Positions 1 through 64,000 of a DNA stretch of 64,000 bases are shown here, piece by piece; the stretch's first letter is position 1; each line of letters opens with the position of its first letter. The notes below the pieces were generated by a model. The model did not search any database. It was not told where the DNA came from and saw nothing but the letters and a program-made list of their open reading frames with translations. The position numbers were made by a program, and so were the translations under genes. This stretch comes from Candidatus Poribacteria bacterium (GTDB lineage Bacteria; Poribacteria; WGA-4E; PCPOR2b). Where the stretch lies: contig JAJDUM010000017.1 of NCBI GenBank assembly GCA_022826645.1, positions 62,001-126,000 on the forward strand, written 5' to 3'.

Positions 1-503
1 TCACAGATGTAAGCTGGAACATCGCAAATCTCAAGCTGGTAACTGTCCAGATTTTCTCGCAGTGAGCTATGTAACGGATCCTTGTGCGAACCTGGAATCA
101 GTCGCAGGGCGCCAGTTTCTGCGCCGACCGGTTCGAGGTAGTACGCGAATTTAACGCCGTAACAATCTTCCGTTGGATCGACAAGATGGTCTGGATGCCA
201 GCGTGTGTGACCGACGTAACGATTGGCATCGGAAACGATACCGAGGCAATCTTCACCGTATAGCTGCTCTGTCGGTTCGCAGAAACGGGGATCTTCAAGC
301 AATCCAGCGAAGAATGGAGTTTCAGGCCCCATTGTCCGAACCCAATGCCTATAGGTACCATCAAATGGAGCGTGGCGGTAGGCAGAGGTTAAGGCGTGTT
401 CAAACTCTGCGTTAATGGTTTTCACCTCCTCCGGACTGAACAGCTGCCGGAAGATTAGGAACCCGAAGGTATCGAAGTGGTTCACCTGTTGTTCCGTGAG
501 CAT
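1..503 (-). CDS. PhyH-type Fe(II)/2-oxoglutarate oxygenase (3' part missing, cut by window edge)
   Basis: The frame is open from an ATG at 503 to base 1, giving the first 167 residues; the gene continues outside the window. PhyH (phytanoyl-CoA dioxygenase) proteins are cupin-fold oxygenases that hydroxylate small molecules using iron held by an HxD...H triad. The HxD is visible in RWHPD (about residue 106), followed by the conserved IPGSHK. A GGGGAGG ribosome site lies 7 nt before the ATG. The N-terminal residues (MLTEQQV, then TFGF and IFRQL) are nearly the same as in the next gene downstream of its start, so the two are a tandem duplication. The substrate cannot be told from sequence. Confidence 0.88.
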   Translation of the reverse strand, partial: MLTEQQVNHFDTFGFLIFRQLFSPEEVKTINAEFEHALTSAYRHAPFDGTYRHWVRTMGPETPFFAGLLEDPRFCEPTEQLYGEDCLGIVSDANRYVGHTRWHPDHLVDPTEDCYGVKFAYYLEPVGAETGALRLIPGSHKDPLHSSLRENLDSYQLEICDVPAYIC

Positions 504-573
504 AGTATACCTCCCCTAAATGGTTACAGTTCTGCTTCGTGATATGTGGCACGAATATCTATCAAACCGCTGA

Positions 574-1380
574 TTAAGACTGAGGTGCGCTCAGATACCC
601 CAATTCCCCCATCCGATCTATCCAATGCTGTCGCTTTGCGCTCTTTCGGGGATTTTCAAGCCAGTGCGGATCGTACTCTGGTCCAGGTGTATCGAAGGTA
701 TTCCGAGCCAGAGTCGCGCGGAGTTGGACGTTTGCCACGGCCGCTTTGCGGGTTGCTACCTCCTCTTCAGGGGTGCAAGGATTCTTGATAAAGATAACAG
801 AGACCATCCGCCGATCTGTCGAACCACCCCAACTCGCATGCCAGAGGTGAAAGTCAAAGGCAACCACATCACCCGGCTCCGTCTCGCAACTATAGGCTGG
901 AACAGCACAGACCTCCTGCACAGATTCACCTATATTCTGGTGAACTTCATCGTGGAAGGGTTTCCGGTGTGATCCCGGAATGAACCTTAGTGCGCCATCG
1001 GTCGCACGCAAAGGTTGTAGATAGAAGGCAAATTTGAAACCGTGTAGATGGAAGTCATCGGCATCGGGATGCCAGTGCGTATTGTTCACATAACTGCCAG
1101 CGTTGCAAGAGAGTCCAACCGCATCCGCTCCGTACAGTTGCTCCGCTGTGCCGCAGATGCGTGGGTCCTCCGGCAAGCCGGCTAGGAAGGGTGTCTCAGG
1201 TCCCAAATTGGGCCAACTCATATATGCAGTATCATCATCGGGGGACGTATACCGTTTCGTACCCGAGAGTCTCAACTCAACCTCGGCGTTGATGGTTTTC
1301 AGTTCGTCCGGATTCAACAACTGCCGGAAGATCACGAATCCGAAGGTATTAAAATGACTGACCTGTTGCTCTGTGAGCAT
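574..1380 (-). CDS. PhyH-type Fe(II)/2-oxoglutarate oxygenase
   Basis: A complete 268-residue PhyH protein. The metal-binding motif is HWHPD (about residue 103), followed by FIPGSHR, and the distal histidine is in LWHASWGG with the 2-oxoglutarate-binding arginine in DRRMVS. An AGGAGG site lies 6 nt before the ATG. It belongs to the same subfamily as the truncated gene at the left edge and as the PhyH gene at 41462; all share a KFAFYLxP-like strand and, where complete, the H-x-SWGG motif. It lies upstream of the edge gene on the same strand with a 70-nt gap and may be co-transcribed with it. Small-molecule hydroxylation is the family expectation. Confidence 0.92.
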   Translation of the reverse strand: MLTEQQVSHFNTFGFVIFRQLLNPDELKTINAEVELRLSGTKRYTSPDDDTAYMSWPNLGPETPFLAGLPEDPRICGTAEQLYGADAVGLSCNAGSYVNNTHWHPDADDFHLHGFKFAFYLQPLRATDGALRFIPGSHRKPFHDEVHQNIGESVQEVCAVPAYSCETEPGDVVAFDFHLWHASWGGSTDRRMVSVIFIKNPCTPEEEVATRKAAVANVQLRATLARNTFDTPGPEYDPHWLENPRKSAKRQHWIDRMGELGYLSAPQS

Positions 1381-1473
1381 GGTGTGCCTCCTATACCGAA
1401 AGGTTTTTGCTTATCCCTTCTTCCATTTCACTTGCCGGGATGCAGCGCTGAATCTTCAAAGCGTTGGTTCAAC

Positions 1474-4023
1474 TCAGACCACAATATTCGCCAGTCGATT
1501 GGGAACAACGATGAACTTCCTCACCGTTTTACCTTCAACATGCTTCTGGATGCGTTCATCTGCAAGGGCAGCTTCCTCAACTTCTTCGTTACTTGCATCA
1601 ACGGGAAGTTCGATTCGACTGCGTAATTTTCCGTTGACCTGAACCACGATGGTAACCTCCTCGCGCTTAAGGACTTCGGGATCGTGGGTGGGCCAAGGGG
1701 CATGCGCAATTAACTCGGCCTCCCCGAACCGCTCCCAGATCTCCTCAGCGATGTGTGGGGCGTAGGGAGAGAGCAGCCGTAGGAATGTCTTCATCGTTTC
1801 TTTTGGCACCGTTGTCGCTTGTGTCGCTGCATTGACAAACACCATCATGTGACTGATAGCGGTGTTCATCTTGTCAATTGATTCTGTATCTTCAGTAACA
1901 TCCTTGATAGTCTGATTTAGCACCTTCCACAGTTCCTTATCACTATCAATAGACGCATCGGTCAGCTTACCGCTCAGTTGACTGGTATCCTCGTCAATCG
2001 CTAGCCGCCACACCCGCTGCAGGAATCGATAGACACCTTCCACACCACGCGTCTGCCACGGTGCGCTGACACTCAAGGGACCAATAAAGAGTTCATAGAG
2101 GCGCAGTGCGTCCGCACCATACTCTTCGATGACCTCCTCCGGCGTTACAACATTGAAGCGAGATTTGGACATCTTTTCAATCTGCGTGTTCGCCCGCATT
2201 CCGGATTCCTTGACGAACCATTCTCCATCCCGATCCTCTACCTCACTTGGCGAATAATATTTGCCATTATCATCCTGATAGGAGTAAGCGAGGATCATAC
2301 CTTGATTGAAAAGTTTTTGGAACGGCTCTTTCGTGGAAACAAGACCGCAATCATAAAGCACCTTATGCCAGAAACGCGCGTAGAGCAGGTGTAGGACAGC
2401 GTGTTCCGCACCACCAACATAGAGATCCACCGGCATCCAGTAACGCTCCGCCTCGGCAGACCACGGTTCGGTTGTGTTGTGGGCGTCCATGTATCGCAGG
2501 TAATACCAGCAAGATCCCGCCCACTGCGGCATTGTATTTGTTTCCCGTACCCCTTTCCGTCCGTCCGGTAATGTTATCATCAGCCAGTCATCCGAAGCAC
2601 GCGCAAGAGGCGGTTTGCCATCAGAAGTCGGCTTATATTCATCAATAGATGGCAGCTCTACTGGAAGCTCGCCCTCAGGTAGAGGCATAATCGTTCCATC
2701 TTCTAACTCCACGGTGGGGAAGGGTTCTCCCCAATAACGTTGGCGGGAGAAGAGCCAATCGCGTAAGCGGTACTGTACCTGCGCTTTCCCTTTTCCTTCA
2801 CTTTCAAGCCATTCGGTCATCCGGTCTTTTGAATCTTGAATATTAAGTCCGTTCAGGAAATCGCTATTAATCGATGGACCATCACCGAGGTATGGCTCAT
2901 CCCCGAAATCGCTTGGGGGCTGAACCGTCCGAACGATTGGCAGATCAAATGTCTTCGCGAATTCCCAGTCACGATCATCCTCAGCGGGCACTGCCATAAT
3001 TGCGCCTGTACCGTAGCCCATCAGCACATAATCGGCAACCCATATTGGGATAGCTTTGTCATTTGCGGGGTTAATCGCGTAGGCGCCCGTGAAAACGCCG
3101 GTTTTTTCTTTGGCGAGATCCGTCCGCTGAAGATCTGTTTTATTTCTCGCCTCGTCAACATACGCCTGCACAGCAGACCGCTGCGCATCCGTTGTCATCT
3201 GCTCAACTAATGGATGCTCCGGTGCAAAGACGCAATATGTTGCACCAAATAGCGTATCGGGTCGCGTTGTGAAAACGGTAAATTCGGCGTCGGTGTCCTT
3301 GATTGCAAAATCTACGTCTACCCCCTCTGACTTTCCGATCCAATTCCGTTGCATCTCCTTGATACCTTCGGGCCAGTCCACATCTTCAATATCCTCTAAG
3401 AGTCGGTCAGCATAGGCAGTAATTTTCAGCATCCACTGCCGCATCAACCGCCGCTCAACGGGATCACCGGTTTCTACATACTTTCCATCCTTGACCTCCT
3501 CGTTAGAAAGAACTGTTCCTAACGCAGGGCACCAGTTGACCGGTACATCGGCGAGGTACGCCAATCCTTTCTCATGTAGCTTGAGGAAGATCCACTGCGT
3601 CCATTTATAGTAGTCGGGCGCGGAAGTGCTCACCTCTCTGTCCCAATCGTACGAGAAACCGATCTGCTTAATCTGCTGACGAAACTTGTCGATGTTGCGC
3701 TCCGTGACGATAGCAGGATGAATATTTTCCCGCTCCGCGGTGCGTTCAATGGTTAGCCCAAACGAATCCCAGCCCATCGGGTGCAGCACATTGTAGCCCT
3801 GCATCCGTTTCATACGAGCCAGCACATCTGTAGCTGTGTAGCCTTCGGGGTGTCCAATATGGAGCCCTGCGCCAGAGGTGTAAGGAAACATATCAAGGAT
3901 ATAGTACTTCGGTTTTCCTTCCCACGCTCTGGGATCGTCAGGCGTACGAAACGTCTTACGTTTCTCCCAAATGTTTTGCCATTTCGGTTCAATAGCGGCA
4001 GGGTCATAGGTGTGTCTTTGCAT
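1474..4023 (-). CDS. leuS: Leucyl-tRNA synthetase
   Basis: An 849-residue class I aminoacyl-tRNA synthetase that charges tRNA-Leu in the cytoplasm. The HIGH signature is in [10 protein letters not shown] near residue 55, and the KMSKS signature is in [11 protein letters not shown] near residue 620. Between them lies the editing (CP1) domain, with [11 protein letters not shown] near residue 253 marking the threonine-rich editing pocket. The C-terminal anticodon-binding and tail region ends in a typical VNGKLR segment. Length and domain order match bacterial LeuRS. A housekeeping gene in the middle of accessory genes, it has its own promoter upstream (4122-4150) and a GAGGAGA ribosome site. Confidence 0.98.
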
Positions 4024-4121
4024 CTAAAATCTCCTCAAGTTGTCTTATCTATAGCACGGGTATTTCTTGGGGCACAGCGTTTTTACACTGTCTCTGTCTC
4101 GGTTCAAATCCGCTTTGCTAA

Positions 4122-4150
4122 ATTATACTTAACTAATTGATAAAATGCAA
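4122..4150 (-). promoter_or_regulatory. Probable sigma70 promoter of leuS
   Basis: Read on the minus strand there is TTGCAT, a 17-nt spacer and a perfect TATAAT, about 100 nt before the leuS start. The -10 matches the consensus exactly and the -35 matches in four of six bases. Confidence 0.65.
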
Positions 4151-4267
4151 CGCTGTCTATCATACAAATCTATACAAAGGTTAGGGCATCGGTAGATGTT
4201 CCTATAATTTTCCGAATATAGCCGATAAAATAAACCAAGTTCCTAGGTCCTGCTGACATTCGGGCGC

Positions 4268-4289
4268 CGAGATGTGAATCTCGACCTAC
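4268..4289 (-). repeat. GTAG-headed palindrome (REP-like)
   Basis: A perfect 6-bp stem CGAGAT/ATCTCG with a 4-nt loop, then AC and CTAC. On the minus strand this reads GTAG, a 2-nt spacer and the hairpin, the arrangement seen at nine or more other places in this window. Confidence 0.65.
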
Positions 4290-4312
4290 AGACCGCTATA
4301 TATAACCGATAC

Positions 4313-4356
4313 GACAAATAAAAAGCCCACCATCGAAAGCGGTTCGATGATGGGCT
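4313..4356 (-). terminator. Rho-independent terminator downstream of the coiled-coil gene
   Basis: On the minus strand a 14-bp stem (AGCCCATCATCGAA paired with TTCGATGGTGGGCT, one G-U pair) with a 5-nt loop is followed by TTTTTATTTG. It lies 120 nt past the stop of the gene at 4479-5189 and separates it from leuS. The rest of the 455-nt gap between the two genes holds the leuS promoter and one palindromic repeat; no further gene is seen. Confidence 0.85.
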
Positions 4357-4478
4357 GCCCGTCATATGTAGGATTTTCCGACATTCACCATTTCAGGTCT
4401 GTAACCCTCTGTAGTATACACTAGAACTGATCAGCAGCAAGCGCTCTCCGCTTTCATAAACTGAGGAGGCTTGGAAAC

Positions 4479-5189
4479 TCACTCGGCTGCTAGCTGCGAC
4501 TCCAAATCCTTGATTTTTCTCATAACCGCTAGCCGTTCATCAAACAATTTAGCCTCTTTCTGTGCTATTTCTTTAGACTTCTGATGATAGGAGTTGTCTA
4601 ACGACACCAAGGCACTCAGTCCGCCATCCTGTAGACGCGCTAGATCCCTCATTTGATGCCACTCTTCAGTAGCTTGACATTCTTCAAGGGTTGGATTGGT
4701 TCCAAGTTTCGTTTCTAGAATTTTGACGAGTCGATTAATCTCTTTCTCTAACTCCGTCTCCACAGAAGTAACTTCTGTGTTCAGAAGTTCAGAGTCAATA
4801 ATCGACTGATTAGCGAGTTCTGTTCTCAAGGTGCTGACCTGATCGATCTCTTCTTCCAATTTCTCTTTTTTAATCCTTAATTGAGCAAGTGTTTCTCGAA
4901 TCACTTGTCTAGTCTCAGTTTCATCAGTAGAAGAGGTTTCCGCCACAGCCGTCGCATCAACAGACATTTCCTCGGTAGACGTGATGCTTTCTAGCTCCGG
5001 CTCAAGATGATACTCCTGGGCAGTAGGGTGCGATTCAATCGGTGTTATAGGAAGGTTGCTAAGGGTAGGCGGGGGAGTGAGCAGCTCGTCATCTAACTGA
5101 TAAACCCAGTGACTCCCAAAGTAGCTTCCAGCGATGATTAGCACCGCTATCACCATTGCCCCCCAAACGACGCGCCAATTAAGTTGCAT
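4479..5189 (-). CDS. Membrane-anchored coiled-coil protein of unknown function
   Basis: A 236-residue protein with no family that I recognise. Residues about 7-28 form one hydrophobic segment (VVWGAMVIAVLIIAGSYFGS) that would act as an N-terminal membrane anchor. A proline, serine and threonine-rich linker follows to about residue 90. From about residue 95 to the end the protein is rich in Glu, Lys, Leu and Gln with heptad-like spacing, suggesting a long coiled coil. This topology would place the coil in the periplasm, as in many cell-envelope tethering proteins, but no specific role can be given. A GGAGGAATT ribosome site precedes the ATG, and a strong terminator lies downstream. Confidence 0.75.
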   Translation of the reverse strand: MQLNWRVVWGAMVIAVLIIAGSYFGSHWVYQLDDELLTPPPTLSNLPITPIESHPTAQEYHLEPELESITSTEEMSVDATAVAETSSTDETETRQVIRETLAQLRIKKEKLEEEIDQVSTLRTELANQSIIDSELLNTEVTSVETELEKEINRLVKILETKLGTNPTLEECQATEEWHQMRDLARLQDGGLSALVSLDNSYHQKSKEIAQKEAKLFDERLAVMRKIKDLESQLAAE

Positions 5190-5480
5190 GGGAATTCCTC
5201 CTTCTGACCGCCATTGTAATTTTACACATCTACTTCACTTGATTGCGGGCAAACTTAGTGGCTGTAAAACAGCAACACTAATTGCGTAAAACACAACCTC
5301 GTCAATTTCTGACTAAAGCTAAGGTTAAACATGACTTTCCCCCTAAATACAGGTTAGCTTTCGTGCAATCTTGAAAGGAACACTTACCTCTATTCCACAT
5401 CCCTTCTGTAGAACTCAAGGCTCAACTAACCTTTGGAAAAATATAAGGGATCTGACACCAAATTTTCAGGCGATAATGTT

Positions 5481-5618
5481 TAGGGTGAATTAGGGAAATA
5501 AGTAGACATTTACGAATAACTCCGACCTTAGCGAAATTGCCAAAGTCCCCCTGACAAGGGGGATTTAGGGGGTTGGCTCTGCATTGGGAATGTCTAAGTA
5601 ATTCTAAAATCTACCATA
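5481..5618. mobile_element. MITE-like element with TATGGTA-type terminal inverted repeats, copy 1
   Basis: About 138 bp. The ends are imperfect inverted repeats: the left end starts TAGGGTGAATTAGGG and the right end, reversed, starts TATGGTAGATTTTAG. The core is a C/G-run palindrome (GTCCCCCTGACAAGGGGGA) followed by TTTAGGGGGTTGG. A second copy in the opposite orientation lies at 60043-60175. It has no coding capacity. It takes up a third of the 442-nt gap between the coiled-coil gene and the VOC gene; nothing else is seen in that gap. Confidence 0.65.
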
Positions 5619-5631
5619 ATTCGCGTCATAC

Positions 5632-6060
5632 TTACGCTTGGAGCAGCTCCACACTCACCCCGTCAGGGGCATTAAGATAGGCAAGACTACCGCCCCAAGT
5701 ACTGCCAATCGAATCGTGAGGTTCGATAGAGAAAGTAGCACCTTTTTTCTTCAGTTCATTACAGAATTCAGCGAGATCCCCATGCACAAGGAAGGCAAAA
5801 TGATCCATGCCCCACTCATTGTGACTGGCAAAATCCCCGAAGGATTGTATACTGTTTGTCTTGTCCGGACTTTCACCCGGTCGCCGCCCGCGGATAAGAA
5901 GAGTTATCCCCTCGAAAACAACGGCAATCTGAGGGGCACCACGGAGTTCATACGTCTCAGTGATTTCTCCGCCCAGCATGTCTACGTACCATTGGGCAGC
6001 GACCTGCGGGTCTTCACTGATAATGTGGATATGCTCAAAAACGAGCTTAGCATTACCCAT
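5632..6060 (-). CDS. VOC-superfamily (glyoxalase/dioxygenase fold) protein
   Basis: A 142-residue vicinal-oxygen-chelate protein. The start VFEHIHIISEDPQVAAQWY is the usual first strand and helix of a VOC half, with a metal-ligand-type histidine in EHIHI. The second half contains WGMDHFAFLVHG (a second His) and ends SLAYLNAPDGVSVELLQ with the C-terminal Glu ligand. The three-residue metal site is therefore complete. VOC members include glyoxalases, epimerases and ring-cleaving dioxygenases; which activity applies here is not visible. AGGAAGG lies 9 nt before the ATG. Its neighbours upstream are two PhyH genes on the same strand. Confidence 0.85.
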   Translation of the reverse strand: MGNAKLVFEHIHIISEDPQVAAQWYVDMLGGEITETYELRGAPQIAVVFEGITLLIRGRRPGESPDKTNSIQSFGDFASHNEWGMDHFAFLVHGDLAEFCNELKKKGATFSIEPHDSIGSTWGGSLAYLNAPDGVSVELLQA

Positions 6061-6141
6061 AACGGCCTTCCTTTCCTAAGTCGCCGTCAATCCAAACAGG
6101 CAGTTCGCGCAGCTGCATTTATGCAGATCGGCGCGAAAGGG

Positions 6142-6966
6142 TTACGTGAGATTTCTGGCTGAACGATCGGCGATTGACTCTTCACCCAAGTGCTCGCGCA
6201 TCCATTCACGAAGCGGAACATCTTCCTCTCTCGGCGACGTTAGTCCTAAGTTGCCAGTTTTCGAGCCGAGCAACTGTCGCTGGATTGGATCGCATCGATC
6301 CATGTAATGAGAGACGGTCATCGCATCCCTCGGATGGAACCATCGGAGACTGTAGCCAACGAATAGCACCTTTCGCGTAATATCTGAGAAATTCCACCCG
6401 CCGGCATGCCAGATCCGACGGTCAAAGATGACCGCAGTGCCAGGAGGAACGCGAACCTCATGCGCATCTGGCGGATTTGAAACACCATCGGCGGGATATT
6501 CCACCTCATCCACCAGATGGCTACCGGGGACAACGCTGAAGTTGCCACGCCCACCCTCAGAAACATCGGTTAAAAAATAACCGATTTTGACGGAAATGCG
6601 CGGTGCGGGTACTGTTTCAATGTCCAAACTCACACGCCCACTGTCTTGATGCCAGTGAAGACGCTTCTTTGAGGGTCTATCTTCCAACGGTACTGGCGGC
6701 GTAACTGTGATATGCGTGTGGTACAGATGGATGTTCCAACCGAGTATGCCCCAGACCTTGGGCAAGGTTCGGTGCCAATCGACCAGTTCTAGGAATCGAT
6801 CATCTTTGCCTATGAAGTCCACGCCGGCTTTCACGCTGTCCACAGCATCGATTAGCCCTTCAACCATTGGCGCTGGAAGTGCGTTCTCGATTACAATGAA
6901 TCCGTCTCGTTCAAACTTGGTACGCTCCTGCTCTGTTAAACAGTGTTTCAAACATACGCTATCCAT
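6142..6966 (-). CDS. PhyH-type Fe(II)/2-oxoglutarate oxygenase
   Basis: 274 residues from the ATG at 6966. A longer in-frame start at 6981 exists, but GAGGAGG sits 6 nt before 6966 and the resulting MDSVCLKH matches the start of the neighbouring paralogue. The HxD is in LHWHQDSG (about residue 112), VVPGSH follows, and the distal His is in IWHAGGWN with Arg in TRKVLFVGYS. The C-terminus has DPIQRQLLG and DVPLREW, shared with the genes at 7089 and 39219. These three form one subfamily, distinct from the pair at the left edge. Confidence 0.92.
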   Translation of the reverse strand: MDSVCLKHCLTEQERTKFERDGFIVIENALPAPMVEGLIDAVDSVKAGVDFIGKDDRFLELVDWHRTLPKVWGILGWNIHLYHTHITVTPPVPLEDRPSKKRLHWHQDSGRVSLDIETVPAPRISVKIGYFLTDVSEGGRGNFSVVPGSHLVDEVEYPADGVSNPPDAHEVRVPPGTAVIFDRRIWHAGGWNFSDITRKVLFVGYSLRWFHPRDAMTVSHYMDRCDPIQRQLLGSKTGNLGLTSPREEDVPLREWMREHLGEESIADRSARNLT

Positions 6967-7088
6967 GATCAACCTCCTCACTCCATCCGATGGGTGTTTG
7001 TCGAATGGAACTCAATCTTTCACATATCCGTCCTTAATCGAGACAAAGCTTCTACGGCAAACTTGTCAACTTGTGTGGTTATGACAAA

Positions 7089-7949
7089 TCACTGGGTGTG
7101 GTTTCGTCCAAAAGTTACCGAAGGTGCGCCAACGATTCGAGCGTAGTTATCGGTAACCACCTCTTCGCCCAAATGTTCCTTAATCCAGGAACGAAGCGGG
7201 ACGTCCTCGTCCGAAGGCGATGAGGTGCCCATTGCCCGTGTTTTCGCACCGAGCAGCTGTCTGCGGATTGGATTAGAACGCTCCATAACATGTGCCACCG
7301 TTCGCTCATCTCTCGGATGAATCCAGCGATGGCTGTAGCCTACGAACAGGACCTTTCGTGTCACCTCGGACAGGTTCCAGCCGCGTGCATGAAAGAGCCG
7401 CCGATCGAAAATGACCGCCGTCCCCGCCATCCCTTTAATCTCTATCGCTTCCTTCGGATCCGAGATCCCATCGGCAGGTAACTCAATCTCTCTTTTGAGC
7501 TGGCTCCCAGGGAGTACGCTAAAGTTGCCGTATCCACCCTGTGTGAGATCTGTCAAGAAGTATCCTACTTTGATCGAGATACGTGGCTGGGGTCCCGGCT
7601 CGATATCGGCGTTTATGCGATCGCTGTCCTGATGCCAGCCCCGTCTGTGCTTTGTACGTTTGTGCTCCTCATCCTCTGGAGGCGTGACGAGCATCTGCGT
7701 GTAGTAGGAGTGGATGTTCCAGCCGAGAATTCCCCAGACTTTGGGAAATGTCCGGTGCCAATCGATTAGTTCCAGAAGTAGACCATCCTTCCCCAAAAAG
7801 TCTTCGCAGGCGCCAAGACGGTCTACTACTTTAACAAGCCCTTCGACCATTGAAGCCGGCAGTGCATCCTTGACGATAATGAACCCGTCCCGCTCAAAAT
7901 TGGCGCGCTCTTCCTCTGTCAGAACGTGCTGTAAACATTCGGCATCCAT
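7089..7949 (-). CDS. PhyH-type Fe(II)/2-oxoglutarate oxygenase
   Basis: 286 residues, clearly a tandem paralogue of the gene at 6142 (shared starts MDxxCLxH, shared LTEExRxxFERDGFI and a near-identical C-terminal half). The triad is visible as GWHQDSD (about residue 130) and LFHARGWN, with the arginine in TRKVLFVGYSHRW. GAGGAAA lies about 7 nt before the ATG. The 122-nt gap to its neighbour suggests a single transcript. Two diverging copies side by side suggest duplication followed by substrate change, but that is inference. Confidence 0.92.
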   Translation of the reverse strand: MDAECLQHVLTEEERANFERDGFIIVKDALPASMVEGLVKVVDRLGACEDFLGKDGLLLELIDWHRTFPKVWGILGWNIHSYYTQMLVTPPEDEEHKRTKHRRGWHQDSDRINADIEPGPQPRISIKVGYFLTDLTQGGYGNFSVLPGSQLKREIELPADGISDPKEAIEIKGMAGTAVIFDRRLFHARGWNLSEVTRKVLFVGYSHRWIHPRDERTVAHVMERSNPIRRQLLGAKTRAMGTSSPSDEDVPLRSWIKEHLGEEVVTDNYARIVGAPSVTFGRNHTQ

Positions 7950-8002
7950 AGTAATTTCCTCATAAATATGTCATAACGTAATAAGAGGGCTTCTCCGACG
8001 TT

Positions 8003-9079
8003 TCACGCTTGGTATCGTTCCGCATCAGCGGGTTCGACAAGATCTTCGCTCAGTGAGAAATTCAATTTTTCCGCGCATTCCTGAAGTTGACGATAGATAG
8101 TATCAGGAACATTGACCCCGTTAGCAAGCCGTTGGGAGCGGGAACGATATTCAAAGTCGCCCGGAACCAGCACTTCGTCGAAATCGGGCGCAGGTGGTAT
8201 GGACCTGATGCCGTCGAGAAACGCGCGGACGCCCTGCTGGTAAGGTTCTAATGGCGTAAAGGCGCTGATGTTGATAACCTGCATCAATGTGTTACTGCCC
8301 ATGGAAGCGGCCTTGATATCAAAGTTGCCAGACAGGCCGGCGAACAGGGATACGAGGAGGGAGAATGCGTAGCCCTTATGCCTGCCAAACGCTAACAGAG
8401 ATCCGCCATCGCTGAGATCCGCTGGCTTGACGCTCGGGTTGCCGCGCTTATCTACAATACAACCTTCGGGCAGATCAAGGCCCATGCTTGCAGCAACCGA
8501 GACTTTACCGGCGGCAATCATACTGGTAGCAAAATCGATGATGAATGGACTGTCGTCCCCGGTTGGTACACCGACCGCAATCGGATTGGTGCCCAGTGCT
8601 CCCCGCGCCGCCCCAAAAGGCACAGTACCGCCTCTATCCCTCGCACCGCCGCCATAGGTTATGATACCGATATACCCGGCACGTGCCGCCTGCTCCGCAT
8701 ATTCACCGAGTCGGCCGATATGCCCGGTATTGACAAAACTCACAGCGCAGGTATCCGCAGCTTTTGCCTTCTCAATCGCCCGTTCCATTGCCTGTCGAGC
8801 GGTATAGTGTCCGAAACCATTCCTCCCGTCAATACGGAAGGTATTTGTGGTTTCGTTGAACACCTCTGGTTCAGCAGCAGGTTGAATCCCACCATTGGAG
8901 ACGCTGCTTAGATAGCCGGGAATGCGGAGTACACCGTGCGAATCGTGCCCAGCGAGGTTCGCGTTAATCAAGATTTCAGCGACATCCTCAGCGATATGAC
9001 GCGGCGTATCCGCTGCCAGAAACAGTTGCCGCGTCACTGCATGCAGATAGCTTGCGTTGAAACAGTGCATTTCTGCCAT
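8003..9079 (-). CDS. Malate/L-lactate dehydrogenase family (Ldh_2) oxidoreductase
   Basis: 358 residues from the ATG at 9079, where GGAGAAGGAG precedes the start; an open frame extends 85 codons further upstream but has low-complexity, non-family sequence. The family (PF02615) comprises NAD(P)H-dependent reductases of 2-oxoacids such as ureidoglycolate, malate and 2,3-diketo-L-gulonate. GHDSHGVLRIPGYL near residue 45 is the family signature with the catalytic His. NTGHIGRLGEYAEQAA and GTNPIAVGVP form the nucleotide-binding region. KGYAFSLLVSLFAGLSG is the conserved C-terminal helix. Specific substrate unknown; the sugar-acid context would fit a ketoacid reductase. Confidence 0.9.
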   Translation of the reverse strand: MAEMHCFNASYLHAVTRQLFLAADTPRHIAEDVAEILINANLAGHDSHGVLRIPGYLSSVSNGGIQPAAEPEVFNETTNTFRIDGRNGFGHYTARQAMERAIEKAKAADTCAVSFVNTGHIGRLGEYAEQAARAGYIGIITYGGGARDRGGTVPFGAARGALGTNPIAVGVPTGDDSPFIIDFATSMIAAGKVSVAASMGLDLPEGCIVDKRGNPSVKPADLSDGGSLLAFGRHKGYAFSLLVSLFAGLSGNFDIKAASMGSNTLMQVINISAFTPLEPYQQGVRAFLDGIRSIPPAPDFDEVLVPGDFEYRSRSQRLANGVNVPDTIYRQLQECAEKLNFSLSEDLVEPADAERYQA

Positions 9080-9208
9080 AGCTTTGACTCCTTCTCCTGT
9101 ACCGCGCGACGGGGGTTGAATTGCATCATTCCGAGTAAATATCATACACGAGAAGCTAGCACCTGTCAACACCCAAAATAAGCGCGAAACGTGATGCCCC
9201 GATAAATC

Positions 9209-9232
9209 CCCGATAGGATCGGGACAGGCGGG
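9209..9232 (+). repeat. Short palindrome shared with the 59.9-kb element
   Basis: CCCGAT AGG ATCGGG followed by ACAGGCGGG. The same ATCGGGACAGGCGGG string recurs at 59868-59882, where it looks inserted into another repeat. It lies in the 387-nt gap 9080-9466, which otherwise holds only a possible promoter near 9374-9405 (TTGTTC and TATAAT, but 20 nt apart). Confidence 0.5.
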
Positions 9233-9466
9233 ACTCCGACAAGCCGAGAGCAGGCAGGCGGGATAGGAAGCACCGATTCTGCAACACGACTTCTTAACAT
9301 GGGCTATGCCAGAGAAATGAGCAAAATGTGGCATCTACGCTCACTTTGCGAACCTCTGCCTAGGTCCCGATTTTTGTTCTAAATCTCGCGTGGCTTTGAT
9401 ATAATTTTTGATGTAACGACGCTATCCGTAACTGAACGCAAGATTTTCAAATCGCTGGAGAATATC

Positions 9467-11089
9467 ATGAATTCATCAGATGCAGCGGCTCATAATGGAC
9501 TGACGATCAGCCCCCAACATATTGAAGCTATCAACCAGCAGCGTCGAATTATCTTCCAAGACGATGTGTTGGCTAACGACGTATTCAGGACTGACGAGGT
9601 AAGTACAGAACGGCTAGACAGGATTATCGACTTCTACATGAGTCGCCTTGATGAACAACCGAACCAGATTGACAGCATCTGGTTTGAGTGGGGCGAAGGG
9701 AATACAGCGGTCTGGCCCAGTGGCGTGATTCCCTGTACCGAAAATGTTTTTCCGAGATGGTGGAAAATCGGCATAGACCCGGTGGAGGTACTGTTGACCG
9801 AGGCAAAGAAACGTGGACGGGAGGTTTTCTTCTCCTACCGAATCAATGGATCGGACAACGACGATATGTTCGATCCACCCCGTCCATTTGATCAACCGGT
9901 TCCGTTAAAAGCTGAACACCCGGACTGGCTAATCTACAAATGGCATCCCTACTGGAATTTTTCCTTTAAGGGGGTTCGTGACCTGAAGCTGAACGTCGTG
10001 CGCGAAGCGGCGGAGATGTACGATTTCGACGGCATCCATATTGATTTCGCACGCATCCCGGTGCTTTTCCCAGAGAAGCAATGGTTGCATCGTAACATAT
10101 TGACCGATTTCATGCGCGATATACGCACCACACTGCTCGACATAGAGGCAAAACGTGGACGACCATTGCTATTGGCAGCCCGCGTTCCGGAAGATCTCAT
10201 GGGCTGCCACTTCGACGGTATGGACGTGGAAGCTTGGGCACGGGATTTTCTTGTTGATATCCTCGTGGTCGGCACACGGACAGCAAACGCGGATATCGCT
10301 GCCTTTCGCCAGATCACCAACGAAACCCCTATCAAACTCTACCCAAGCTTTGACGATCATCACTCCACCGATGGGTATAGAGAACCGGACCTCGAAATCT
10401 GGCGCGGTGCCTGTGCAAACTGGTGGCACCAAAACCCTGACGGTATGCATACCTTCAATTTAATGGTGTCCTCCCCGCAATCGGCAGAAAATCTGGATCT
10501 TAGTCCCTCACCCAGGTGGCAAACGCAGCGCAAAATCTTCAGTGAAATTGGCAGTCCCGCAACGCTTAAAGGGGTAAACAAGGTGTTTTTCGTCGAGCGC
10601 CGGGGCGGCGGACACGCTGAATATGTCGTTCCATCGCCGGCGAACTGGCACACCCCTCGGCACATGTATTTCCAGACCAACATGCTGGCATCGTTGCCTG
10701 CAACATTAGTAGATGACGGTAGGGAGGATACGCTGCTCACCTTGAACGTAGCAGATGATGTGAACGCTGCCTCAGTAGAAATCGATCAGATAACGCTACA
10801 AATAGCTGTCTCTGATGCGGCGGGTGAGGTTTTGTCTTTGGACGAAAGGCTTGAGATGCTTGGATCAAAGGTCGCGGTAAGGCTGAACAATATTCCGCTC
10901 GACGCCCCTCGCACTGAGACCGTAGAGACCTCGAATGAGGCTTTCAAGAACTGGCTGATTTTTACTGTAAAACCGGGTTACCTTGCGGTGGGAGCCAATC
11001 TCGTCGGTGTGGGGCTAAGCCAACAGCTACCCGCTGTTTTCGGTCATATCCAGATTGAGAAACTCGAATTACACGTCCGCTACAGATAA
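9467..11089 (+). CDS. Glycoside-hydrolase-like TIM-barrel protein
   Basis: A 540-residue protein resembling the GHL10-like glycoside-hydrolase-type barrels. Visible barrel strands include SIWFEWGEGN, VEVLLTEAKKRGREVFFSYR, EMYDFDGIHIDFAR (a typical beta4-type acidic motif, about residue 188-200) and RPLLLAARVPEDL. The segment EHPDWLIYKWHPYWNFSF is like the substrate-side loops of these proteins. From about residue 410 a beta-rich C-terminal domain follows (TLLTLNVADDVNAASVEIDQ). There is no signal peptide, so it is probably cytoplasmic. Catalytic acids cannot be assigned with confidence. A role in handling oligosaccharides is likely from the fold alone. Confidence 0.7.
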   Translation: MNSSDAAAHNGLTISPQHIEAINQQRRIIFQDDVLANDVFRTDEVSTERLDRIIDFYMSRLDEQPNQIDSIWFEWGEGNTAVWPSGVIPCTENVFPRWWKIGIDPVEVLLTEAKKRGREVFFSYRINGSDNDDMFDPPRPFDQPVPLKAEHPDWLIYKWHPYWNFSFKGVRDLKLNVVREAAEMYDFDGIHIDFARIPVLFPEKQWLHRNILTDFMRDIRTTLLDIEAKRGRPLLLAARVPEDLMGCHFDGMDVEAWARDFLVDILVVGTRTANADIAAFRQITNETPIKLYPSFDDHHSTDGYREPDLEIWRGACANWWHQNPDGMHTFNLMVSSPQSAENLDLSPSPRWQTQRKIFSEIGSPATLKGVNKVFFVERRGGGHAEYVVPSPANWHTPRHMYFQTNMLASLPATLVDDGREDTLLTLNVADDVNAASVEIDQITLQIAVSDAAGEVLSLDERLEMLGSKVAVRLNNIPLDAPRTETVETSNEAFKNWLIFTVKPGYLAVGANLVGVGLSQQLPAVFGHIQIEKLELHVRYR

Positions 11090-11356
11090 AACATGTTGAC
11101 GCACAAACCGCTGGCAAACGGACTTTATAGACCTGAACCGTATCAAGCAATTTTGGATGAAGCTGGCAAACATATTCGGAAGATCGTCACGTAACTCTAA
11201 GAAACAGAATTAGATGAATTATTGTCCCCGGCTAATTTTGGTTTGAACAGAATTAGCCTTATCCCAGAGCGCGAAATTAGATCTGCAAAAGTATGATCAA
11301 AACTGACAAAGTATATATCGACAAATTCCACATATAAATCACCAAACGAGGGAATT

Positions 11357-12640
11357 ATGGCCACAACCGACTTACTTGCGCGTCGTGAAAAATTGCTGGG
11401 CACCGGGACGCCGCTTTTCTACCAAGAGGCAATCAACATCGTGCGTGGCGAAGGGGTATGGTTGTTTGACCCCGATGGACGTCGCTACCTCGATATGTAC
11501 AACAATGTCCCCTGTGTGGGGCATTGCCACCCGCACGTAGTCGAGGCGATGCACCGGCAGGCGAGCACACTCAACGTCCACAGCCGCTATCTGCACACAG
11601 GCGTTCTCGACTATGCCGAACGTCTGATCAACCACCATGCTGAGGAATTGGCGAGTGTCGTGTTCACCTGTACCGGCACGGAAGCCAACGAAGTCGCTAT
11701 GAGCATGGCTCGCATCGCAACCGGCGGACGGGGGATCATCTGTACCGATGCCGCGTATCACGGTAACAGTGCAGAGGTTGGCAAACTCACACGCGCCAGA
11801 GATGTGGATCCTGAGATTCACCCTATCCCGTATCCGCAGCGGTATCGTCCGTTGCGAGAAGGCGTCTCCGAACCCGAACTGACCGATCTCTACCTTTCGA
11901 AAGTTCGCGCGGCGATAGACAGTTTCGCTGCGAACAATATCCCCTTCGCGGGTATGTTGGTCTGTCCTATATTGGCCAATGAAGGTTTGCCCAACATCCC
12001 GACGGGTTTTATGTCACAAGCAGCCGAAATAGTTCGCGATGCGGGTGGTTTGTTCATCACAGACGAAGTGCAGGCAGGCTTTTGCCGGACGGGTAGGTGG
12101 TGGGGTTACGAGGTGATGGATTTTGTTCCGGATATCGTTACAATGGGCAAGCCGATGGGAAACGGGCTGCCGCTGGCTGGGACCGTTGCGAGAACGGAGC
12201 TGGTGGATGCTTTCCGTGAGCGGAAACGCTATTTCAACACTTTTGCCTCCAGTCCGTTACAGGCAGCGGTAGGTATGGCGGTGCTGGAGGTAATCGAAGC
12301 CGAAAATCTACGAGAAAATGTCGCCCGTGTCGGGAATTACTTGCGTACCGAACTGACTAAGCTTCAACCACACTGCCCGCCCATGGCGGAAGTCCGCGGC
12401 CATGGACTATTCATCGGGTTGGAGTGGGTGAGTAACCGCGATACCAAAACACCTGACCGGGACGGTGCCACGGTATTCGTCAATCGCCTGAAGGACAAAG
12501 GCTTCCTTATCGGCAGTGCTGGATCACTAGGCAATGTTCTCAAGATTCGTCCGTCCTTGGTGTTTTCTCGTGAACACGCCGATCTGTTCCTCACTGCGTT
12601 TGAAGAGAGCGTGGAGGAAATCTATGGCAACGGTGCTTGA
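11357..12640 (+). CDS. Class III PLP-dependent aminotransferase-fold enzyme, possible phospho-lyase
   Basis: 427 residues with the class III signature FITDEVQAGFCRTG (about residue 235) and the PLP lysine in IVTMGKPMGNGLPLAG (about residue 258). FTCTGTEANEVAM is the phosphate-binding loop region. Its last 17 nt overlap the start of an APH-type kinase. In animals the class III-fold phospho-lyases ETNPPL and PHYKPL act on phosphoethanolamine and phosphohydroxylysine made by kinases of that type, and in bacteria the two are often fused. The pairing here therefore suggests amino-alcohol phosphate elimination rather than simple transamination (inference). A GAGGG site lies before the ATG. The 267-nt gap upstream holds no convincing gene. 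Confidence 0.9.
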   Translation: MATTDLLARREKLLGTGTPLFYQEAINIVRGEGVWLFDPDGRRYLDMYNNVPCVGHCHPHVVEAMHRQASTLNVHSRYLHTGVLDYAERLINHHAEELASVVFTCTGTEANEVAMSMARIATGGRGIICTDAAYHGNSAEVGKLTRARDVDPEIHPIPYPQRYRPLREGVSEPELTDLYLSKVRAAIDSFAANNIPFAGMLVCPILANEGLPNIPTGFMSQAAEIVRDAGGLFITDEVQAGFCRTGRWWGYEVMDFVPDIVTMGKPMGNGLPLAGTVARTELVDAFRERKRYFNTFASSPLQAAVGMAVLEVIEAENLRENVARVGNYLRTELTKLQPHCPPMAEVRGHGLFIGLEWVSNRDTKTPDRDGATVFVNRLKDKGFLIGSAGSLGNVLKIRPSLVFSREHADLFLTAFEESVEEIYGNGA

Positions 12641-13617
12641 CCGCGACACATTGCGGGCGATTGCCGAGCAAGCGTTGGACGAGTGGGATATTCCTGCTGT
12701 GCAGCTAGAGCTAATCTCTATCTCTGAAAACACCGTGTTTCGTGTTGATACAGACGCTGACGAAACCTATGTGCTTCGCATCCACCGACCCGGCTACCAT
12801 AACGCTCGCGGAACTGAACTCCGAGCAGCAGTGGACAGCTGCGTTGAAACAGGCAGGCATAGGTGTGCCGTTACCCCGACTTACCCGTGATGGTCGTGGC
12901 TACGCAACAGTTTCCGTTCCCGAATTGATGGAGACACGACATGTCGGAATTGTCGAATGGTTTGAAGGGGTAACGCTTTCAAGCATTATGGCACAGGCAC
13001 CCGACATGCAAACTCTCGCGCTGCATTTCAACCAACTCGGACGCATCGCTGCCGGAATCCACAATCAGGCGGTCGGTTGGCAAATTCCGGAAGGCTTCCA
13101 ACGACACGCATTCGATGCGGACGGCTTTATGGGAGACGCGCCCTTTTGGGGTCCCTTTTGGATCCTACCAGAGTTAAAGGCAGCGGAGCGGGAGCATATT
13201 CTGAGTGCCCGTCGTGCCATCGATCGTGCTCTGTCTGATTACGGGAAAATGGCAGGAACATATAGCCTAATTCATGCGGACCTGCACCCCGACAATCTGC
13301 TCGTCAACGGTGATCAGCTGCATGTAATCGACTTTGACGATTCCGGTTTTGGCTGGCACCAGTACGAAATCGCCGTTGCGTTAGATGCCTATCGAAAACC
13401 CCCTCATTTTGAAGTGGCGCGCGATGCACTGATCGCCGGATACCGATCGGAACGCGCTCTTTCTGAAGCCGCTATTGAGCTACTCCCGATGTTCCTGTTA
13501 ATCCGGTCGCTGGCACTGTTAGGTTGGCTGCATGAGCGACCGGAGCACAATAAGGGCGATCGGGTGCGGAACCTGATTCAGTCCGCCTGTAGGCAAGCAG
13601 ATGCGTTGGGAATGTAG
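12624..13617 (+). pseudogene. APH-family amino-alcohol kinase, interrupted by a one-base frameshift
   Basis: The N-terminal 59 codons run in one frame (MATVLDRD ... YVLRIHRPGYH) and the rest in the +1 frame (LAELNSEQQW onward to 13617). One extra A in the pair at 12801-12802 explains the break: removing it gives RPGYHTLAELNSE, the usual sequence of these kinases. The C-terminal part keeps the Brenner motif LIHADLHPDNLLVNG and the metal-binding VIDFDDSG. Apart from the break all key residues are present, so this is either a recent inactivation or a sequencing or assembly error. Start at 12624 overlaps the aminotransferase stop by 17 nt, implying translational coupling. Candidate activity: phosphorylation of ethanolamine, hydroxylysine or a similar compound. 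Confidence 0.8.
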
Positions 13618-13713
13618 CATCGAGGTTCATTTTAAGGAATAGTGCAAAGCAGTGAAGCGTGATGCGTGAAATGTGAAAACCATTGGTTGACCCGTCCATC
13701 GGTTCATTGGCAT

Positions 13714-13737
13714 GGTCGGGCAAGATGCCCGACCTAC
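13714..13737 (-). repeat. GTAG-headed palindrome (REP-like)
   Basis: A perfect 9-bp stem GGTCGGGCA/TGCCCGACC with loop AGA; the right arm runs into CTAC (13734-13737), that is GTAG on the minus strand. It lies between the ends of the convergent kinase and acetamidase genes. Confidence 0.7.
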
Positions 13738-13829
13738 GAAACAACCCGTAACAATGATCATCCGGTCTAAGACCGAGAGTTCTACCCTATAGCTGTTGCG
13801 TGACCTCTTTACGGGAACCAATGTACATT

Positions 13830-14741
13830 TTATGGTTCGTACGGTTTCCCGGTTCGGCGCAATTCTTTGGTTACCGCTAACTGACAGGTCAGGTAACCGC
13901 CCATGTAGCCGGTAGCAAAACCGGGTCTTGCATCCGCTATCGTACCGACAATCATATTGGCGTATTCCACGCTGGTGTCGTAGCGATCAACAATCAACGC
14001 AACCATCTCGGTCCAAGCGGATCTTAGCGCCTCTGCCCAACTGTCCGCTATAGCACTGGTGAGATACTCTTCGGCACTCTCTACCATAGTAGTAGTCTCC
14101 ACCACGGGAGCACTGTTCGGAAAACCGGGTGAACGATCCACCTTGAGGGTGATGGCAGAGTCGATTTCGACGCCAGCACCGGTCAACTCTCCATCCCCCA
14201 TGCGGGCATGGACATCACCAAGGTGAAGAAGACCGCCGGGTTTTTGGGCACGGATATGCACGGTACTTCCGGGTTGGATTGCGTTGAAGTCCATATTTCC
14301 GCCGTGATCTATCCCGCTGGGTGCCCACGACGCCAACTGAACCACCCCGATCATTGGTCGTACCGGCACAACGAAGTCAGGTGGAAAATGGATGAGTCCG
14401 TCGCGCACTGGAGCCACACATCGCCAGTTGCCCCAGTTGGGACCGCCGTTGCGATAGAAGCCGTAGGGTGCCACTTCAATGTCAATGATTTCGATGGAAA
14501 CCCAGTCGTCCGGCTCAATACCCTGTATCTCGAAGGGTCCACCGGGACGAGAATCGCGCTGATGGCTTTGACCGGAGGTTATCATTCCAGCCTTGGTTTC
14601 ACCCGCTGCTTCATAATCGTTGTCTGCTCCACCGATAGTTTCGATGATGACAGTCTCGCCCAGTTCAAGGACACCGCGGACCTGACCTCTTTCGGGGTCA
14701 TTGGGTCCGGTGTAGCAGGGGGTTCGATTAAAACGACGCAT
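13830..14741 (-). CDS. Acetamidase/formamidase family protein
   Basis: 303 residues of the FmdA/AmdA family, zinc-dependent amidohydrolases that release ammonia from short-chain amides. Family features seen are GPFEIQGIEPDDWVSIEI (about residue 70-88), GNMDFNAIQPGSTVHI and LLHLGDVHARMGDGELTGAGVEID (about residues 173-200), which contain the conserved His and Asp cluster. The length fits the shorter members. AAGGAGAG precedes the ATG. The substrate could be acetamide, formamide or another amide; a role in nitrogen acquisition alongside the neighbouring amino-compound genes is inferred. Confidence 0.92.
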   Translation of the reverse strand: MRRFNRTPCYTGPNDPERGQVRGVLELGETVIIETIGGADNDYEAAGETKAGMITSGQSHQRDSRPGGPFEIQGIEPDDWVSIEIIDIEVAPYGFYRNGGPNWGNWRCVAPVRDGLIHFPPDFVVPVRPMIGVVQLASWAPSGIDHGGNMDFNAIQPGSTVHIRAQKPGGLLHLGDVHARMGDGELTGAGVEIDSAITLKVDRSPGFPNSAPVVETTTMVESAEEYLTSAIADSWAEALRSAWTEMVALIVDRYDTSVEYANMIVGTIADARPGFATGYMGGYLTCQLAVTKELRRTGKPYEP

Positions 14742-14833
14742 AACATTCTCTCCTTATAGATGTTATACTGCATTCGAGTTGAAATAGTACTTCGACTCTG
14801 TTTTGTCACATTTCGGATTAATGAGGAAATAGA

Positions 14834-15694
14834 ATGACCCTCACAATTAGGAAGCTGGAAGAACATATCGGGGCAGAAGTTCAAGGTGTTGACATCACTT
14901 CGCCCATTGATGGAGAAACATTCGAACAACTTCGCGGTGCGCTTTGCGAGTATGGGGTGCTTGTATTCCATGATCAGGAGATCACTGACGAGCAGCACGT
15001 TACATTCAGCGAAGGGTTTGGTGCCCTCGAAATGACGATGCCAAATGACCCGATCGGCGATGGTGGACCTATTGGGGTAATCTCCAACCTCGATGAAAAA
15101 GGCGACATTATTCCGCCGGAAGATCCACGGACGCTTTATACTGTTGCAAACACGCTCTGGCACTCCGACGGCTCGTTCAAGCGTGTTCCCCTGCGTGGCT
15201 CGCTACTCTACGCGAAGGTTGTGCCGCCCGAAGGGGGCGAAACTGAGTTTGCCAGTCTCACCGCTGCCTATGCAGCCCTACCTGATGAGAAGAAAGCAGA
15301 TATAGAGGGACTAATCGCCGAGCATAGCATTGCACACTCACGGGCGCAGATTTCGCCCAACCTGATGAGCGAAGCGTTCCAGAAAGATACCCCACCGGTC
15401 GATCACCGCTTGGTACGCACCATCCCCGAAACCGGAAAGAAGGCGCTTCTGGTCGGATCATACACAACCCACGTTCACGGCTTACCAACCGAAGAGGGGC
15501 AAGCCTTGCTGAAAGAACTGCTCGAATGGGCAACACAACCGCAGTTTGTGTATCGCCACCGATGGCGGGTACATGATCTCGTAGTGTATGACAATCGTTG
15601 CTGCCTACACCGGGGACGGTCATGGGATCGCGGCAGGTACAAACGCGTTCTCCACCGCACGACGTTAGCTGGTGATGCTCCCACGGTCAGCTGA
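14834..15694 (+). CDS. TauD/TfdA-type 2-oxoglutarate-dependent oxygenase
   Basis: 286 residues. The HxD is in LWHSDGSFKR (about residue 113), the distal histidine in CCLHRGRSWD (about residue 257) and the 2-oxoglutarate arginine in YKRVLHRTTL. The N-terminus LTIRKLEEHIGAEVQGVDIT is diagnostic of the TauD/TfdA family, which cleaves taurine, alkyl sulfates or aryloxyacetates by hydroxylation. This is a different family from the twelve PhyH oxygenases in the window. Its 3' end overlaps the convergent sialidase-like gene by 30 nt. The substrate is not determinable; sulfonate or sulfate-ester use is the family default. Confidence 0.92.
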   Translation: MTLTIRKLEEHIGAEVQGVDITSPIDGETFEQLRGALCEYGVLVFHDQEITDEQHVTFSEGFGALEMTMPNDPIGDGGPIGVISNLDEKGDIIPPEDPRTLYTVANTLWHSDGSFKRVPLRGSLLYAKVVPPEGGETEFASLTAAYAALPDEKKADIEGLIAEHSIAHSRAQISPNLMSEAFQKDTPPVDHRLVRTIPETGKKALLVGSYTTHVHGLPTEEGQALLKELLEWATQPQFVYRHRWRVHDLVVYDNRCCLHRGRSWDRGRYKRVLHRTTLAGDAPTVS

Positions 15695-16744
15695 GGTCAT
15701 CACTTGGATCTCGGAGCGAATCAGCCGATTACCGCCCTCCTGATAAGTATCAAAGGTGCCCTCCTGATAGACAACCCGGAAACGGTCATCGGCTAACGCT
15801 TGGAGATTACTATAGCCTGAAGTTTGACCCTCATACAGCACCAAAGGTTCCGACCACTGCTGTCCTGCCCCATCCCAACTCGCCATGACGTGCACATATC
15901 TCCGAGTGCCATAGCTGCATACCAAGATACCGTTTCCCATCATCATCAGTTGGGGACAGACGCCGGGGCGAGCAAGCCTGCGCGGCGAACCCCAAGTCTG
16001 TCCGTCATCGGCGGACCGGACCTCTACCATCGGACGGGAGGGTTGCGTCCCACACCGGATTAAGGCAATGAGTTCTCCGGAGGGTAGTCGTATCAGTCCT
16101 GGCTCACGCCGTTCGCCGACAGTGTCCTCTTCGCACACGTTTGCAAGCCAGTCAAAGCTACCCCCACCATCTGTAGACCGGACGACTCCAGAGATTGTAT
16201 TCCCCTCGCGACTGTAGACGGGCCATAGCAGGCACCCATCGGGCATCTCGACGACATGCCCCCAAAGCGAGATTAGTTGACTGTCCAAACTGAAGGGCAG
16301 GTTATTTACCAATGCTTCGTGTCGGGTCCAATTCGCTCCCTCATCGTGCGAACGCAGAATAATCGCCGTGGCTTCGAGTGTCCTATCGGAGGATTCATGG
16401 AGGCTGCTCATCCTGCAGCGGTAACTGATAAGACTGCCATCCTTCAGGCATGTAACGAAGAGCTGACGGAGGAAAGGTTCCACCTCCAGTCCCATCCACG
16501 GAAGCCACGTGCCCCCTCGATCCCTCGATTGGATGCACTGGACACGATTGCCGGGACCAAACGTTGACTCGAAGTGTGGTCCCTCACGATACGTCATGTA
16601 CCAGCTTCCATTATCAGACTCATACAGATAGGGGAAATGCAGCTGTTCGTCCGGGATGCCGTATCGTCCCGAATTTGATAGCAGGACATCACGCCTGACC
16701 AGTTCGATCGTTCCTTCCATATCGTTGTTCTTATCCTGCCCCAT
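15665..16744 (-). CDS. BNR-repeat sialidase-like beta-propeller protein
   Basis: 359 residues with repeated Asp-box motifs: SRDRGGTW, SHDEGANW, STDGGGSF, SADDGQTW. These mark a six-bladed propeller of the sialidase/neuraminidase fold (GH33-like). FPYLYESDNGSWYMTYREG near the N-terminus resembles the first blade. There is no signal peptide. Many such bacterial proteins act on sugars other than sialic acid or have no known activity, so only the fold is claimed. The start at 16744 is uncertain: an in-frame ATG at 16720 also lacks a good ribosome site. The convergent TauD gene overlaps its 3' end. Confidence 0.85.
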   Translation of the reverse strand: MGQDKNNDMEGTIELVRRDVLLSNSGRYGIPDEQLHFPYLYESDNGSWYMTYREGPHFESTFGPGNRVQCIQSRDRGGTWLPWMGLEVEPFLRQLFVTCLKDGSLISYRCRMSSLHESSDRTLEATAIILRSHDEGANWTRHEALVNNLPFSLDSQLISLWGHVVEMPDGCLLWPVYSREGNTISGVVRSTDGGGSFDWLANVCEEDTVGERREPGLIRLPSGELIALIRCGTQPSRPMVEVRSADDGQTWGSPRRLARPGVCPQLMMMGNGILVCSYGTRRYVHVMASWDGAGQQWSEPLVLYEGQTSGYSNLQALADDRFRVVYQEGTFDTYQEGGNRLIRSEIQVMTSADRGSITS

Positions 16745-16757
16745 TCAGGCAAATAAC

Positions 16758-16830
16758 ACCTGTCGCCCCTCTGGGGCTTGGAAGGAGTCTTATCGCCCGG
16801 CTATAGACCTGTCGCCCCTCCGGGGCTTTG
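16758..16830 (+). repeat. Two direct copies of a CGCCCCT hairpin repeat
   Basis: ACCTGTCGCCCCTCTGGGGC and ACCTGTCGCCCCTCCGGGGC about 49 nt apart, each with a 5-bp GCCCC/GGGGC stem. A related ACCCC/GGGGT hairpin is at the right end of the window (about 63957-63972). They begin the 806-nt stretch 16745-17550, which contains repeats and one promoter but no gene that I can support. Confidence 0.6.
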
Positions 16831-16911
16831 GTTAAAGGTATTGTTTTGTAGCACAATCTGTATGAGTTTTAAGAAAATAATCGGGTAATTCTATATTTTC
16901 CCCTAGACCCG

Positions 16912-16935
16912 GTAGGTGCGGTTTCCAACCGCACC
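16912..16935 (+). repeat. GTAG-headed palindrome (REP-like)
   Basis: GTAG followed by an 8-bp perfect stem GTGCGGTT/AACCGCAC with loop TCC. Same layout as the other GTAG palindromes but with its own arm sequence. Confidence 0.7.
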
Positions 16936-17452
16936 GGACATCGCTTGAAGATTACCCAATTAATAAATTAATCTTCATTTAGATTGTGATCTCGTGCCGC
17001 AAACTAACAGTTCGCGCTACACTAATCTGAGGGTGGTGCGTATGTAGCAATATGAGTCGATTCAGGCTATTGCTGTGCCTCCTTGTGCTCTGCTAGAGCG
17101 CAGGCATTGACCGCATCGCCGTTCTATCGACCTGTCGACCCGCCCTGATGAATTATGAGCACCCCTCAGTTTATTAATTCATTGAACTGACGAATTCTAT
17201 ACATTAGCTCATCCGGAAAGCGGAGATTGGAAGTATCGCGCCCGATAGGTGCACAGAAGCGGGAGGCGACGGCTTCAGTTGCGACAGTAACTGGGTAGCT
17301 TTTGGCAACAAGTAACTTGCGTCATCCGAGCAAGATACAAGCACCATTTTATCCATCTTATACCCCTGAGTCAACAAAAAATCTCGGAGGGGCTCACGTT
17401 CCATTAGCGTTAGCTCGGCACTTTCTCAGCCAGCACAGAATCCAATTTTGGC

Positions 17453-17481
17453 TTGACAAGAATCATCTCTTCCTGTATCTT
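17453..17481 (+). promoter_or_regulatory. Probable sigma70 promoter of the NHL-repeat gene
   Basis: A perfect TTGACA, a 17-nt spacer and TATCTT, 70 nt before the NHL-repeat start codon. Confidence 0.6.
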
Positions 17482-17550
17482 CTAAACTCGCATCTGAGAT
17501 CTTATCTTTCATAAGCTGATACATCAACCCAAAATTTGGAGGTATAAAAC

Positions 17551-18426
17551 ATGGTATTTGGTACAGGTAAATATAGATACACGGCAGCAGAGAATTGGGA
17601 TAAAACACCCGACGGTTGGGAGTGGGGATGGATCCCAGCGGTAGCAACCGATTCGCAAGATCGGGTTTTTGTCTACTCGCGAAGTGAAAATCCGTTGGCG
17701 GTCTTCGATCGGGATGGAAATTTCTTGGAAACGTGGGGTAGCGGCGTTCTTCCACCCAAGGCAGCACATGGCATCTACATCGACGGTGAAGATAATGTGT
17801 ATTGCATTGACAATGATAATCACTGCGTCTTCAGATTCAATCGGAATGGGGAACTCACGCTGACGCTGGGTACGCCCGGCACTGCGGCACCCGCGGACGG
17901 CGATCCATTCAATTCCCCGACCGACTTGGCGATTGCCTCGACCGGGGAGTTGTTCATCTCGGACGGTTACGGAAACGCGCGCGTCCACAAGTATTCGCCC
18001 GACGGTGAGTTATTATTGTCGTGGGGCGAGCGTGGTGATGGACCGGGGCAGTTCGCATTGTCTCACTGCGTCCGTATAGACCGAGAAGACCGTGTCTGGA
18101 CTTGCGATCGTTCAAACGACCGGCTCCAGATTTTCGACACAAACGGGAATTACCTGACTGAATGGACCGATGTTCCGCAGCCTAACACAATCTATTTTGA
18201 CCCCAACGATGATGTCGTTTATGTCGCTGGATTGGACCATGAGTTCCTGATCTATACGTTAGATGGCGAACTGATTACCCGGTGGGGCGGTGCGGAGTCG
18301 AGTGAAGTGCCGGGCGAATTTCTGGGCGGTGCTCATGGCCTTTGGATGGACTCACACGGCGACCTCTATATGGGTGAAGTGATGTTGGGTGACAACGCTC
18401 GGATGCAGAAATTCATCCGCGAATAA
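17551..18426 (+). CDS. NHL-repeat beta-propeller protein
   Basis: 291 residues made of NHL-type propeller repeats: DSQDRVFVYSRSENPLAVFD, HGIYIDGEDNVYCIDNDNH, LAIASTGELFISDGYGNARV, VRIDREDRVWTCDRSNDRLQ and HGLWMDSHGDLYMGEV. The repeat order resembles the lyase domain of peptidyl-alpha-hydroxyglycine alpha-amidating lyase, but bacterial members have no established common activity. No signal peptide is visible, so it may act in the cytoplasm. GGAGG lies upstream of the ATG. The zinc alcohol dehydrogenase starts 50 nt downstream, so both are likely on one transcript from the promoter at 17453. Confidence 0.85.
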   Translation: MVFGTGKYRYTAAENWDKTPDGWEWGWIPAVATDSQDRVFVYSRSENPLAVFDRDGNFLETWGSGVLPPKAAHGIYIDGEDNVYCIDNDNHCVFRFNRNGELTLTLGTPGTAAPADGDPFNSPTDLAIASTGELFISDGYGNARVHKYSPDGELLLSWGERGDGPGQFALSHCVRIDREDRVWTCDRSNDRLQIFDTNGNYLTEWTDVPQPNTIYFDPNDDVVYVAGLDHEFLIYTLDGELITRWGGAESSEVPGEFLGGAHGLWMDSHGDLYMGEVMLGDNARMQKFIRE

Positions 18427-18475
18427 CCGAACTACTGACAATCAAGGCAGAGGCTGAATTGAGGGAGAAATCGCA

Positions 18476-19513
18476 ATGAATACAATGAAGGCAGCGATTT
18501 ATACCGGTATCGAGCAGATAGGCATCCAAGAGGTAGAAAAAAAGTCTCCCGAACCGGGGTATGTTACGATCGACACCAAGTGCACCGGCATCTGCGGCAG
18601 CGACCTCCATAGCTACTTTGGTCACTGGGGTCAATCCGACAGTCTTGCCGCGGGCCACGAGACGTGTGGTGTCGTTGTTGAAGTTGGGGAAGGCGTTACG
18701 ACCCTGCAACCGGGCGATAAGGTCACTATTGAATGTTTCTCACACTGCGGAAATTGCATCCACTGCCGGAAAGGCTACTACAACCACTGCTTGGAACGTA
18801 AATGGGTTTCGCAGAACACACACGGTGGCTTTTCGGAGTATACTACCGCACACGCTTCGGGTCTCTTCAAGCTGCCGGAGAGTATGACTTTCGAGGAGGG
18901 CGCTTTGGTAGAACCGCTTGCGGTTTCCTATCGCGCGATAGGACAGGCGCAGGCAACCTATCAGGACAGAGTTGCAATTATCGGGGGCGGAACCATCGGA
19001 CAGTTCGCCTTGGCAGCGGCGGTAGCAGCAGGTGTCAAAGAAACGCTCATCACCGTCAAATATGATCAGCAAGCTGAGCTTGCAAAGGATTTGGGGGCTG
19101 ATCATGTAGTGACCATCGGCGAGACGGATCCCAAAGCGTATGTGAAGGATATCACTGGTGGGCGCGGAATGGATGCCGTGATTGAAACAGTCGGGGGCGG
19201 ACAAAACTTCGATGACGCGATGGCAATGGTCAGAAGCTGCGGACATGTCGTCCTTGTCGCAGGATATTACGAACCACTTAGCGTGAATTTGGGACGCATC
19301 GTTTCATCGGAGGCAACCGTTACCGGTTCTAACTGCTACGGCTACACCGGCATGGATACCGATTTTGATGCAGCGATCGAACTCATCGCGTCGGGTAGGG
19401 TTGACGCTACAAAACTGGTGACTCATCGGTTCCCACTGATGGATGTCACTGAAGCCTTTAAAGTGTCGGCTGACAAGCATTCCGGTTCAATCAAAGTGCA
19501 CCTGTGCCAGTAA
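18476..19513 (+). CDS. Zinc-dependent medium-chain alcohol/polyol dehydrogenase
   Basis: 345 residues of the MDR superfamily, closest in pattern to sorbitol and L-threonine dehydrogenases. Catalytic zinc ligands are in CTGICGSDLHSYFGHWG and GHETCG. The four structural-zinc cysteines are in CGNCIHCRKGYYNHC (about residues 97-111). The Rossmann NAD site is VAIIGGGTIGQFALAAA (about residue 165). All ligands are intact, so it should be active, oxidising a polyol or sugar alcohol with NAD. It follows the NHL gene closely, and an ABC permease comes next. Confidence 0.92.
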   Translation: MNTMKAAIYTGIEQIGIQEVEKKSPEPGYVTIDTKCTGICGSDLHSYFGHWGQSDSLAAGHETCGVVVEVGEGVTTLQPGDKVTIECFSHCGNCIHCRKGYYNHCLERKWVSQNTHGGFSEYTTAHASGLFKLPESMTFEEGALVEPLAVSYRAIGQAQATYQDRVAIIGGGTIGQFALAAAVAAGVKETLITVKYDQQAELAKDLGADHVVTIGETDPKAYVKDITGGRGMDAVIETVGGGQNFDDAMAMVRSCGHVVLVAGYYEPLSVNLGRIVSSEATVTGSNCYGYTGMDTDFDAAIELIASGRVDATKLVTHRFPLMDVTEAFKVSADKHSGSIKVHLCQ

Positions 19514-19584
19514 CGTGAAACGTGATTCGTGAAACGTGATAGGTTGATTGTCGTTGGGTTTCACTGTCGTTTAACTCAACCTAC
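19514..19584 (-). repeat. CGTGAAACGTGA tandem motif plus GTAG-headed imperfect palindrome
   Basis: The stretch begins with CGTGAAACGTGATTCGTGAA-type repetition, also found near 35310 and in degenerate form near 13653. It is followed by GTTGGGTT ... AACTCAAC (19553-19580, one G-U pair) and CTAC at 19581-19584, which is GTAG on the minus strand. Confidence 0.55.
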
Positions 19585-19626
19585 AGCACTTTGAGATCCC
19601 ACCCATCACTAAGGGGAATTGCGGTA

Positions 19627-20472
19627 ATGCTTCTCGAGCTAATCCCGACCACAGTTCGTATGTCAGCGCCATTGGCTTTGGCGGCACTCGGCGGTGTCTA
19701 CTCGGAACGGTCTGGCGTGGTTAATATCGGGCTCGAAGGTATGATGCTTATGGGCGCATTTGGTTATGTTATTGGAACACATGCGTCCGCTTCCCCATGG
19801 ATCGGGTTAATCATCGGCATTACTCTTGGCGGCGGGATGGGCTTGCTTCACGCGATTGCATCTGTTACGTTTCGGGCAGACCAAATCGTCAGCGGGGTGT
19901 CAATCAACCTATTGGCAGTTGGTATTACAGAGTTTCTTGGACGCAGTGCAACGTCTCGGCGGGTAGAGGGCTTGAGCCATTGGGATTTGCCGCTGATCGG
20001 ATCGTATTCCTTCGTTGTTTACCTGACCTTGCTCCTTGTAGTTGTCAGCCAGATCGTTCTATTCAAATCCGTGTGGGGACTCCGCCTATGTGCAGCAGGT
20101 GAATCCATCGAGGCGTTGGATGCCCTCGGACTCGGTCGGTCGAGGCAACAGTACCTCGGCGTAGTGATCAGCGGTATCCTCGCTGGGATCGGCGGGTGTC
20201 TTCTGGCATCTGAGGCACATTATTTCACAAAAGGAATGACCGCCGGGCGCGGATACGTCGCATTGGCAGCGGTTATCTTTGGAAAGTGGAAACCCCTCGG
20301 ATCCGGTGCTGCGTGCCTGCTATTCGGATTCGCGAGCGCCTTAGAACTCGCCAACCGCTGGCACATCCCACCTCAATTACTGAACAGCCTACCCTATCTG
20401 CTCACGATGATCGTCCTTGTCGGTGTAATTGGCAAAGCGAATCCACCAGCGAGCTTGGGCAAATCACATTGA
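19627..20472 (+). CDS. ABC transporter permease, simple-sugar/nucleoside (BPD_transp_2) type
   Basis: 281 residues from the ATG at 19627, which has AAGGGGAA before it; an in-frame start at 19591 adds twelve unlikely residues. The family signature SERSGVVNIGLEGMMLMGAFG (about residue 28-48) is typical of the second permease of BMP-dependent nucleoside or purine transporters. About eight hydrophobic segments are visible. Later, GLGRSRQQYLGVVISGILAGIGG is the coupling-helix region contacting the ATPase. No ATPase, binding protein or sister permease gene lies nearby, so the rest of the transporter must be encoded elsewhere or lost. Confidence 0.88.
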   Translation: MLLELIPTTVRMSAPLALAALGGVYSERSGVVNIGLEGMMLMGAFGYVIGTHASASPWIGLIIGITLGGGMGLLHAIASVTFRADQIVSGVSINLLAVGITEFLGRSATSRRVEGLSHWDLPLIGSYSFVVYLTLLLVVVSQIVLFKSVWGLRLCAAGESIEALDALGLGRSRQQYLGVVISGILAGIGGCLLASEAHYFTKGMTAGRGYVALAAVIFGKWKPLGSGAACLLFGFASALELANRWHIPPQLLNSLPYLLTMIVLVGVIGKANPPASLGKSH

Positions 20473-20665
20473 CCGTGGCACAGAACACGCGTATCTACTG
20501 CCTTTTTTGTCAGTCCACCTTTGCCAGAGCGGAATACAGATTAGTCCAACCTCAATTGCTATGACAGATTAACTGAGAGACAAAAACGGTTGCCTTTGCC
20601 AGCACCAATCAGCAACCGCCCCAAGGTTGTTGAGTCCGCATAAACAGTAAAAAAAGACAAATATA

Positions 20666-21484
20666 ATGAATTCACTGAAGAAAGTGCTGGTCACCGGCGC
20701 AACCGGACAGATCGGCTACATGACATATAAACGACTGCTTGAACAACCGGAGAAATACGATGCCTATGCCCTCGACCGGAAACGTGAGCCGTCTGAACGG
20801 GTTCCCAGATCATGGACGCTCGCGATTCCCGACGATAAATTTCAATTGTGCGACATCTCCGATTTTGAACAGGTCCGACGGGCAGTTGAAGGCAGTGAGG
20901 TCGTTGCACATCTCGCCGCCGATCCGGGCAGCGGAGATTGGGAGAGTCTGTTGAGCAATAACATCATCGGGACTTATAACGTGTTTGAGGCGTGTCGGGA
21001 GGCAGGGGTCCGGCGAGTCGTCGCCGCCAGCAGTATTATGGTCTCCCAAGGTCATCGCGAGAGCGAGCCGTACAGAGCGATGATGGAACGGCGGCACGCC
21101 GACATACCCGACGACGTTCAGGTGATTACGCCGGATATACCCGCGGAGCCGAGAGGTATCTACGGTTCAACGAAAGTTTGGACGGAGTCTTTGGCGCGTA
21201 CCTACGCGCATCAATACGATATGTCGTGTATCTGCGTCCGTATCGGTCAGGTCGAGCGCGACCGTCCCCGCCCACCACAGGGGGCGGACATCTACGTCAG
21301 CCAGTGGGACATTGTCCAGATTATCGAGCGGTGCATCAATGCTGATGATAATTTACGATTTGAGATTTTCTACGGTATGTCAAACAACGATTTGCGATGG
21401 GTGGACATTGAGAACGCACGTCGGAAGGTGGGATATGTGCCGCAGGACCGAGCAGAGGACAACCATGACTATGACGGGGATTAG
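20666..21484 (+). CDS. NAD-dependent epimerase/dehydratase (uronate-dehydrogenase-like SDR)
   Basis: 272 residues of the extended SDR family. The glycine motif is VTGATGQIGYMTY (residues 9-21). The catalytic tyrosine and lysine are in GIYGSTKVW, and the serine is in AASSIMVSQ. Size and the pattern NNIIGTYNVFEACREAGV are like bacterial uronate dehydrogenases, which oxidise galacturonate or glucuronate to the aldarolactone. A paralogue lies at 38437. Together with sugar-acid dehydratases in the window this supports an aldarate route, as inference. The 193 nt before it hold nothing recognisable. Confidence 0.85.
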   Translation: MNSLKKVLVTGATGQIGYMTYKRLLEQPEKYDAYALDRKREPSERVPRSWTLAIPDDKFQLCDISDFEQVRRAVEGSEVVAHLAADPGSGDWESLLSNNIIGTYNVFEACREAGVRRVVAASSIMVSQGHRESEPYRAMMERRHADIPDDVQVITPDIPAEPRGIYGSTKVWTESLARTYAHQYDMSCICVRIGQVERDRPRPPQGADIYVSQWDIVQIIERCINADDNLRFEIFYGMSNNDLRWVDIENARRKVGYVPQDRAEDNHDYDGD

Positions 21485-21598
21485 AATTTAATGAAAAGAG
21501 AAAAGGGCAATTGCAGACGCTTCAGTGGGGAAATGTGCCAACATTAGCGGATCAGAATGAAAGGGAGAACGACATAAGAGTCGGTGAGATGAGTCATT

Positions 21599-23041
21599 TC
21601 ACTCTGCTGCAGACCTACGAGCGCGGCTCAAACGGTTGTGCAATGCCTGCCTCGACATCCCCAAAAGCTGGGCGGCGATGGTCTGGTTCCCGTCAGAACG
21701 CTTGAGTGCTTCCGTGATCAGCATCGATTCAGCGTCTTTCAGCGCGGGCAGTTGATCCAAAGCTGGCAGCAGATCCGTGAACGGGAGTGGATTGTCTCGA
21801 CCATTCCCCGTTTCGGGCTCTTGACTTGGGAAATCCTGGCTACCGATCTTGGCTTTGAAGGATTTCATAGACAGTACACCACGCTTATGTCTACTGATAG
21901 CGTCAAAGATCATACTCTCAAGCTCTCGAACATTTCCCGGGAAGTGATACACACCAAGCAGCGTAAGCAATTCTGCGGGAGCTATCGGTTTCTTCTTATT
22001 GAGCTGCTCCGCCGCCTTATCGAGAAAGTGTTCAACCAGCAAGGGCAAGTCGTCCCGTCGATTGCGAAGCGGGGGCACATGAATATGATGCGTTTGAAGC
22101 CGATAAAACAGATCTCTGCGGAATGTTTCCGCCTTCATTAGGGACTCAATGTCCCGGTTCGTTGCTACGATAATTCTGGCATCGGTCAGTTTCGGAACAT
22201 CCTCGCCCAACGGATAGTACTTCCCTTCTTGCACAAGGCGCAGCAGCTTGACTTGGGACTCCATGCTGAGATCCCCAATTTCATCCAGAAACAGTGTACC
22301 TCCCGACGCCCGTTCAACCAACCCGCTACGCGCTGTATCCGCCCCAGTAAAAGCACCCTTCTTATGCCCGAAGAGGGTATCGGCGAATAGGTGATCAGCC
22401 AATCCCGCCACATTGACTGTAATCAATTCACCCGTCCGTCCACCGAGTCGGTGCAGCGCTTGGGCAACTAACTCTTTGCCTACGCCCGTCTCCCCAGTAA
22501 TCAGGACTGGCAGCGCATTTTCGGCAACCGCTTCGATATATTGGAAGATAGATCGCATGACAGGATTGTGAGTGATGATCTCGGAAAACGCACCGGGCTG
22601 CTCCAGCTTATCGGAAAGCAGGTAGTCCTTGAGTCGTGTGTTCTCATCGCGCAACTCGCGAACCTCTATCGCGCGGCGGACCGTCGTCACTAACCGCACT
22701 TTATCCACCGGTTTTACCAGATAATCAAAAGTCCCTTCCTTCATACAGTCAACTGCTGTTTTGACCTCATTGATTGCCGTGATGATGATGACCGGGATGT
22801 CTGGAAAATCTCTTACAATCGTTGGAAGCAGATCCCAACCTGATAAGTGAGGCATCAACATATCGAGCACAACGACGGAGAAGTCTCGATCGGTAAGAAT
22901 AGACATCACATCACGGCTATCTTGGCATTGTACTACGTTATCGATTCCCTCAGAATTTAGACTTAAACTGGCACTAAACAGGAACTGAGCCTCGTCATCT
23001 ACCAGTAAAACAGGGAGAGCAGGAAAAGCAGTCGAATCCAT
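21599..23041 (-). CDS. NtrC-family sigma54-dependent response regulator
   Basis: 480 residues with three domains. The receiver domain (1-125) has the acidic pair at 15-16 and the phospho-acceptor Asp60 in VVVLDMLMP. The AAA+ domain (about 150-385) has Walker A GETGVGKE, the sigma54-contact motif GAFTGAD and Walker B LFLDEIGDL. A Fis-type helix-turn-helix (about 445-475) contains NQTIAAQLLGMSRQALHNRL. All elements for phosphorylation-dependent activation of sigma54 promoters are present. It lies 96 nt downstream of a PAS histidine kinase on the same strand, its evident partner. Target genes are not identified. Confidence 0.95.
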   Translation of the reverse strand: MDSTAFPALPVLLVDDEAQFLFSASLSLNSEGIDNVVQCQDSRDVMSILTDRDFSVVVLDMLMPHLSGWDLLPTIVRDFPDIPVIIITAINEVKTAVDCMKEGTFDYLVKPVDKVRLVTTVRRAIEVRELRDENTRLKDYLLSDKLEQPGAFSEIITHNPVMRSIFQYIEAVAENALPVLITGETGVGKELVAQALHRLGGRTGELITVNVAGLADHLFADTLFGHKKGAFTGADTARSGLVERASGGTLFLDEIGDLSMESQVKLLRLVQEGKYYPLGEDVPKLTDARIIVATNRDIESLMKAETFRRDLFYRLQTHHIHVPPLRNRRDDLPLLVEHFLDKAAEQLNKKKPIAPAELLTLLGVYHFPGNVRELESMIFDAISRHKRGVLSMKSFKAKIGSQDFPSQEPETGNGRDNPLPFTDLLPALDQLPALKDAESMLITEALKRSDGNQTIAAQLLGMSRQALHNRLSRARRSAAE

Positions 23042-23137
23042 GCACTCACCTCCATTCTAACAGTAAAACCGATTTCGGTGGTTGATTGCCCGTTTGGCGA
23101 TAAATCATGCCCTTAGTACCCTCTCCCAGATACACAT

Positions 23138-25195
23138 TTACTTTGAATCTAGCACATTTCGACGAGAAACAGGTAGCATGACGGTTGCAGTTGTACCCAT
23201 CCCGAATCTTGAAGTAAAGTGCAAATGTCCGCCATGGTTCTTCACAATGTTGTAAGACACCGACAAACCTAAACCTGTGCCGCCGGCGTCACGCTTGGTA
23301 GTGAAGAAGGGCTCGATGATGTGGTTCAAATTTTCGGGAGGAATCCCTTCGCCCTCATCTCGCACTCTGATGGTGATCAGATCCGACGTTTCATTGTACG
23401 ATGTCGAAACATACAGGGATTTTTCAGGGGATTGAAGTGCTTGACATGCGTTGGTAATTAAGTTGATGATAACCTGCTCAAGCTGCTGTGGATTACCCTG
23501 AATTGTGGGCAGGTTTTCTTCCAACTCGACGACGGGACTGTGTGTGGACTTTTTAATTAGGTTGTTTACAATAACCATCGCAGATTCGACAACGGCGTTG
23601 GGACCAACCGATTGATTCAAATCACCGGCATCCTGACGCGCAAAGCCGCCCAATGCCTCGACGATTTTGCCGATGCGCGTCGCGCCCTCCGATATACCTG
23701 AAATCAGTTGACCGATCTTCTCGTGTGCTCGGGTGTAAGGCATACCTGCTAAAAGAAAATCGCCGTTCTCTTCATAGTATTTTTGGAGGATTGGCATGAC
23801 GTTTTCCCAAGCCATGGAGAGAATTTCTCCGTTGAGCATAATGAAATTATTTGGGTTATTGATTTCGTGCGCGACTCCGGAGACCAAAATACCCAGCGAT
23901 GCCATCTTGTCCGCCTGAATCAATTGTTGTTGCTGCGATTCTGCCAACGCCTCTGCCCGCTTGCGTTTGGTGATTTCCTGCGCGCTTCCCGCACAGCGAT
24001 AGATTTCCCCCTCTTCATTTCGGACCGGAAAGACATGGGCTTCTATCCATCGAATTCCACCATCAGGACGGACGATCCGATACTCGTACTCTACAAATTC
24101 ACCCCGACTCTGTTTATCGAAATGGGTAAGGACCTCTTCCCGATCTTCCGGGTGGACAGCATCTAACCAAGTCTCCGGTTGCGCTATGAGACTCTCGCGG
24201 CTGCGACCCCAAATATCTTCGTACGCAGGATTGATGAAGTAGATTTGGCTTCCATCAAGAGAACTGAGCCAGAAGACCTCACGCAAATTTTCTGCCAGTT
24301 GACGGAATCGCTGCTCGCTCTCGTGGAGTGCTTTTTCCGCTTTCATCTGCTCGGTGATGTCGCGAATAATACCTTGGTATCCTAGCACCGTTCCGTCGGG
24401 GCCACGGCGCACCGTTGAAGTAACCAAGCAGTCTATCTGTGCTCCATCCTTTCTCCTGAATTTTAATTCATAGTCTCGTACGGAGCCCTTTTGCTCAATC
24501 TCCCGCTGAAACACGCTCCGATTCTCAGGGAAGACGTACAGTTTACGGACATTCATTCCGATTAATTCGTCCCGGGAAAAACCAAGCAGATCCACGCTCG
24601 CTTGATTGACGTCAAGGATTTTGCCATCGCGGGTGTTCATATAAACAGCATCTCTGGACTCTCCAAACAGGGTACGGTATCGCGTTTCGCTCCGCCGGAG
24701 CGCCTTCTCCGATCGTTTGCGCCGGGTGATGTCACGCCAGACAGACCTGCCGTAAAGGACATTGCCCTCTTCATCACGAATTGATGAAACGTTCAAGCTC
24801 ACATCGATTTTGGTCCCATCTTTCCGCTGCACCACAAGTTCAGCACCATGGACTTCACCAGTATCCACAAAGGATTGGAATACCTTGTGGGCGTCCTCAA
24901 TACAATCTGGATGATACCTTTCAAAAATAGAATGACCGATGATATCTTCTCTACTGTAACCTAGTGCCTCGACTACTGTTTGATTGCATCGAATGATATT
25001 AGTTGTTCTGGCATCTACAAAAACGAACATATCTGGAGCGTTATCGTAGAGATCGTAGTAGGTTCTGCCTGACTGTTCCAGACTCTCCAAAGTGCCCTTA
25101 TACTGTGCCCCCATCTGTTCTAATTCAGCAACATGCTGACGCATCTCTACCAGTTCCTCAATGAGTTGTGCTTTTGTTTTATTTTTGTCTTTCAT
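23138..25195 (-). CDS. Cytoplasmic PAS-domain sensor histidine kinase
   Basis: 685 residues without any transmembrane segment. A short coiled coil (1-50) is followed by three PAS/PAC units (about 55-170, 170-290 and 295-415), each ending in a link like VWRDITRRKRSEKAL. The dimerisation helix has the phospho-histidine in GVAHEINNPNNF. The ATPase domain has the N box NLITNACQAL, the G1 box DEGEGIPPENL and the G2 box GGTGLGLSVSYN. It senses an intracellular cue through PAS domains, perhaps redox or a ligand, and should phosphorylate the regulator encoded just downstream. A sialidase-like gene lies 51 nt upstream on the same strand. Confidence 0.95.
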   Translation of the reverse strand: MKDKNKTKAQLIEELVEMRQHVAELEQMGAQYKGTLESLEQSGRTYYDLYDNAPDMFVFVDARTTNIIRCNQTVVEALGYSREDIIGHSIFERYHPDCIEDAHKVFQSFVDTGEVHGAELVVQRKDGTKIDVSLNVSSIRDEEGNVLYGRSVWRDITRRKRSEKALRRSETRYRTLFGESRDAVYMNTRDGKILDVNQASVDLLGFSRDELIGMNVRKLYVFPENRSVFQREIEQKGSVRDYELKFRRKDGAQIDCLVTSTVRRGPDGTVLGYQGIIRDITEQMKAEKALHESEQRFRQLAENLREVFWLSSLDGSQIYFINPAYEDIWGRSRESLIAQPETWLDAVHPEDREEVLTHFDKQSRGEFVEYEYRIVRPDGGIRWIEAHVFPVRNEEGEIYRCAGSAQEITKRKRAEALAESQQQQLIQADKMASLGILVSGVAHEINNPNNFIMLNGEILSMAWENVMPILQKYYEENGDFLLAGMPYTRAHEKIGQLISGISEGATRIGKIVEALGGFARQDAGDLNQSVGPNAVVESAMVIVNNLIKKSTHSPVVELEENLPTIQGNPQQLEQVIINLITNACQALQSPEKSLYVSTSYNETSDLITIRVRDEGEGIPPENLNHIIEPFFTTKRDAGGTGLGLSVSYNIVKNHGGHLHFTSRFGMGTTATVMLPVSRRNVLDSK

Positions 25196-25246
25196 ATCGC
25201 ACCCCTCCTCGCTTTATCCTTAAAAGGGCGAAAGGTATCTCAGATT

Positions 25247-26296
25247 TCAGGTAATCGCCGCTAGCAACGCACTTTCGCTGTAAAGTAGCCCACGAGCGAA
25301 AGTACCTTCGCCACGAAAATCTGGCGCATCCCACTTTCGCGGTGCGCTGTAGTATACCGTTACGAGTTGATCACCTATTGTGACTGTGGAAGGATAGCCC
25401 AAGTCATTATCACCAAGATCGTCACACACAATCAACCGTCTTTCATCCCAAGTCTGCCCCTTATCTTTGCTGACAAGTGCTTGGACCCCGAAGGGTTCAT
25501 GGCGCACACCGAAAAATAGGAGCACCCAGCCGTTGGAAAGCAGCGTCAAGTCGGCGGGGTGTTCACGGTCAGTAGTAACAGGGGTTGGCTCTGCCCATGT
25601 CTCGCCACCATCGGTAGAACGGGACACCGATAGTAGAGCGCGTTCATCATCAGAACGCATGGCAACCACCAAATCGCCGTTAGGCAACGAGATGAGTCCT
25701 GTTTCGTTGTAACCTACAGCGATCAGAGTGGGATCGCCCCACGTTTGCCCGTTGTCGCGTGAGCGCAGGATGTAAGCGCAGTCGTCCGTCCGCTCAGTCT
25801 CTTGGAGAGCACTCCCATAGATCGGCATGAGCATTGTTCCATCAGTTAAGGTACAGATGCGACCATAAGCAGAGTGTTTTTCCATCGGTGTGTAGTTGAG
25901 TGGCTGAGATGCTTCCCACGTCGCACCACCATCATGAGATCGCGTGACCCGCATCTGAACGCGACGTAAGTCGCTCGTCCAGTTCCCATCTTCGTTGTAA
26001 GAACCTTGTGCATGGTAGGCGAGCACAACGGTTCCATCGGGAGCTTGTCCCACCGCCGGATTGCGGTCATCCACCTCAGTATCCACGATCACAATCGGTG
26101 CTTCCCACGTTTTGCCGCCATCCAGAGAGCGTACTGCATCCAGCCGTCCAGTGATACCCACATGTCCCGCGCCACCCCGTAGAACTGCAAGGATTTCTTC
26201 ACCCTGTGGATTGATGATGACAGGAAAGTAGCCTTCGTCATGGCAGAGATACACTTCAGAGGCAGCGGACAGTTGACGTAGATCGAAAGCGTTCAT
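25247..26296 (-). CDS. BNR-repeat sialidase-like beta-propeller protein
   Basis: 349 residues with Asp boxes SLDGGKTW, SHDGGATW, SRDNGQTW, STDGGETW and SKDKGQTW, which suits a six-bladed sialidase-fold propeller. EEILAVLRGGAGHVGITGRLD near the start resembles the first-blade arginine region. No signal peptide is present. AGGAGA lies 8 nt before the ATG. It sits between a PhyH gene (65 nt upstream) and the histidine kinase (51 nt downstream), so all may share a transcript. The fold is clear; hydrolytic activity and substrate are not. Confidence 0.87.
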   Translation of the reverse strand: MNAFDLRQLSAASEVYLCHDEGYFPVIINPQGEEILAVLRGGAGHVGITGRLDAVRSLDGGKTWEAPIVIVDTEVDDRNPAVGQAPDGTVVLAYHAQGSYNEDGNWTSDLRRVQMRVTRSHDGGATWEASQPLNYTPMEKHSAYGRICTLTDGTMLMPIYGSALQETERTDDCAYILRSRDNGQTWGDPTLIAVGYNETGLISLPNGDLVVAMRSDDERALLSVSRSTDGGETWAEPTPVTTDREHPADLTLLSNGWVLLFFGVRHEPFGVQALVSKDKGQTWDERRLIVCDDLGDNDLGYPSTVTIGDQLVTVYYSAPRKWDAPDFRGEGTFARGLLYSESALLAAIT

Positions 26297-26361
26297 CGGT
26301 CCATCTCCTTTTTTGAATTGTCTGAAGATAAAGCAAAATTGGGATCAATAGCAGAAATCCA

Positions 26362-27135
26362 TCACGGTTGAACAATATAGCGAGCCAGTTCCTTGCCGCG
26401 CGGGGATAGCGTTTCATAGAACTCACGCGGAAGCGACAACTCCAGATTAGGCAAACGGAACCAAGGTGCGAAATACCCAACACTGGTCATCGGTCGAATC
26501 TCATTGGAATTATTGGCGGTGCCGCCGTGCCAGCAGCGTACATCCCGGATAAGCGCCGTTCCGGCTGGCGCACAGATAATCGACTCCTTCATTCGGTCAG
26601 GTTCCTCCTCCGTTGTCGGAACGGGCTGACGCGTGCGATGGGTTCCCGGTACAAACCGAATCGCGCCGTTAATTTTCTTGAACTCAACCATCAGGAAATT
26701 TACAACAATATACGGCGTCGGCACATCGTGGACTGTCACTAAATTCAATGGGTCGTTGAAAACATCTCGGATATCGGCGTGCAGGTGTTGCTCCTTCGCG
26801 CCGGGTGTGGAATAATCCCCGCCGCCGCCAGAACAGATGTACTCGGAACTTCCCCAGATGGTATCCACTATCGGTAGAATGGTCGGCAAGTCGATAAGCT
26901 GCACCCACTCCGGGTGATGAAGCTGTGGACCGAAGGAGTAACGGGCGTAGCCTCGGTTTGCCTCTTCAAGTGGAACGTCCCCCATCTGCTGTGCGATGAC
27001 GCGGGCTGCGCCCGATTGGGCGTACGCAAGCTGCTCAGGGTTAAGCGCATCTTTGATAGGGACGAATCCATCTCGCTGGAAGAGAGCTGCTGCTCTTTCA
27101 ACTTCAGTGGGATCGATAATTTCGACATCAAGCAT
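26362..27135 (-). CDS. PhyH-type Fe(II)/2-oxoglutarate oxygenase
   Basis: 257 residues. The HxD is in HLHADIRD (about residue 112), FVPGTHR follows (T in place of the usual S), and the distal His is in CWHGGTANNSNEIRP with the arginine. It does not group with any of the other PhyH subfamilies in the window. Upstream lies a 113-bp repeat element, then an enolase-superfamily gene on the same strand. The ribosome site is weak (AAAAGGA, 14 nt away). Confidence 0.9.
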   Translation of the reverse strand: MLDVEIIDPTEVERAAALFQRDGFVPIKDALNPEQLAYAQSGAARVIAQQMGDVPLEEANRGYARYSFGPQLHHPEWVQLIDLPTILPIVDTIWGSSEYICSGGGGDYSTPGAKEQHLHADIRDVFNDPLNLVTVHDVPTPYIVVNFLMVEFKKINGAIRFVPGTHRTRQPVPTTEEEPDRMKESIICAPAGTALIRDVRCWHGGTANNSNEIRPMTSVGYFAPWFRLPNLELSLPREFYETLSPRGKELARYIVQP

Positions 27136-27167
27136 AATGGGCGAATCCTTTTGAGTTATTATCTAGT

Positions 27168-27280
27168 AGGACTTACGCAGTTGAACACTCAAAGCCCTGT
27201 AGTTCGGCGATTCATCGCCGCAGGACACCGTTCCCAAGGCCCAATGAATCGGGCAACTACATCCGAAGCACGTAAGTCCT
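27168..27280. mobile_element. MITE-like element with AGGACTTACG terminal repeats and an internal GTAG palindrome pair, copy 1
   Basis: 113 bp with perfect 10-bp terminal inverted repeats AGGACTTACG/CGTAAGTCCT. Inside, GTAG (27199) plus CGGCGAT/ATCGCCG faces a second hairpin GCCCAAT/ATCGGGC (27239-27254) ending AACTAC (CTAC at 27257). The two GTAG-type feet point outwards, the layout of a REPIN. It lies between the PhyH and enolase-superfamily genes. A second copy is at 59777 and a left-end fragment at 32251. Confidence 0.75.
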
Positions 27281-27294
27281 GATAACCTGACATA

Positions 27295-28479
27295 TCACCG
27301 CAATTTGTCAGCGTACCTTGGAGTCTTCTGTTGTAACTCCGGGCGGTGCAGGTTATAAAGGTCAATCGGTTCGTAGGGATGTTCCAATGCGGCTTCCTCG
27401 TTGAATTCAACGCCCAATCCCGAACGGTCTGGGATTTCGAGCCAACCATCCTCGACCACCATCGGATTTGTGCAGACATCAAAGCGCCACGGTTCGGGTG
27501 GAAAATGTTCTAAGACCAGGAAGTTTGGAACGCACGCGGCAAGCTGAACGGAGGAAGCGTAGGAGACCTCCCCATTCGGGTTGTGGGGTGCGAACGCTGC
27601 ATAGTGCGAATCTGCGATTGCGGCAATCTTCCGCGCTTCAAGCATCCCACCGCAATGCGACATATCCGGTTGAACGATGTCCGCCCCGCCCCGCTCAAGC
27701 AGCTGCTGAAAACTGAAGATGGTAAACAGTCGTTCACCCGTAGCTACAGGGATGTCGATCTTGCTCCGCACATAAGCCATCGCGTCAAGATTCTCGTGGG
27801 GAACGGGTTCCTCGAAGAAACTGATGTTGTATCGCTCAACACCTTTTGCTGCTCTGACTGCATTGGCGGCGGTGTTAAATATCCCGTTGCAATCGATGTA
27901 TAGGTCAATATCCGGTCCAACGGCTTCCCGCACAGCTGCCACGGCATCGATTCCTGTGTTTAGGATACTGTTATCCAGCCGATAGAAATCGATACCGGGA
28001 CGTCCGCCCCAAGGATTGAACTTCAATCCTTTCGCGCCAAGTTTTACTATCTCTTTCGCTGCCATCTCAAATTCGTCGGGGCTCATGCCCTGCTTATACC
28101 ATGCGTTGGCGTAGAGCTTGATTCTATCGCGCGTACGACCGCCGAGTAGTTCGTATACCGGCACACCGAGTGCCTTCCCCTTAATATCCCACAAGGCGGT
28201 CTCAACACCGCTGATTGCGCTGGTCAACACCTCGCCGCCGGCGTAGAATGCGCGTCGATACATCTCTTGAAAATGCTTTTCTATGGCAAAAGGGTCCTGT
28301 CCGACGATATAACGCGCCAATTCCACCACGGCACCCTCGACGGTTTTTGACTTACCTTCAAGGGTCGCTTCGCCGACACCATGGAGGCCCACATCGGTCT
28401 CAATCTTCACAATGAGCCAGTTGCGCCAGCTTCCACCAACAAGGAAGGTTTTAACTTCAGTTACACGTATACGTCCCAT
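27295..28479 (-). CDS. Enolase-superfamily sugar-acid dehydratase (mandelate racemase group)
   Basis: 394 residues. The N-terminal capping domain is followed by a TIM barrel. Metal ligands are the Asp in LYIDCNG, the Glu in FFEEPVPHEN and the Glu in VATGERLF. The general-base pair is the Asp in DIVQPDMSHCGG and the His in FAPHNPNG. GLKFNPWGGR carries the second-strand lysine. The pattern is like galactonate, gluconate or related acid-sugar dehydratases, which remove water to yield 2-keto-3-deoxy acids. AAGGGAA precedes the ATG. An amidohydrolase gene upstream on the same strand could open the lactone or process the product (inference). Confidence 0.9.
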   Translation of the reverse strand: MGRIRVTEVKTFLVGGSWRNWLIVKIETDVGLHGVGEATLEGKSKTVEGAVVELARYIVGQDPFAIEKHFQEMYRRAFYAGGEVLTSAISGVETALWDIKGKALGVPVYELLGGRTRDRIKLYANAWYKQGMSPDEFEMAAKEIVKLGAKGLKFNPWGGRPGIDFYRLDNSILNTGIDAVAAVREAVGPDIDLYIDCNGIFNTAANAVRAAKGVERYNISFFEEPVPHENLDAMAYVRSKIDIPVATGERLFTIFSFQQLLERGGADIVQPDMSHCGGMLEARKIAAIADSHYAAFAPHNPNGEVSYASSVQLAACVPNFLVLEHFPPEPWRFDVCTNPMVVEDGWLEIPDRSGLGVEFNEEAALEHPYEPIDLYNLHRPELQQKTPRYADKLR

Positions 28480-28526
28480 CTTAACAGTTCCCTTTTTCAG
28501 CGCCGCGGTGCGGAGATATAGCCTAA

Positions 28527-29369
28527 TCAGTCCAATCCAAGCAGCGCAAGCGAATCGCGGTGGATAATCCCTTCAATCACATCGTCTGGGATGCGCGGTA
28601 GCCTCGTACCTTCGAGTTGATCGTTGAGCCGGCGCAGCCCATCCATGCCCTCCTGTGGTGTCCATAACGGGAAATCAGAACCAAAAAGTAGTTTGTCTGT
28701 CACACCCCACTCAAACATGCCAATCAACCCCTCCCATCCCTGCCACTGACGGACCCACCCACCGCCGGAGACATCCGCGTAGACATTAGGGTGCTTGCGC
28801 AAGACAACGGCACAATCTCGCTGCCACGGGTGCGCCATGTGCGCCATGATAAACTTGAGATCTGGAAACGCTTGGGCAACTTCATCAATCAATATCGGCA
28901 AACTGTATTTGAGCATTGCCCGAGGTCCCGGATGTGTCCCCATGTGCGACAACATCGGCAATCCCATCCGCTGCGCCTTTTCGTATAAGGGAAAGGCAAC
29001 GGTGGGATCGGTGGGATCGTATCGCCCTAACATGGGGTAGAGTTTGATACCGCGTAGCCCTAAGTCCGATACGCACCGGTCAACCTCTTCGAGATGGTCC
29101 TCTTCGGTCGGATCTATCGCTGCGAAACCGATCAATTTATCGGGTGCGTGCTTGACCCACTCAGCGGTGAAATCGTTGGGGCTATGCATTCCTGCAGAAA
29201 CGCCCCGCACACCAAAAACAATGGCTTTGTCGACAACTTCCATCGCTTTGAGGTACGTTTCAGGCGATAGGGGTGGCATCGGTGGATAGCCCGCCCGTTC
29301 GTTGGCGCGATGGTTGGCTTCGCTCATGTGTTCCGGCTGTAAACAGTGACTGTGTACATCAACGATCAT
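28527..29369 (-). CDS. Amidohydrolase_2-family TIM-barrel hydrolase or decarboxylase
   Basis: 280 residues beginning MIVDVHSHCLQPEH, which carries the HxH metal motif. Later FIMAHMAHPWQRD gives the next His, and LLFGSDFPLWTPQEG carries the last Asp. These are the metal ligands of the amidohydrolase 2 family, which includes lactonases such as 2-pyrone-4,6-dicarboxylate hydrolase and ACMSD-type decarboxylases. GGAGGAG precedes the ATG. It is 47 nt upstream of the sugar-acid dehydratase gene, so the two probably work together in acid-sugar breakdown. The specific reaction is not resolved. Confidence 0.88.
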   Translation of the reverse strand: MIVDVHSHCLQPEHMSEANHRANERAGYPPMPPLSPETYLKAMEVVDKAIVFGVRGVSAGMHSPNDFTAEWVKHAPDKLIGFAAIDPTEEDHLEEVDRCVSDLGLRGIKLYPMLGRYDPTDPTVAFPLYEKAQRMGLPMLSHMGTHPGPRAMLKYSLPILIDEVAQAFPDLKFIMAHMAHPWQRDCAVVLRKHPNVYADVSGGGWVRQWQGWEGLIGMFEWGVTDKLLFGSDFPLWTPQEGMDGLRRLNDQLEGTRLPRIPDDVIEGIIHRDSLALLGLD

Positions 29370-29419
29370 CTATTTCTCCTCCCTAATTTAACCGTCCAAA
29401 GGTGCTGCCCCTTCGGATA

Positions 29420-29443
29420 GTAGGGAACGCAGATCTGCGTTCC
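29420..29443 (+). repeat. GTAG-headed perfect palindrome (REP-like)
   Basis: GTAG directly followed by a 20-bp fully self-complementary sequence whose arms are GGAACGCAGA and TCTGCGTTCC. It ends exactly at the stop codon of the PhyH gene at 29444. Confidence 0.7.
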
Positions 29444-30658
29444 TTACCAGCTTGCGATGAATTCGTCTACACCGAAATCGGCAGGAGTTTCATTGAAGCA
29501 GTAGCGCATCGGTCCCGATTGGAAGCCGGGGAAAAAATGTTCTTCAGCCCTCTGAAGTTTGGCATCGAGCGGCTTAAACCGTTCCCATAACGTCTCCGCT
29601 TCCTGCGGTGCGAACCGATTCGCAAATTCAGGTCCCCAGTTCAACGTAGTCGGATGTGCGCTCGTCCCGTGCCTACGCAGATCTTCCGGTCCGTCTTCAA
29701 GATCTGGATTCCTTTGAAGGTTTATAAAGAATGCCGCCTTGCACAAGAAGATAGTCGTCAGCATTTTTCCTTTTTCACCTCTACCGGGATGTATATCTTC
29801 AAGTGCGGCGTGGTACGCAGAACCGCTCTTTTCAATCACGGCACGCAGTGCGGCTTCAGTGTGATCCTGCATCTGCTCGCTCCGTTTATCCCACCGTCTT
29901 AGCGTCGCCTGGGCTTCGGCGGATAGATTTTTCGTATAGCTCAAGTCCTCGTACTTGGTGAAGTTGCAGAAACCACCGTGAATGGTGCGACGCAGCTTTG
30001 CGCTGTAGTTGCTGCCCCAGTGAAGGATTGGGGTGATGTAGACGACACCATCGCCTCCGTTGAGATGTGTCTGGACGGCGCCGGGCAGAGGGACACGTGG
30101 ATCCGCGAGCAACTGCTGGTTTTCCTCCTCGGTGTTGATGCGTAGGTGGCTGCCGGGCACAACCCACAATACACTGTCATCGTAGAGCGGGATGTTCCAC
30201 TGGAGATATCTCGGTCCATTCTCTATGATGTCGTCTATGTACCCTTGTAGCGGTGCGGTATCAATGGGGTGAATGTCGCGGTGCCAAACGGCGGGACCCC
30301 GGTCCCGCACCGGACTACACATCATCATCATTTCGGTGACGCCAGCATCCGGTTCCCCCATCAACTGCGTGCTGACGCCCTGTAAGTTTTCGTGGAGCCA
30401 GATTTCTGCTGTATTCGCTGTCGCTTTATCGATCAGGTCTACCAGCGGAGGTTGATGCAGCATCAGGCGAGGCTGTGCTCCCGTTTCCCACACGCCGCCC
30501 GGTGGATCGTCGGGATTGCGTTCGCAGGACCAGATACCCCGCTGTCGATCGACCATCTGCTCATATCCAGCGCGTAAATCTTCCAACTCCGCTGGTGGGA
30601 CGACCTCTCGCAGAACCAAGTACCCTTCCTCCATGAATTGGTCGTGATTGAGTTGCAT
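29444..30658 (-). CDS. PhyH-type oxygenase, long form (about 400 residues)
   Basis: 404 residues from the ATG at 30658, chosen because ACAGGAGA lies 8 nt upstream and MQLNHDQF aligns with the start of the paralogue at 40216; an ATG six codons further up is also possible. The HxD is in AVWHRDIHP (about residue 133), VVPGSHLRIN follows, and the distal His is in ILHWGSNYSAKLRRT with the arginine. After residue 240 a C-terminal extension of about 160 residues is shared only with the 40216 gene. The extension is mostly helical in appearance and of unknown role. Confidence 0.9.
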   Translation of the reverse strand: MQLNHDQFMEEGYLVLREVVPPAELEDLRAGYEQMVDRQRGIWSCERNPDDPPGGVWETGAQPRLMLHQPPLVDLIDKATANTAEIWLHENLQGVSTQLMGEPDAGVTEMMMMCSPVRDRGPAVWHRDIHPIDTAPLQGYIDDIIENGPRYLQWNIPLYDDSVLWVVPGSHLRINTEEENQQLLADPRVPLPGAVQTHLNGGDGVVYITPILHWGSNYSAKLRRTIHGGFCNFTKYEDLSYTKNLSAEAQATLRRWDKRSEQMQDHTEAALRAVIEKSGSAYHAALEDIHPGRGEKGKMLTTIFLCKAAFFINLQRNPDLEDGPEDLRRHGTSAHPTTLNWGPEFANRFAPQEAETLWERFKPLDAKLQRAEEHFFPGFQSGPMRYCFNETPADFGVDEFIASW

Positions 30659-30680
30659 TTCTATGTCTCCTGTCATAAGC

Positions 30681-31421
30681 CTATTCAGTTCTACCCCATA
30701 ATTCCACTACAGCGTGCGGACAATATACCATCTCCATCCGCAAGCCGCGTTCATCAAACTCAGGTTCTTGCGGAATTGAAGCGAGATCTTGCCCTCCCAG
30801 TAACCCGGTCACTGCGGCAGCCAGTGCATCAAGAATGTCGTCTCTTGCGACATCTTTGCGTCTATAGGTGGATAGCGCATGGTCGATAATATCAGTAGTC
30901 CCCGGATAAATGGACTGGAGGAGTTCTGCCCGCTCTGCCAAGCCCTCGTTCCGCTTTTTGGCGTGTTGCATCGGCTGACCCGCCAACCCCCAAAAGCAGA
31001 ATTCTGGATGGATTTCCCTGACCTGATCTCTCGCAGCGGTGTTCTCGGAAAGGAAGCAATCCATCTGACGGATTTTTGGGATAATGTGCCAATTTTCAAC
31101 AGACAACCGTTTTCCTGTCAGCCGTTGATTGATATCGCAGGCTTCCTGATACGACGACGCATAGATCGCCCCTCGGCACGGCGCAGGGAACACACTCGAA
31201 CGTCTCGGACCGAGCAGTTTCCGGACTATCGGATCGCAACAGCGTTCAGTTTTGCCGCTTGTTTTTAAGCCGATTGGAATGTCGATCAGTATCAAAGACG
31301 CCTGCCGGTGATGAGCCCACAAACTATACACATCTGGAAAGACATTGACCTGCCACCCGCTCTCCGATTCCAGCCCGATAGCGAACCAACCCGCCCTGCA
31401 CCCATCCACACCGATGAACAT
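30681..31421 (-). CDS. DUF429 family protein (predicted RNase H-like fold)
   Basis: 246 residues from the ATG at 31421, which gives the family start MFIGVDGCRAGWFAIGL; an in-frame earlier start at 31457 is unlikely. The N-terminal VDGCRAGW, the middle LILIDIPIGL and the late DDILDALAAAVTG supply acidic residues typical of an RNase H-like site. The family (PF04250) has no proven biological role. GGGAG lies 9 nt before the ATG, inside the end of the HAD gene, which suggests translational coupling between the two. Confidence 0.85.
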   Translation of the reverse strand: MFIGVDGCRAGWFAIGLESESGWQVNVFPDVYSLWAHHRQASLILIDIPIGLKTSGKTERCCDPIVRKLLGPRRSSVFPAPCRGAIYASSYQEACDINQRLTGKRLSVENWHIIPKIRQMDCFLSENTAARDQVREIHPEFCFWGLAGQPMQHAKKRNEGLAERAELLQSIYPGTTDIIDHALSTYRRKDVARDDILDALAAAVTGLLGGQDLASIPQEPEFDERGLRMEMVYCPHAVVELWGRTE

Positions 31422-31428
31422 TGTTGTT

Positions 31429-32160
31429 CTATACTCCCAGCTGGCTTGCCAGATCATTAAAGTCGCTTGCTATGACATCGAAAGCGGTATCGTGCTCCAG
31501 ATCGGGGTTGCGGTGCGGTCCGTATTCTTCGGGTCGGGGCACGAATCCGGTCTTAAATCCAACAGCCGCCGAAGCGATCAAATCGCCGGGGTGTGCAGCG
31601 ACCATCATCACTTGGCTCGGTGGAAGTCCCAATAAGTCGGAGGCGGTTTGGTAGACCTCCGGATCCGGCTTGTAACGCTTCGCCAACTCCGAGGACAGAA
31701 TACAGTCCCACGGTAGCCCGGCGTGTTTCGCCATATTGGTGAGCAAGGCGATGTTGCCGTTAGACAGAGGTGCGACAATGAATCGTTCACGCAATCGCTG
31801 CAGCCCACTGATAGCGTCGGGCCATGGCCTAAGGCGATGCCATACGCGGTTGAGATGGTCTTTCTCCGCTTCGCTCAACCCTGTAATTTTGAACTCGTCA
31901 AGCAGTTCGTCCAGAATCATACGGTGTAGGGCATCTATGTGCAGCCACGGCAGTTCACCCTGCCGGACACGGTTCATTGAGGGACCGTATCCGCCTCGCC
32001 ATTTGTCCGCAAACTTCGCCCAATTCACATCAAGCCCGCGAGCTGCTCCAAAGGCTTCGCCTTCGAGGATAATGCTACCACGCCAGTCCACAACTGTGCC
32101 AAATACGTCAAATGTCAACGCCTTGATTTCAAGGAGGTCTATTTTTTCATTATCTTTCAT
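31429..32160 (-). CDS. HAD-superfamily hydrolase, haloacid dehalogenase type II-like
   Basis: 243 residues from the ATG at 32160; a TTG six codons earlier is less likely. HAD motif I is TFDVFGTVVDW with the nucleophilic Asp, motif II is IVAPLSNGN, motif III is the lysine in AKRYKPDPEVY, and motif IV is MVAAHPGDLIAS. The start FDVFGTVVDWR is characteristic of type II (S)-2-haloacid dehalogenases. It could remove halide from 2-haloacids or act as a phosphatase; the dehalogenase call rests on pattern only. Its end is 7 nt from the DUF429 start. Confidence 0.88.
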   Translation of the reverse strand: MKDNEKIDLLEIKALTFDVFGTVVDWRGSIILEGEAFGAARGLDVNWAKFADKWRGGYGPSMNRVRQGELPWLHIDALHRMILDELLDEFKITGLSEAEKDHLNRVWHRLRPWPDAISGLQRLRERFIVAPLSNGNIALLTNMAKHAGLPWDCILSSELAKRYKPDPEVYQTASDLLGLPPSQVMMVAAHPGDLIASAAVGFKTGFVPRPEEYGPHRNPDLEHDTAFDVIASDFNDLASQLGV

Positions 32161-32250
32161 AGAAACTTTCCCGGACAAACGAGATTCGTTCGGTTGGAAG
32201 GAAGGTTCGCCGAAAACTTACAATACGGCTCACCATGCGTAAATACATAC

Positions 32251-32268
32251 AGGACTTACGCAGTTGGA
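32251..32268 (+). repeat. Left-end fragment of the AGGACTTACG element
   Basis: AGGACTTACGCAGTTG matches the left end of the elements at 27168 and 59777 base for base, then similarity stops. No right end is found nearby. It lies in the 230-nt gap between the HAD and lipoprotein genes. Confidence 0.55.
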
Positions 32269-32390
32269 ATTAGTGTTAGATAGGTTGACCGAGATAAGCA
32301 CACAGCGTTTTTCTGATAATCGAGGCTTTCGCTTCAAATCAACTGATGTCTGCCGAAAATTAGATATTCCGCTTTGGCTCCCACTTTGGC

Positions 32391-33356
32391 TTATTTGGCC
32401 ACAGTTCTAAACCTTATTGTCCTGTCAATGCTCTCAAAATGCGAGCAGTCCATACAGTCACAAGCATAATCATTGTAGATCCACGCTTCAGCAACAACCA
32501 TCTGAATTAGATAGGACTTTCCATTTTCAAGTAACCTCCCATTCACACCGGGAAGAAATTTGACGGTTCGGTCATCCCAGACAGCCTCCCAACCAAGGTC
32601 CTCACCCTCTACGGTAAGCAGCTTAGCCTTCAAACCAACAACAGGTTCATCATACTCAAACCAAATCCCGTCCCTATTCAACGGGTCAGGATCAACATCA
32701 GAACTACCATCGAAACTCCCTGCCAGTATGGACGGCAGCGAAAAACCGGGCGTGAACACTGTCAACCTTATAAATGCGCCGATATTCGAGGAACCATCAG
32801 GGTTCGTCCATTTAATATGGAATAACTGATCTCCAAGCTTTTCCACCGGATTCGGAAAACACCAGACCGCGCTCTTCCCTTCAACACGGGCAGCAGTCCC
32901 ATTAACAGTGACTGCTAGTGGTTCCTTATCGAAATAAAGCACGAGTGGTAGATGGTCCGCAGTATCTGCTCGACTTGCGGGAAGTGTCTTAACCAGCTTG
33001 GCAACATCAGCTATTACCATTAGCCTTATATCTGTACCAGCATTCGGGGAACCGTCAGGGTTTGTCCATTCAATATGAAATAACCCATCTCCATACGGAG
33101 GCGGTTTCGGAAAAGACCAAATCGCGCTATTTCCTTCAACGCGGGCAGCAGTCCCATTAACTGTCACAGCTAGCGGTGCCTTATCGAAGTAGAGCACGAC
33201 CGGTTGATGCGCCGCAGCCCTCTCGCCACTCGCGGGAACCGTCTCAACCAGCTGGGCTACCTCCTTTATGATCTGCGGGTCTTCATCCTCGCACCCCACC
33301 AGTCCCAAGCAAAGGCACGCAAGGAATCCAACACATATTAGCAACCTAACAAACAT
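32391..33356 (-). CDS. Lipoprotein with two SbsA-like Ig domains and a CDCMDC motif
   Basis: 321 residues from the ATG at 33356 (GGAGGGAAG upstream). A signal peptide with lipobox LGLVGC makes it a probable lipoprotein. Two consecutive repeats follow, each with a line like LVLYFDKEPLAVTVNGTAAR and FHIEWTNPDGS, resembling bacterial Ig-like (SbsA, Big_5) domains. The C-terminal domain (about 210-321) contains DVDPDPLNRDGI, GEDLGWEAVWDDRTVKF and a cysteine motif CDCMDC near the end. It is a tandem duplicate of the next gene, which has only one Ig repeat. Function unknown; a surface role is likely. Confidence 0.85.
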   Translation of the reverse strand: MFVRLLICVGFLACLCLGLVGCEDEDPQIIKEVAQLVETVPASGERAAAHQPVVLYFDKAPLAVTVNGTAARVEGNSAIWSFPKPPPYGDGLFHIEWTNPDGSPNAGTDIRLMVIADVAKLVKTLPASRADTADHLPLVLYFDKEPLAVTVNGTAARVEGKSAVWCFPNPVEKLGDQLFHIKWTNPDGSSNIGAFIRLTVFTPGFSLPSILAGSFDGSSDVDPDPLNRDGIWFEYDEPVVGLKAKLLTVEGEDLGWEAVWDDRTVKFLPGVNGRLLENGKSYLIQMVVAEAWIYNDYACDCMDCSHFESIDRTIRFRTVAK

Positions 33357-33483
33357 AGGACTTCCCTCCACGCGAAGACTATCTATGCAGGTATGTCCTG
33401 CGTTTCTGACGGTTGAGGCTTCTACTTCAAACCAACTGATGTCCGATGAAAATTAGATATTTCGCTTTTGCTCCCTTTTTTGC

Positions 33484-34227
33484 CTATTTCTCGACAGTTG
33501 CGAACCTTATTGTCATATCAATGTTCTCAAAATACGAGCAGTCCATACAGTCACAAGCAAACTCATTATTCCACCGCCTGGAAACCTCTATCTGAATCAG
33601 ATAGAGGTTTCCATTTTCAAGTAACTTTCCGTTCGCACCAAGAAGAAATTTGACGGTTCGGTCAGCCCAGACAGCTTCCCAACCAAGGTCCTCACCATCT
33701 TCAGTAAGCAGCTTAGACTTCAAATCAATAACAGGTATACTAAAATCATACCGGATGCCGCCCCCATTCAACGGGTCAGGATCAACATCGGCCTCACCAT
33801 CGAATACACTTCCCGCTGTTATAGATGGCCTATCAAAATCAGCTATTACCAGTATCAGTCTTATATATGCACCAACATTAAGGGAGCCGTCGGGATTCGT
33901 CCATTTAATATGAAATAACTGATCTCCAAGCTTCTGCGTCGGATTCGGAAAACACCAAATCGCTCTATTCCCTTCGACACGGGCAGCAGTCCCATTAACA
34001 GTCACGGCTAGCGGTTCCTTATCGAAATAAAGCACGAGTGGTAGCAGCTCCGCAGCCACTTCCCCATTTGCGGGAATCGTCTTAACCAGTGTAGCAACCT
34101 CTCTTTCGACCACCTCCTTAGGAACTGTTTCAATAGAGGATACCGAATCCTCATCCCCGCATCCCACCAGTCCGAAGGAGGCGAGCGCGAGCAATCCGGC
34201 ACATACCAGCAACTTAGCAAACATAAG
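33484..34227 (-). CDS. Lipoprotein with one SbsA-like Ig domain and a CDCMDC motif
   Basis: 247 residues from the ATG at 34227 (GGGGAAAGG upstream, MFAKLLVCAGLLALASFG signal peptide, lipobox FGLVGC). One Ig-like repeat (about 45-130) is followed by the same C-terminal domain as the neighbour, including DVDPDPLNGGGI, GEDLGWEAVWADRTVKF and ACDCMDCS. DNA similarity to the neighbour continues into the 3' flank of both genes, so the duplication is recent relative to other paralogues here. Three conserved cysteines in a CxCxxC arrangement could bind metal or form a disulfide. Confidence 0.85.
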   Translation of the reverse strand, partial: LMFAKLLVCAGLLALASFGLVGCGDEDSVSSIETVPKEVVEREVATLVKTIPANGEVAAELLPLVLYFDKEPLAVTVNGTAARVEGNRAIWCFPNPTQKLGDQLFHIKWTNPDGSLNVGAYIRLILVIADFDRPSITAGSVFDGEADVDPDPLNGGGIRYDFSIPVIDLKSKLLTEDGEDLGWEAVWADRTVKFLLGANGKLLENGNLYLIQIEVSRRWNNEFACDCMDCSYFENIDMTIRFATVEK

Positions 34228-34264
34228 CCTTTCCCCCACGAAGAAGTCTGCTAAACGCTGCTGC

Positions 34265-35266
34265 TTATCTAAGTGCGTCCCCATCCGTTATACCGCAACC
34301 GGCAAACAGTGTCCGCTGCACCGCCCTATCGTGCGCCAGTGTGTAATCCGGCTGTTTTTCTCCTCGAATACAGGCGGCGAGTTCTCGTAGCAGCGAGCCG
34401 GAGGCTGATGACTTAGTAATGGTAACGTCTTGTGAACCAGCTGCGTAGCCCTCGATCGCTTCTCCTAAACTCAGACTGAGGTTATCCGAACCGATAGGTG
34501 TATGGATGGCGGTGCCCTTTGTGCCGTAGACTTCGATACGGCGGGTTTTACCACTCTCTATGTGCATACCGGCGGTGTCGATTGTGCCGAGTCCGCTTTC
34601 AAATTCGTGGACGACGACTGCGTTATCCACCTCCGACCGGCTATCGTAGTGCCGTCCCAAGGAAGGTTGTATCCTCTGTGGCTCTCCCATCAGGATAACC
34701 ATCAAATCAATCAGGTGTCCCGCCATCTCGAAGTAAATCCCGCCGTGATACACTTTGAACTCTTGCGCTAACTGCGGGTGCCACGATATCGGCTTGGGGA
34801 TGTGTCCACGATAGTAGAAGATATCGCCAAACGCACCTAACTTGGCGAGACGCAGCATTTCATGGATTGCGGGATTGTAACGCCACATATACGCCATCTG
34901 AAGGCACAGTCCCTTGTGCTCTGAAAGTTTGTGGATTCGCTGCAGCTGTTCTATATTGACGCCTGCTGGTTTTTCGAGCAGCACATGTTTACCGGCTTCG
35001 AGTGCCTGTTCCGCGTAGTCCAGATTTTGGTAGACATGGCCTTCGACGATGACCGCTTGAGCGTCGCTGTTCAATACCGCCTCGACTGATGGGAAAACCG
35101 TGAGGTCAGGAAATGATTCGGACCACTCCCCTTTTCTCCGTGCAACGACCTCTGGATCTGGGTCATAGAATCCGATGGGTTTGAACTCGTCCGGACGCTC
35201 TGTTGACTCACGGGTGTGCATACTGGCGTGGCTGTGCCATGCACCCAAATAAGCAAATTTTAGCAT
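34265..35266 (-). CDS. Gfo/Idh/MocA-family NAD(P)-dependent oxidoreductase
   Basis: 333 residues. The family lysine is in LLEKPAG (about residue 98), after DAQAVIVEGHVYQN. The N-terminal nucleotide-binding motif is altered: FAYLGAWHSHASMH in place of GxGxxG. The second half has YFEMAGHLIDLMV, where the His is a typical catalytic residue. Members oxidise or epimerise sugars and inositols. GAGGAGA precedes the ATG. It is flanked by the lipoprotein pair downstream and a sialidase-like gene upstream on the same strand. Confidence 0.9.
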   Translation of the reverse strand: MLKFAYLGAWHSHASMHTRESTERPDEFKPIGFYDPDPEVVARRKGEWSESFPDLTVFPSVEAVLNSDAQAVIVEGHVYQNLDYAEQALEAGKHVLLEKPAGVNIEQLQRIHKLSEHKGLCLQMAYMWRYNPAIHEMLRLAKLGAFGDIFYYRGHIPKPISWHPQLAQEFKVYHGGIYFEMAGHLIDLMVILMGEPQRIQPSLGRHYDSRSEVDNAVVVHEFESGLGTIDTAGMHIESGKTRRIEVYGTKGTAIHTPIGSDNLSLSLGEAIEGYAAGSQDVTITKSSASGSLLRELAACIRGEKQPDYTLAHDRAVQRTLFAGCGITDGDALR

Positions 35267-35336
35267 GAACCATCTCCTCTATAGGGGTTCTCTGAATGTT
35301 TTAAGCCCTCACGTTTCACGCTTCACGTTTTATTCA

Positions 35337-36662
35337 CTACGGCTTTGCCTGCTCATATATTCGCGCCAATATAGGATTATCCGCAGGCTCCTTCCCACCG
35401 TAGAACCACGTTAAGGGCAGCACCTTCAACTTCTGATTGAAGCCTCCCTCCTTCTGACTGCTCAGAATCATCTCGGCACGAGTCGGGTGTTCCTCGTAAT
35501 ACGAATAGGTATGGGTAATTAGGACACGGTCTTTCATCACAAACACCGACGGATACGACCAACGTCCATGAAAATCGAAGTCGAGGATATGTTCCTGTTC
35601 CCGCTCTGGTGCAGGTAGTCCCGGATCAAAATAGTATTCCGACGGACGGACAGGACGGATGGGTCCCGGCTCAACCCGCGTCTCCTCGTGCATTGATTCG
35701 ACGTTTTGGAAGAACTCCCACACACTGCCCCCATTCCGACTAATTGCAGCGGAGATGCGCGTCCGATTGTAACCTCGTTTAACTTCGTCCTCGCTCTCCT
35801 GATTCCAGACCGCCAAGAGGTGTCCGTTGGGCAGCCTCCGAATCTGTGCGGGTGCTGTGGACGAAGCGAGGGAGGTCGGTTGTGGACGCGTCCAGGTCTC
35901 GCCGTTGTCTTCCGACCACGCCTGAAAAACGCGCCCCAATCCGTTCCGCATGAACATCAGCAGCCGCCCCGGACTGACTTCCGCCACCGTCGGTTCATTG
36001 GTATAGCTAAACGACGCATTCCAGTCCATTAGGATTATCAGTTCGCCATCGTGATTGCGTTGCCATGTCTGTCCATCGTCATCCGAGTAGTAGATGCAGG
36101 ACGCGGAGAATCGCGGGTCGAAGAAGTGTGCCGCGGTGGATACCCATTGACCATTGACTAATTTCCCCGAGGCGGGCGGTTTGATCTCGTCGGGTCCACT
36201 GTTTTGCCCCAATGAGATATACACCGGGAGGATAATACGTCCAGAGGAGGTACGAAGCAGGACATCTTGGTAGGCGTGGGTAGCAACCCCTGGCACTGTT
36301 ATAGGAACAGGTGGCTCCCAAGTCGCTCCACCATCTTCCGATCGCCAGAAAACCAGACCTGATTCGCGCCGCGTGCTTTCGGCAGCGTCTTCGGAGGGCC
36401 GCTGCATAGCCGCCAAGCCGATGCCATCACCGGATAAGCGCACGAGCGATGTTCCGCCGCCGCCTACCGGATTCCCCTCTGTATCAGTGCACGAGAACGA
36501 TTCCGACCACGTAATTCCACCATCATCGGATGTGTTGAAGTGTGTCCCGGCGGCGTGGAGAACCCGCCCGTCTTCCAGCTGTGTAAAAGTAGATGAGTGG
36601 AAGTATCTTGTCTCATGGATCGCCAACGCCTCTTCGGGGCGTGTCATCGGAACGTTACTCAT
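35337..36662 (-). CDS. BNR-repeat sialidase-like beta-propeller protein (long form)
   Basis: 441 residues with Asp boxes TSDDGGITW, SEDGGATW, SDDDGQTW, SEDNGETW and SRNGGSVW. It is longer than the two others in the window, with a C-terminal extension that includes the segment LDFDFHGRWSYPSVFVMKDR. No signal peptide. AGGAA lies 13 nt before the ATG. It lies between a PhyH gene and a Gfo/Idh oxidoreductase gene on the same strand, again placing sialidase and PhyH genes side by side, as at 25.2-27.1 kb. The sugar substrate cannot be named. Confidence 0.85.
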   Translation of the reverse strand: MSNVPMTRPEEALAIHETRYFHSSTFTQLEDGRVLHAAGTHFNTSDDGGITWSESFSCTDTEGNPVGGGGTSLVRLSGDGIGLAAMQRPSEDAAESTRRESGLVFWRSEDGGATWEPPVPITVPGVATHAYQDVLLRTSSGRIILPVYISLGQNSGPDEIKPPASGKLVNGQWVSTAAHFFDPRFSASCIYYSDDDGQTWQRNHDGELIILMDWNASFSYTNEPTVAEVSPGRLLMFMRNGLGRVFQAWSEDNGETWTRPQPTSLASSTAPAQIRRLPNGHLLAVWNQESEDEVKRGYNRTRISAAISRNGGSVWEFFQNVESMHEETRVEPGPIRPVRPSEYYFDPGLPAPEREQEHILDFDFHGRWSYPSVFVMKDRVLITHTYSYYEEHPTRAEMILSSQKEGGFNQKLKVLPLTWFYGGKEPADNPILARIYEQAKP

Positions 36663-36703
36663 GGATCTCTAATTCCTTTCTGTTGAAGCAAATAGCCCTA
36701 ATA

Positions 36704-37495
36704 CTATCGGCGGCGGATGTGCGGGGCTTCCATCACCTCTCGCTCTTCCGGCGTCATATCCTCAATATAGTCAGGGTATGTAATCTGATGTGCGCCTGCA
36801 CTGTATGCCTGAAAGCCGGGACTAAACTTATAAAGCACCGCCCGTCGCTGATGCTTCGCTGTCCACGGCAGAGTTCCGTGTGTCAAGGTTTCGCTGAAGA
36901 TAATCGCATCACCGGCTTCCGCATTGACTTCGAGCACATGCTCTTGATATTTTTCCCACAACTTCATGCTTTGGGGACAGGGAAGGTTGGCTTTATGACT
37001 ACCCGGAATGACCGCTAACCCACCATCTCCGGGCCCTTCGTCCGCCATCATATATTCGACGACCGTGAGTCCGGTGTAGATACGGCCATCTTTGAAGAAA
37101 TAGGCTTCTGAAAAGTTCGGACGTTCGATTCCGCCGCCGTGCAACGTGCCGCCTTCTGCGCCTTCGTCCATGGCGATCATCCCCGGTCCGTGATCAAGTC
37201 GATAACCTTCTCCCAATATGCCATCAAGGTAGGGCTTAATTGCTGGGTGAATGAGGAACTGGCGAAACGGTTCGCACCAAGGACGTTCCCACGCCAGCAT
37301 CCCACCCAAATCTATCCGCCGAGAAGTCCCTGACAACGTTTTTGAATCGCCAGATAGTGACCTGTCTATCTCTTTCGCTTGATCAAAATGGTGATCGATT
37401 GCCGCGTTGCAACGCTTCACCTCTTCAGGGGTGAGTACATCTTTGATAACGAGATAACCCGTCAAATCGAATAGATAACGTTCATCTTCGGTCAT
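36704..37495 (-). CDS. PhyH-family protein with HGG in place of the HxD metal motif
   Basis: 263 residues. The position of the HxD is TLHGGGIERPNF (about residue 117-128), so the carboxylate ligand is missing while the His remains. VIPGSHKANL follows, and the distal His and Arg are in LTHGTLPWTAKHQRRAVL. In iron/2-oxoglutarate halogenases of this fold the Asp is replaced by Gly or Ala, leaving a site for chloride. Halogenation is thus one possibility; loss of classic hydroxylase chemistry or use of a different ligand is another. The gene at 63150 is its nearest relative here. AGGAGG lies 12 nt before the ATG. Confidence 0.85.
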   Translation of the reverse strand: MTEDERYLFDLTGYLVIKDVLTPEEVKRCNAAIDHHFDQAKEIDRSLSGDSKTLSGTSRRIDLGGMLAWERPWCEPFRQFLIHPAIKPYLDGILGEGYRLDHGPGMIAMDEGAEGGTLHGGGIERPNFSEAYFFKDGRIYTGLTVVEYMMADEGPGDGGLAVIPGSHKANLPCPQSMKLWEKYQEHVLEVNAEAGDAIIFSETLTHGTLPWTAKHQRRAVLYKFSPGFQAYSAGAHQITYPDYIEDMTPEEREVMEAPHIRRR

Positions 37496-37580
37496 CGTAT
37501 GATAGCCTCCTATCTACTGTCCGGGATAGCAGAATTGAGCAGGATACATCAAGAGAATCCTGCTCAATCCGACTCGAAAC

Positions 37581-38225
37581 TTAACTATTTGCTGCCCACT
37601 GCACGCCCTGGGCAAGCATCTTCTGCATAGCCGGTCGCTCAAATGTACCGGGACCATGTCCGAGTGATGTATAGAACACCCGGCCATCCCCATAGGATTT
37701 TGTCCACGCCATTGGGTGCTGTTTCTCTGACCATTCCGCCGACGCAAGGATGTGGATGTAGGGATCGTAAGCGGACATATAGATCTCGTCTTCGACCTCA
37801 AAATCCCCAACACCCTGTGTAATTGGGTGAGTTGAATCCTCTATATTGACCGTGAAGGTATCACCTGGTGGATGCCAATTGGCGGCTCCGCCGATGAGAT
37901 CAACGGCACGTCCTCCAATCCACCATGCGGTTCCGTGAATACCGACGAGTCCCTTACCACCACTAACGAATTGGAAGAGACCGTCTTCTTGCTCAGACGT
38001 GAGGTCTGGTTCCCGCTTGGGTGTACCGTCAGGTTGACTGACTGTGCGGGTGAACCCGGTGCCGAATACACAGACATCAAATTCGTTCAGTTGGGACGAC
38101 CCCAAAACCCCTTTATCCTCAGTAAGTTCCACCGACATATCGCCTCGTGCCGAGAGGAAGTCGCTGATAACGGACGCGCTATCTGCAAACCTGTGATTTG
38201 GACCGGATAGGACTAAAGCTTTCAA
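37581..38225 (-). CDS. ThuA-like (trehalose utilisation) domain protein
   Basis: 214 residues of the ThuA fold, a class I glutamine-amidotransferase-like domain. KALVLSGPNHRFAD starts the first strand. GGKGLVGIHGTAWW near the middle is the family signature, and DSTHPITQGVGDFEVEDEIY and DGRVFYTSLGHGPGTF (residues 180-195) close it. ThuA proteins help convert trehalose-type sugars to keto sugars in rhizobia; wider members are uncharacterised. The start appears to be TTG at 38225: GAGGAGG lies 8 nt before it and no ATG is in reach. Its promoter region is shared with the divergent operon at 38437. Confidence 0.87.
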   Translation of the reverse strand: MKALVLSGPNHRFADSASVISDFLSARGDMSVELTEDKGVLGSSQLNEFDVCVFGTGFTRTVSQPDGTPKREPDLTSEQEDGLFQFVSGGKGLVGIHGTAWWIGGRAVDLIGGAANWHPPGDTFTVNIEDSTHPITQGVGDFEVEDEIYMSAYDPYIHILASAEWSEKQHPMAWTKSYGDGRVFYTSLGHGPGTFERPAMQKMLAQGVQWAANS

Positions 38226-38368
38226 TGTAAGTGCCTCCTCTACTCTGTTTGATTATCGTTATACTTCTGCGCTCACTTGAACGCGCAGTGATACTAAGTC
38301 TGCCGTCAGTATAGAGAAAAATAGAAGTCGTGTCAAGACAATTTTAGTTGCTTCCATAGGGAGGAATA

Positions 38369-38397
38369 TTGATAACTTTCTGTGTGTGATGTATAAT
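38369..38397 (+). promoter_or_regulatory. Strong sigma70 promoter of the epimerase/PhyH operon
   Basis: TTGATA, 17 nt and a perfect TATAAT, 39 nt before the epimerase ATG, which has AAGGAG 6 nt upstream. Confidence 0.8.
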
Positions 38398-38436
38398 ACA
38401 GAAACCGTGTGTAAAACATATAAAAAGGAGATAAAC

Positions 38437-39198
38437 ATGGCGCAAAAGAAAGTACTCATCACCGGTATGAGCGGATTGATCGGCGGCATCGTGCGAGAGC
38501 GTTTGGAAGAAACATACGCCTTGAGCGCACTTAATCGTCGCCCGGTAGAAGGAATTGAATGCCATCAAGCGGATATCGCTGACCTCGATGCGATACAACC
38601 CGCCTTTGAGGGTGTCGATGTGGTTGTACACTTAGCAGCGAACGCACGAGGCGGTGCGACGTGGGAAGATCTTTTGAATCCCAATATCATCGGAACTTAC
38701 AATGTTTTTGAAGCGTCACGGCGAGCGGGGGTTAAGCGGGTTATCTACGCCAGTAGCGGTTCAACGGTCAGTAATTGTGAACGGGGATTTCCCTACAATA
38801 CCCTCGTTGAAGGTCGTTACAATGAGGCCCCCGCAACATGGGATAAGCTGGATCACAATTCCTTGACACGACCAAGTGGACTCTACGGATGCACGAAGGT
38901 ATTCGGTGAAGCGTTGGCAAGACACTTTACGGATACGTCCGACATCTCAATAATCTGCCTGCGTATCGGTGCGGTTACGCGCGAGAACCGTCCAACACAG
39001 CCACGCACCTTCTCTGTCTGGTGCAGCCATCGAGACATCGCACAGATGGTTCAAAAGTGCGTTGAAGCACCGGATAGCGTGAAGTTTGACATCTTCTTTG
39101 CGGTATCGGATAACAGATGGAGCTATCGAGACTACTCACATGCTCGTGAGGTCGTTGGTTTTGAGCCACAGGATGCAGCAGAAGACCATCGTGAATAA
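38437..39198 (+). CDS. NAD-dependent epimerase/dehydratase (uronate-dehydrogenase-like SDR)
   Basis: 253 residues from the ATG at 38437; an open frame extends 17 codons upstream through the promoter and is not used. Glycine motif ITGMSGLIGGIV (residues 8-19), active-site Ser in YASSGS, Tyr and Lys in GLYGCTKVFGE. It is a paralogue of the gene at 20666, sharing the line NIIGTYNVFEA and the ending QDxAEDH. It is the first gene of a plus-strand run that continues with three PhyH genes and a 2-hydroxyacid dehydrogenase. Galacturonate or glucuronate oxidation is the nearest known activity. Confidence 0.88.
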   Translation: MAQKKVLITGMSGLIGGIVRERLEETYALSALNRRPVEGIECHQADIADLDAIQPAFEGVDVVVHLAANARGGATWEDLLNPNIIGTYNVFEASRRAGVKRVIYASSGSTVSNCERGFPYNTLVEGRYNEAPATWDKLDHNSLTRPSGLYGCTKVFGEALARHFTDTSDISIICLRIGAVTRENRPTQPRTFSVWCSHRDIAQMVQKCVEAPDSVKFDIFFAVSDNRWSYRDYSHAREVVGFEPQDAAEDHRE

Positions 39199-39218
39199 TG
39201 AACCGGAGGATAATTTTG

Positions 39219-40106
39219 ATGGACAAATCCATTGCTATCACGGAAGAACAACGACGACAGTTTGATGAAGATGGGTTTATTCTAATTGAAGATGCTCTCA
39301 GTCCCACAGAGGTTGGGACGTTAATCGAAGTGGTAGACGAGTTGGATGCGCGCTATCACAGTGAGAAAGGGATTGGACTAGATGAACCGTTTCAGATCCG
39401 GAACGCCCTCGCTCACCATGAGGAGCTGTTGCGTCTAATCGATCATCCGGTGCTGCTGCCGCTTGTAGTGGATGTTCTCGGCGTTAATATCCAGATCCGC
39501 ACATCACACCTCGATGTGCGTCCGCCCAGCCCGCCCGAATACGCAAGTCAGAAATTGGGGGCAAAGGATAGCTTTTTCCCTTGGCACTCGGACGGACCGA
39601 ACTTCGGGTATCCGCTTACCAACGGACAGGTGCCGTTTGTGGAAGTCAAGGTCGGCTACTACTTGACAGATCTGACCGAACACAACAGTGGTGCAATTTG
39701 CGTGGTGCGGGGCAGCCATAAGATGTCACCAGCACTGATACATGAGGAGGGCTACGAGATTGACCCAGACCGAATCGTAGAGGTGAACGTCCGTCCCGGC
39801 ACAGCGATGCTCTGGCGTACCGCGCTCTGGCATTGTCTCACCCCAAACCTGTCAAACCATGCCCGGAAGTGTCTTTACTACGGCTATCACTACCGCTGGA
39901 TTCGGCCCGCCGACTACATCCACCAAGCCCCTGACCTAATCGCGCGCTGTACACCGATTCAGCGGCAGCTGCTCGGGGAATTGGGAACCGGCGAAAGCAA
40001 CTACATGGGAGATAATGCTAACGTGCATCCGATTTCCAGGCATTGGCGACCGGAAGCTGATGACATTCCACTCCAGGCATGGGCGGAAGCACAGATGCAC
40101 TTATAG
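39219..40106 (+). CDS. PhyH-type Fe(II)/2-oxoglutarate oxygenase
   Basis: 295 residues from the ATG at 39219, preceded by GGAGGA; an earlier ATG at 39198 overlaps the stop of the epimerase and lacks a site. The HxD is in PWHSDGPNFG, the PGSH motif appears as VVRGSHK, and the distal His is in LWHCLTPNLSNHARK with the arginine. The C-terminus CTPIQRQLLG and DIPLQAW puts it with the tandem pair at 6142 and 7089. It is co-transcribed with the epimerase gene. Confidence 0.92.
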   Translation: MDKSIAITEEQRRQFDEDGFILIEDALSPTEVGTLIEVVDELDARYHSEKGIGLDEPFQIRNALAHHEELLRLIDHPVLLPLVVDVLGVNIQIRTSHLDVRPPSPPEYASQKLGAKDSFFPWHSDGPNFGYPLTNGQVPFVEVKVGYYLTDLTEHNSGAICVVRGSHKMSPALIHEEGYEIDPDRIVEVNVRPGTAMLWRTALWHCLTPNLSNHARKCLYYGYHYRWIRPADYIHQAPDLIARCTPIQRQLLGELGTGESNYMGDNANVHPISRHWRPEADDIPLQAWAEAQMHL

Positions 40107-40130
40107 ACCATTTTTCTATTCCTCAGAGTG

Positions 40131-40159
40131 TTGACAAGTGTGCATGGTATGCGTATAAT
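40131..40159 (+). promoter_or_regulatory. Perfect-consensus sigma70 promoter before the 40216 PhyH gene
   Basis: TTGACA, exactly 17 nt, TATAAT: both boxes match the consensus fully. It lies in the 109-nt gap after the previous PhyH gene, 57 nt before the next start, so the second part of the operon has its own strong start point. Confidence 0.85.
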
Positions 40160-40215
40160 CGCTTGGAACCTTTGAATCCCTCTCACCAAACTAATACTCC
40201 TGATGAGGCACTATC

Positions 40216-41418
40216 ATGCAAGTGAACCGCCAACAACTGATGGACGAAGGTTATAATATCCTGCGCAACGTAGTTCCTCCGGATCAACTCCAGTCGCTGC
40301 GTGACGGTATCGAACACATGGTTAATCGGCGAAAGGAGCTCTCCGTCCAACGACGCACTCCTGACCAACCGCCAGGAGGTGAATGGGCGGCGAGTGGCCA
40401 GCCACGATTGAAATTCTCCACAGATTGCGACAGCATATCCGCCAATGTCATCGAGTTCTTGACTCACGAAAATACTTTGGGCGTTGCCCAGCAACTGATG
40501 GATACGGAAGACGTCGTACCACACAATCTTGCCTGCCTCTGTAGTGCGACCGCTGGCGAGACCGGTCCCGCGAAATGGCATCGCGATATTGGTCCAGGGG
40601 AGCCTGCACCGTTGCGGGGCATGATTTCCAATATGCAGCACCACGGTCCGAGCTATCTCCAATGGAATATTGCCCTTTACGATGATAGCGTATTTTGGAT
40701 TGTTCCCCGCAGCCACCGACGAGTCAACACCGACGAAGAGAATCAGCAGCTGGTTGAAAACGCTTCCGTCCCGCTGCCCGATGGTATGCCTGTTGAACTC
40801 AAAGCGGGCGACGGAGTCGTATACACCCATCTATTGCTGCACTGGGGGAGTTACTACAGCAGTAAAATGCGGCGGACCCTTCACCCCGGCTACCGTCCTT
40901 TCCATTTTCCCTCCTTCCCCAACGTTCATTGGCGACATTGGGAACCGGGATTCTATCACTATCTTTCGGACGGGGTAAGAGCGCAATTTGAGGCATGGGA
41001 TGCACTGTTTTTTACAGAGTCCGATCTGATTGCCAAGATTTTTCATGCAATCATAAACAAGGAGGTTGACGCGTTTCAGGCGGGGCTTGACCAACTACAC
41101 CCATCGCCACACGACCGAATGGTCTGTGTCGTTATGCTCTCAAAATTGAGTCGTGCGTTGTATCGACTCAAGCACACAGACACCCCACCCGATTCACTCT
41201 GGGGCAACGGCAGAGACATCGTCTACCTCGGCAGCCACTTTAGCGTTGAACAAACAGAGATCCTGTGGACACGGTTTGACGCACTCGACCAAAAATTGAA
41301 GCACTCTGATCAGGAAGACCATCCCGGTTTTCAACGGAGTATGTCGCCATACGATTCCGACAACATGCCCACAGATTTTGAGGTTGGGGACTTTATCAAT
41401 AGTTGGAATAACGTCTAA
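40216..41418 (+). CDS. PhyH-type oxygenase, long form (about 400 residues)
   Basis: 400 residues, a clear paralogue of the gene at 29444 (same start MQxNxxQxMxEGY, same YLQWNIxLYDDSV and EENQQL lines, same long C-terminal extension). The HxD is in AKWHRDIGPG (about residue 121) and the distal His is in LLHWGSYYSSKMRRT. The usual PGSH is PRSHRRVN, with Arg for Gly. A near-perfect promoter lies upstream. The next gene is 43 nt downstream. Substrate unknown. Confidence 0.9.
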   Translation: MQVNRQQLMDEGYNILRNVVPPDQLQSLRDGIEHMVNRRKELSVQRRTPDQPPGGEWAASGQPRLKFSTDCDSISANVIEFLTHENTLGVAQQLMDTEDVVPHNLACLCSATAGETGPAKWHRDIGPGEPAPLRGMISNMQHHGPSYLQWNIALYDDSVFWIVPRSHRRVNTDEENQQLVENASVPLPDGMPVELKAGDGVVYTHLLLHWGSYYSSKMRRTLHPGYRPFHFPSFPNVHWRHWEPGFYHYLSDGVRAQFEAWDALFFTESDLIAKIFHAIINKEVDAFQAGLDQLHPSPHDRMVCVVMLSKLSRALYRLKHTDTPPDSLWGNGRDIVYLGSHFSVEQTEILWTRFDALDQKLKHSDQEDHPGFQRSMSPYDSDNMPTDFEVGDFINSWNNV

Positions 41419-41461
41419 TCTACAAATTAGCATTCACATTCTATCCTGAAGGAGGCACCCC

Positions 41462-42259
41462 ATGTCGAAGTTCCGACTTACGCTAGAACAACACCGTTTC
41501 ATGGATACATTCGGCTATCTCCATTTCCCCGGCTTCCTCAATGACTGCATCGATCAGATTATTGAGGCATTTGAGCAGGTCTGGGTTGACCTGAACATAG
41601 ATCACCCCGAAACCCAACGCACATACATCGTGCCGTTCATCGGTCAAAGTGAATATCTCAGTTCGCTTCTCGACGACGACCGGATTGATGGCATCTTCGC
41701 CAGTCTGTTAGGCGACGATTACACCTATCTCGGCAGCGACGGCAATTTCTACAGCGGGGACACCGGTTGGCATTCCGATGGCGGTTGGCCCCGTCCTGTC
41801 CGTTTCTACAAGATGGCATTTTACCTTGACCCACTGACTGCGGATACCGGGGCAGTACGCTTCATCCCTGGCAGCCACAGATACGGCGAGCTATACGCCG
41901 AAACGGTACAACAGAATATCAGCAGTTTAGAGGAGACCTACGCGCTCGATGGACCTTCAGTCCCCGCAGTCGCCCTCGAATCGAATCCGGGGGATTTGGT
42001 CATTTTCAACCAAGCCTTGAAGCATAGTTCATGGGGCGGTGGTACGCAGCGGCGTATGTTCACGATTAACTGCGGCTACCGCTACAAGGAAGACGAGATG
42101 CATTTCCTACGCAAGGAGCTTGATCTCGTGTCGCGTTTCGGGCAAGGAAAGGTCTATGGAGACAACATGATAAAAACAGCGGGACCGGAGCGGATGGTGC
42201 ATCTTGAGCAGGCTTTGGCACTCGCTCCAAATGGCGTTTGGACTGCTTCAGAAACGTAG
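41462..42259 (+). CDS. PhyH-type Fe(II)/2-oxoglutarate oxygenase
   Basis: 265 residues. The HxD is in TGWHSDGGWP (about residue 102), FIPGSHRYGE follows, and the distal His and Arg are in LKHSSWGGGTQRRMF. It shares the KMAFYLDP strand and HxSWGG motif with the pair at the left edge, so this subfamily has members 40 kb apart. GGAGG lies 7 nt before the ATG. It is the third PhyH gene in a row in this run. Confidence 0.92.
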   Translation: MSKFRLTLEQHRFMDTFGYLHFPGFLNDCIDQIIEAFEQVWVDLNIDHPETQRTYIVPFIGQSEYLSSLLDDDRIDGIFASLLGDDYTYLGSDGNFYSGDTGWHSDGGWPRPVRFYKMAFYLDPLTADTGAVRFIPGSHRYGELYAETVQQNISSLEETYALDGPSVPAVALESNPGDLVIFNQALKHSSWGGGTQRRMFTINCGYRYKEDEMHFLRKELDLVSRFGQGKVYGDNMIKTAGPERMVHLEQALALAPNGVWTASET

Positions 42260-42343
42260 AAATATACGAGCCAGTATATAGACCTGTGTAACTACTGACA
42301 GTTCTACGCAGAAACTCCTCTTAACAAACGGGAAGGATCTACA

Positions 42344-43291
42344 ATGGCAAAACTCAAAGCGTTAATTACAGGAAGGTACAGTCCAGAGGTTGAAGCAATA
42401 AGTGAAGATGCTCCATCCGAAGTCGAGATTTGCTTTTTGCCACGGGGTGAGGCACTTGGCGACCACGTATCCAACGTTGACATCATCTATGGACATATCG
42501 GTGAAGCAGATCTCGCCAAAGCCAAGTCGCTGCGGTGGGTACAGGTCGCTTCCGCGGGTGTTGAAGGGATGATGTATCCTGCTTTCAAAGCCAGCGATAT
42601 CATCCTGACCAATAGCCGCCGGATGCACGGCTCACAGATCGCAGAACACGCATTTGCCCTACTGCTGTCGCTCACCCGCCGTATTATCACGCAGTACGAC
42701 TTCATGAAGGATAAACGGTGGGAAAAAGCACCGTGCATCGAATTAGCAGGGATGACGATGGGAATTTTGGGGCTTGGGGGCATCGGTCGCGCTATTGCGA
42801 CACGTGCACAAGCCTTCGAGTTGAACGTAATCGCGGTCGATCCGGAACCGATGGAAAAGCCGGAGAGTGTCACTGAACTTGGCAAGTTAGATTGGCTGAA
42901 CGAATTTATGGCGAAATCCAACGTTGTGGTGGTCTGCTGCCCAATCACGCCAGAAACGCATAAACTCCTATCGCACGAAGAATTTGGCCAGATGCAGGAC
43001 GGGAGCTACTTGGTCAATATCAGCCGCGGCAAGGTGGTTGATGAAGACGCCTTACTCGCTGCGCTCCGTAGTGGTAAACTCGCTGCCGCAGGGTTGGATG
43101 TCACTTATACCGAACCGTGCCCGCCGGAGAGCCCGTTATGGACGGAACCGAACGTCGTTTTGACAGCACATACTGCTGGGGGTTCGCAACATATTGAGGC
43201 CCGTACGATGCGCCTGTTCATCGACAACCTACATCGCTACGTCAAAGGGGAACCGTTGATCAATGTGGCGGACAAGGAAAAAGGGTATTAG
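42344..43291 (+). CDS. D-isomer-specific 2-hydroxyacid dehydrogenase
   Basis: 315 residues. The NAD site is GILGLGGIGRAIATRA (about residue 138-153), the catalytic Arg is in VNISRGKVVDEDAL, the Glu in DVTYTEPCPPESPLW and the His in LTAHTAGGSQ. All three catalytic residues are present. The family reduces 2-ketoacids to D-2-hydroxyacids or oxidises phosphoglycerate and glyoxylate. It ends the plus-strand run and its stop lies 10 nt from the end of the convergent SDR gene. Confidence 0.92.
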   Translation: MAKLKALITGRYSPEVEAISEDAPSEVEICFLPRGEALGDHVSNVDIIYGHIGEADLAKAKSLRWVQVASAGVEGMMYPAFKASDIILTNSRRMHGSQIAEHAFALLLSLTRRIITQYDFMKDKRWEKAPCIELAGMTMGILGLGGIGRAIATRAQAFELNVIAVDPEPMEKPESVTELGKLDWLNEFMAKSNVVVVCCPITPETHKLLSHEEFGQMQDGSYLVNISRGKVVDEDALLAALRSGKLAAAGLDVTYTEPCPPESPLWTEPNVVLTAHTAGGSQHIEARTMRLFIDNLHRYVKGEPLINVADKEKGY

Positions 43292-43301
43292 GGCAACCCA
43301 C

Positions 43302-44048
43302 TTATCGCGTGGCAATTGTTCCCCGAACATACGACGCAGCATCGGATGCAAGGAAAGTCAGGACGCGTGCAACCCCCTCCGGTTCTCCTAAAGATATGCG
43401 GGCGTTTTCAACGGCTGCCTCCGGAGAGTTTCCAGTTTGCTTCGCAGATTCCGCGATTTGTCGGAGCTTCAACGGAGTTGCAATACTACCGGGACAGATT
43501 GTATGGACGCGGATATTGAGTGGGGCGAGCTGGGGTGTGATAGTTAATACCATCCCGTTGACACCACCCTTGCTCGAACCGTAAGCGACCGATGAACTGC
43601 CACCGCTCACGCCGGCACCGGAGGCGATACACAAGATTACACCCCCGCCGCTCCGTTCTAAAATCGGCACGGCGTATTTAACCGACAGAAATGTACCTCT
43701 GAGATTTGTATCGATAACAGACTCAAACACCGCCTTCTCGAAGTCATCTACCCTAATACTTGGACCGCTCAAAATACCCGCGGAGGTAACCAACACGTTG
43801 AGCTGACCAAAGGCTTCATCCGCTGTTTTCATTAGATTCGCGACTTCGGATTCTACGTTGACATCGGTTCGGACAAATTGGGCGACGCCGCCTTCCGACT
43901 GAATAGCTTCCACCGTTTGTTCCCCACCATCAGTATTTATGTCACCAATGACAACCTTCGCACCTGCACGGGAATAGAGGATTGCTGACGCTGCACCGAT
44001 TCCTGTTGCTCCTCCGGTAATAACAGCGACTTTGTTTGTTAATTCCAT
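43302..44048 (-). CDS. Classical short-chain dehydrogenase/reductase
   Basis: 248 residues. The cofactor motif is ITGGATGIGAASA (residues 10-22), NNAG appears as VTSAG, the catalytic Ser is in CIASGAG and the YxxxK is in VAYGSSKGG. The C-terminal end SYVRGTIATR replaces the usual VxxDGG. Sequence lines such as HTICPGSIATPL are typical of 3-oxoacyl-ACP-reductase-like SDRs, which also include many sugar and alcohol dehydrogenases. Specificity is not visible. Upstream is a structured non-coding stretch. Confidence 0.9.
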   Translation of the reverse strand: MELTNKVAVITGGATGIGAASAILYSRAGAKVVIGDINTDGGEQTVEAIQSEGGVAQFVRTDVNVESEVANLMKTADEAFGQLNVLVTSAGILSGPSIRVDDFEKAVFESVIDTNLRGTFLSVKYAVPILERSGGGVILCIASGAGVSGGSSSVAYGSSKGGVNGMVLTITPQLAPLNIRVHTICPGSIATPLKLRQIAESAKQTGNSPEAAVENARISLGEPEGVARVLTFLASDAASYVRGTIATR

Positions 44049-44130
44049 ATCTGTCTCCTAATATAACGCGAGTTGCTAGTGATGTGAAATGTCACGAAAT
44101 GGGAAAATGGGGACTGAACTGGGTGCTTCA

Positions 44131-44217
44131 CGACTCGCAGTGGATTGACAAATCCACTGCACATATACGAATATGGCTCCGTTCCGCGAGTCCGAGACTT
44201 GGATATGGCTATCCAAG
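44131..44217. repeat. Compound hairpin element in the SDR/carbonic anhydrase gap
   Basis: A perfect 10-bp stem (GCAGTGGATT/AATCCACTGC, loop GACA, 44137-44160) is enclosed by an outer pair GACTCGC (44132) / GCGAGTC (44186). A second perfect stem CTTGGATA/TATCCAAG (44198-44217) follows. It lacks the GTAG foot. It fills the middle of the 388-nt gap between divergent genes. Confidence 0.55.
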
Positions 44218-44333
44218 CCGAGCGGGATCGATAACTAGCAACTTAGGTTAGTATAGTCTTAGAAATAGTACGTTTGGAATTGTAGCACGCCGGATATCTG
44301 TTGTCAATCTGCGAGTTGAGTTCGGAGATTTCC

Positions 44334-44362
44334 TTGTCCGGTGACTTAACGCATGATAAAAT
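44334..44362 (+). promoter_or_regulatory. Probable sigma70 promoter of the gamma carbonic anhydrase gene
   Basis: TTGTCC, 17 nt and TAAAAT, 74 nt before the ATG, which has GGAGG upstream. Confidence 0.45.
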
Positions 44363-44436
44363 TGATGCCCACTGATACAAATCGTTAGAGGGTTAGTTCC
44401 CTTTCAAGTGATACATCAATTAGATCTGGAGGAAAA

Positions 44437-44964
44437 ATGCAGATAGCTTATAAGGATATATTACCCACGATCCATCCATCCGCTTTCATCGCCCCCGGTG
44501 CGATGATTATCGGTGCTGTCACTGTTGGTGAAGAATCGAGCATCTGGTTTAACTGTGTGCTGCGAGGCGACTTAGAATACATCGAAGTCGGCGATCGTAC
44601 AAACATTCAGGATGGCACGGTTGTGCATCTCGATCCAGGGTTTCCCTGTGTGATTGGTGACGATGTTACTATCGGTCATGGTGCAATTGTCCACGGCTGC
44701 ACGGTTGAAGATGGCGCGATGATTTCGATGGGAGCAACAATCCTAACTGGTGCCAAGATTGGTGAGCGAGCAATTGTCGCTGCGGGTGCAGTTGTACGGG
44801 AGGGACAGGACATTCCGGCAGATGCATTGGCAATGGGGATTCCAGCACAGGTTAGACGAGAGGTCACTCCGGAGGATCTGGAACGTGTCCGATCAGGAAG
44901 GGAAGGCTACGTTGCGCGAGGGCAATTAATGCGGAAGTCGCTGAGTGAATACACTGATCAATAA
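44437..44964 (+). CDS. Gamma carbonic anhydrase-like hexapeptide-repeat protein
   Basis: 175 residues with left-handed beta-helix hexapeptide repeats (for example IIGAVTVGEESSIW, IGDDVTIGHGAIVHG and MGATILTGAKIGERAIVAAG). The zinc histidines are seen in VVHLD, IGHGA and IVHGCTV. The family catalyses carbon dioxide hydration or has a structural or ferripyochelin-binding-like role; with the ligands intact, carbonic anhydrase activity is plausible. A C-terminal helix (about 150-175) is usual. It ends 51 nt before the stop of the convergent radical SAM gene. Confidence 0.92.
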   Translation: MQIAYKDILPTIHPSAFIAPGAMIIGAVTVGEESSIWFNCVLRGDLEYIEVGDRTNIQDGTVVHLDPGFPCVIGDDVTIGHGAIVHGCTVEDGAMISMGATILTGAKIGERAIVAAGAVVREGQDIPADALAMGIPAQVRREVTPEDLERVRSGREGYVARGQLMRKSLSEYTDQ

Positions 44965-45015
44965 CACCTAAGAGGTATTGACAAGATCAGACAGAGTGGC
45001 GAGTGTCGTATTGAC

Positions 45016-46746
45016 TTAGCAGGCACCACATTTCTTACAGACAGTGGTATCGCACTGGCTTGTCATGAACCGTTTTTCGTGCTTATTGTGTTCGAGACGC
45101 AAGAATTCCGGCTTAACGTTGAGGTCAAGATAATCCCACGGATTGAATTCGCCGATAGAGCGTGGACGCAACGCATAAAAATCAGGATCCAAACCGTGTT
45201 TACGGAAGGTAGCTTTCCACGCGCCCCCTCTTGCGAGGTCTAAAATAACCCGGCTCAATCGTCGGTCGCCCCTGGCAAATACCGCCTCTTGATAGGCAAG
45301 TCGCGCACTTGCTGAGGAAAATTTCATTCCACCGATCCGACCCAACTCTTTTTTTAGGAACGTGAGTTTGCGAGAGATTGTCTTCGGATCTTCCATCGCT
45401 ACCCACTGGAATGGCGTGTGGGGTTTGGGAACCATAGGCGAAATTGTGAAACCGATCTGTGCCATCCGTCCAGACTTTTTCGCGTACGGTAAAACGATAG
45501 ATCGCATCTCCTTTGCCATGTCAACAATAGCTTCCACATCAGCGGGTGTTTCGTAAGGCACACCAATCAGGAAATAGAGACGGAGGTTCAAGATGTCCCG
45601 TTTGACAGCTTCTTCGAGGACATGATAGAGACGTTCGCGGGGAATGGCTTTGTTGACAACTTTCTGTAGATTCTCGGTGGCAACTTCCGGTGCAATTGTG
45701 ATTGTGCCTTGTTCACTGTCAGCAAGCGCGTCGAGTAAGGGAGGACGCACCGTCTCCGCCCGCAGGGAAGCGCAGGAGATACGGAAACCTCTCTCTACCA
45801 GCCCCGTCGCAATCGCGTCAATATCTGGGTGATCTGAGATTGATGCTCCTACGAGGCCAATCCGATCCGTAATGCCGCGCGCCTGCTCGGCGAGTTGGAG
45901 CGTGTTCTCCACAGATCGACGTCTTGGCCAACGTCGCGCATAGTCAGCAACGCAGAATCGGCATTGCCGTCCGCAGCCGCGTACAATCTCAATTAGGTGC
46001 GCGTTAGAAAACTCCGTGTTCGGTGTGAAGATCTTCGTGCAGGTTTCGGCATCATCAAGACTCGGAATTGCGGCAGAACGGATGCTGGCTGGTGCAGGCG
46101 ACTTCGCTCTCATCTCCTTGATGCCACCCTCGTCGTTATAGTCTACTTCATAAAAACGGGGCACATAGAGCCCTGGCACCGTAGCAAGTTCTCGCAATAA
46201 ATCTTCTTTAGATGCATGTGCTGCTTTCCACTCTCCAAAAATATCCATCAGATAGTGGATAGTCGCTTCTGCCTCGCCAACAACGAACACATCAATGAAA
46301 TCAGCAATAGGTTCGGGATTATAGGAGATATTAATCCCACCCGCGATAACAAGCGGATCGGCGTCAGTTCTATCCGCAGCAAGAGGTTCAAGGCGTGCCA
46401 TCTCCAGTGTAGTCGGAATATTGACATAATCCGATTCAAATGAGACGGAAAATCCGAGCAGATCAAATTGATTGAGTGGGGTCTGTGTTTCAAAGGAAAA
46501 GAGGGTGGTTCGACGGTCGTCGAGTTGACTTACTATCTCAGGTTCGGGGAGGAACGCGCGTTCGCAGGAGGTATCCTCGCGCTGGTTGAGGAGAGAATAG
46601 ATGACCTGAAGTCCCAAGCTGGACATGCCGAGCGCATAAGCACCTGGGTAGATTAGCGCAAACCTATTATCTTTCCGGAAATTGAAGTGTGGGCGGTGCT
46701 CCGCCTTGAGAAGTTCTTGGTAAGTTTGGCGTAAAACTCGTTGCAT
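45016..46746 (-). CDS. Radical SAM protein of the TIGR03960 (B12-binding-like) group
   Basis: 576 residues. The radical SAM cluster motif is RGCGRQCRFC (CxxxCxxC). The N-terminal 170 residues resemble a cobalamin-binding-type domain (FALIYPGAYALGMSSLGLQV, VIAGGINISYNPEPIADFID). EIVRGCG is followed by DYARRWPRR, typical of the TIGR03960 family. A C-terminal cysteine motif CDTTVCKKCGAC ends the protein and could bind another cluster. Function in this family is undefined. It starts 21 nt after ftsZ on the same strand and is therefore likely part of that transcript. Confidence 0.87.
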   Translation of the reverse strand: MQRVLRQTYQELLKAEHRPHFNFRKDNRFALIYPGAYALGMSSLGLQVIYSLLNQREDTSCERAFLPEPEIVSQLDDRRTTLFSFETQTPLNQFDLLGFSVSFESDYVNIPTTLEMARLEPLAADRTDADPLVIAGGINISYNPEPIADFIDVFVVGEAEATIHYLMDIFGEWKAAHASKEDLLRELATVPGLYVPRFYEVDYNDEGGIKEMRAKSPAPASIRSAAIPSLDDAETCTKIFTPNTEFSNAHLIEIVRGCGRQCRFCVADYARRWPRRRSVENTLQLAEQARGITDRIGLVGASISDHPDIDAIATGLVERGFRISCASLRAETVRPPLLDALADSEQGTITIAPEVATENLQKVVNKAIPRERLYHVLEEAVKRDILNLRLYFLIGVPYETPADVEAIVDMAKEMRSIVLPYAKKSGRMAQIGFTISPMVPKPHTPFQWVAMEDPKTISRKLTFLKKELGRIGGMKFSSASARLAYQEAVFARGDRRLSRVILDLARGGAWKATFRKHGLDPDFYALRPRSIGEFNPWDYLDLNVKPEFLRLEHNKHEKRFMTSQCDTTVCKKCGAC

Positions 46747-46767
46747 AATAATTTTGTCGAGACAGAC

Positions 46768-48030
46768 TTATTTCTTGTCCTTCACATTACCACGGACTCG
46801 TAAAAACGCAGGAATATCCAACAGATCCTCATCGTCCGGTGGAATATCGGGCTTCACTACGTCACCTGTAGGGCGATTCTGGGTGGATCCTGAGGACGGT
46901 GGTACAAAAGCACCCGTACCCCCTGGATTATAGCCAGTTTGCCCCGCATTTCCTGAGGCGTGTGCGGTTCCTTGTGTACTTCGTGGGAAATTACGCCCCA
47001 AGAACTCTTCCAGATTCACAATATCGCCCTGTCCTGTTTTTTGTCTGCTGCTTCGCGTCTGAGGGTCAAACCCTGTTGCAATAACGGTTACCCGCAGTTC
47101 ATCTTCCAGATTGTCATCATAAGCTAATCCAAAAATTACCTGCTCTGTATCGGATGCTTCTCTGATAACCTCCATGGCATCTTCCAATTCGTGCATTGCC
47201 ATGTCGCTGGGACCGGTGATATTCACGATAATTCCAGTTGCTCCCTCAATCGAGTTTTCTTCTAATAGCGGCGAAAGGATGGCGCGCTTTGCTGCTCCTT
47301 GGGCACGATTGTCGCCTGTCCCCGCACCAATTCCCATCAATGCTCCGCCCGCATTTGACATGATGGTTTTGACATCGGCGAAGTCAAGATTAATTTCGCC
47401 AGGAACCATGATGAGATCGGAGATGCTCTGGACGGCATGAAGCAAAATCTGATCTCCCATCCGGAAGCCCATTTTTATCGGCATATTCCGATCTGCCTCT
47501 TCAATGAGACGTTGGTTCGGAATCACAATAACGGAATCAGTGTTCTCACGCATTTGAGTGACACCTGCTTCAGCCTGGATAGCACGCTGCCTGCCCTCAA
47601 AGACAAATGGACGCGTAACAACACCAATTGTCAATGCCTCCGTTTCCTTAGCCAATCCCGCAATAATGGGTGCTGCGCCTGTACCTGTCCCGCCTCCCAT
47701 TCCAGCCGTAACAAATACCATGTCTGCATCTTCGACGATGCTTCGGAGATTTTCCTTGCTCTCTTCAGCTGCCCTACGTCCTACATCCGGGTTCGCCCCA
47801 GCACCGAGTCCGCCCGTCGTATTTTCGCCAATTTTCACCCGGGTTGCATTATGACACGTTCTTAGTGCTTGAACATCAGTGTTGACTACGAAGAATTCGA
47901 CACCGGCTAACTCAGCCTCAATCATACGCCTGACCGCGTTGCTGCCTCCGCCCCCAACACCAATGACTTTGATACGCGCGACATTTGCAAATTCGTCCTG
48001 TTCCACAAATTCAATTACATTGTCGTTCAT
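46768..48030 (-). CDS. ftsZ: Cell division GTPase FtsZ
   Basis: 420 residues. FtsZ polymerises into the Z ring that organises division. The nucleotide-binding GVGGGGSNAVRRM (about residue 24) and the tubulin signature GGGTGTGAAP (about residue 115) are intact, as is the T7 loop NLDFADVKTIM. A variable linker rich in Gly, Thr and Pro is followed by the conserved C-terminal tail DIPAFLR, which binds FtsA. It is the last gene of the division cluster and has its own promoter at 48177-48205, with a leader of about 140 nt. The ribosome site is weak. Confidence 0.98.
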   Translation of the reverse strand: MNDNVIEFVEQDEFANVARIKVIGVGGGGSNAVRRMIEAELAGVEFFVVNTDVQALRTCHNATRVKIGENTTGGLGAGANPDVGRRAAEESKENLRSIVEDADMVFVTAGMGGGTGTGAAPIIAGLAKETEALTIGVVTRPFVFEGRQRAIQAEAGVTQMRENTDSVIVIPNQRLIEEADRNMPIKMGFRMGDQILLHAVQSISDLIMVPGEINLDFADVKTIMSNAGGALMGIGAGTGDNRAQGAAKRAILSPLLEENSIEGATGIIVNITGPSDMAMHELEDAMEVIREASDTEQVIFGLAYDDNLEDELRVTVIATGFDPQTRSSRQKTGQGDIVNLEEFLGRNFPRSTQGTAHASGNAGQTGYNPGGTGAFVPPSSGSTQNRPTGDVVKPDIPPDDEDLLDIPAFLRVRGNVKDKK

Positions 48031-48176
48031 AACTTTCAGTTATACTCCCATTAACGGAGCAACCTAACTCCTCCCTTGTTTGAAGCGCACCCGAGCGTCA
48101 AGATGGCAGTGCAAGGCGGTTCAGCCGTAAACCGCAGAAGATACACAGGACATCTAGACCCACACACTACTTTCAG

Positions 48177-48205
48177 ATTATAGAAAACCACCCAATTAAA
48201 GTCAA
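48177..48205 (-). promoter_or_regulatory. Strong sigma70 promoter of ftsZ
   Basis: On the minus strand: TTGACT, 17 nt and a perfect TATAAT, in the 219-nt ftsA-ftsZ gap. The leader contains a hairpin GCGGTT/AACCGC near 48117-48137. It could let ftsZ be expressed at a higher level than ftsQ and ftsA. Confidence 0.75.
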
Positions 48206-48249
48206 TACTTTTCTGCATCTACAACACAATCTCAGCCGGACCTTAGTAT

Positions 48250-49488
48250 TTACAACCAGTCCTGAAACCACTGCTTCATACGTTTGAAGATTTGATCGAA
48301 CAGGTTCGTTCCTTTGATAAAGGTTCTTTTGGGAGCGCGATAATGCTCCATCGCGCCAGCAAGGACAAGTCCAACACCTGTTGCATAGACCGGACTGTGT
48401 ATTTTCTCCGTTAACCCCTTCAGCGCACAGGGATATCCTACCCGAACTGGGCAAGGAAAAGCCTGTTCAGCTGATTCCAGCAACCCATCAAGAAGCGCAG
48501 TACCACCGGTAAGTACAACTCCAGCTGGAATGGTGAGATTGCAATTGTGAATTTCCTGACCGATTAGACTTAGGAATTCGTCCATACGACACTGGATAAT
48601 TTCTGCTAAATCTCGGCGCGTGATGAAACGCGGCTTGTGCACACCTCCGACAGTTGAAATCGGAATAGCGTCGTTCTGATCCACGAGATCAACTGATGCA
48701 CAGCCGTAGCGCAGTTTAATTTTGTCTGCATCTTGTGGCGTTATCTTTAACAGTTGCGCAATATCATTGGTGATATGATGCCCACCAAGCGAGAGTACAG
48801 CAGAATGATGGAGAGTACCCTCCTTGTAGACCACAACATCTGTGGTACCGCCCCCCATGTCCGCAAGAGCAACACCAGCTGCCTTCTCCTCAGGCGTGAG
48901 GACCGCCTCGGCAGAAGCAATAGGTTCTAAGATGATATCTTCAACAGAAATCCCTGCATTATAAATACTTTTCACCAAGTTTTGTGCAGACGCGACAGCA
49001 CCGGTAATGATATGAACATAAGCTTCCAGGCGAACCCCAGACATACCAACCGGATCCTTAATGCCTCCTTGCTCATCAACAATAAAACCTTGTGGAACCA
49101 CATGCAGTATTTCTCGTTCAACAGGAATCTTCATTGCCTGCGCAGCGTTAATTGCACGTTCCACATCGGCTTGTGTAATCTCGTGCCCCTCGCCTGAAAC
49201 GGCAACGAGACCGTGAGAAGTTTGCCCGGTTATATGTCCTCCTGCGATACCGGCATATACAGATCCAATCTGCACACCTGCCATGAGTTCAGCCGTTTCA
49301 ACAGCCTGACGAATCGCCGTTGTCGTGAGATCTATATCAACAACGACTCCCTTCCGTAGCCCTTCAGAAGGGGCAGTGCCCACACCTATAATCTCGATCT
49401 TTTCCGGATCACCTTGCCAAGTATTTCCGATAATCGCAGCAATTTTGCTAGTACCAATGTCTAGACCAACAATAATTTCTTCTGCCAT
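48250..49488 (-). CDS. ftsA: Cell division protein FtsA
   Basis: 412 residues from the ATG at 49488, with GGGGAGG upstream; an open frame reaches further into ftsQ but is not used. The actin-like ATPase begins EEIIVGLDIGTSKIAAIIGN (phosphate 1). ALADMGGGTTDVVVYKEG is phosphate 2 and VVLTGGTALLDGL the adenosine motif. RVGYPCALKGL precedes the last part. The C-terminus (RMKQWFQDWL) is an amphipathic helix for membrane anchoring of FtsZ. Start lies one nucleotide after the ftsQ stop. Confidence 0.97.
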   Translation of the reverse strand: MAEEIIVGLDIGTSKIAAIIGNTWQGDPEKIEIIGVGTAPSEGLRKGVVVDIDLTTTAIRQAVETAELMAGVQIGSVYAGIAGGHITGQTSHGLVAVSGEGHEITQADVERAINAAQAMKIPVEREILHVVPQGFIVDEQGGIKDPVGMSGVRLEAYVHIITGAVASAQNLVKSIYNAGISVEDIILEPIASAEAVLTPEEKAAGVALADMGGGTTDVVVYKEGTLHHSAVLSLGGHHITNDIAQLLKITPQDADKIKLRYGCASVDLVDQNDAIPISTVGGVHKPRFITRRDLAEIIQCRMDEFLSLIGQEIHNCNLTIPAGVVLTGGTALLDGLLESAEQAFPCPVRVGYPCALKGLTEKIHSPVYATGVGLVLAGAMEHYRAPKRTFIKGTNLFDQIFKRMKQWFQDWL

Positions 49489-49489
49489 C

Positions 49490-50329
49490 TTACCGTCCTC
49501 CCCAATATATGGCATCTTTGAACCTTGCGTCCAAATAACCATCAAGAGGATTTGAAGTATGTTGCCCTTTTCCTGTGAATATGGCCTGATTCTTCATGAA
49601 TAAATTAATGTGATGAATACCAGTGTCAATCGAATCCGATGAAATCCACACGATAGGGAGATTGCTAAATTGGAGAATGATCTTATCTGACTGATTCGCA
49701 TTAATCGTTTGTAGCGTGGGTACCACTTCCGGTGCCAGACTCAGAGCCGACTTTAGCACGTTCAGGGCGACTTGAACACCACCAGAATCCACTCGATCAC
49801 CAACATTCGACAATTTGCGATCATTACTGATAACCGTAACGATCGAATTGGAAACCGACAGTAATTCTATATGCTCTAACACATAACCTTCTAGATCAAC
49901 CAACGCAAAGCGAATACGACCATCTTCTGGGTATTTCAGCAATGCAACTGGTTCTCTTTCAGTTATCTCAAGCGTCAATGACCGTTTTAGAATGCTTTTT
50001 GAAATATGCGCTTGTTTGACGTAACTGAGTTTCTGTTTGAGACGTTGTTCAATTGCAGACCCTGAAATGGTATGCACATCACTTTGCCGAGAACTCAAAT
50101 TTAACGCGGCGATTACTTCCTTCTGTGTGTAATGCTCATTTCCGGAAATGGAGATCTGTTTCACATGAAAAAAGCCAGCGTCTAACGCCAAATAATAAAT
50201 GAAAAGCAACCCAACTACACATGTTATACCAATTATTAAATAACGCCCAATATGCGAAGAAGAATTTTCAGGCACCGAAATTAGGCGGGCTTTAAATTGA
50301 TCGGAAGAATAACGCAATGAGGATTGCAC
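49490..50329 (-). CDS. ftsQ: Cell division protein FtsQ/DivIB
   Basis: 279 residues. A short cytoplasmic tail, one transmembrane segment (about residue 29-50, YLIIGITCVVGLLFIYYLAL), then a POTRA domain (FFHVKQISISGNEHYTQKEV) and the FtsQ domain. It bridges early and late divisome proteins. The start appears to be GTG at 50329, with only a weak AGG site. The gene upstream should be ddl or murB; here it is a divergent restriction endonuclease gene, leaving only about 80 nt for an ftsQ promoter. Confidence 0.92.
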   Translation of the reverse strand: MQSSLRYSSDQFKARLISVPENSSSHIGRYLIIGITCVVGLLFIYYLALDAGFFHVKQISISGNEHYTQKEVIAALNLSSRQSDVHTISGSAIEQRLKQKLSYVKQAHISKSILKRSLTLEITEREPVALLKYPEDGRIRFALVDLEGYVLEHIELLSVSNSIVTVISNDRKLSNVGDRVDSGGVQVALNVLKSALSLAPEVVPTLQTINANQSDKIILQFSNLPIVWISSDSIDTGIHHINLFMKNQAIFTGKGQHTSNPLDGYLDARFKDAIYWGGR

Positions 50330-50408
50330 GAAATATAAACCTAGTGGATGTGCATGTTAGCATGTAACCGTCTATATGTTTCGCAGCTAAACTTGTTTGG
50401 AGGAAATA

Positions 50409-50999
50409 ATGAGTAGCTCACATTTAAGACTAAGGGAAAACTGGCAAACTTTCAGTGGCAACCTTGCTTCTGTAGCCGAACAAAATTTTGCTGATGTATT
50501 TAATAAGCTTCTTGCAGATACTGATTATGTTCTCAATACTAGCCCCAGAGACTTTGCCAATATTTACTACGATTATCCATTACTAGACAGGGACGAGGAA
50601 CAGATATATGACCCACAAATAGAATATAGACACGGCTTTGTTCCTGATTTCTCCATTACTAATACAACAACAGATAAGCACATCTATATTGAACTAAAGA
50701 GACAAGACGGATGGGTTGAAGGTAAACCCAGGAGTGCAGGAAGGGGCAATGCCCACGAAAGATGCTGTAAATATTTCACCCCAGGTTTAATGAAAATTCT
50801 GCGCGAACAAAGCCGAATACAGAACATACTACCATTTTGGATTGTATTTATAGGCGACATTACACGAGATCCTTGCCGGGTTAGAGAAATCACCTGCTGG
50901 TTTGATGAATACACCAATAATTTCTTTTTTTGGCGCAACAATAATTCTAATTTACTCGGATTACATTTTATTCAGCACATTGCTCCCCATCTTGATTAA
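50409..50999 (+). CDS. Type II restriction endonuclease, MunI/EcoRI-like
   Basis: 196 residues from the ATG at 50409, which has GGAGGAAA 5 nt upstream; a TTG start four codons earlier is less likely. The PD-(D/E)xK nuclease site reads VPDFSITN ... IYIELKRQDG (about residues 83-103). GRGNAHERCCKYF (about residue 114-126) matches the EcoRI segment GNAIER, whose Asn, Ala and Arg contact the AATT core; MunI has a similar one. Length is right for MunI (about 200 residues). It should cut a site with an AATT core, such as CAATTG (inference). It is convergent with the methyltransferase gene and overlaps it by 32 nt. Confidence 0.82.
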   Translation: MSSSHLRLRENWQTFSGNLASVAEQNFADVFNKLLADTDYVLNTSPRDFANIYYDYPLLDRDEEQIYDPQIEYRHGFVPDFSITNTTTDKHIYIELKRQDGWVEGKPRSAGRGNAHERCCKYFTPGLMKILREQSRIQNILPFWIVFIGDITRDPCRVREITCWFDEYTNNFFFWRNNNSNLLGLHFIQHIAPHLD

Positions 51000-51795
51000 T
51001 TTCAAGCCCCCAAGAATCATAACCTTCTTTGCTATCCCTAGCAAATAACTCAATGCGGGATTGATAAGGAAACATTTGTATTATGCCTTGGGCAATTTCT
51101 ATAGGCTTTTCGCTATGTCTGTTGCGAGGCACTTCAATTAACTGTTTAACGTTTCTTGCACCTCTAGGCGTAGGGATTCGACCTCGCTTGAACAAAAGAC
51201 ATAATTCGCAATAAGATAACGTATAGTGCCCAGGATTATGATTCATTTTGTTCCACACAAAAACAACCGTCTTATATTCAAATCCCCAGGCCACACCTAA
51301 TTCAATAGCCTGTGCTAAATGCGGATTAGTAGTCCATAAAAACAATAAAGAGTTATCTTTTGCGATTTGTTGTACTGGTAGTTTCTTTAACTCCTCCGTA
51401 GGAATAGTTGGATACTGAAAACATGCAGAACTAATAAATATTCTATCCTTCCATCCATTATTCTTCTCTACTGTTCCACTTTTATCAAACTGTAACTTCC
51501 CCTTATAGTGCCACGGGGGATCAGCATAAATAATATCATATTCTTTATTCGGTAATGGCGGAAATGCACAATCCAGCCAGTTTGATTGTGTCCTGACTTT
51601 GACTTCTTCGTTATAAATTGAATAACTAGTAGGATTCATCGTTTTCGAGGGAAGTCCTTCCGTATGAATGCCCACAGACTGCTCTTGTTGTTGTGATGGT
51701 TGGGCTAAATTTAGGTAGAGCTGCTCATTCTCTTTTGCCAGAATCTTAGGTACATCGTCAGGCTTGGCCTTGATTTGTCGAGTCAGAGACATCAT
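50968..51795 (-). CDS. DNA adenine-N6 methyltransferase, MT-A70 type
   Basis: 275 residues. The catalytic DPPW motif is in YDIIYADPPWHYKGK (about residue 90), and the AdoMet-binding part is at the C-terminal end (HSEKPIEIAQGIIQMFP and RIELFARDSKEGYDSWG), the circular order of the MT-A70 family. SLLFLWTTNPHLAQAIELG is the usual fourth-helix region. It would protect the host from the endonuclease encoded tail to tail with it. GGAGGTGA lies directly before two ATG codons (51795 and 51792), so either could be used. The start overlaps the end of the RHH gene, implying coupled translation. The region is visibly AT-rich. Confidence 0.9.
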   Translation of the reverse strand: MMSLTRQIKAKPDDVPKILAKENEQLYLNLAQPSQQQEQSVGIHTEGLPSKTMNPTSYSIYNEEVKVRTQSNWLDCAFPPLPNKEYDIIYADPPWHYKGKLQFDKSGTVEKNNGWKDRIFISSACFQYPTIPTEELKKLPVQQIAKDNSLLFLWTTNPHLAQAIELGVAWGFEYKTVVFVWNKMNHNPGHYTLSYCELCLLFKRGRIPTPRGARNVKQLIEVPRNRHSEKPIEIAQGIIQMFPYQSRIELFARDSKEGYDSWGLEINQDGEQCAE

Positions 51796-51955
51796 TCACC
51801 TCCGTCGGATCTTTTTCGTTTTGATGCTTTTCGTAAAATTCAAGAACGCAAAGCCGTACGACCTGACTGATGGACATACGCTTGAGCTCGGCATATTTCC
51901 GCACGAAATCGTGCAAATCCTTATCTAATCGAAACTGTACAGTTTGTTTAGCCAT
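51758..51955 (-). CDS. Ribbon-helix-helix regulator upstream of the methyltransferase
   Basis: 65 residues from the ATG at 51955. The start AKQTVQFRLDKDLHDFVRKY gives the beta strand and first helix of a CopG/Arc-type RHH domain, and RMSISQVVRLCVLEFYE the second helix. The 3' end overlaps the methyltransferase start by 38 nt. Restriction-modification systems are usually controlled by helix-turn-helix C proteins, so an RHH in that position is unusual. It could repress the module, binding the palindrome at 52043. It could also be an antitoxin remnant. Confidence 0.78.
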   Translation of the reverse strand: MAKQTVQFRLDKDLHDFVRKYAELKRMSISQVVRLCVLEFYEKHQNEKDPTEVNDVSDSTNQGQA

Positions 51956-51965
51956 GATGTAACCA

Positions 51966-51994
51966 ATTATATTACAAATCATTGCAAATATCAA
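51966..51994 (-). promoter_or_regulatory. Probable sigma70 promoter of the RHH-methyltransferase pair
   Basis: Minus strand: TTGATA, 17 nt and a perfect TATAAT, only 11 nt before the RHH ATG. The short leader suggests a weakly translated or leaderless-like message. Confidence 0.65.
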
Positions 51995-52042
51995 ATAAAA
52001 ATTAAGAGAATTTGCCCCAAACCGTGCTTTTTTACGTTTTTT

Positions 52043-52067
52043 TGTATATTTTCGCAATAAATATACA
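52043..52067. promoter_or_regulatory. Palindrome upstream of the RHH gene, candidate operator
   Basis: Perfect 9-bp inverted arms TGTATATTT/AAATATACA around 7 nt. It is 49 nt upstream of the -35 box of the RHH promoter. No T-run follows on either strand in the right place, so it is not a terminator. It could be the operator of the RHH protein. The rest of 52058-52234 is AT-rich and without a gene. Confidence 0.45.
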
Positions 52068-52234
52068 ATATCTCGTGCTATACGCGTCTAAATGACCTGG
52101 CTGCGACGATTAATTCGCATTATTCCCGTGGATATAATAAAAAAAGTATCAGCCCCCAAATCCAGTGGTTTCGCAGTTCCTTAACAAGCACACTGGACTA
52201 GATATGACAGATGTGAATCATGAGAAACTTGTAT

Positions 52235-53623
52235 TCAACAGTTGCCTGACGCCTCATCGGAACCATCTAGCTTATCCAATAATTCACGACCAACTTGCCA
52301 GATGTCACCTGCTCCAACCGTGATGACAATATCATTCGGACGAACAATGTCCGCGAGAGTTTTGATTATTTCGTTTTTGTCAGGGATATAAATCACGTGT
52401 CGATGTCCATGCGCCTGTATTGCACGTGCCAGTTTTTCTGCAGTTACTCCTTCGACTGGAGCCTCTCCGGCACCATAAATCGAACTAACAATTAGGACAT
52501 CTGTTTGATAGAACGACCTCGAAAACTCTTCAGCAAGATGCTTGACTCGTTGGTAACGGTGCGGTTGAAAAACAGCGACGATACGGCGGTTATAGCTTTC
52601 CCGCGCCGCATTAAAGGTTGCTTTTAGTTTCGCGGGATTATGGGCATAATCGTCTACTACAATGATGTCGTTGACCTGACCAATAATCTCAAAACGACGA
52701 TGAACCCCGCGAAAAGACTCCAAAGCCTCTCGTATAGAATCGAAAGGCACTCCCAACTCCAGTCCAACAGCGATTGCTGCTAATGAATTCAAGATATTGT
52801 GGTTGCCCGGCATTTTAAGATGAACATTGCCCAGAACTTCCCCGTGTGCATGAACACGGTAGTGAGAGGTGGGGCCGTCAATACTTAACCGCTCCGCCAT
52901 CAGGTCGGCGCGCGTTTCTATTCCGTAAGTCACATAGCGTTTTTCGATCCGGGGGATTAGCTGCTGTATGTTTTCCTGATCTAGGCATAACACGGCAGTC
53001 CCGTAAAACGGAACCTTGTTGATGAATTGGAGAAACGTTTCGCCGATTTCTTCAACACTATTATAGTAATCAAGATGATCAGCATCAACCGATGTTACCA
53101 CGGCGATGGTCGGAAAGAACTTTTCAATTGAACCGTAGGCCTCGTCTGCTTCAACAACCATCATCTCGCCTTGCCCAATCCGAGCGTGGCTGCCCAAGCT
53201 GACCAACTTGCCTCCGACGACAACGGTCGGATCCAGCTTATCCAGCACGGCCGCTGTCATCGCAGTTGTGGTAGTTTTTCCGTGTGTCCCACTCACTGCA
53301 ACGCTGTATTTCATCCGCATGATCTCTGCGAGCATTTCTGCGCCCCGGATAACAGGAATCTTGTGTTCCTTAGCGGCAACTATTTCAGGATTTTGGATCG
53401 AAACAGCGGGAGACATGACCACAACATCCGCACCGGTGATCTGTTCTGCGGCATGGCCATAATAGACACTAGCACCGAGCGCGGCCAAGCGCTCGGTGAC
53501 TTCCGTTTCGCGCAAATCGGATCCGGAGACATGAAAATTGAGGTTCAGCAAGATTTCAGCAATCCCGCTGAGACCTGAACCACCAATACCAATAAGATGA
53601 ATATGACGCGTTTTTCCAAACAT
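52235..53623 (-). CDS. murC: UDP-N-acetylmuramate--L-alanine ligase MurC
   Basis: 462 residues. It adds L-alanine to UDP-MurNAc, the first peptide step of peptidoglycan synthesis. The start HLIGIGGSGLSGIAEIL is the MurC signature, SGTHGKTTTTAM (about residue 112) is the ATP loop, and the central domain has EADEAYGS and DYAHNPAKLKA. The end matches the C-terminal Mur ligase domain. Starts 19 nt after murG. Downstream, where murB is expected, lies the restriction-modification module. Confidence 0.97.
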   Translation of the reverse strand: MFGKTRHIHLIGIGGSGLSGIAEILLNLNFHVSGSDLRETEVTERLAALGASVYYGHAAEQITGADVVVMSPAVSIQNPEIVAAKEHKIPVIRGAEMLAEIMRMKYSVAVSGTHGKTTTTAMTAAVLDKLDPTVVVGGKLVSLGSHARIGQGEMMVVEADEAYGSIEKFFPTIAVVTSVDADHLDYYNSVEEIGETFLQFINKVPFYGTAVLCLDQENIQQLIPRIEKRYVTYGIETRADLMAERLSIDGPTSHYRVHAHGEVLGNVHLKMPGNHNILNSLAAIAVGLELGVPFDSIREALESFRGVHRRFEIIGQVNDIIVVDDYAHNPAKLKATFNAARESYNRRIVAVFQPHRYQRVKHLAEEFSRSFYQTDVLIVSSIYGAGEAPVEGVTAEKLARAIQAHGHRHVIYIPDKNEIIKTLADIVRPNDIVITVGAGDIWQVGRELLDKLDGSDEASGNC

Positions 53624-53642
53624 AGATGTAGACCTTCTAAAT

Positions 53643-54749
53643 TTAAGGGTTGTGTTTCACAAGAGAGATGATTGATTGGGCAATTTCTTCGCCCGCGCGT
53701 GGATTGCCCAACTGATAACTCTGATTTGCCATCCGCTGCTGCTCTGCTGGATCGCCCATAATTCTGATGATTTCGCCAGCAAGTTTGCCACCTGTTAATG
53801 TCGGTTGATCGAGGGCAACACCTGCCCCTGTCTCCGTCACTGCTTGGGCATTCAGTCTTTGGTGATCACCAGCAGCGGTTGGCAAAGGAATAAAGATCGC
53901 TGGAATACCACACGCGGTGATTTCCGCGATTGTCATGCCACCGGCTCGGCACACCATCAAATCGGTGATACTATAGATTTTTTCAATGGGATCAAAGTAC
54001 GGCTGTACCACATGTTGGAGTGAGGATTGTTGATAGCGAGTCTTAACAGCTTCGTAATCAGCTTTTCCCGTTTGATGGACGAACTGAATGCGTTGATGAA
54101 CTGATTCTAAATCATTTAGGGCGTCGGTCATATTTTGGTTGATTGCCTGCGCACCTTGGCTGCCACCCATTACAAACACGGTTTTCCGTTCTGGATCTAG
54201 TCCAAGTGACCCGTAGGTCTCACAGGTTCGCTCAGCCACTCCGATGGTTCGACGAATCGGGTTACCCATTACCCTTGTTCTATCAGCTGGAAAATGCGTA
54301 CCAGCGGTTTCAAACGCAAGATAGATCCCCTTTGCCCAACGCGCGAGAATACGATTTGTGAGTCCGGGGGCAGCATTCTGCTCTTGGATGACCGTTGGCA
54401 TACCGAGCAGCACAGCCGCGAGAAGGACGGGACCACAGACATATCCGCCTGTGCCTACGACAACACACGGTTGCAGGTTCTTGAGTAGCCGTAACGATTT
54501 CGCCAAACCGGAACAGACTTTGCAGAGAGTAGGTATCCATTGCCATGTTAATTTTCGCGGAAAACCGGCAACCGAAATCGGAAGGAAATGAAATCCATGC
54601 TGCGGGACAAGTGTTGATTCGAGACGATCCGCTCCACCGATGAAAGCGACCTCGATCTTCGCATCGAGTTGCACGAGTTCTTTGGCAATACCGATTGCGG
54701 GATAGATGTGACCACCAGTACCACCGCCTGAAATCACGATTCGTGGCAT
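53643..54749 (-). CDS. murG: UDP-GlcNAc:lipid I GlcNAc transferase MurG
   Basis: 368 residues from the ATG at 54749, giving the family start RIVISGGGTGGHIYPA; an in-frame extension of ten residues is unlikely. It makes lipid II on the inner face of the membrane. VVGTGGYVCGPVLLAA is the GGY acceptor-site motif and MGGSQGAQAIN (about 206) the nucleotide site. VCRAGGMTIAEITACGIPAIFIPLP is the conserved C-terminal UDP-GlcNAc site. Length and motifs are normal. Confidence 0.97.
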   Translation of the reverse strand: MPRIVISGGGTGGHIYPAIGIAKELVQLDAKIEVAFIGGADRLESTLVPQHGFHFLPISVAGFPRKLTWQWIPTLCKVCSGLAKSLRLLKNLQPCVVVGTGGYVCGPVLLAAVLLGMPTVIQEQNAAPGLTNRILARWAKGIYLAFETAGTHFPADRTRVMGNPIRRTIGVAERTCETYGSLGLDPERKTVFVMGGSQGAQAINQNMTDALNDLESVHQRIQFVHQTGKADYEAVKTRYQQSSLQHVVQPYFDPIEKIYSITDLMVCRAGGMTIAEITACGIPAIFIPLPTAAGDHQRLNAQAVTETGAGVALDQPTLTGGKLAGEIIRIMGDPAEQQRMANQSYQLGNPRAGEEIAQSIISLVKHNP

Positions 54750-54897
54750 CTGCCTAAACCTCATTTGTATTATGATCAAGAGACTACTGTGTAGAGTATA
54801 ACGATCTGTTAGATGCAGTTCAACGGATAGGGGGTCCCCTTGCTAGGGCTATAACGGGAATCGTCGAACCGGCTGGAACGTCTATTCTTTCGATGAA

Positions 54898-56094
54898 TCA
54901 AGATTCAATCTCTATGGGTGCATGTGCATCCGGGGTTTCATTCATGTCACGCGAAATGTTCAACAGAATTCCGATACTGAATAAGCTAACTAAGAGCGAT
55001 GAGCCGCCGTAACTCATGAAAGGCAGCGTAATACCCTTCGCAGGCAGCATCCCCGTCACCACACCGATATTGAAAACAGTTTGCAATCCAATGAGTGTGA
55101 TAATTCCGATAGCAATTAAACCTCCAAACGCATCTGTGGTATGTTGAGCAATATGGATACCCCGCCAGATAAGTAACATAAACAGAACAATAATACCAAC
55201 CACACCAACAAAACCAAGTTCTTCGCCAAGAATAGCGAAAATAAAGTCGGTATGCGGATAAGGGAGATGAAAGAGCTTAAAAACGCTGTTTCCAATACCT
55301 GCACCGAACAGTCCGCCGAGAGCAAGGGCATTTAGGGATTGGTTAACCTGATAGTGTCCTTCGTAGGGAAACTTTAGGGAACTCAGAAACCCTTGAATTC
55401 GCTGCATTTTATAGATGTCATCTTGGATTGATGAATAGATGAAAAAGCAGGCAATTCCAACGATAAGAACAATTTGTGAAGGGCGTGCGCCTCCTACGAA
55501 GAGAAGAACGAGAACTGATAGGCTCAACAAGACCGCCGATCCAAAATCAGGTTGCTTGTACAGAAGGATAAATGTGATGGATAGGATAAAAATGGTCGGC
55601 AGTACACCTCGGGTGAAACTTCGAATTTGGCTATGTTTGCTGATGAGAAAGTGAGAAACGTAAATTATCAACCCAAGCTTTGTCAACTCAACGGGTTGAA
55701 ATTGCCAACCCGACACCCGAATCCATCGGTAAAATCTGATGCCACCCGCCGAACGAACATCGTGCCCAATTGGTGAAAATACCAGCAGCAAACCGATCAA
55801 TGACAGAAGTAAAATAAGCTTCGCGTACCTTTGATAATACTGATAAGGGAAGTATGATGCAACGAACATGCCAACCAACCCAAGCATGCAGGCGATCAGC
55901 TGCATTTTCAAATAGTGAAAACTATTTTCGTTATACAACTCATAGGCAAGCATGTTGCTTGAACTGTAGACCATCACGATTCCGATCGCAACAAGACACA
56001 GTGTGATAAACAGCAGGACGTGATCTATTCCTCCTTTAATCGGATAATTTTTCCAGATGAATCTCGGAGTTTGCGGTTGCTTCTGTCGATACAA
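54898..56094 (-). CDS. ftsW: Lipid II polymerase/flippase FtsW
   Basis: About 400 residues, a SEDS-family septal peptidoglycan polymerase with about ten transmembrane segments. Family lines seen are VMVYSSSN, GWQFQPVELTKLG (the catalytic loop region), KQPDFGSAVLL and the C-terminal LPFMSYGGSSLLVSL. The start is uncertain. The frame is open far into murD; TTG at 56094 with GGGAGG upstream is used here, and GTG at 56127 is another option. A strong AAAGGAGG overlapping the murD stop is followed by no ATG, GTG or TTG at normal distance. The SEDS core itself is complete. Confidence 0.92.
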   Translation of the reverse strand: MYRQKQPQTPRFIWKNYPIKGGIDHVLLFITLCLVAIGIVMVYSSSNMLAYELYNENSFHYLKMQLIACMLGLVGMFVASYFPYQYYQRYAKLILLLSLIGLLLVFSPIGHDVRSAGGIRFYRWIRVSGWQFQPVELTKLGLIIYVSHFLISKHSQIRSFTRGVLPTIFILSITFILLYKQPDFGSAVLLSLSVLVLLFVGGARPSQIVLIVGIACFFIYSSIQDDIYKMQRIQGFLSSLKFPYEGHYQVNQSLNALALGGLFGAGIGNSVFKLFHLPYPHTDFIFAILGEELGFVGVVGIIVLFMLLIWRGIHIAQHTTDAFGGLIAIGIITLIGLQTVFNIGVVTGMLPAKGITLPFMSYGGSSLLVSLFSIGILLNISRDMNETPDAHAPIEIES

Positions 56095-57454
56095 GGTGGT
56101 TAACAGCCTCCCGAAACGCTTGACCACGCGCCTTATAATCTGTGAACATATCAAAACTTGCATTCGCCGGTGATAAAAGCACGACATCGCCTGGTGCTGC
56201 GTGTGAGTACGCGAGCGCAACAGCATCGCTAACTGTTGCTGCATCCCGTGTAACGACATGCGCTGCAAGGGCGTTTCGTATTATTCCGGTGTGCGATCCG
56301 AGCAGAATTAACACTTTTACCCTTGATCGGACACACTCAACGAGGGGTTCGTACTCGTTTCCTTTATCGTATCCACCCATAATTAGCAAAATTGGATCGG
56401 ACAACGATTCCAACGCGGCTTTGACTGCGGCGACATTCGTGGCTTTGGAATCGTTGATGAAGCGGATACCATTAACTGTTTTTACTGGCTCAAAGGCGTG
56501 CTGAAGCGGGGGATGTTCGGCGGGGGAGAACGCAGAAATAGCAGAACGCATCATATCCGGTGAGATGCCGAAAATCTGTCCGACAGTTATTGCAGCAAGG
56601 ACGTTCTGAAGATTATGTCTTCCCGGCAAGGGACTGTCTCCAACATCACAGATCCAGTGGGATTCGCCATCCCATTGAGTAAGAATTTTTCCATCTTTTA
56701 CATAAGTGCCCTTTTCAACAGTAGTAGTGTCAGCAAAATAGATTGCCTTTGCTTCCGTCGCATCAGCAAAGGTCAAAACATGTTGATCCAAACTGTTTAG
56801 CACAATCCAGTCTGTTAATCTTTGGTTCGCACAGATTCTTAGTTTTGCCGCACGATAGGCTTCCATTGTTCCGTGCCGATCAAGGTGGTCGCGCGATAGG
56901 TTCAGCACAACGCTGACTGCCGGTCGAAATCTCTCCGTGGTTTCCAACTGAAAACTGCTTGCCTCAATGACAACGAGATCTTCAGCCGTCAAACCTTGGA
57001 CTTCGCTCGATAGCGGGACACCGATGTTGCCAGCAGTGCACACTCTGCGAAAATCTCCATACTTGAGGAGTTCGGCTGTCAGAATCGTAGTTGTCGACTT
57101 GCCCTTTGTTCCAGTAATTGCAACCATCGGCGCAGCGCAGAGACTTGCAGCAACTTCCAGTTCACCGGTAATTGGGATGCCTGCGGCACGTGCTTCCTGT
57201 AAAATTGGGATGTCCAACGGCACTCCCGGCGAAAGGACAATCAGATCCGCTTTTTCAATGCAGCGCTGATCATGACCACCAAGAATAAAACCGATATCTC
57301 GATCTTTTAGGGCATCGACATCTGCTTGAAGCTCGTCACTGGATTTCGGGTCGGTTACAAGAACCTTGGCACCGAGATCGGATAGCAACTTAGCAACAGC
57401 AACACCGCTGCGATGAAGTCCGAAGACGGTGATCTGTTTATCTGTGTATGTCAT
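56036..57454 (-). CDS. murD: UDP-N-acetylmuramoylalanine--D-glutamate ligase MurD
   Basis: 472 residues. It adds D-glutamate in the second peptide step. The N-terminal Rossmann part starts ITVFGLHRSGVAVAKLL. AITGTKGKSTTTILTAELL (about residue 115) is the ATP loop, FINDSKATNVAAVKAALES the later signature and LLSPANASFDMFTDYKARG the C-terminal motif. All are intact. It is the first recognisable gene of the cluster; mraY, murE and murF are not upstream, where a creatininase-like gene ends 12 nt away. The gene overlaps the presumed ftsW start. Confidence 0.97.
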   Translation of the reverse strand: MTYTDKQITVFGLHRSGVAVAKLLSDLGAKVLVTDPKSSDELQADVDALKDRDIGFILGGHDQRCIEKADLIVLSPGVPLDIPILQEARAAGIPITGELEVAASLCAAPMVAITGTKGKSTTTILTAELLKYGDFRRVCTAGNIGVPLSSEVQGLTAEDLVVIEASSFQLETTERFRPAVSVVLNLSRDHLDRHGTMEAYRAAKLRICANQRLTDWIVLNSLDQHVLTFADATEAKAIYFADTTTVEKGTYVKDGKILTQWDGESHWICDVGDSPLPGRHNLQNVLAAITVGQIFGISPDMMRSAISAFSPAEHPPLQHAFEPVKTVNGIRFINDSKATNVAAVKAALESLSDPILLIMGGYDKGNEYEPLVECVRSRVKVLILLGSHTGIIRNALAAHVVTRDAATVSDAVALAYSHAAPGDVVLLSPANASFDMFTDYKARGQAFREAVNHLVSTEATANSEIHLEKLSD

Positions 57455-57466
57455 TTGGCACTTACC

Positions 57467-58201
57467 TCACAGACGCGCCCCAATTCTTCTTACCCAAGCT
57501 GCTACGACTGCATCAACCATCGCCTGTCCATGCTCGACATTGGCAGTCCAACTATTCTTCTCCTCATCTTGACGACAATACCAAGGTGCGGTGTCGTCCA
57601 GTCGGCCTTGCTCCACCAATTCGGGACGGGTCGCCAGTAGGAAGGAGGTTTCGTTATATCCAGCGTGGTCGCCACCAGCCGGGGGCGATGCATCGGGTAG
57701 AATCATCGGTTGAACATCGACATGACCAGACAATGGTCCTGCCTCGTCCTTCAAGGATTCCACACCCCACCAACCGCGCGGATACCCTTGCTCTAAGATG
57801 TTCTCAAAGGAAAGTTCGGCTGCGGCTTTTTTGAAAGCTAGCGCAAGCGGTGCCTCCATACCCTGATGCATGATGATCACGTAGATGGCCTTGAAGCCCA
57901 TCTCTCGGAAGTTTTTCAGAATAGCTTTGACGTGCGCTCCAAATGCGGCGTAATCTGGATCAATGGTTCCATCAGCGGGACCACCGAGCGCGTATCCGGT
58001 GGGACCATAGTCGAAAGACGGCGCAATGACAACCTCCACTTTTTCAGCGATCCGGGCACAGATTTCTTCAACGATGATCGTGTCGTGTCCTATCGCCATG
58101 TGGGGACCATGGGTCTCAATGCAACCTGCCGGTACGAGTAGAGGATCCCCCCGTTCGACGGCTTCCTTTAGCTGGTAGGGGCGTATATGTTTTAAGTACA
58201 T
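57467..58201 (-). CDS. Creatininase-family amidohydrolase-like protein
   Basis: 244 residues from the ATG at 58201 (GGAG upstream); an open frame continues 30 codons further but gives non-family sequence. The creatininase fold shows VPAGCIETHGPHMAIGHDT (metal Glu, His and Asp), APSFDYGPTGYALGGPADGTI (in place of the usual GxxxEH), and GHADV as SGHVDVQP. The family includes creatininase and the MftE peptidase. It lies 12 nt upstream of murD, so it may drive or share the transcript, although no functional link to cell-wall synthesis is known. Confidence 0.87.
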   Translation of the reverse strand: MYLKHIRPYQLKEAVERGDPLLVPAGCIETHGPHMAIGHDTIIVEEICARIAEKVEVVIAPSFDYGPTGYALGGPADGTIDPDYAAFGAHVKAILKNFREMGFKAIYVIIMHQGMEAPLALAFKKAAAELSFENILEQGYPRGWWGVESLKDEAGPLSGHVDVQPMILPDASPPAGGDHAGYNETSFLLATRPELVEQGRLDDTAPWYCRQDEEKNSWTANVEHGQAMVDAVVAAWVRRIGARL

Positions 58202-58330
58202 GGTATCTCCGCTTGTCGAATCCGAGCATCCTACCGGATCCGATTTCGAGTTCGATTCACGGTTAATTGACAAAATAGCCGAATTACTCAAATATTACCA
58301 CGCTTGAGCCATTAGAGCAACATGCTTTTC

Positions 58331-58359
58331 TTGATTGAATCCCGAATTGATGCTAAACT
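58331..58359 (+). promoter_or_regulatory. Possible sigma70 promoter of the propeller gene
   Basis: TTGATT, 17 nt and TAAACT, in the divergent gap between the creatininase and propeller genes, about 108 nt before the downstream ATG. Confidence 0.4.
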
Positions 58360-58467
58360 GGAGTGGAGATTGAGACCGTCTACAGCAAGATACGACAATA
58401 GCGTCATATCTGGACTATTTGTCAACAGTGGACAGGATAGACATTTCATAGGAGATGGAGGAAGAGC

Positions 58468-59703
58468 ATGAAAAGACGACCCGATTTGCAAAGTGAAGGC
58501 AGTCTTGATGAGTTGGAAATTATCCAACTGACAACGGAGGAAGATGTGCCCAGTTCCCACATTTATATGGAGGCGCAGATCTTTACGCCGGACTCGAAGC
58601 GGTTTATCCTCCATCGCTCCGCACACCCACATGGATCAGATCCGGGAAACCCCGAACACAAGTACCTGATTTGCGATATAGAAAGCAACTGCGAACTCAT
58701 TCCAATTACCGAGGAAACCGGTGCAACCGCGCCCTCTGTCTCGCCCGACGGAACAACCCTCTATTACTTTATTGATGAAACCGAGCCCGGTGGTGGAAGC
58801 CTGACGCTGAAACGCGTGGCCATGGACGGCACTGGAAGAGCGACATTGCTGAAAATTGACGCACCACTTTCTGACACCGATTTTCGTCCGAGCCGGCCTT
58901 ATCCGCTATCTACAATATCCTCTGATGGAAAGCGGTTGGCGATTTCCGCCTTCTTCGGCGATGGAAACACAGCGCACGCGCCATGGGGCTTGCTGGCTTT
59001 TGACTTGGAGGCGGTATCGGTTGAATTGATTATCCATGGACAGAGCTGGTGCAATATGCACCCACAGTACAGCCGGTCCCTCGACGCTGAAGAGACCCAC
59101 GATATTTTGATCCAAGAAAATCATGGCAACAGCTGCGATCCGGCAGGAAAAGTCACCCAGTTGACTGGGGGAGATGGGGCGGATATCCACGTTATCCGCG
59201 ACGATGGTACGAGGCTCAGAGATTTGCCTTGGGGACGGAATGGGGTTGAGTTCTGTCAGGGCCATCAGTGCTGGGTCGGGCGCAGCGCGAGGGCGCTTAC
59301 CAGCACTTCCACACGGGAACCTAGGAGTTGTCAACTTATTGAGGGACGCGCCACAGACCATGTGGGACATTTAGGACTCAACACACCAAACGGGGTGCGT
59401 AATGATCTGTCACGAGAGTTCCCAGACCCTGACTTCTATCATTTTGCCACGGATCTTGCTGGACGGCGTCTGATCACGGACGCTGGACCCAGAGACGGCG
59501 GAGGTGCGATCTATCTAGCCGAGTTACCTACCGATGAAACGGAGGCGTTGCAAGACATCACCTTTTTGCTCAACCCACGCTCTTCTTGGGAGAAAGGTAG
59601 TCACATCCACCCGTTCCTCTCGCCAGACGGCAGTACAGGGTTCTTTAATTCGGACGAGAGTGGCATATTGCAGGCGTACATGGTAAAGGGTTGGGCGGTC
59701 TGA
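58468..59703 (+). CDS. Oligogalacturonate-lyase-like (PL22-type) beta-propeller protein
   Basis: 411 residues. WD40/TolB-like blades such as FTPDSKRFILHRS, VSPDGTTLYYFIDE, SSDGKRLAISAF and LSPDGSTGFFNSD are seen. HPQYS, GHQCW and HIHPFLSPDG supply the histidines that in oligogalacturonate lyases bind a metal. Such enzymes split unsaturated galacturonate dimers in the cytoplasm. No signal peptide fits that location. GGAGG precedes the ATG. Assignment to the family is by pattern, and activity on uronates is inferred; the uronate-dehydrogenase-like genes elsewhere in the window would be consistent. Confidence 0.72.
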   Translation: MKRRPDLQSEGSLDELEIIQLTTEEDVPSSHIYMEAQIFTPDSKRFILHRSAHPHGSDPGNPEHKYLICDIESNCELIPITEETGATAPSVSPDGTTLYYFIDETEPGGGSLTLKRVAMDGTGRATLLKIDAPLSDTDFRPSRPYPLSTISSDGKRLAISAFFGDGNTAHAPWGLLAFDLEAVSVELIIHGQSWCNMHPQYSRSLDAEETHDILIQENHGNSCDPAGKVTQLTGGDGADIHVIRDDGTRLRDLPWGRNGVEFCQGHQCWVGRSARALTSTSTREPRSCQLIEGRATDHVGHLGLNTPNGVRNDLSREFPDPDFYHFATDLAGRRLITDAGPRDGGGAIYLAELPTDETEALQDITFLLNPRSSWEKGSHIHPFLSPDGSTGFFNSDESGILQAYMVKGWAV

Positions 59704-59776
59704 GATAGCAAAGGCTATCCTCTGCCCATAGAAAGTGATAGATCGCGGCTTGCCATCAGCCATTTATGGTAGATAT

Positions 59777-59900
59777 AGGACTTACGCAGTTGAACGCTCA
59801 AGGCATTGTAGTTCGGCGATTTATCGCCGCTGGACACCATTCCTAACGCTCGATGAATCCCCGATTTATCGGGACAGGCGGGCAACTACAGTAAATCCGT
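59777..59900. mobile_element. MITE-like element with AGGACTTACG end and internal palindromes, copy 2
   Basis: The left end AGGACTTACGCAGTTGAAC and the GTAG palindrome at 59808-59829 match copy 1 at 27168. The right part ends GGGCAACTACAG (CTAC at 59886) with a degraded terminal repeat GTAAATCCGT. Compared with copy 1 it carries about 20 extra bases, CCCGATTTATCGGGACAGG (from 59860), itself a palindrome also found at 9209. The 593-nt stretch 59704-60296 consists almost entirely of such repeats; no gene is seen. Confidence 0.7.
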
Positions 59901-60000
59901 AGGTTGGTAGTAGAGTGATTTATCGAATACCCGTTGTATCGCGCAGTAGTGTTTGGTGAGTTGAGCCAGATACTACTACGCGACGTTGTTGGTATCTGAC

Positions 60001-60022
60001 GCGCAATGAATTGCGCTACTAC
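60001..60022 (-). repeat. GTAG-headed palindrome (REP-like)
   Basis: A perfect 7-bp stem GCGCAAT/ATTGCGC with loop GA, then TACTAC; CTAC at 60019-60022 is GTAG on the minus strand. Just upstream, 59939-59991 holds CGCGCAGTAGT and ACTACTACGCG as larger inverted arms. Confidence 0.65.
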
Positions 60023-60042
60023 AAACTCAAGTGCGCAACTCC

Positions 60043-60175
60043 TATAGATAATAGAATTACTTCGACACTTTCGATGCACAACCAACCCCCTAAATCCCCC
60101 TTATCAGGGGGACTTTTGAGGCTTCGCCAAGGGGAACCACTGGTGAACGCCTACTTGTTTCTATAATTTACCATA
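60043..60175. mobile_element. MITE-like element with TATGGTA-type ends, copy 2 (inverted)
   Basis: About 133 bp. In reverse it begins TATGGTAAATTATAGAAACA, has the core GTCCCCCTGATAAGGGGGA and GGGGGTTGG, and ends AGTAATTCTATTATCTA. All three parts match the copy at 5481-5618, in the opposite orientation. Confidence 0.65.
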
Positions 60176-60296
60176 CTTGAACGAGAGTCGAAAATCTGTT
60201 AATATACCGGTCAGCAAATCTGGGTAAAGTGTACTTGTGTTTCCTACATGTAATTTCTCTGCAAATGGAATTGTATTTCGTACGAGGAGAGTTAAG

Positions 60297-61529
60297 ATGA
60301 AAATTACCAATATTGAAGTGATACCAATTTATCCTCGCCTTGCAAAACGCTACGACAATCGTAAGGTGGATTTATATGGTATAGATCACCGCACTGTCTT
60401 CAAAGTGGAAACGGATGCGGGGATAACCGGCTATGGAGACCAACGCGTCCGTCCGGGTGGACAGCCAAATCCAACAGTCGCTGCATCACTCGTCGGGCGC
60501 AACCCGTTCGATTTCATCAACAACCATCTATCGTACGGCTCCGCACTGAATTGCGCCCTCTACGACATAATGGGAAAATATCTTGGGGTGCCGGTCTATA
60601 AGCTGATAGGACAGAAAGTCCGGGATGCGGTGTCAGTTGCAGCATGGACTCGCCCGGCATCACCGGAGACATTCCGTGACGAAATAAGTCGAGCGGCAGA
60701 CCAAGGTTACACCATCTTTAAGATGCATACCTGTGATTACCATGACGTGATAGAGCAGACACGGCGTGCTGAAGAGGTGGCACCAGAGGGTTTTAAAATT
60801 CACTACGACTTCAATGGTAATCGGAGCTTAGCAGCGGTTCTCCCCATTGTTCAGGAATTGGAGCGTAACCACCCAATTGTCGGTTATATCGAAGATCCAC
60901 TGGTGAAGAACGATATAGATGGCTGGCGTCGATTGCGCGAACAGACTCGTCTCCCGATTATCATGCATGGCACGCCGCTTGGGAGTGCCCAAGAGATTAT
61001 ACACGGTGTAGCGGACATCTATATGATTGGTGGCTCGATTGGCGATACTGTTGCAACTGGTTTCGCGTGCGGAAAGGCAAATATCCAGACCATACTTCAG
61101 TTTGAGTCGGGCACACTTGGTAAGGCGATGGCGCTGCATTTAGCAGCAGTCTTGCCAACCCACACCGCCCACTCCATCAATCTAGACGATCAATACGAGG
61201 AGGACTATACCACCGAACGGATTCCTGTCATTGAAGGATCCTCACCTGTGCCAGAGGGCCCGGGGCTCGGATACGAGGTAGACGAAGATGAGCTGGCTCG
61301 CATCGCAGCGAATAAACCGATAGAACCTCCCAAACATGTCGGTGTGCTGAACATGCCGGGCGGGAATACGTTCTACGGTCGTTCGTATGTGTCACCCACG
61401 AGAGTAACGGGACGTGAGGAAGGCACGATCCGGGGGATCAGGTCCAAAATATGGGAAGATGATGGTTCAGCCGACTTCTCCCGTATCTACGAGCGGGTGC
61501 AGCAGGAAGGGATATTCAGGGCAGATTGA
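60297..61529 (+). CDS. Enolase-superfamily (mandelate racemase/muconate lactonising) enzyme
   Basis: 410 residues from the ATG at 60297 (GAGGAGA upstream). It has the N-terminal capping domain and the barrel. The second-strand position reads IFKMHTCDY; metal-ligand candidates are the Asp in IHYDFNGN, the Glu in GYIEDPLVKND and the position after it, IIMHGTPLG, where the usual third Glu is replaced. Late residues such as QTILQFESGTLGKA give a possible catalytic Glu. It is diverged from the gene at 27295, and the loss of the third acidic ligand makes the exact activity doubtful. Racemase or sugar-acid dehydratase activity is the family expectation. Confidence 0.82.
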   Translation: MKITNIEVIPIYPRLAKRYDNRKVDLYGIDHRTVFKVETDAGITGYGDQRVRPGGQPNPTVAASLVGRNPFDFINNHLSYGSALNCALYDIMGKYLGVPVYKLIGQKVRDAVSVAAWTRPASPETFRDEISRAADQGYTIFKMHTCDYHDVIEQTRRAEEVAPEGFKIHYDFNGNRSLAAVLPIVQELERNHPIVGYIEDPLVKNDIDGWRRLREQTRLPIIMHGTPLGSAQEIIHGVADIYMIGGSIGDTVATGFACGKANIQTILQFESGTLGKAMALHLAAVLPTHTAHSINLDDQYEEDYTTERIPVIEGSSPVPEGPGLGYEVDEDELARIAANKPIEPPKHVGVLNMPGGNTFYGRSYVSPTRVTGREEGTIRGIRSKIWEDDGSADFSRIYERVQQEGIFRAD

Positions 61530-61587
61530 CAACGGAGATTTTCAGAAAAAACCGAGTGTTTGAGAATTGCGGAGGGACGGAACACCA

Positions 61588-62169
61588 ATGACGGTATTTG
61601 ATCGGGTCTTACAAGAGGTGGATGAACGATGCCGAGAGCAGCACATCCCGATGCTTGGCTCGGAAAAAGCGGAGTTTCTCGCAGAACTTGTTCAAGATGC
61701 ACAACCAACTCTCGTGGTCGAATGTGGAACAGCTATCGGTTATTCAGGACTCTGGATGGTCGCCGCACTTAGAACCACCGGAAAAGGAAGCCTAATCACC
61801 GTCGAGATTGATACAGGCCGTGCTCATGCAGCACGGGAAAATTTTAGATCTGCCAATGTCGCAAATCTGATCGATTCACGAGTCGGGGATGCGACGGAAG
61901 TGCTGAAAACCATCGATGAACCGGTGGATTTCCTGCTTCTCGACAATAATTATAGCAACTATTTCCCCTGTTTTAGGGCGATTGAATCACGTCTGACTGA
62001 CGGGGCAACCGTTGTTGCGGATAACGTGGGGATCGGAGCAGCAGGCATGGCGGACTATTTGAGCCACGTCCGCTCTCACTACGAGAGTAGTACCCATTGG
62101 TTCGAGACAGATTTGCCTTGGGTGAAGCGCGATGCCATGGAGGTGACTATTTACCGGACCTCCCGTTAA
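61588..62169 (+). CDS. O-methyltransferase, caffeoyl-CoA/catechol OMT-like
   Basis: 193 residues from the ATG at 61588; GGAGG lies 12 nt upstream. The AdoMet-binding site is LVVECGTAIGYSGLWMV (motif I), ITVEIDTGRAHAAREN has the acidic ribose residue, and DFLLLDNNYSNYFPCF is the region that usually holds the metal Asp. ATVVADNVGIGAAGM is the second metal motif (DN). The family methylates a phenolic or other hydroxyl using a divalent metal. The substrate is unknown. Upstream is an enolase-superfamily gene 58 nt away and downstream are two PhyH genes, so the group may modify one compound. Confidence 0.88.
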   Translation: MTVFDRVLQEVDERCREQHIPMLGSEKAEFLAELVQDAQPTLVVECGTAIGYSGLWMVAALRTTGKGSLITVEIDTGRAHAARENFRSANVANLIDSRVGDATEVLKTIDEPVDFLLLDNNYSNYFPCFRAIESRLTDGATVVADNVGIGAAGMADYLSHVRSHYESSTHWFETDLPWVKRDAMEVTIYRTSR

Positions 62170-62288
62170 ATAATCGGACAAGAGATTTAATCGATACTCT
62201 TATTCACTTACTGGGAAGCGAATGCATTGATGAATTTCCTGCAACGGTCTCATCAACGCGCACCAAAGGTTACTCAGGAGGCTGTACT

Positions 62289-63086
62289 ATGGCGAACTTA
62301 CATGGACCAGTTTTGACTGACGATGAATTTGAGATATTCCACGAAGAGGGATATGTGCGTCTGGGCAAAGTTGCGCCGGATGAAGAGATTCAGGCACTCT
62401 GCCAACGAATTGATGACATCATGTTGGGAAAGATTTGCTACGACAACATGCTCATGCAGTTGTGCCCGTCAGCGGGTCACGCAGAATTGTCGAAGCAGAC
62501 GAAAGAGTTTAAGGGATCTTCGCTGAAGTATCGGAAGATCCAGGACCTTGATCAGGACCCGCTATTCTTGCCTTACATACGACACCCGCTGTTTCAGAAT
62601 ATCACAGGGAAAATCATCGGCGAAGAGGTTTCCGCCTTTCGGACGATGTTCTTCAACAAGCCGGCAGAACGAGGTGTCATGATCAATTGGCATCAAGACG
62701 GTGCAGGCGGTTGGGGACTGAGCATTCCACCACAGGTGACGATCTGGACCGCATTGGATCCAACCAGTGTCGCCAACGGCTGCTTACAGATCATCCCGGG
62801 ATCGCACAAAAGTCTTATCCCTGAACAAGGCGATCAATTATCCCCCGAAGAACGGGCAATCCACGCCCCAGACGAAAAGCGACTCTATCTGGAGATGGAG
62901 ATGGGAGAGGTGGTCTTGCTGCATAATTGGACCTTACACCGTTCAGAGATCAACACGACAGATCGTCCACGGCGCGCATTCAGCGTCTGTTATATTGATG
63001 CAGCGACCCGCCAAGTTTCGACCGGGCGCACATATCCGAAGGTTTTCCCGGAGTATGTACCCGTTGAGGAACCGCAGAATGTGTGA
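62289..63086 (+). CDS. PhyH-type Fe(II)/2-oxoglutarate oxygenase
   Basis: 265 residues from the ATG at 62289 with AGGAGG 7 nt upstream; an open frame from 62097 overlaps the methyltransferase and is not used. The HxD is in NWHQDGAGGWG (about residue 137), IIPGSHK follows, and the distal His and Arg are in TLHRSEINTTDRPRRAF. The pattern (WHQDGAGGWG with a later HxSxxNxxxRPRR) is the most typical phytanoyl-CoA dioxygenase-like of the set. It stands apart from the other subfamilies in the window. Confidence 0.92.
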   Translation: MANLHGPVLTDDEFEIFHEEGYVRLGKVAPDEEIQALCQRIDDIMLGKICYDNMLMQLCPSAGHAELSKQTKEFKGSSLKYRKIQDLDQDPLFLPYIRHPLFQNITGKIIGEEVSAFRTMFFNKPAERGVMINWHQDGAGGWGLSIPPQVTIWTALDPTSVANGCLQIIPGSHKSLIPEQGDQLSPEERAIHAPDEKRLYLEMEMGEVVLLHNWTLHRSEINTTDRPRRAFSVCYIDAATRQVSTGRTYPKVFPEYVPVEEPQNV

Positions 63087-63149
63087 ATCTACATTCTTGA
63101 GAATTAAGGAGTTTATCGACAGACAGTATGAATTCAAAGGAGAGTTTTT

Positions 63150-63926
63150 GTGACCCTTGCAGAATTATACTACTACGATGTGAACGGGTATCTGCTGATT
63201 GAAGATGCTATTGAGCCAAACTATCTGGCATATCTGAACGAACGTCTGGATATCTGGGAGGAAAAGGCACTGCAAGATTTTCACGCCCTACCGGAATCGG
63301 CAAACCCTGAAGTGAGATATGACGACATCCTGAATCAGGAAACGTCCTTATTGAACCTTGTTGTGAATCCGATAGTGCTTCCCTATATCAATGAGATGGT
63401 GGACCGTCCCAGGCTGAAGTCCACGTGGGTGACATTTAAATGGAATGGAGGCAGGACAACCTATCATTCTAATCACACACCGTCGATAACACATAACTTT
63501 TACCACTTTAACGATCGTATCCATCACAATCTATTTCAGGTGTTCTATGCAATGCGCGACATCAATCCCGGCGAGGGTGGATTGCAGGTGATTCCCGGTA
63601 GTCATAAAGCAAACTACCCACCGCCTCCCGACGATGCATTGCAGGACATGTACATTGAAATACCGATGAAGGCGGGGTCTGTCCTGCTTTTTACCCACGA
63701 CATGCGTCACGGTTCATTCAACACCATGGATAACGTACGTCGGACAATTATTTTCACCTACTGTCCCGGAGTCATAGCAAATTCTTTTGGAGGCGACACG
63801 CTTTACCAAAATCTCTTTGAAGATGCGCCGGAAGGAAGCTGGCTGAAGTATCTCCTTCGCACACCGAACGGCTTTTTGGAAACTTATCCAAAACCCGAGT
63901 GTATGCCTGAATCAACAATGAAGTAG
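63150..63926 (+). CDS. PhyH-family protein with HSN in place of the HxD metal motif
   Basis: 258 residues from a GTG at 63150, with AAAGGAGAG 7 nt upstream. The metal motif position is TTYHSNHTPSITHN (about residue 110), so Asp is replaced by Asn. VIPGSHKANY follows, and the distal His and Arg are in MRHGSFNTMDNVRRTI. It is closest to the gene at 36704, which has HGG there. Both keep the PGSHKAN line and the distal triad half. Loss of the carboxylate predicts altered chemistry or an inactive or non-metal enzyme. Confidence 0.85.
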   Translation: MTLAELYYYDVNGYLLIEDAIEPNYLAYLNERLDIWEEKALQDFHALPESANPEVRYDDILNQETSLLNLVVNPIVLPYINEMVDRPRLKSTWVTFKWNGGRTTYHSNHTPSITHNFYHFNDRIHHNLFQVFYAMRDINPGEGGLQVIPGSHKANYPPPPDDALQDMYIEIPMKAGSVLLFTHDMRHGSFNTMDNVRRTIIFTYCPGVIANSFGGDTLYQNLFEDAPEGSWLKYLLRTPNGFLETYPKPECMPESTMK

Positions 63927-64000
63927 ATTCATGGATATTTCCGCTATCTCCAGCATTGAAACCCCGCAGGGGTAAGTTGGTATCACGTTACACAAACTGT

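Follow-up and report, generated by a model that had tools for sequence, protein, structure and literature searches.

GTAG-footed palindromes of a poribacterial genome as REPs of several kinds, with RAYT neighbours and matching REPs inside RAYT genes

How does a genome come to hold palindromes with different arms and a GTAG at one foot? The question is raised by ten palindromes in a 64-kb stretch of DNA (hereafter the window), which comes from contig 37 of a draft genome of 6.04 Mb with a completeness of 94.4%. The sequence-only reading took them for one diversified family of REP elements, of the type moved by RAYT transposases, with arms that change while the foot is kept. The analysis described here leads us to regard them, with considerable confidence, as REPs that fall into seven kinds, with a separate RAYT for each kind that acts on it now or did so in the past; the RAYT (TnpA-REP) is a single-strand HUH/tyrosine transposase.

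Palindromes of the window and enrichment of the GTAG foot

All ten palindromes were found in the window by direct read-out of the sequence (Table 1). Seven of these (4268, 13714, 16912, 27199, 29420, 59808 and 60001) have perfect stems and passed an automatic test for a GTAG with a hairpin starting anywhere from 1 base inside the foot to 3 bases past it; those at 27239 and 19553 are GTAG-footed, with stems that, judged by eye, are imperfect. At nine of the ten sites, GTAG is 0–2 nt away from the stem, or the stem shares the last G of the foot. The exception is 59860, a damaged REP arm in which about 12 nt separate the CCCGATTTATCGGG hairpin from its CTAC because of an extra palindrome inside the arm. 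The common ATTCAT-like loop was recovered as ATTCAT or ATTTAT at 27199, 59808 and 60001, and in part at 4268. A scan of the window against Rfam returned no matches.

Table 1. GTAG-associated palindromes and the enclosing element in the window, with the RAYT gene beside which each kind occurs
Feature	Positions	Strand	RAYT gene or source
REP, GTAGGTCGAGATTCACATCTCG kind	4268..4289	-	L082, same-genus genome G019
REP GTAGGTCGGGCATCTTGCCCGACC, stem variant of the GTAGGCGGGGCATCTTGCCCCGCC kind (two outer pairs swapped)	13714..13737	-	L252, same-genus genome G020
REP, GTAGGTGCGGTTTCCAACCGCACC kind	16912..16935	+	L095, same-order genome G079
Imperfect REP, GTAGGTTGGGTTGAACGATAGTGAAACCCAAC kind, one mismatch, long loop	19553..19584	-	L075, same-genus genome G020
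111-bp element, GGACTTACG ends, inverted REP pair inside	27169..27279	+	End search (locus L022 is the same place)
REP, GTAGTT CGGCGATTCATCGCCG	27199..27220	+	L060 kind
REP partner, GTAGTT GCCCGATTCATTGGGC, 6/7 pairs (one mismatch)	27239..27260	-	L060 kind
REP, GTAGGGAACGCAGATCTGCGTTCC	29420..29443	+	L061 kind
REP, GTAGTT CGGCGATTTATCGCCG; GGACTTACG end at 59778	59808..59829	+	L060 kind
Damaged REP partner, extra palindrome between foot and stem	59860..59889	-	L060 kind
REP, GTAGTA GCGCAATTCATTGCGC; outer stem unlike the copies at L058	60001..60022	-	L058 kind

The association of the foot with hairpins far exceeds the random expectation. In a sample of 20 stretches of 18–20 kb each that, together with the window, amount to 462 kb and were analyzed on both strands, a hairpin follows 52 of the 2457 occurrences of GTAG, compared to 3254 of 921,900 for all tetranucleotides, a 6.0-fold enrichment (P = 1e-23); by this measure, the 256 tetranucleotides are headed by GTAG and by TAGG, which overlaps it. 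In the window alone, a hairpin accompanies 7 of the 371 GTAGs, where 1.39 would be expected (P = 6e-4). By a cruder count, 348 hairpins have 51 GTAG feet, compared to 7 for 253 hairpins in one Markov-resampled copy. The suspicion that the foot might be no more common at palindromes than at random is therefore dispelled. Hairpins lacking GTAG are common, accounting for 18 of the 21 strong ones in the window, as would be the case if the palindromes were just terminators, or hairpins formed by chance, that happen to adjoin a GTAG; nevertheless, the enrichment of the foot, the dispersed near-identical copies and the RAYT neighbours contradict this explanation, which we consider scarcely credible. 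The same constant, enriched foot and the RAYT neighbours bear out the assignment of the palindromes to the REP type.

RAYT genes and the seven kinds of REPs

The ten palindromes were grouped by hand into seven kinds. Many dispersed copies were found for two of these: the GTAGTT kind, for which a search with GTAGTTNNNNGATTCATC allowing up to one mismatch yielded 84 matches, compared to 2 for the reversed pattern (the trailing Ns are ignored in this search, hence the 3' arm is free), and the 29420 kind, with 49 matches; the other kinds were seen only in the sampled loci. Among the GTAG hairpins in the sampled loci and the RAYT loci, hand grouping distinguishes about 13 kinds seen at least 2 times.

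RAYT genes are present in this genome. The whole genome contains 7 matches to the Y1_Tnp profile and 9 to NF047646 at E-values up to 1; none of these matches falls within the window, and the statement of the sequence-only reading that the window has no RAYT gene holds. Four RAYT genes of the genome are surrounded by GTAG hairpins, and three of them match kinds found in the window. Gene L060 is flanked by GTAGTT REPs with a GATTYATC core, the kind found at 27199, 27239, 59808 and 59860; L058 is flanked by GTAGTA REPs with an AATTYATT core, as at 60001; and L061 is flanked by GTAGGGAACGCAGATCTGCGTTCC, as at 29420. The fourth, L059 together with L066, is a single gene split over two reading frames and flanked by GTAGGA REPs with a CATCCYTG core. 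L065 is a fragment. L058 and L059 score above the NF047646 cut-off of 80 bits, whereas L060 (72.6) and L061 (51.2) score below it, so that the REPs around them weigh no less than the profile in the naming of these two genes. Four of the Y1_Tnp matches, L001–L004, look IS200-like, and the two of these that were scored, L001 and L002, exceed the IS200 cut-off. We considered these IS200-like TnpA genes as a source of the palindromes and rejected them: L001 and L002 are without a GTAG hairpin, and at L003 and L004 the distance between hairpin and gene is at least about 470 nt.

Extension of the search to 84 genomes of the phylum, 62 of which gave a RAYT match at an E-value up to 1e-10 (part of the loci were taken for inspection), completes the picture, in which every one of the seven kinds has a RAYT-type gene for a neighbour: three kinds in the genome itself and four in relatives (three of the same genus, one of the same order), two of these four through stem variants. 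The expected flanking of RAYT genes by such palindromes is thus found both at home and in relatives. In G019, the RAYT L082 is surrounded by three copies of the 4268 kind and one stem variant; in G079, L095 has one copy of the 16912 kind and four of a stem variant; and in G020, L075 is accompanied by a single copy of the 19553 kind, copies of which also lie on either side of the RAYT L070 in G041, a member of another genus. L252, again in G020, carries GTAGGCGGGGCATCTTGCCCCGCC, and its link to 13714 assumes that the two stems represent one kind because the loop and inner stem are identical.

Four of the seven window kinds are without a RAYT in this assembly, a result to be read against its completeness. 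A parallel is provided by three relatives, G018, G019 and G022, in which the 29420 kind is present (41, 12 and 3 matches, respectively) although a search with the L061 RAYT yields nothing at E-values up to 1e-8, in drafts that are 88–98% complete. Thus, REP populations apparently can outlast their RAYT, which fits the situation of the four window kinds. Under this scenario, several RAYTs would have passed through the lineage, and copies derived from RAYTs that are no longer detected would remain as orphans.

The multiplicity of RAYTs bears directly on an alternative in which a single promiscuous RAYT, for which the GTAG foot alone counts, acts on one REP family whose arms drift freely. The common foot and the differing stems of the ten palindromes are what this explanation would produce, and in the group 3 enzymes characterized by Corneloup et al. 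(2021, PMC8266576), the outer stem bases carry little weight. However, the kind of REP differs from one RAYT gene to another, the loop and inner stem are constant within each kind, and loop bases are essential for both of the enzymes assayed in that work. On the strength of the different REP kinds at different RAYT genes, we rejected one family with one RAYT, which we hold to be very improbable. Most of the variety therefore does not come from the single diversified family that had been proposed, given the seven kinds and the different RAYT genes; drift of the arms with a kept foot does occur, within kinds.

The REPs of the seven kinds resemble published ones. GTAG-tagged REPs of 24 families have been described (Di Nocera 2013, PMC3733652), with which those analyzed here share the GTAG foot, stems of 5–13 bp, short loops, the presence of several families per genome, family-specific REPtrons, heterodimers and stem changes that are complementary within a family; the single genome studied here has more kinds than any of the examples encountered by name in the text of that paper. 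Similarly, in the RAYT/REP pairs of Nunvar et al. (2010, PMC2817692), the RAYT gene is bounded by REPs with which it coevolves, and complementary changes keep the palindrome; the core of the Pent1 REP in Table 1 of that paper, GGATTCATCC, is that of the GTAGTT kind. The bacteria considered there are different, and some of the kinds described here, unlike those pairs, have no RAYT in the genome.

Stem variation, inverted pairs and a possible second carrier

Within one kind, the outer stem pairs vary on both sides while the foot, loop and inner stem hardly alter. Of 42 distinct copies of the GTAGTT kind, 24 have an outer quartet with full complementarity, 13 are complementary at three of its four positions and 5 at fewer, the main outer-stem classes being CGG..CCG and GCC..GGC. 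One stem pair of the 29420 kind was tallied across genomes by a search in which the R and Y positions are independent and double-foot palindromes are counted on both strands: G013 has 16 A-T, 12 G-C and 2 mismatched matches; G014 has 5, 9 and 1, respectively; G020 has 33 A-T and 1 mismatched; and the pair is A-T alone in G018 (41), G019 (12) and G021 (12). The tallies leave out G000 (6 of its 49 matches seen) and G022 (none of its three). Paired stem changes of this sort have been published for other REPs (PMC3733652, PMC2817692).

Two group 3 TnpA-REP enzymes, from Stenotrophomonas and Marinomonas, have been assayed for their requirements (PMC8266576): cleavage depends on GTAG and on a base of the loop, changes in the foot impair cleavage or shift its site, and a stem mismatch is harmful, whereas swaps in the lower stem are tolerated or even helpful. 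These requirements predict a fixed foot and loop and an outer stem that is free but paired, which is the pattern observed here, where it is known from sequence. By analogy, we infer that the RAYTs of this genome would bind the hairpin as single-stranded DNA and read the loop and inner stem, with GTAG acting as a guide that chooses the cleavage site and the outer stem required merely to be paired. Such recognition would keep the foot and loop fixed and let the outer pairs drift by paired changes; movement of the REPs themselves is likewise presumed.

The GTAGTT REPs also form inverted pairs, which were sought as two REPs with the same foot no more than about 75 nt apart. Each of the 19 arm views obtained (some pairs are counted from both ends) combines a partner of the CGG/GGG type with one of the GCC/GTC/GCT type, and in 16 of the 19 the partner foot starts exactly 34 nt past the end of the first hairpin. 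A preference for heterodimers among REPs is already known (PMC3733652).

One such pair sits between the GGACTTACG ends of the 111-bp unit, an arrangement that has similar counterparts at other places in the genome: in 11 of 45 end views (some elements are again counted from both ends), GTAGTT and an opposite end occur within 190 nt. GGACTTACG occurs 16 times in the 462 kb versus 3.5 expected by base count. Together, this unit, its recurring layouts and the excess of its ends suggest that the GTAGTT kind (27199, 27239, 59808 and 59860) might have spread mainly as a passenger of a larger element moved by another transposase. At loci chosen for these REPs, and hence not at a genome-wide rate, a GGACTTACG end lies within 45 nt upstream of 23 of the 44 GTAGTT copies (at exactly 30 nt in 16), such that part of this kind may have been carried in this way; however, the end is missing at the other 21 and at all 16 GTAGTA copies, GTAGTT REPs also surround the RAYT L060, and the other kinds would remain unexplained. 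Transport mainly as a passenger is thus a possibility that we consider unlikely, though clearly worth keeping in view.

REPs inside RAYT genes

The most interesting part of the analysis is a REP located within the transposase gene and matched to those outside it. In L061, the gene's own REP is read in frame within the stretch that separates the HUH motif from the tyrosine. Homologues of L061 are present in 34 of the 84 phylum genomes, and several of these are split at the REP position; in the loops of the homologues, GTAG palindromes are translated as VGARSPRP, VGATHASP, VGAGLVPAQ and similar peptides. We considered the in-frame REP as a new discovery and discarded this view: in-frame REPs had already been described for TnpA-Y1 subclass 2.4, together with their predominance there, and were judged likely to be of little impact (Quentin 2018, PMC6006769). 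L061 and its homologues resemble this subclass in the in-frame REPs between HuH and Y, the double-foot REPs and the loop of variable length. Unlike the account in that paper, where in-frame REPs are unique to subclass 2.4, L252, a YCYENP-type RAYT that is unlike the L061 clade, has two in-frame REPs in a different loop.

Relatives of L061 were collected from the phylum and from a scan of public genomes, with the best 80 of 583 used. From the resulting 110 loci, 7 without both protein blocks, all from the phylum search, were dropped, leaving 103 loci that are not independent because near relatives share ancestry. The reading frame is kept across the loop in 103 of 103. A GTAG palindrome is present in the loop of 66 (15 of 23 from the phylum and 51 of 80 from elsewhere), originating from many phyla, and is missing in the remaining 37; altogether, 76 palindromes lie in 13.5 kb of loop versus 3 in 38.7 kb of the remaining core.

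Beyond the description in PMC6006769, the REPs inside a given gene correspond to those that flank it. For the 40 loci that have both, the mean best similarity is 0.91, compared to 0.64 when genes are shuffled (0.688 in the best of 300 shuffles), and 19 of the 40 contain an identical internal/flanking pair. L097 and its homologue L098, with 68% protein identity, have internal and flanking palindromes that differ by the same A-T to G-C pair, a parallel difference that may be due to chance because that genome contains stems of both types. No earlier report of a gene-by-gene match was found in the literature, which was covered largely at the level of titles and without supplements. The match could stem from repeated local insertion, copying or selection. 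More speculatively, the internal REP may be a kept part of the gene rather than a tolerated scar, with the hairpin held in frame so that the enzyme and its substrate are inherited and change together, and the enzyme might act upon the gene or mRNA that encodes it, or serve as a sensor of either; we put this forward as a tentative and rather doubtful possibility. If it holds, it would offer a route for REP arms to diversify without loss of the transposase.

The GTAG palindromes, then, are new members of a known REP class, and odd palindromes of this kind become a readable record of the single-strand transposases that visited the genome. A published curiosity, REPs within their own transposase genes, is widened to 66 of 103 relatives in many phyla, and the resemblance of the internal REPs to those flanking the same gene makes the co-diversification of enzyme and substrate testable.

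REPs inside RAYT genes

Many RAYT genes of the L061 type, represented in the poribacterial genome itself by locus L061, carry a GTAG palindrome in frame, in the loop separating the HUH motif from the tyrosine, and these internal palindromes are similar to the REPs flanking the same gene. The presence of in-frame REPs in such genes is already reported in PMC6006769. The YCYENP-type RAYT of L252, from a same-genus genome, differs from the L061 clade: its own REP is present twice, in frame, in another loop, between FKSFTAKKIN and WQEGYY. At L006, a RAYT is split over two reading frames, the longer of which extends into REP copies, translated as repeated VGEASLPR peptides.

Locations of RAYT genes, REP pairs and repeat ends
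Feature	Location	Source
RAYT, in-frame GTAG palindrome	L061:1705; L097-L126; L171-L250	own genome (L061); homologue loci
RAYT (YCYENP type), internal REPs	L252:2251-2485	G020
RAYT in two reading frames	L006:1160-1888	own genome, contig 33
Inverted REP pair, unlike arms	L038:18054-18106	
Inverted REP pair, unlike arms	L047:16381-16432	
Inverted REP pair, unlike arms	L052:13099-13155	
GGACTTACG repeat ends	27169-27279, 59778, 32252	window
GGACTTACG repeat ends	L012, L018, L029, L037	

REP pairs and enclosing repeat ends

At 33579-33613, a palindrome of 16 bp without mismatches and with a 3-nt loop forms the window's strongest hairpin; it has no GTAG foot.

In the inverted pairs with unlike arms, one arm is GTAGGGGCGGGG..CCCCGCCC and its partner GTAGGGGTTGGG..CCCAACCC. 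REP pairs are enclosed by several GGACTTACG end pairs, and GGACTTACG ends additionally enclose GTAGGGAACAACGATCGTTGTTCCCTAC palindromes in loci L013, L020 and L035; the GGACTTACG-ended unit looks like a nested small element.
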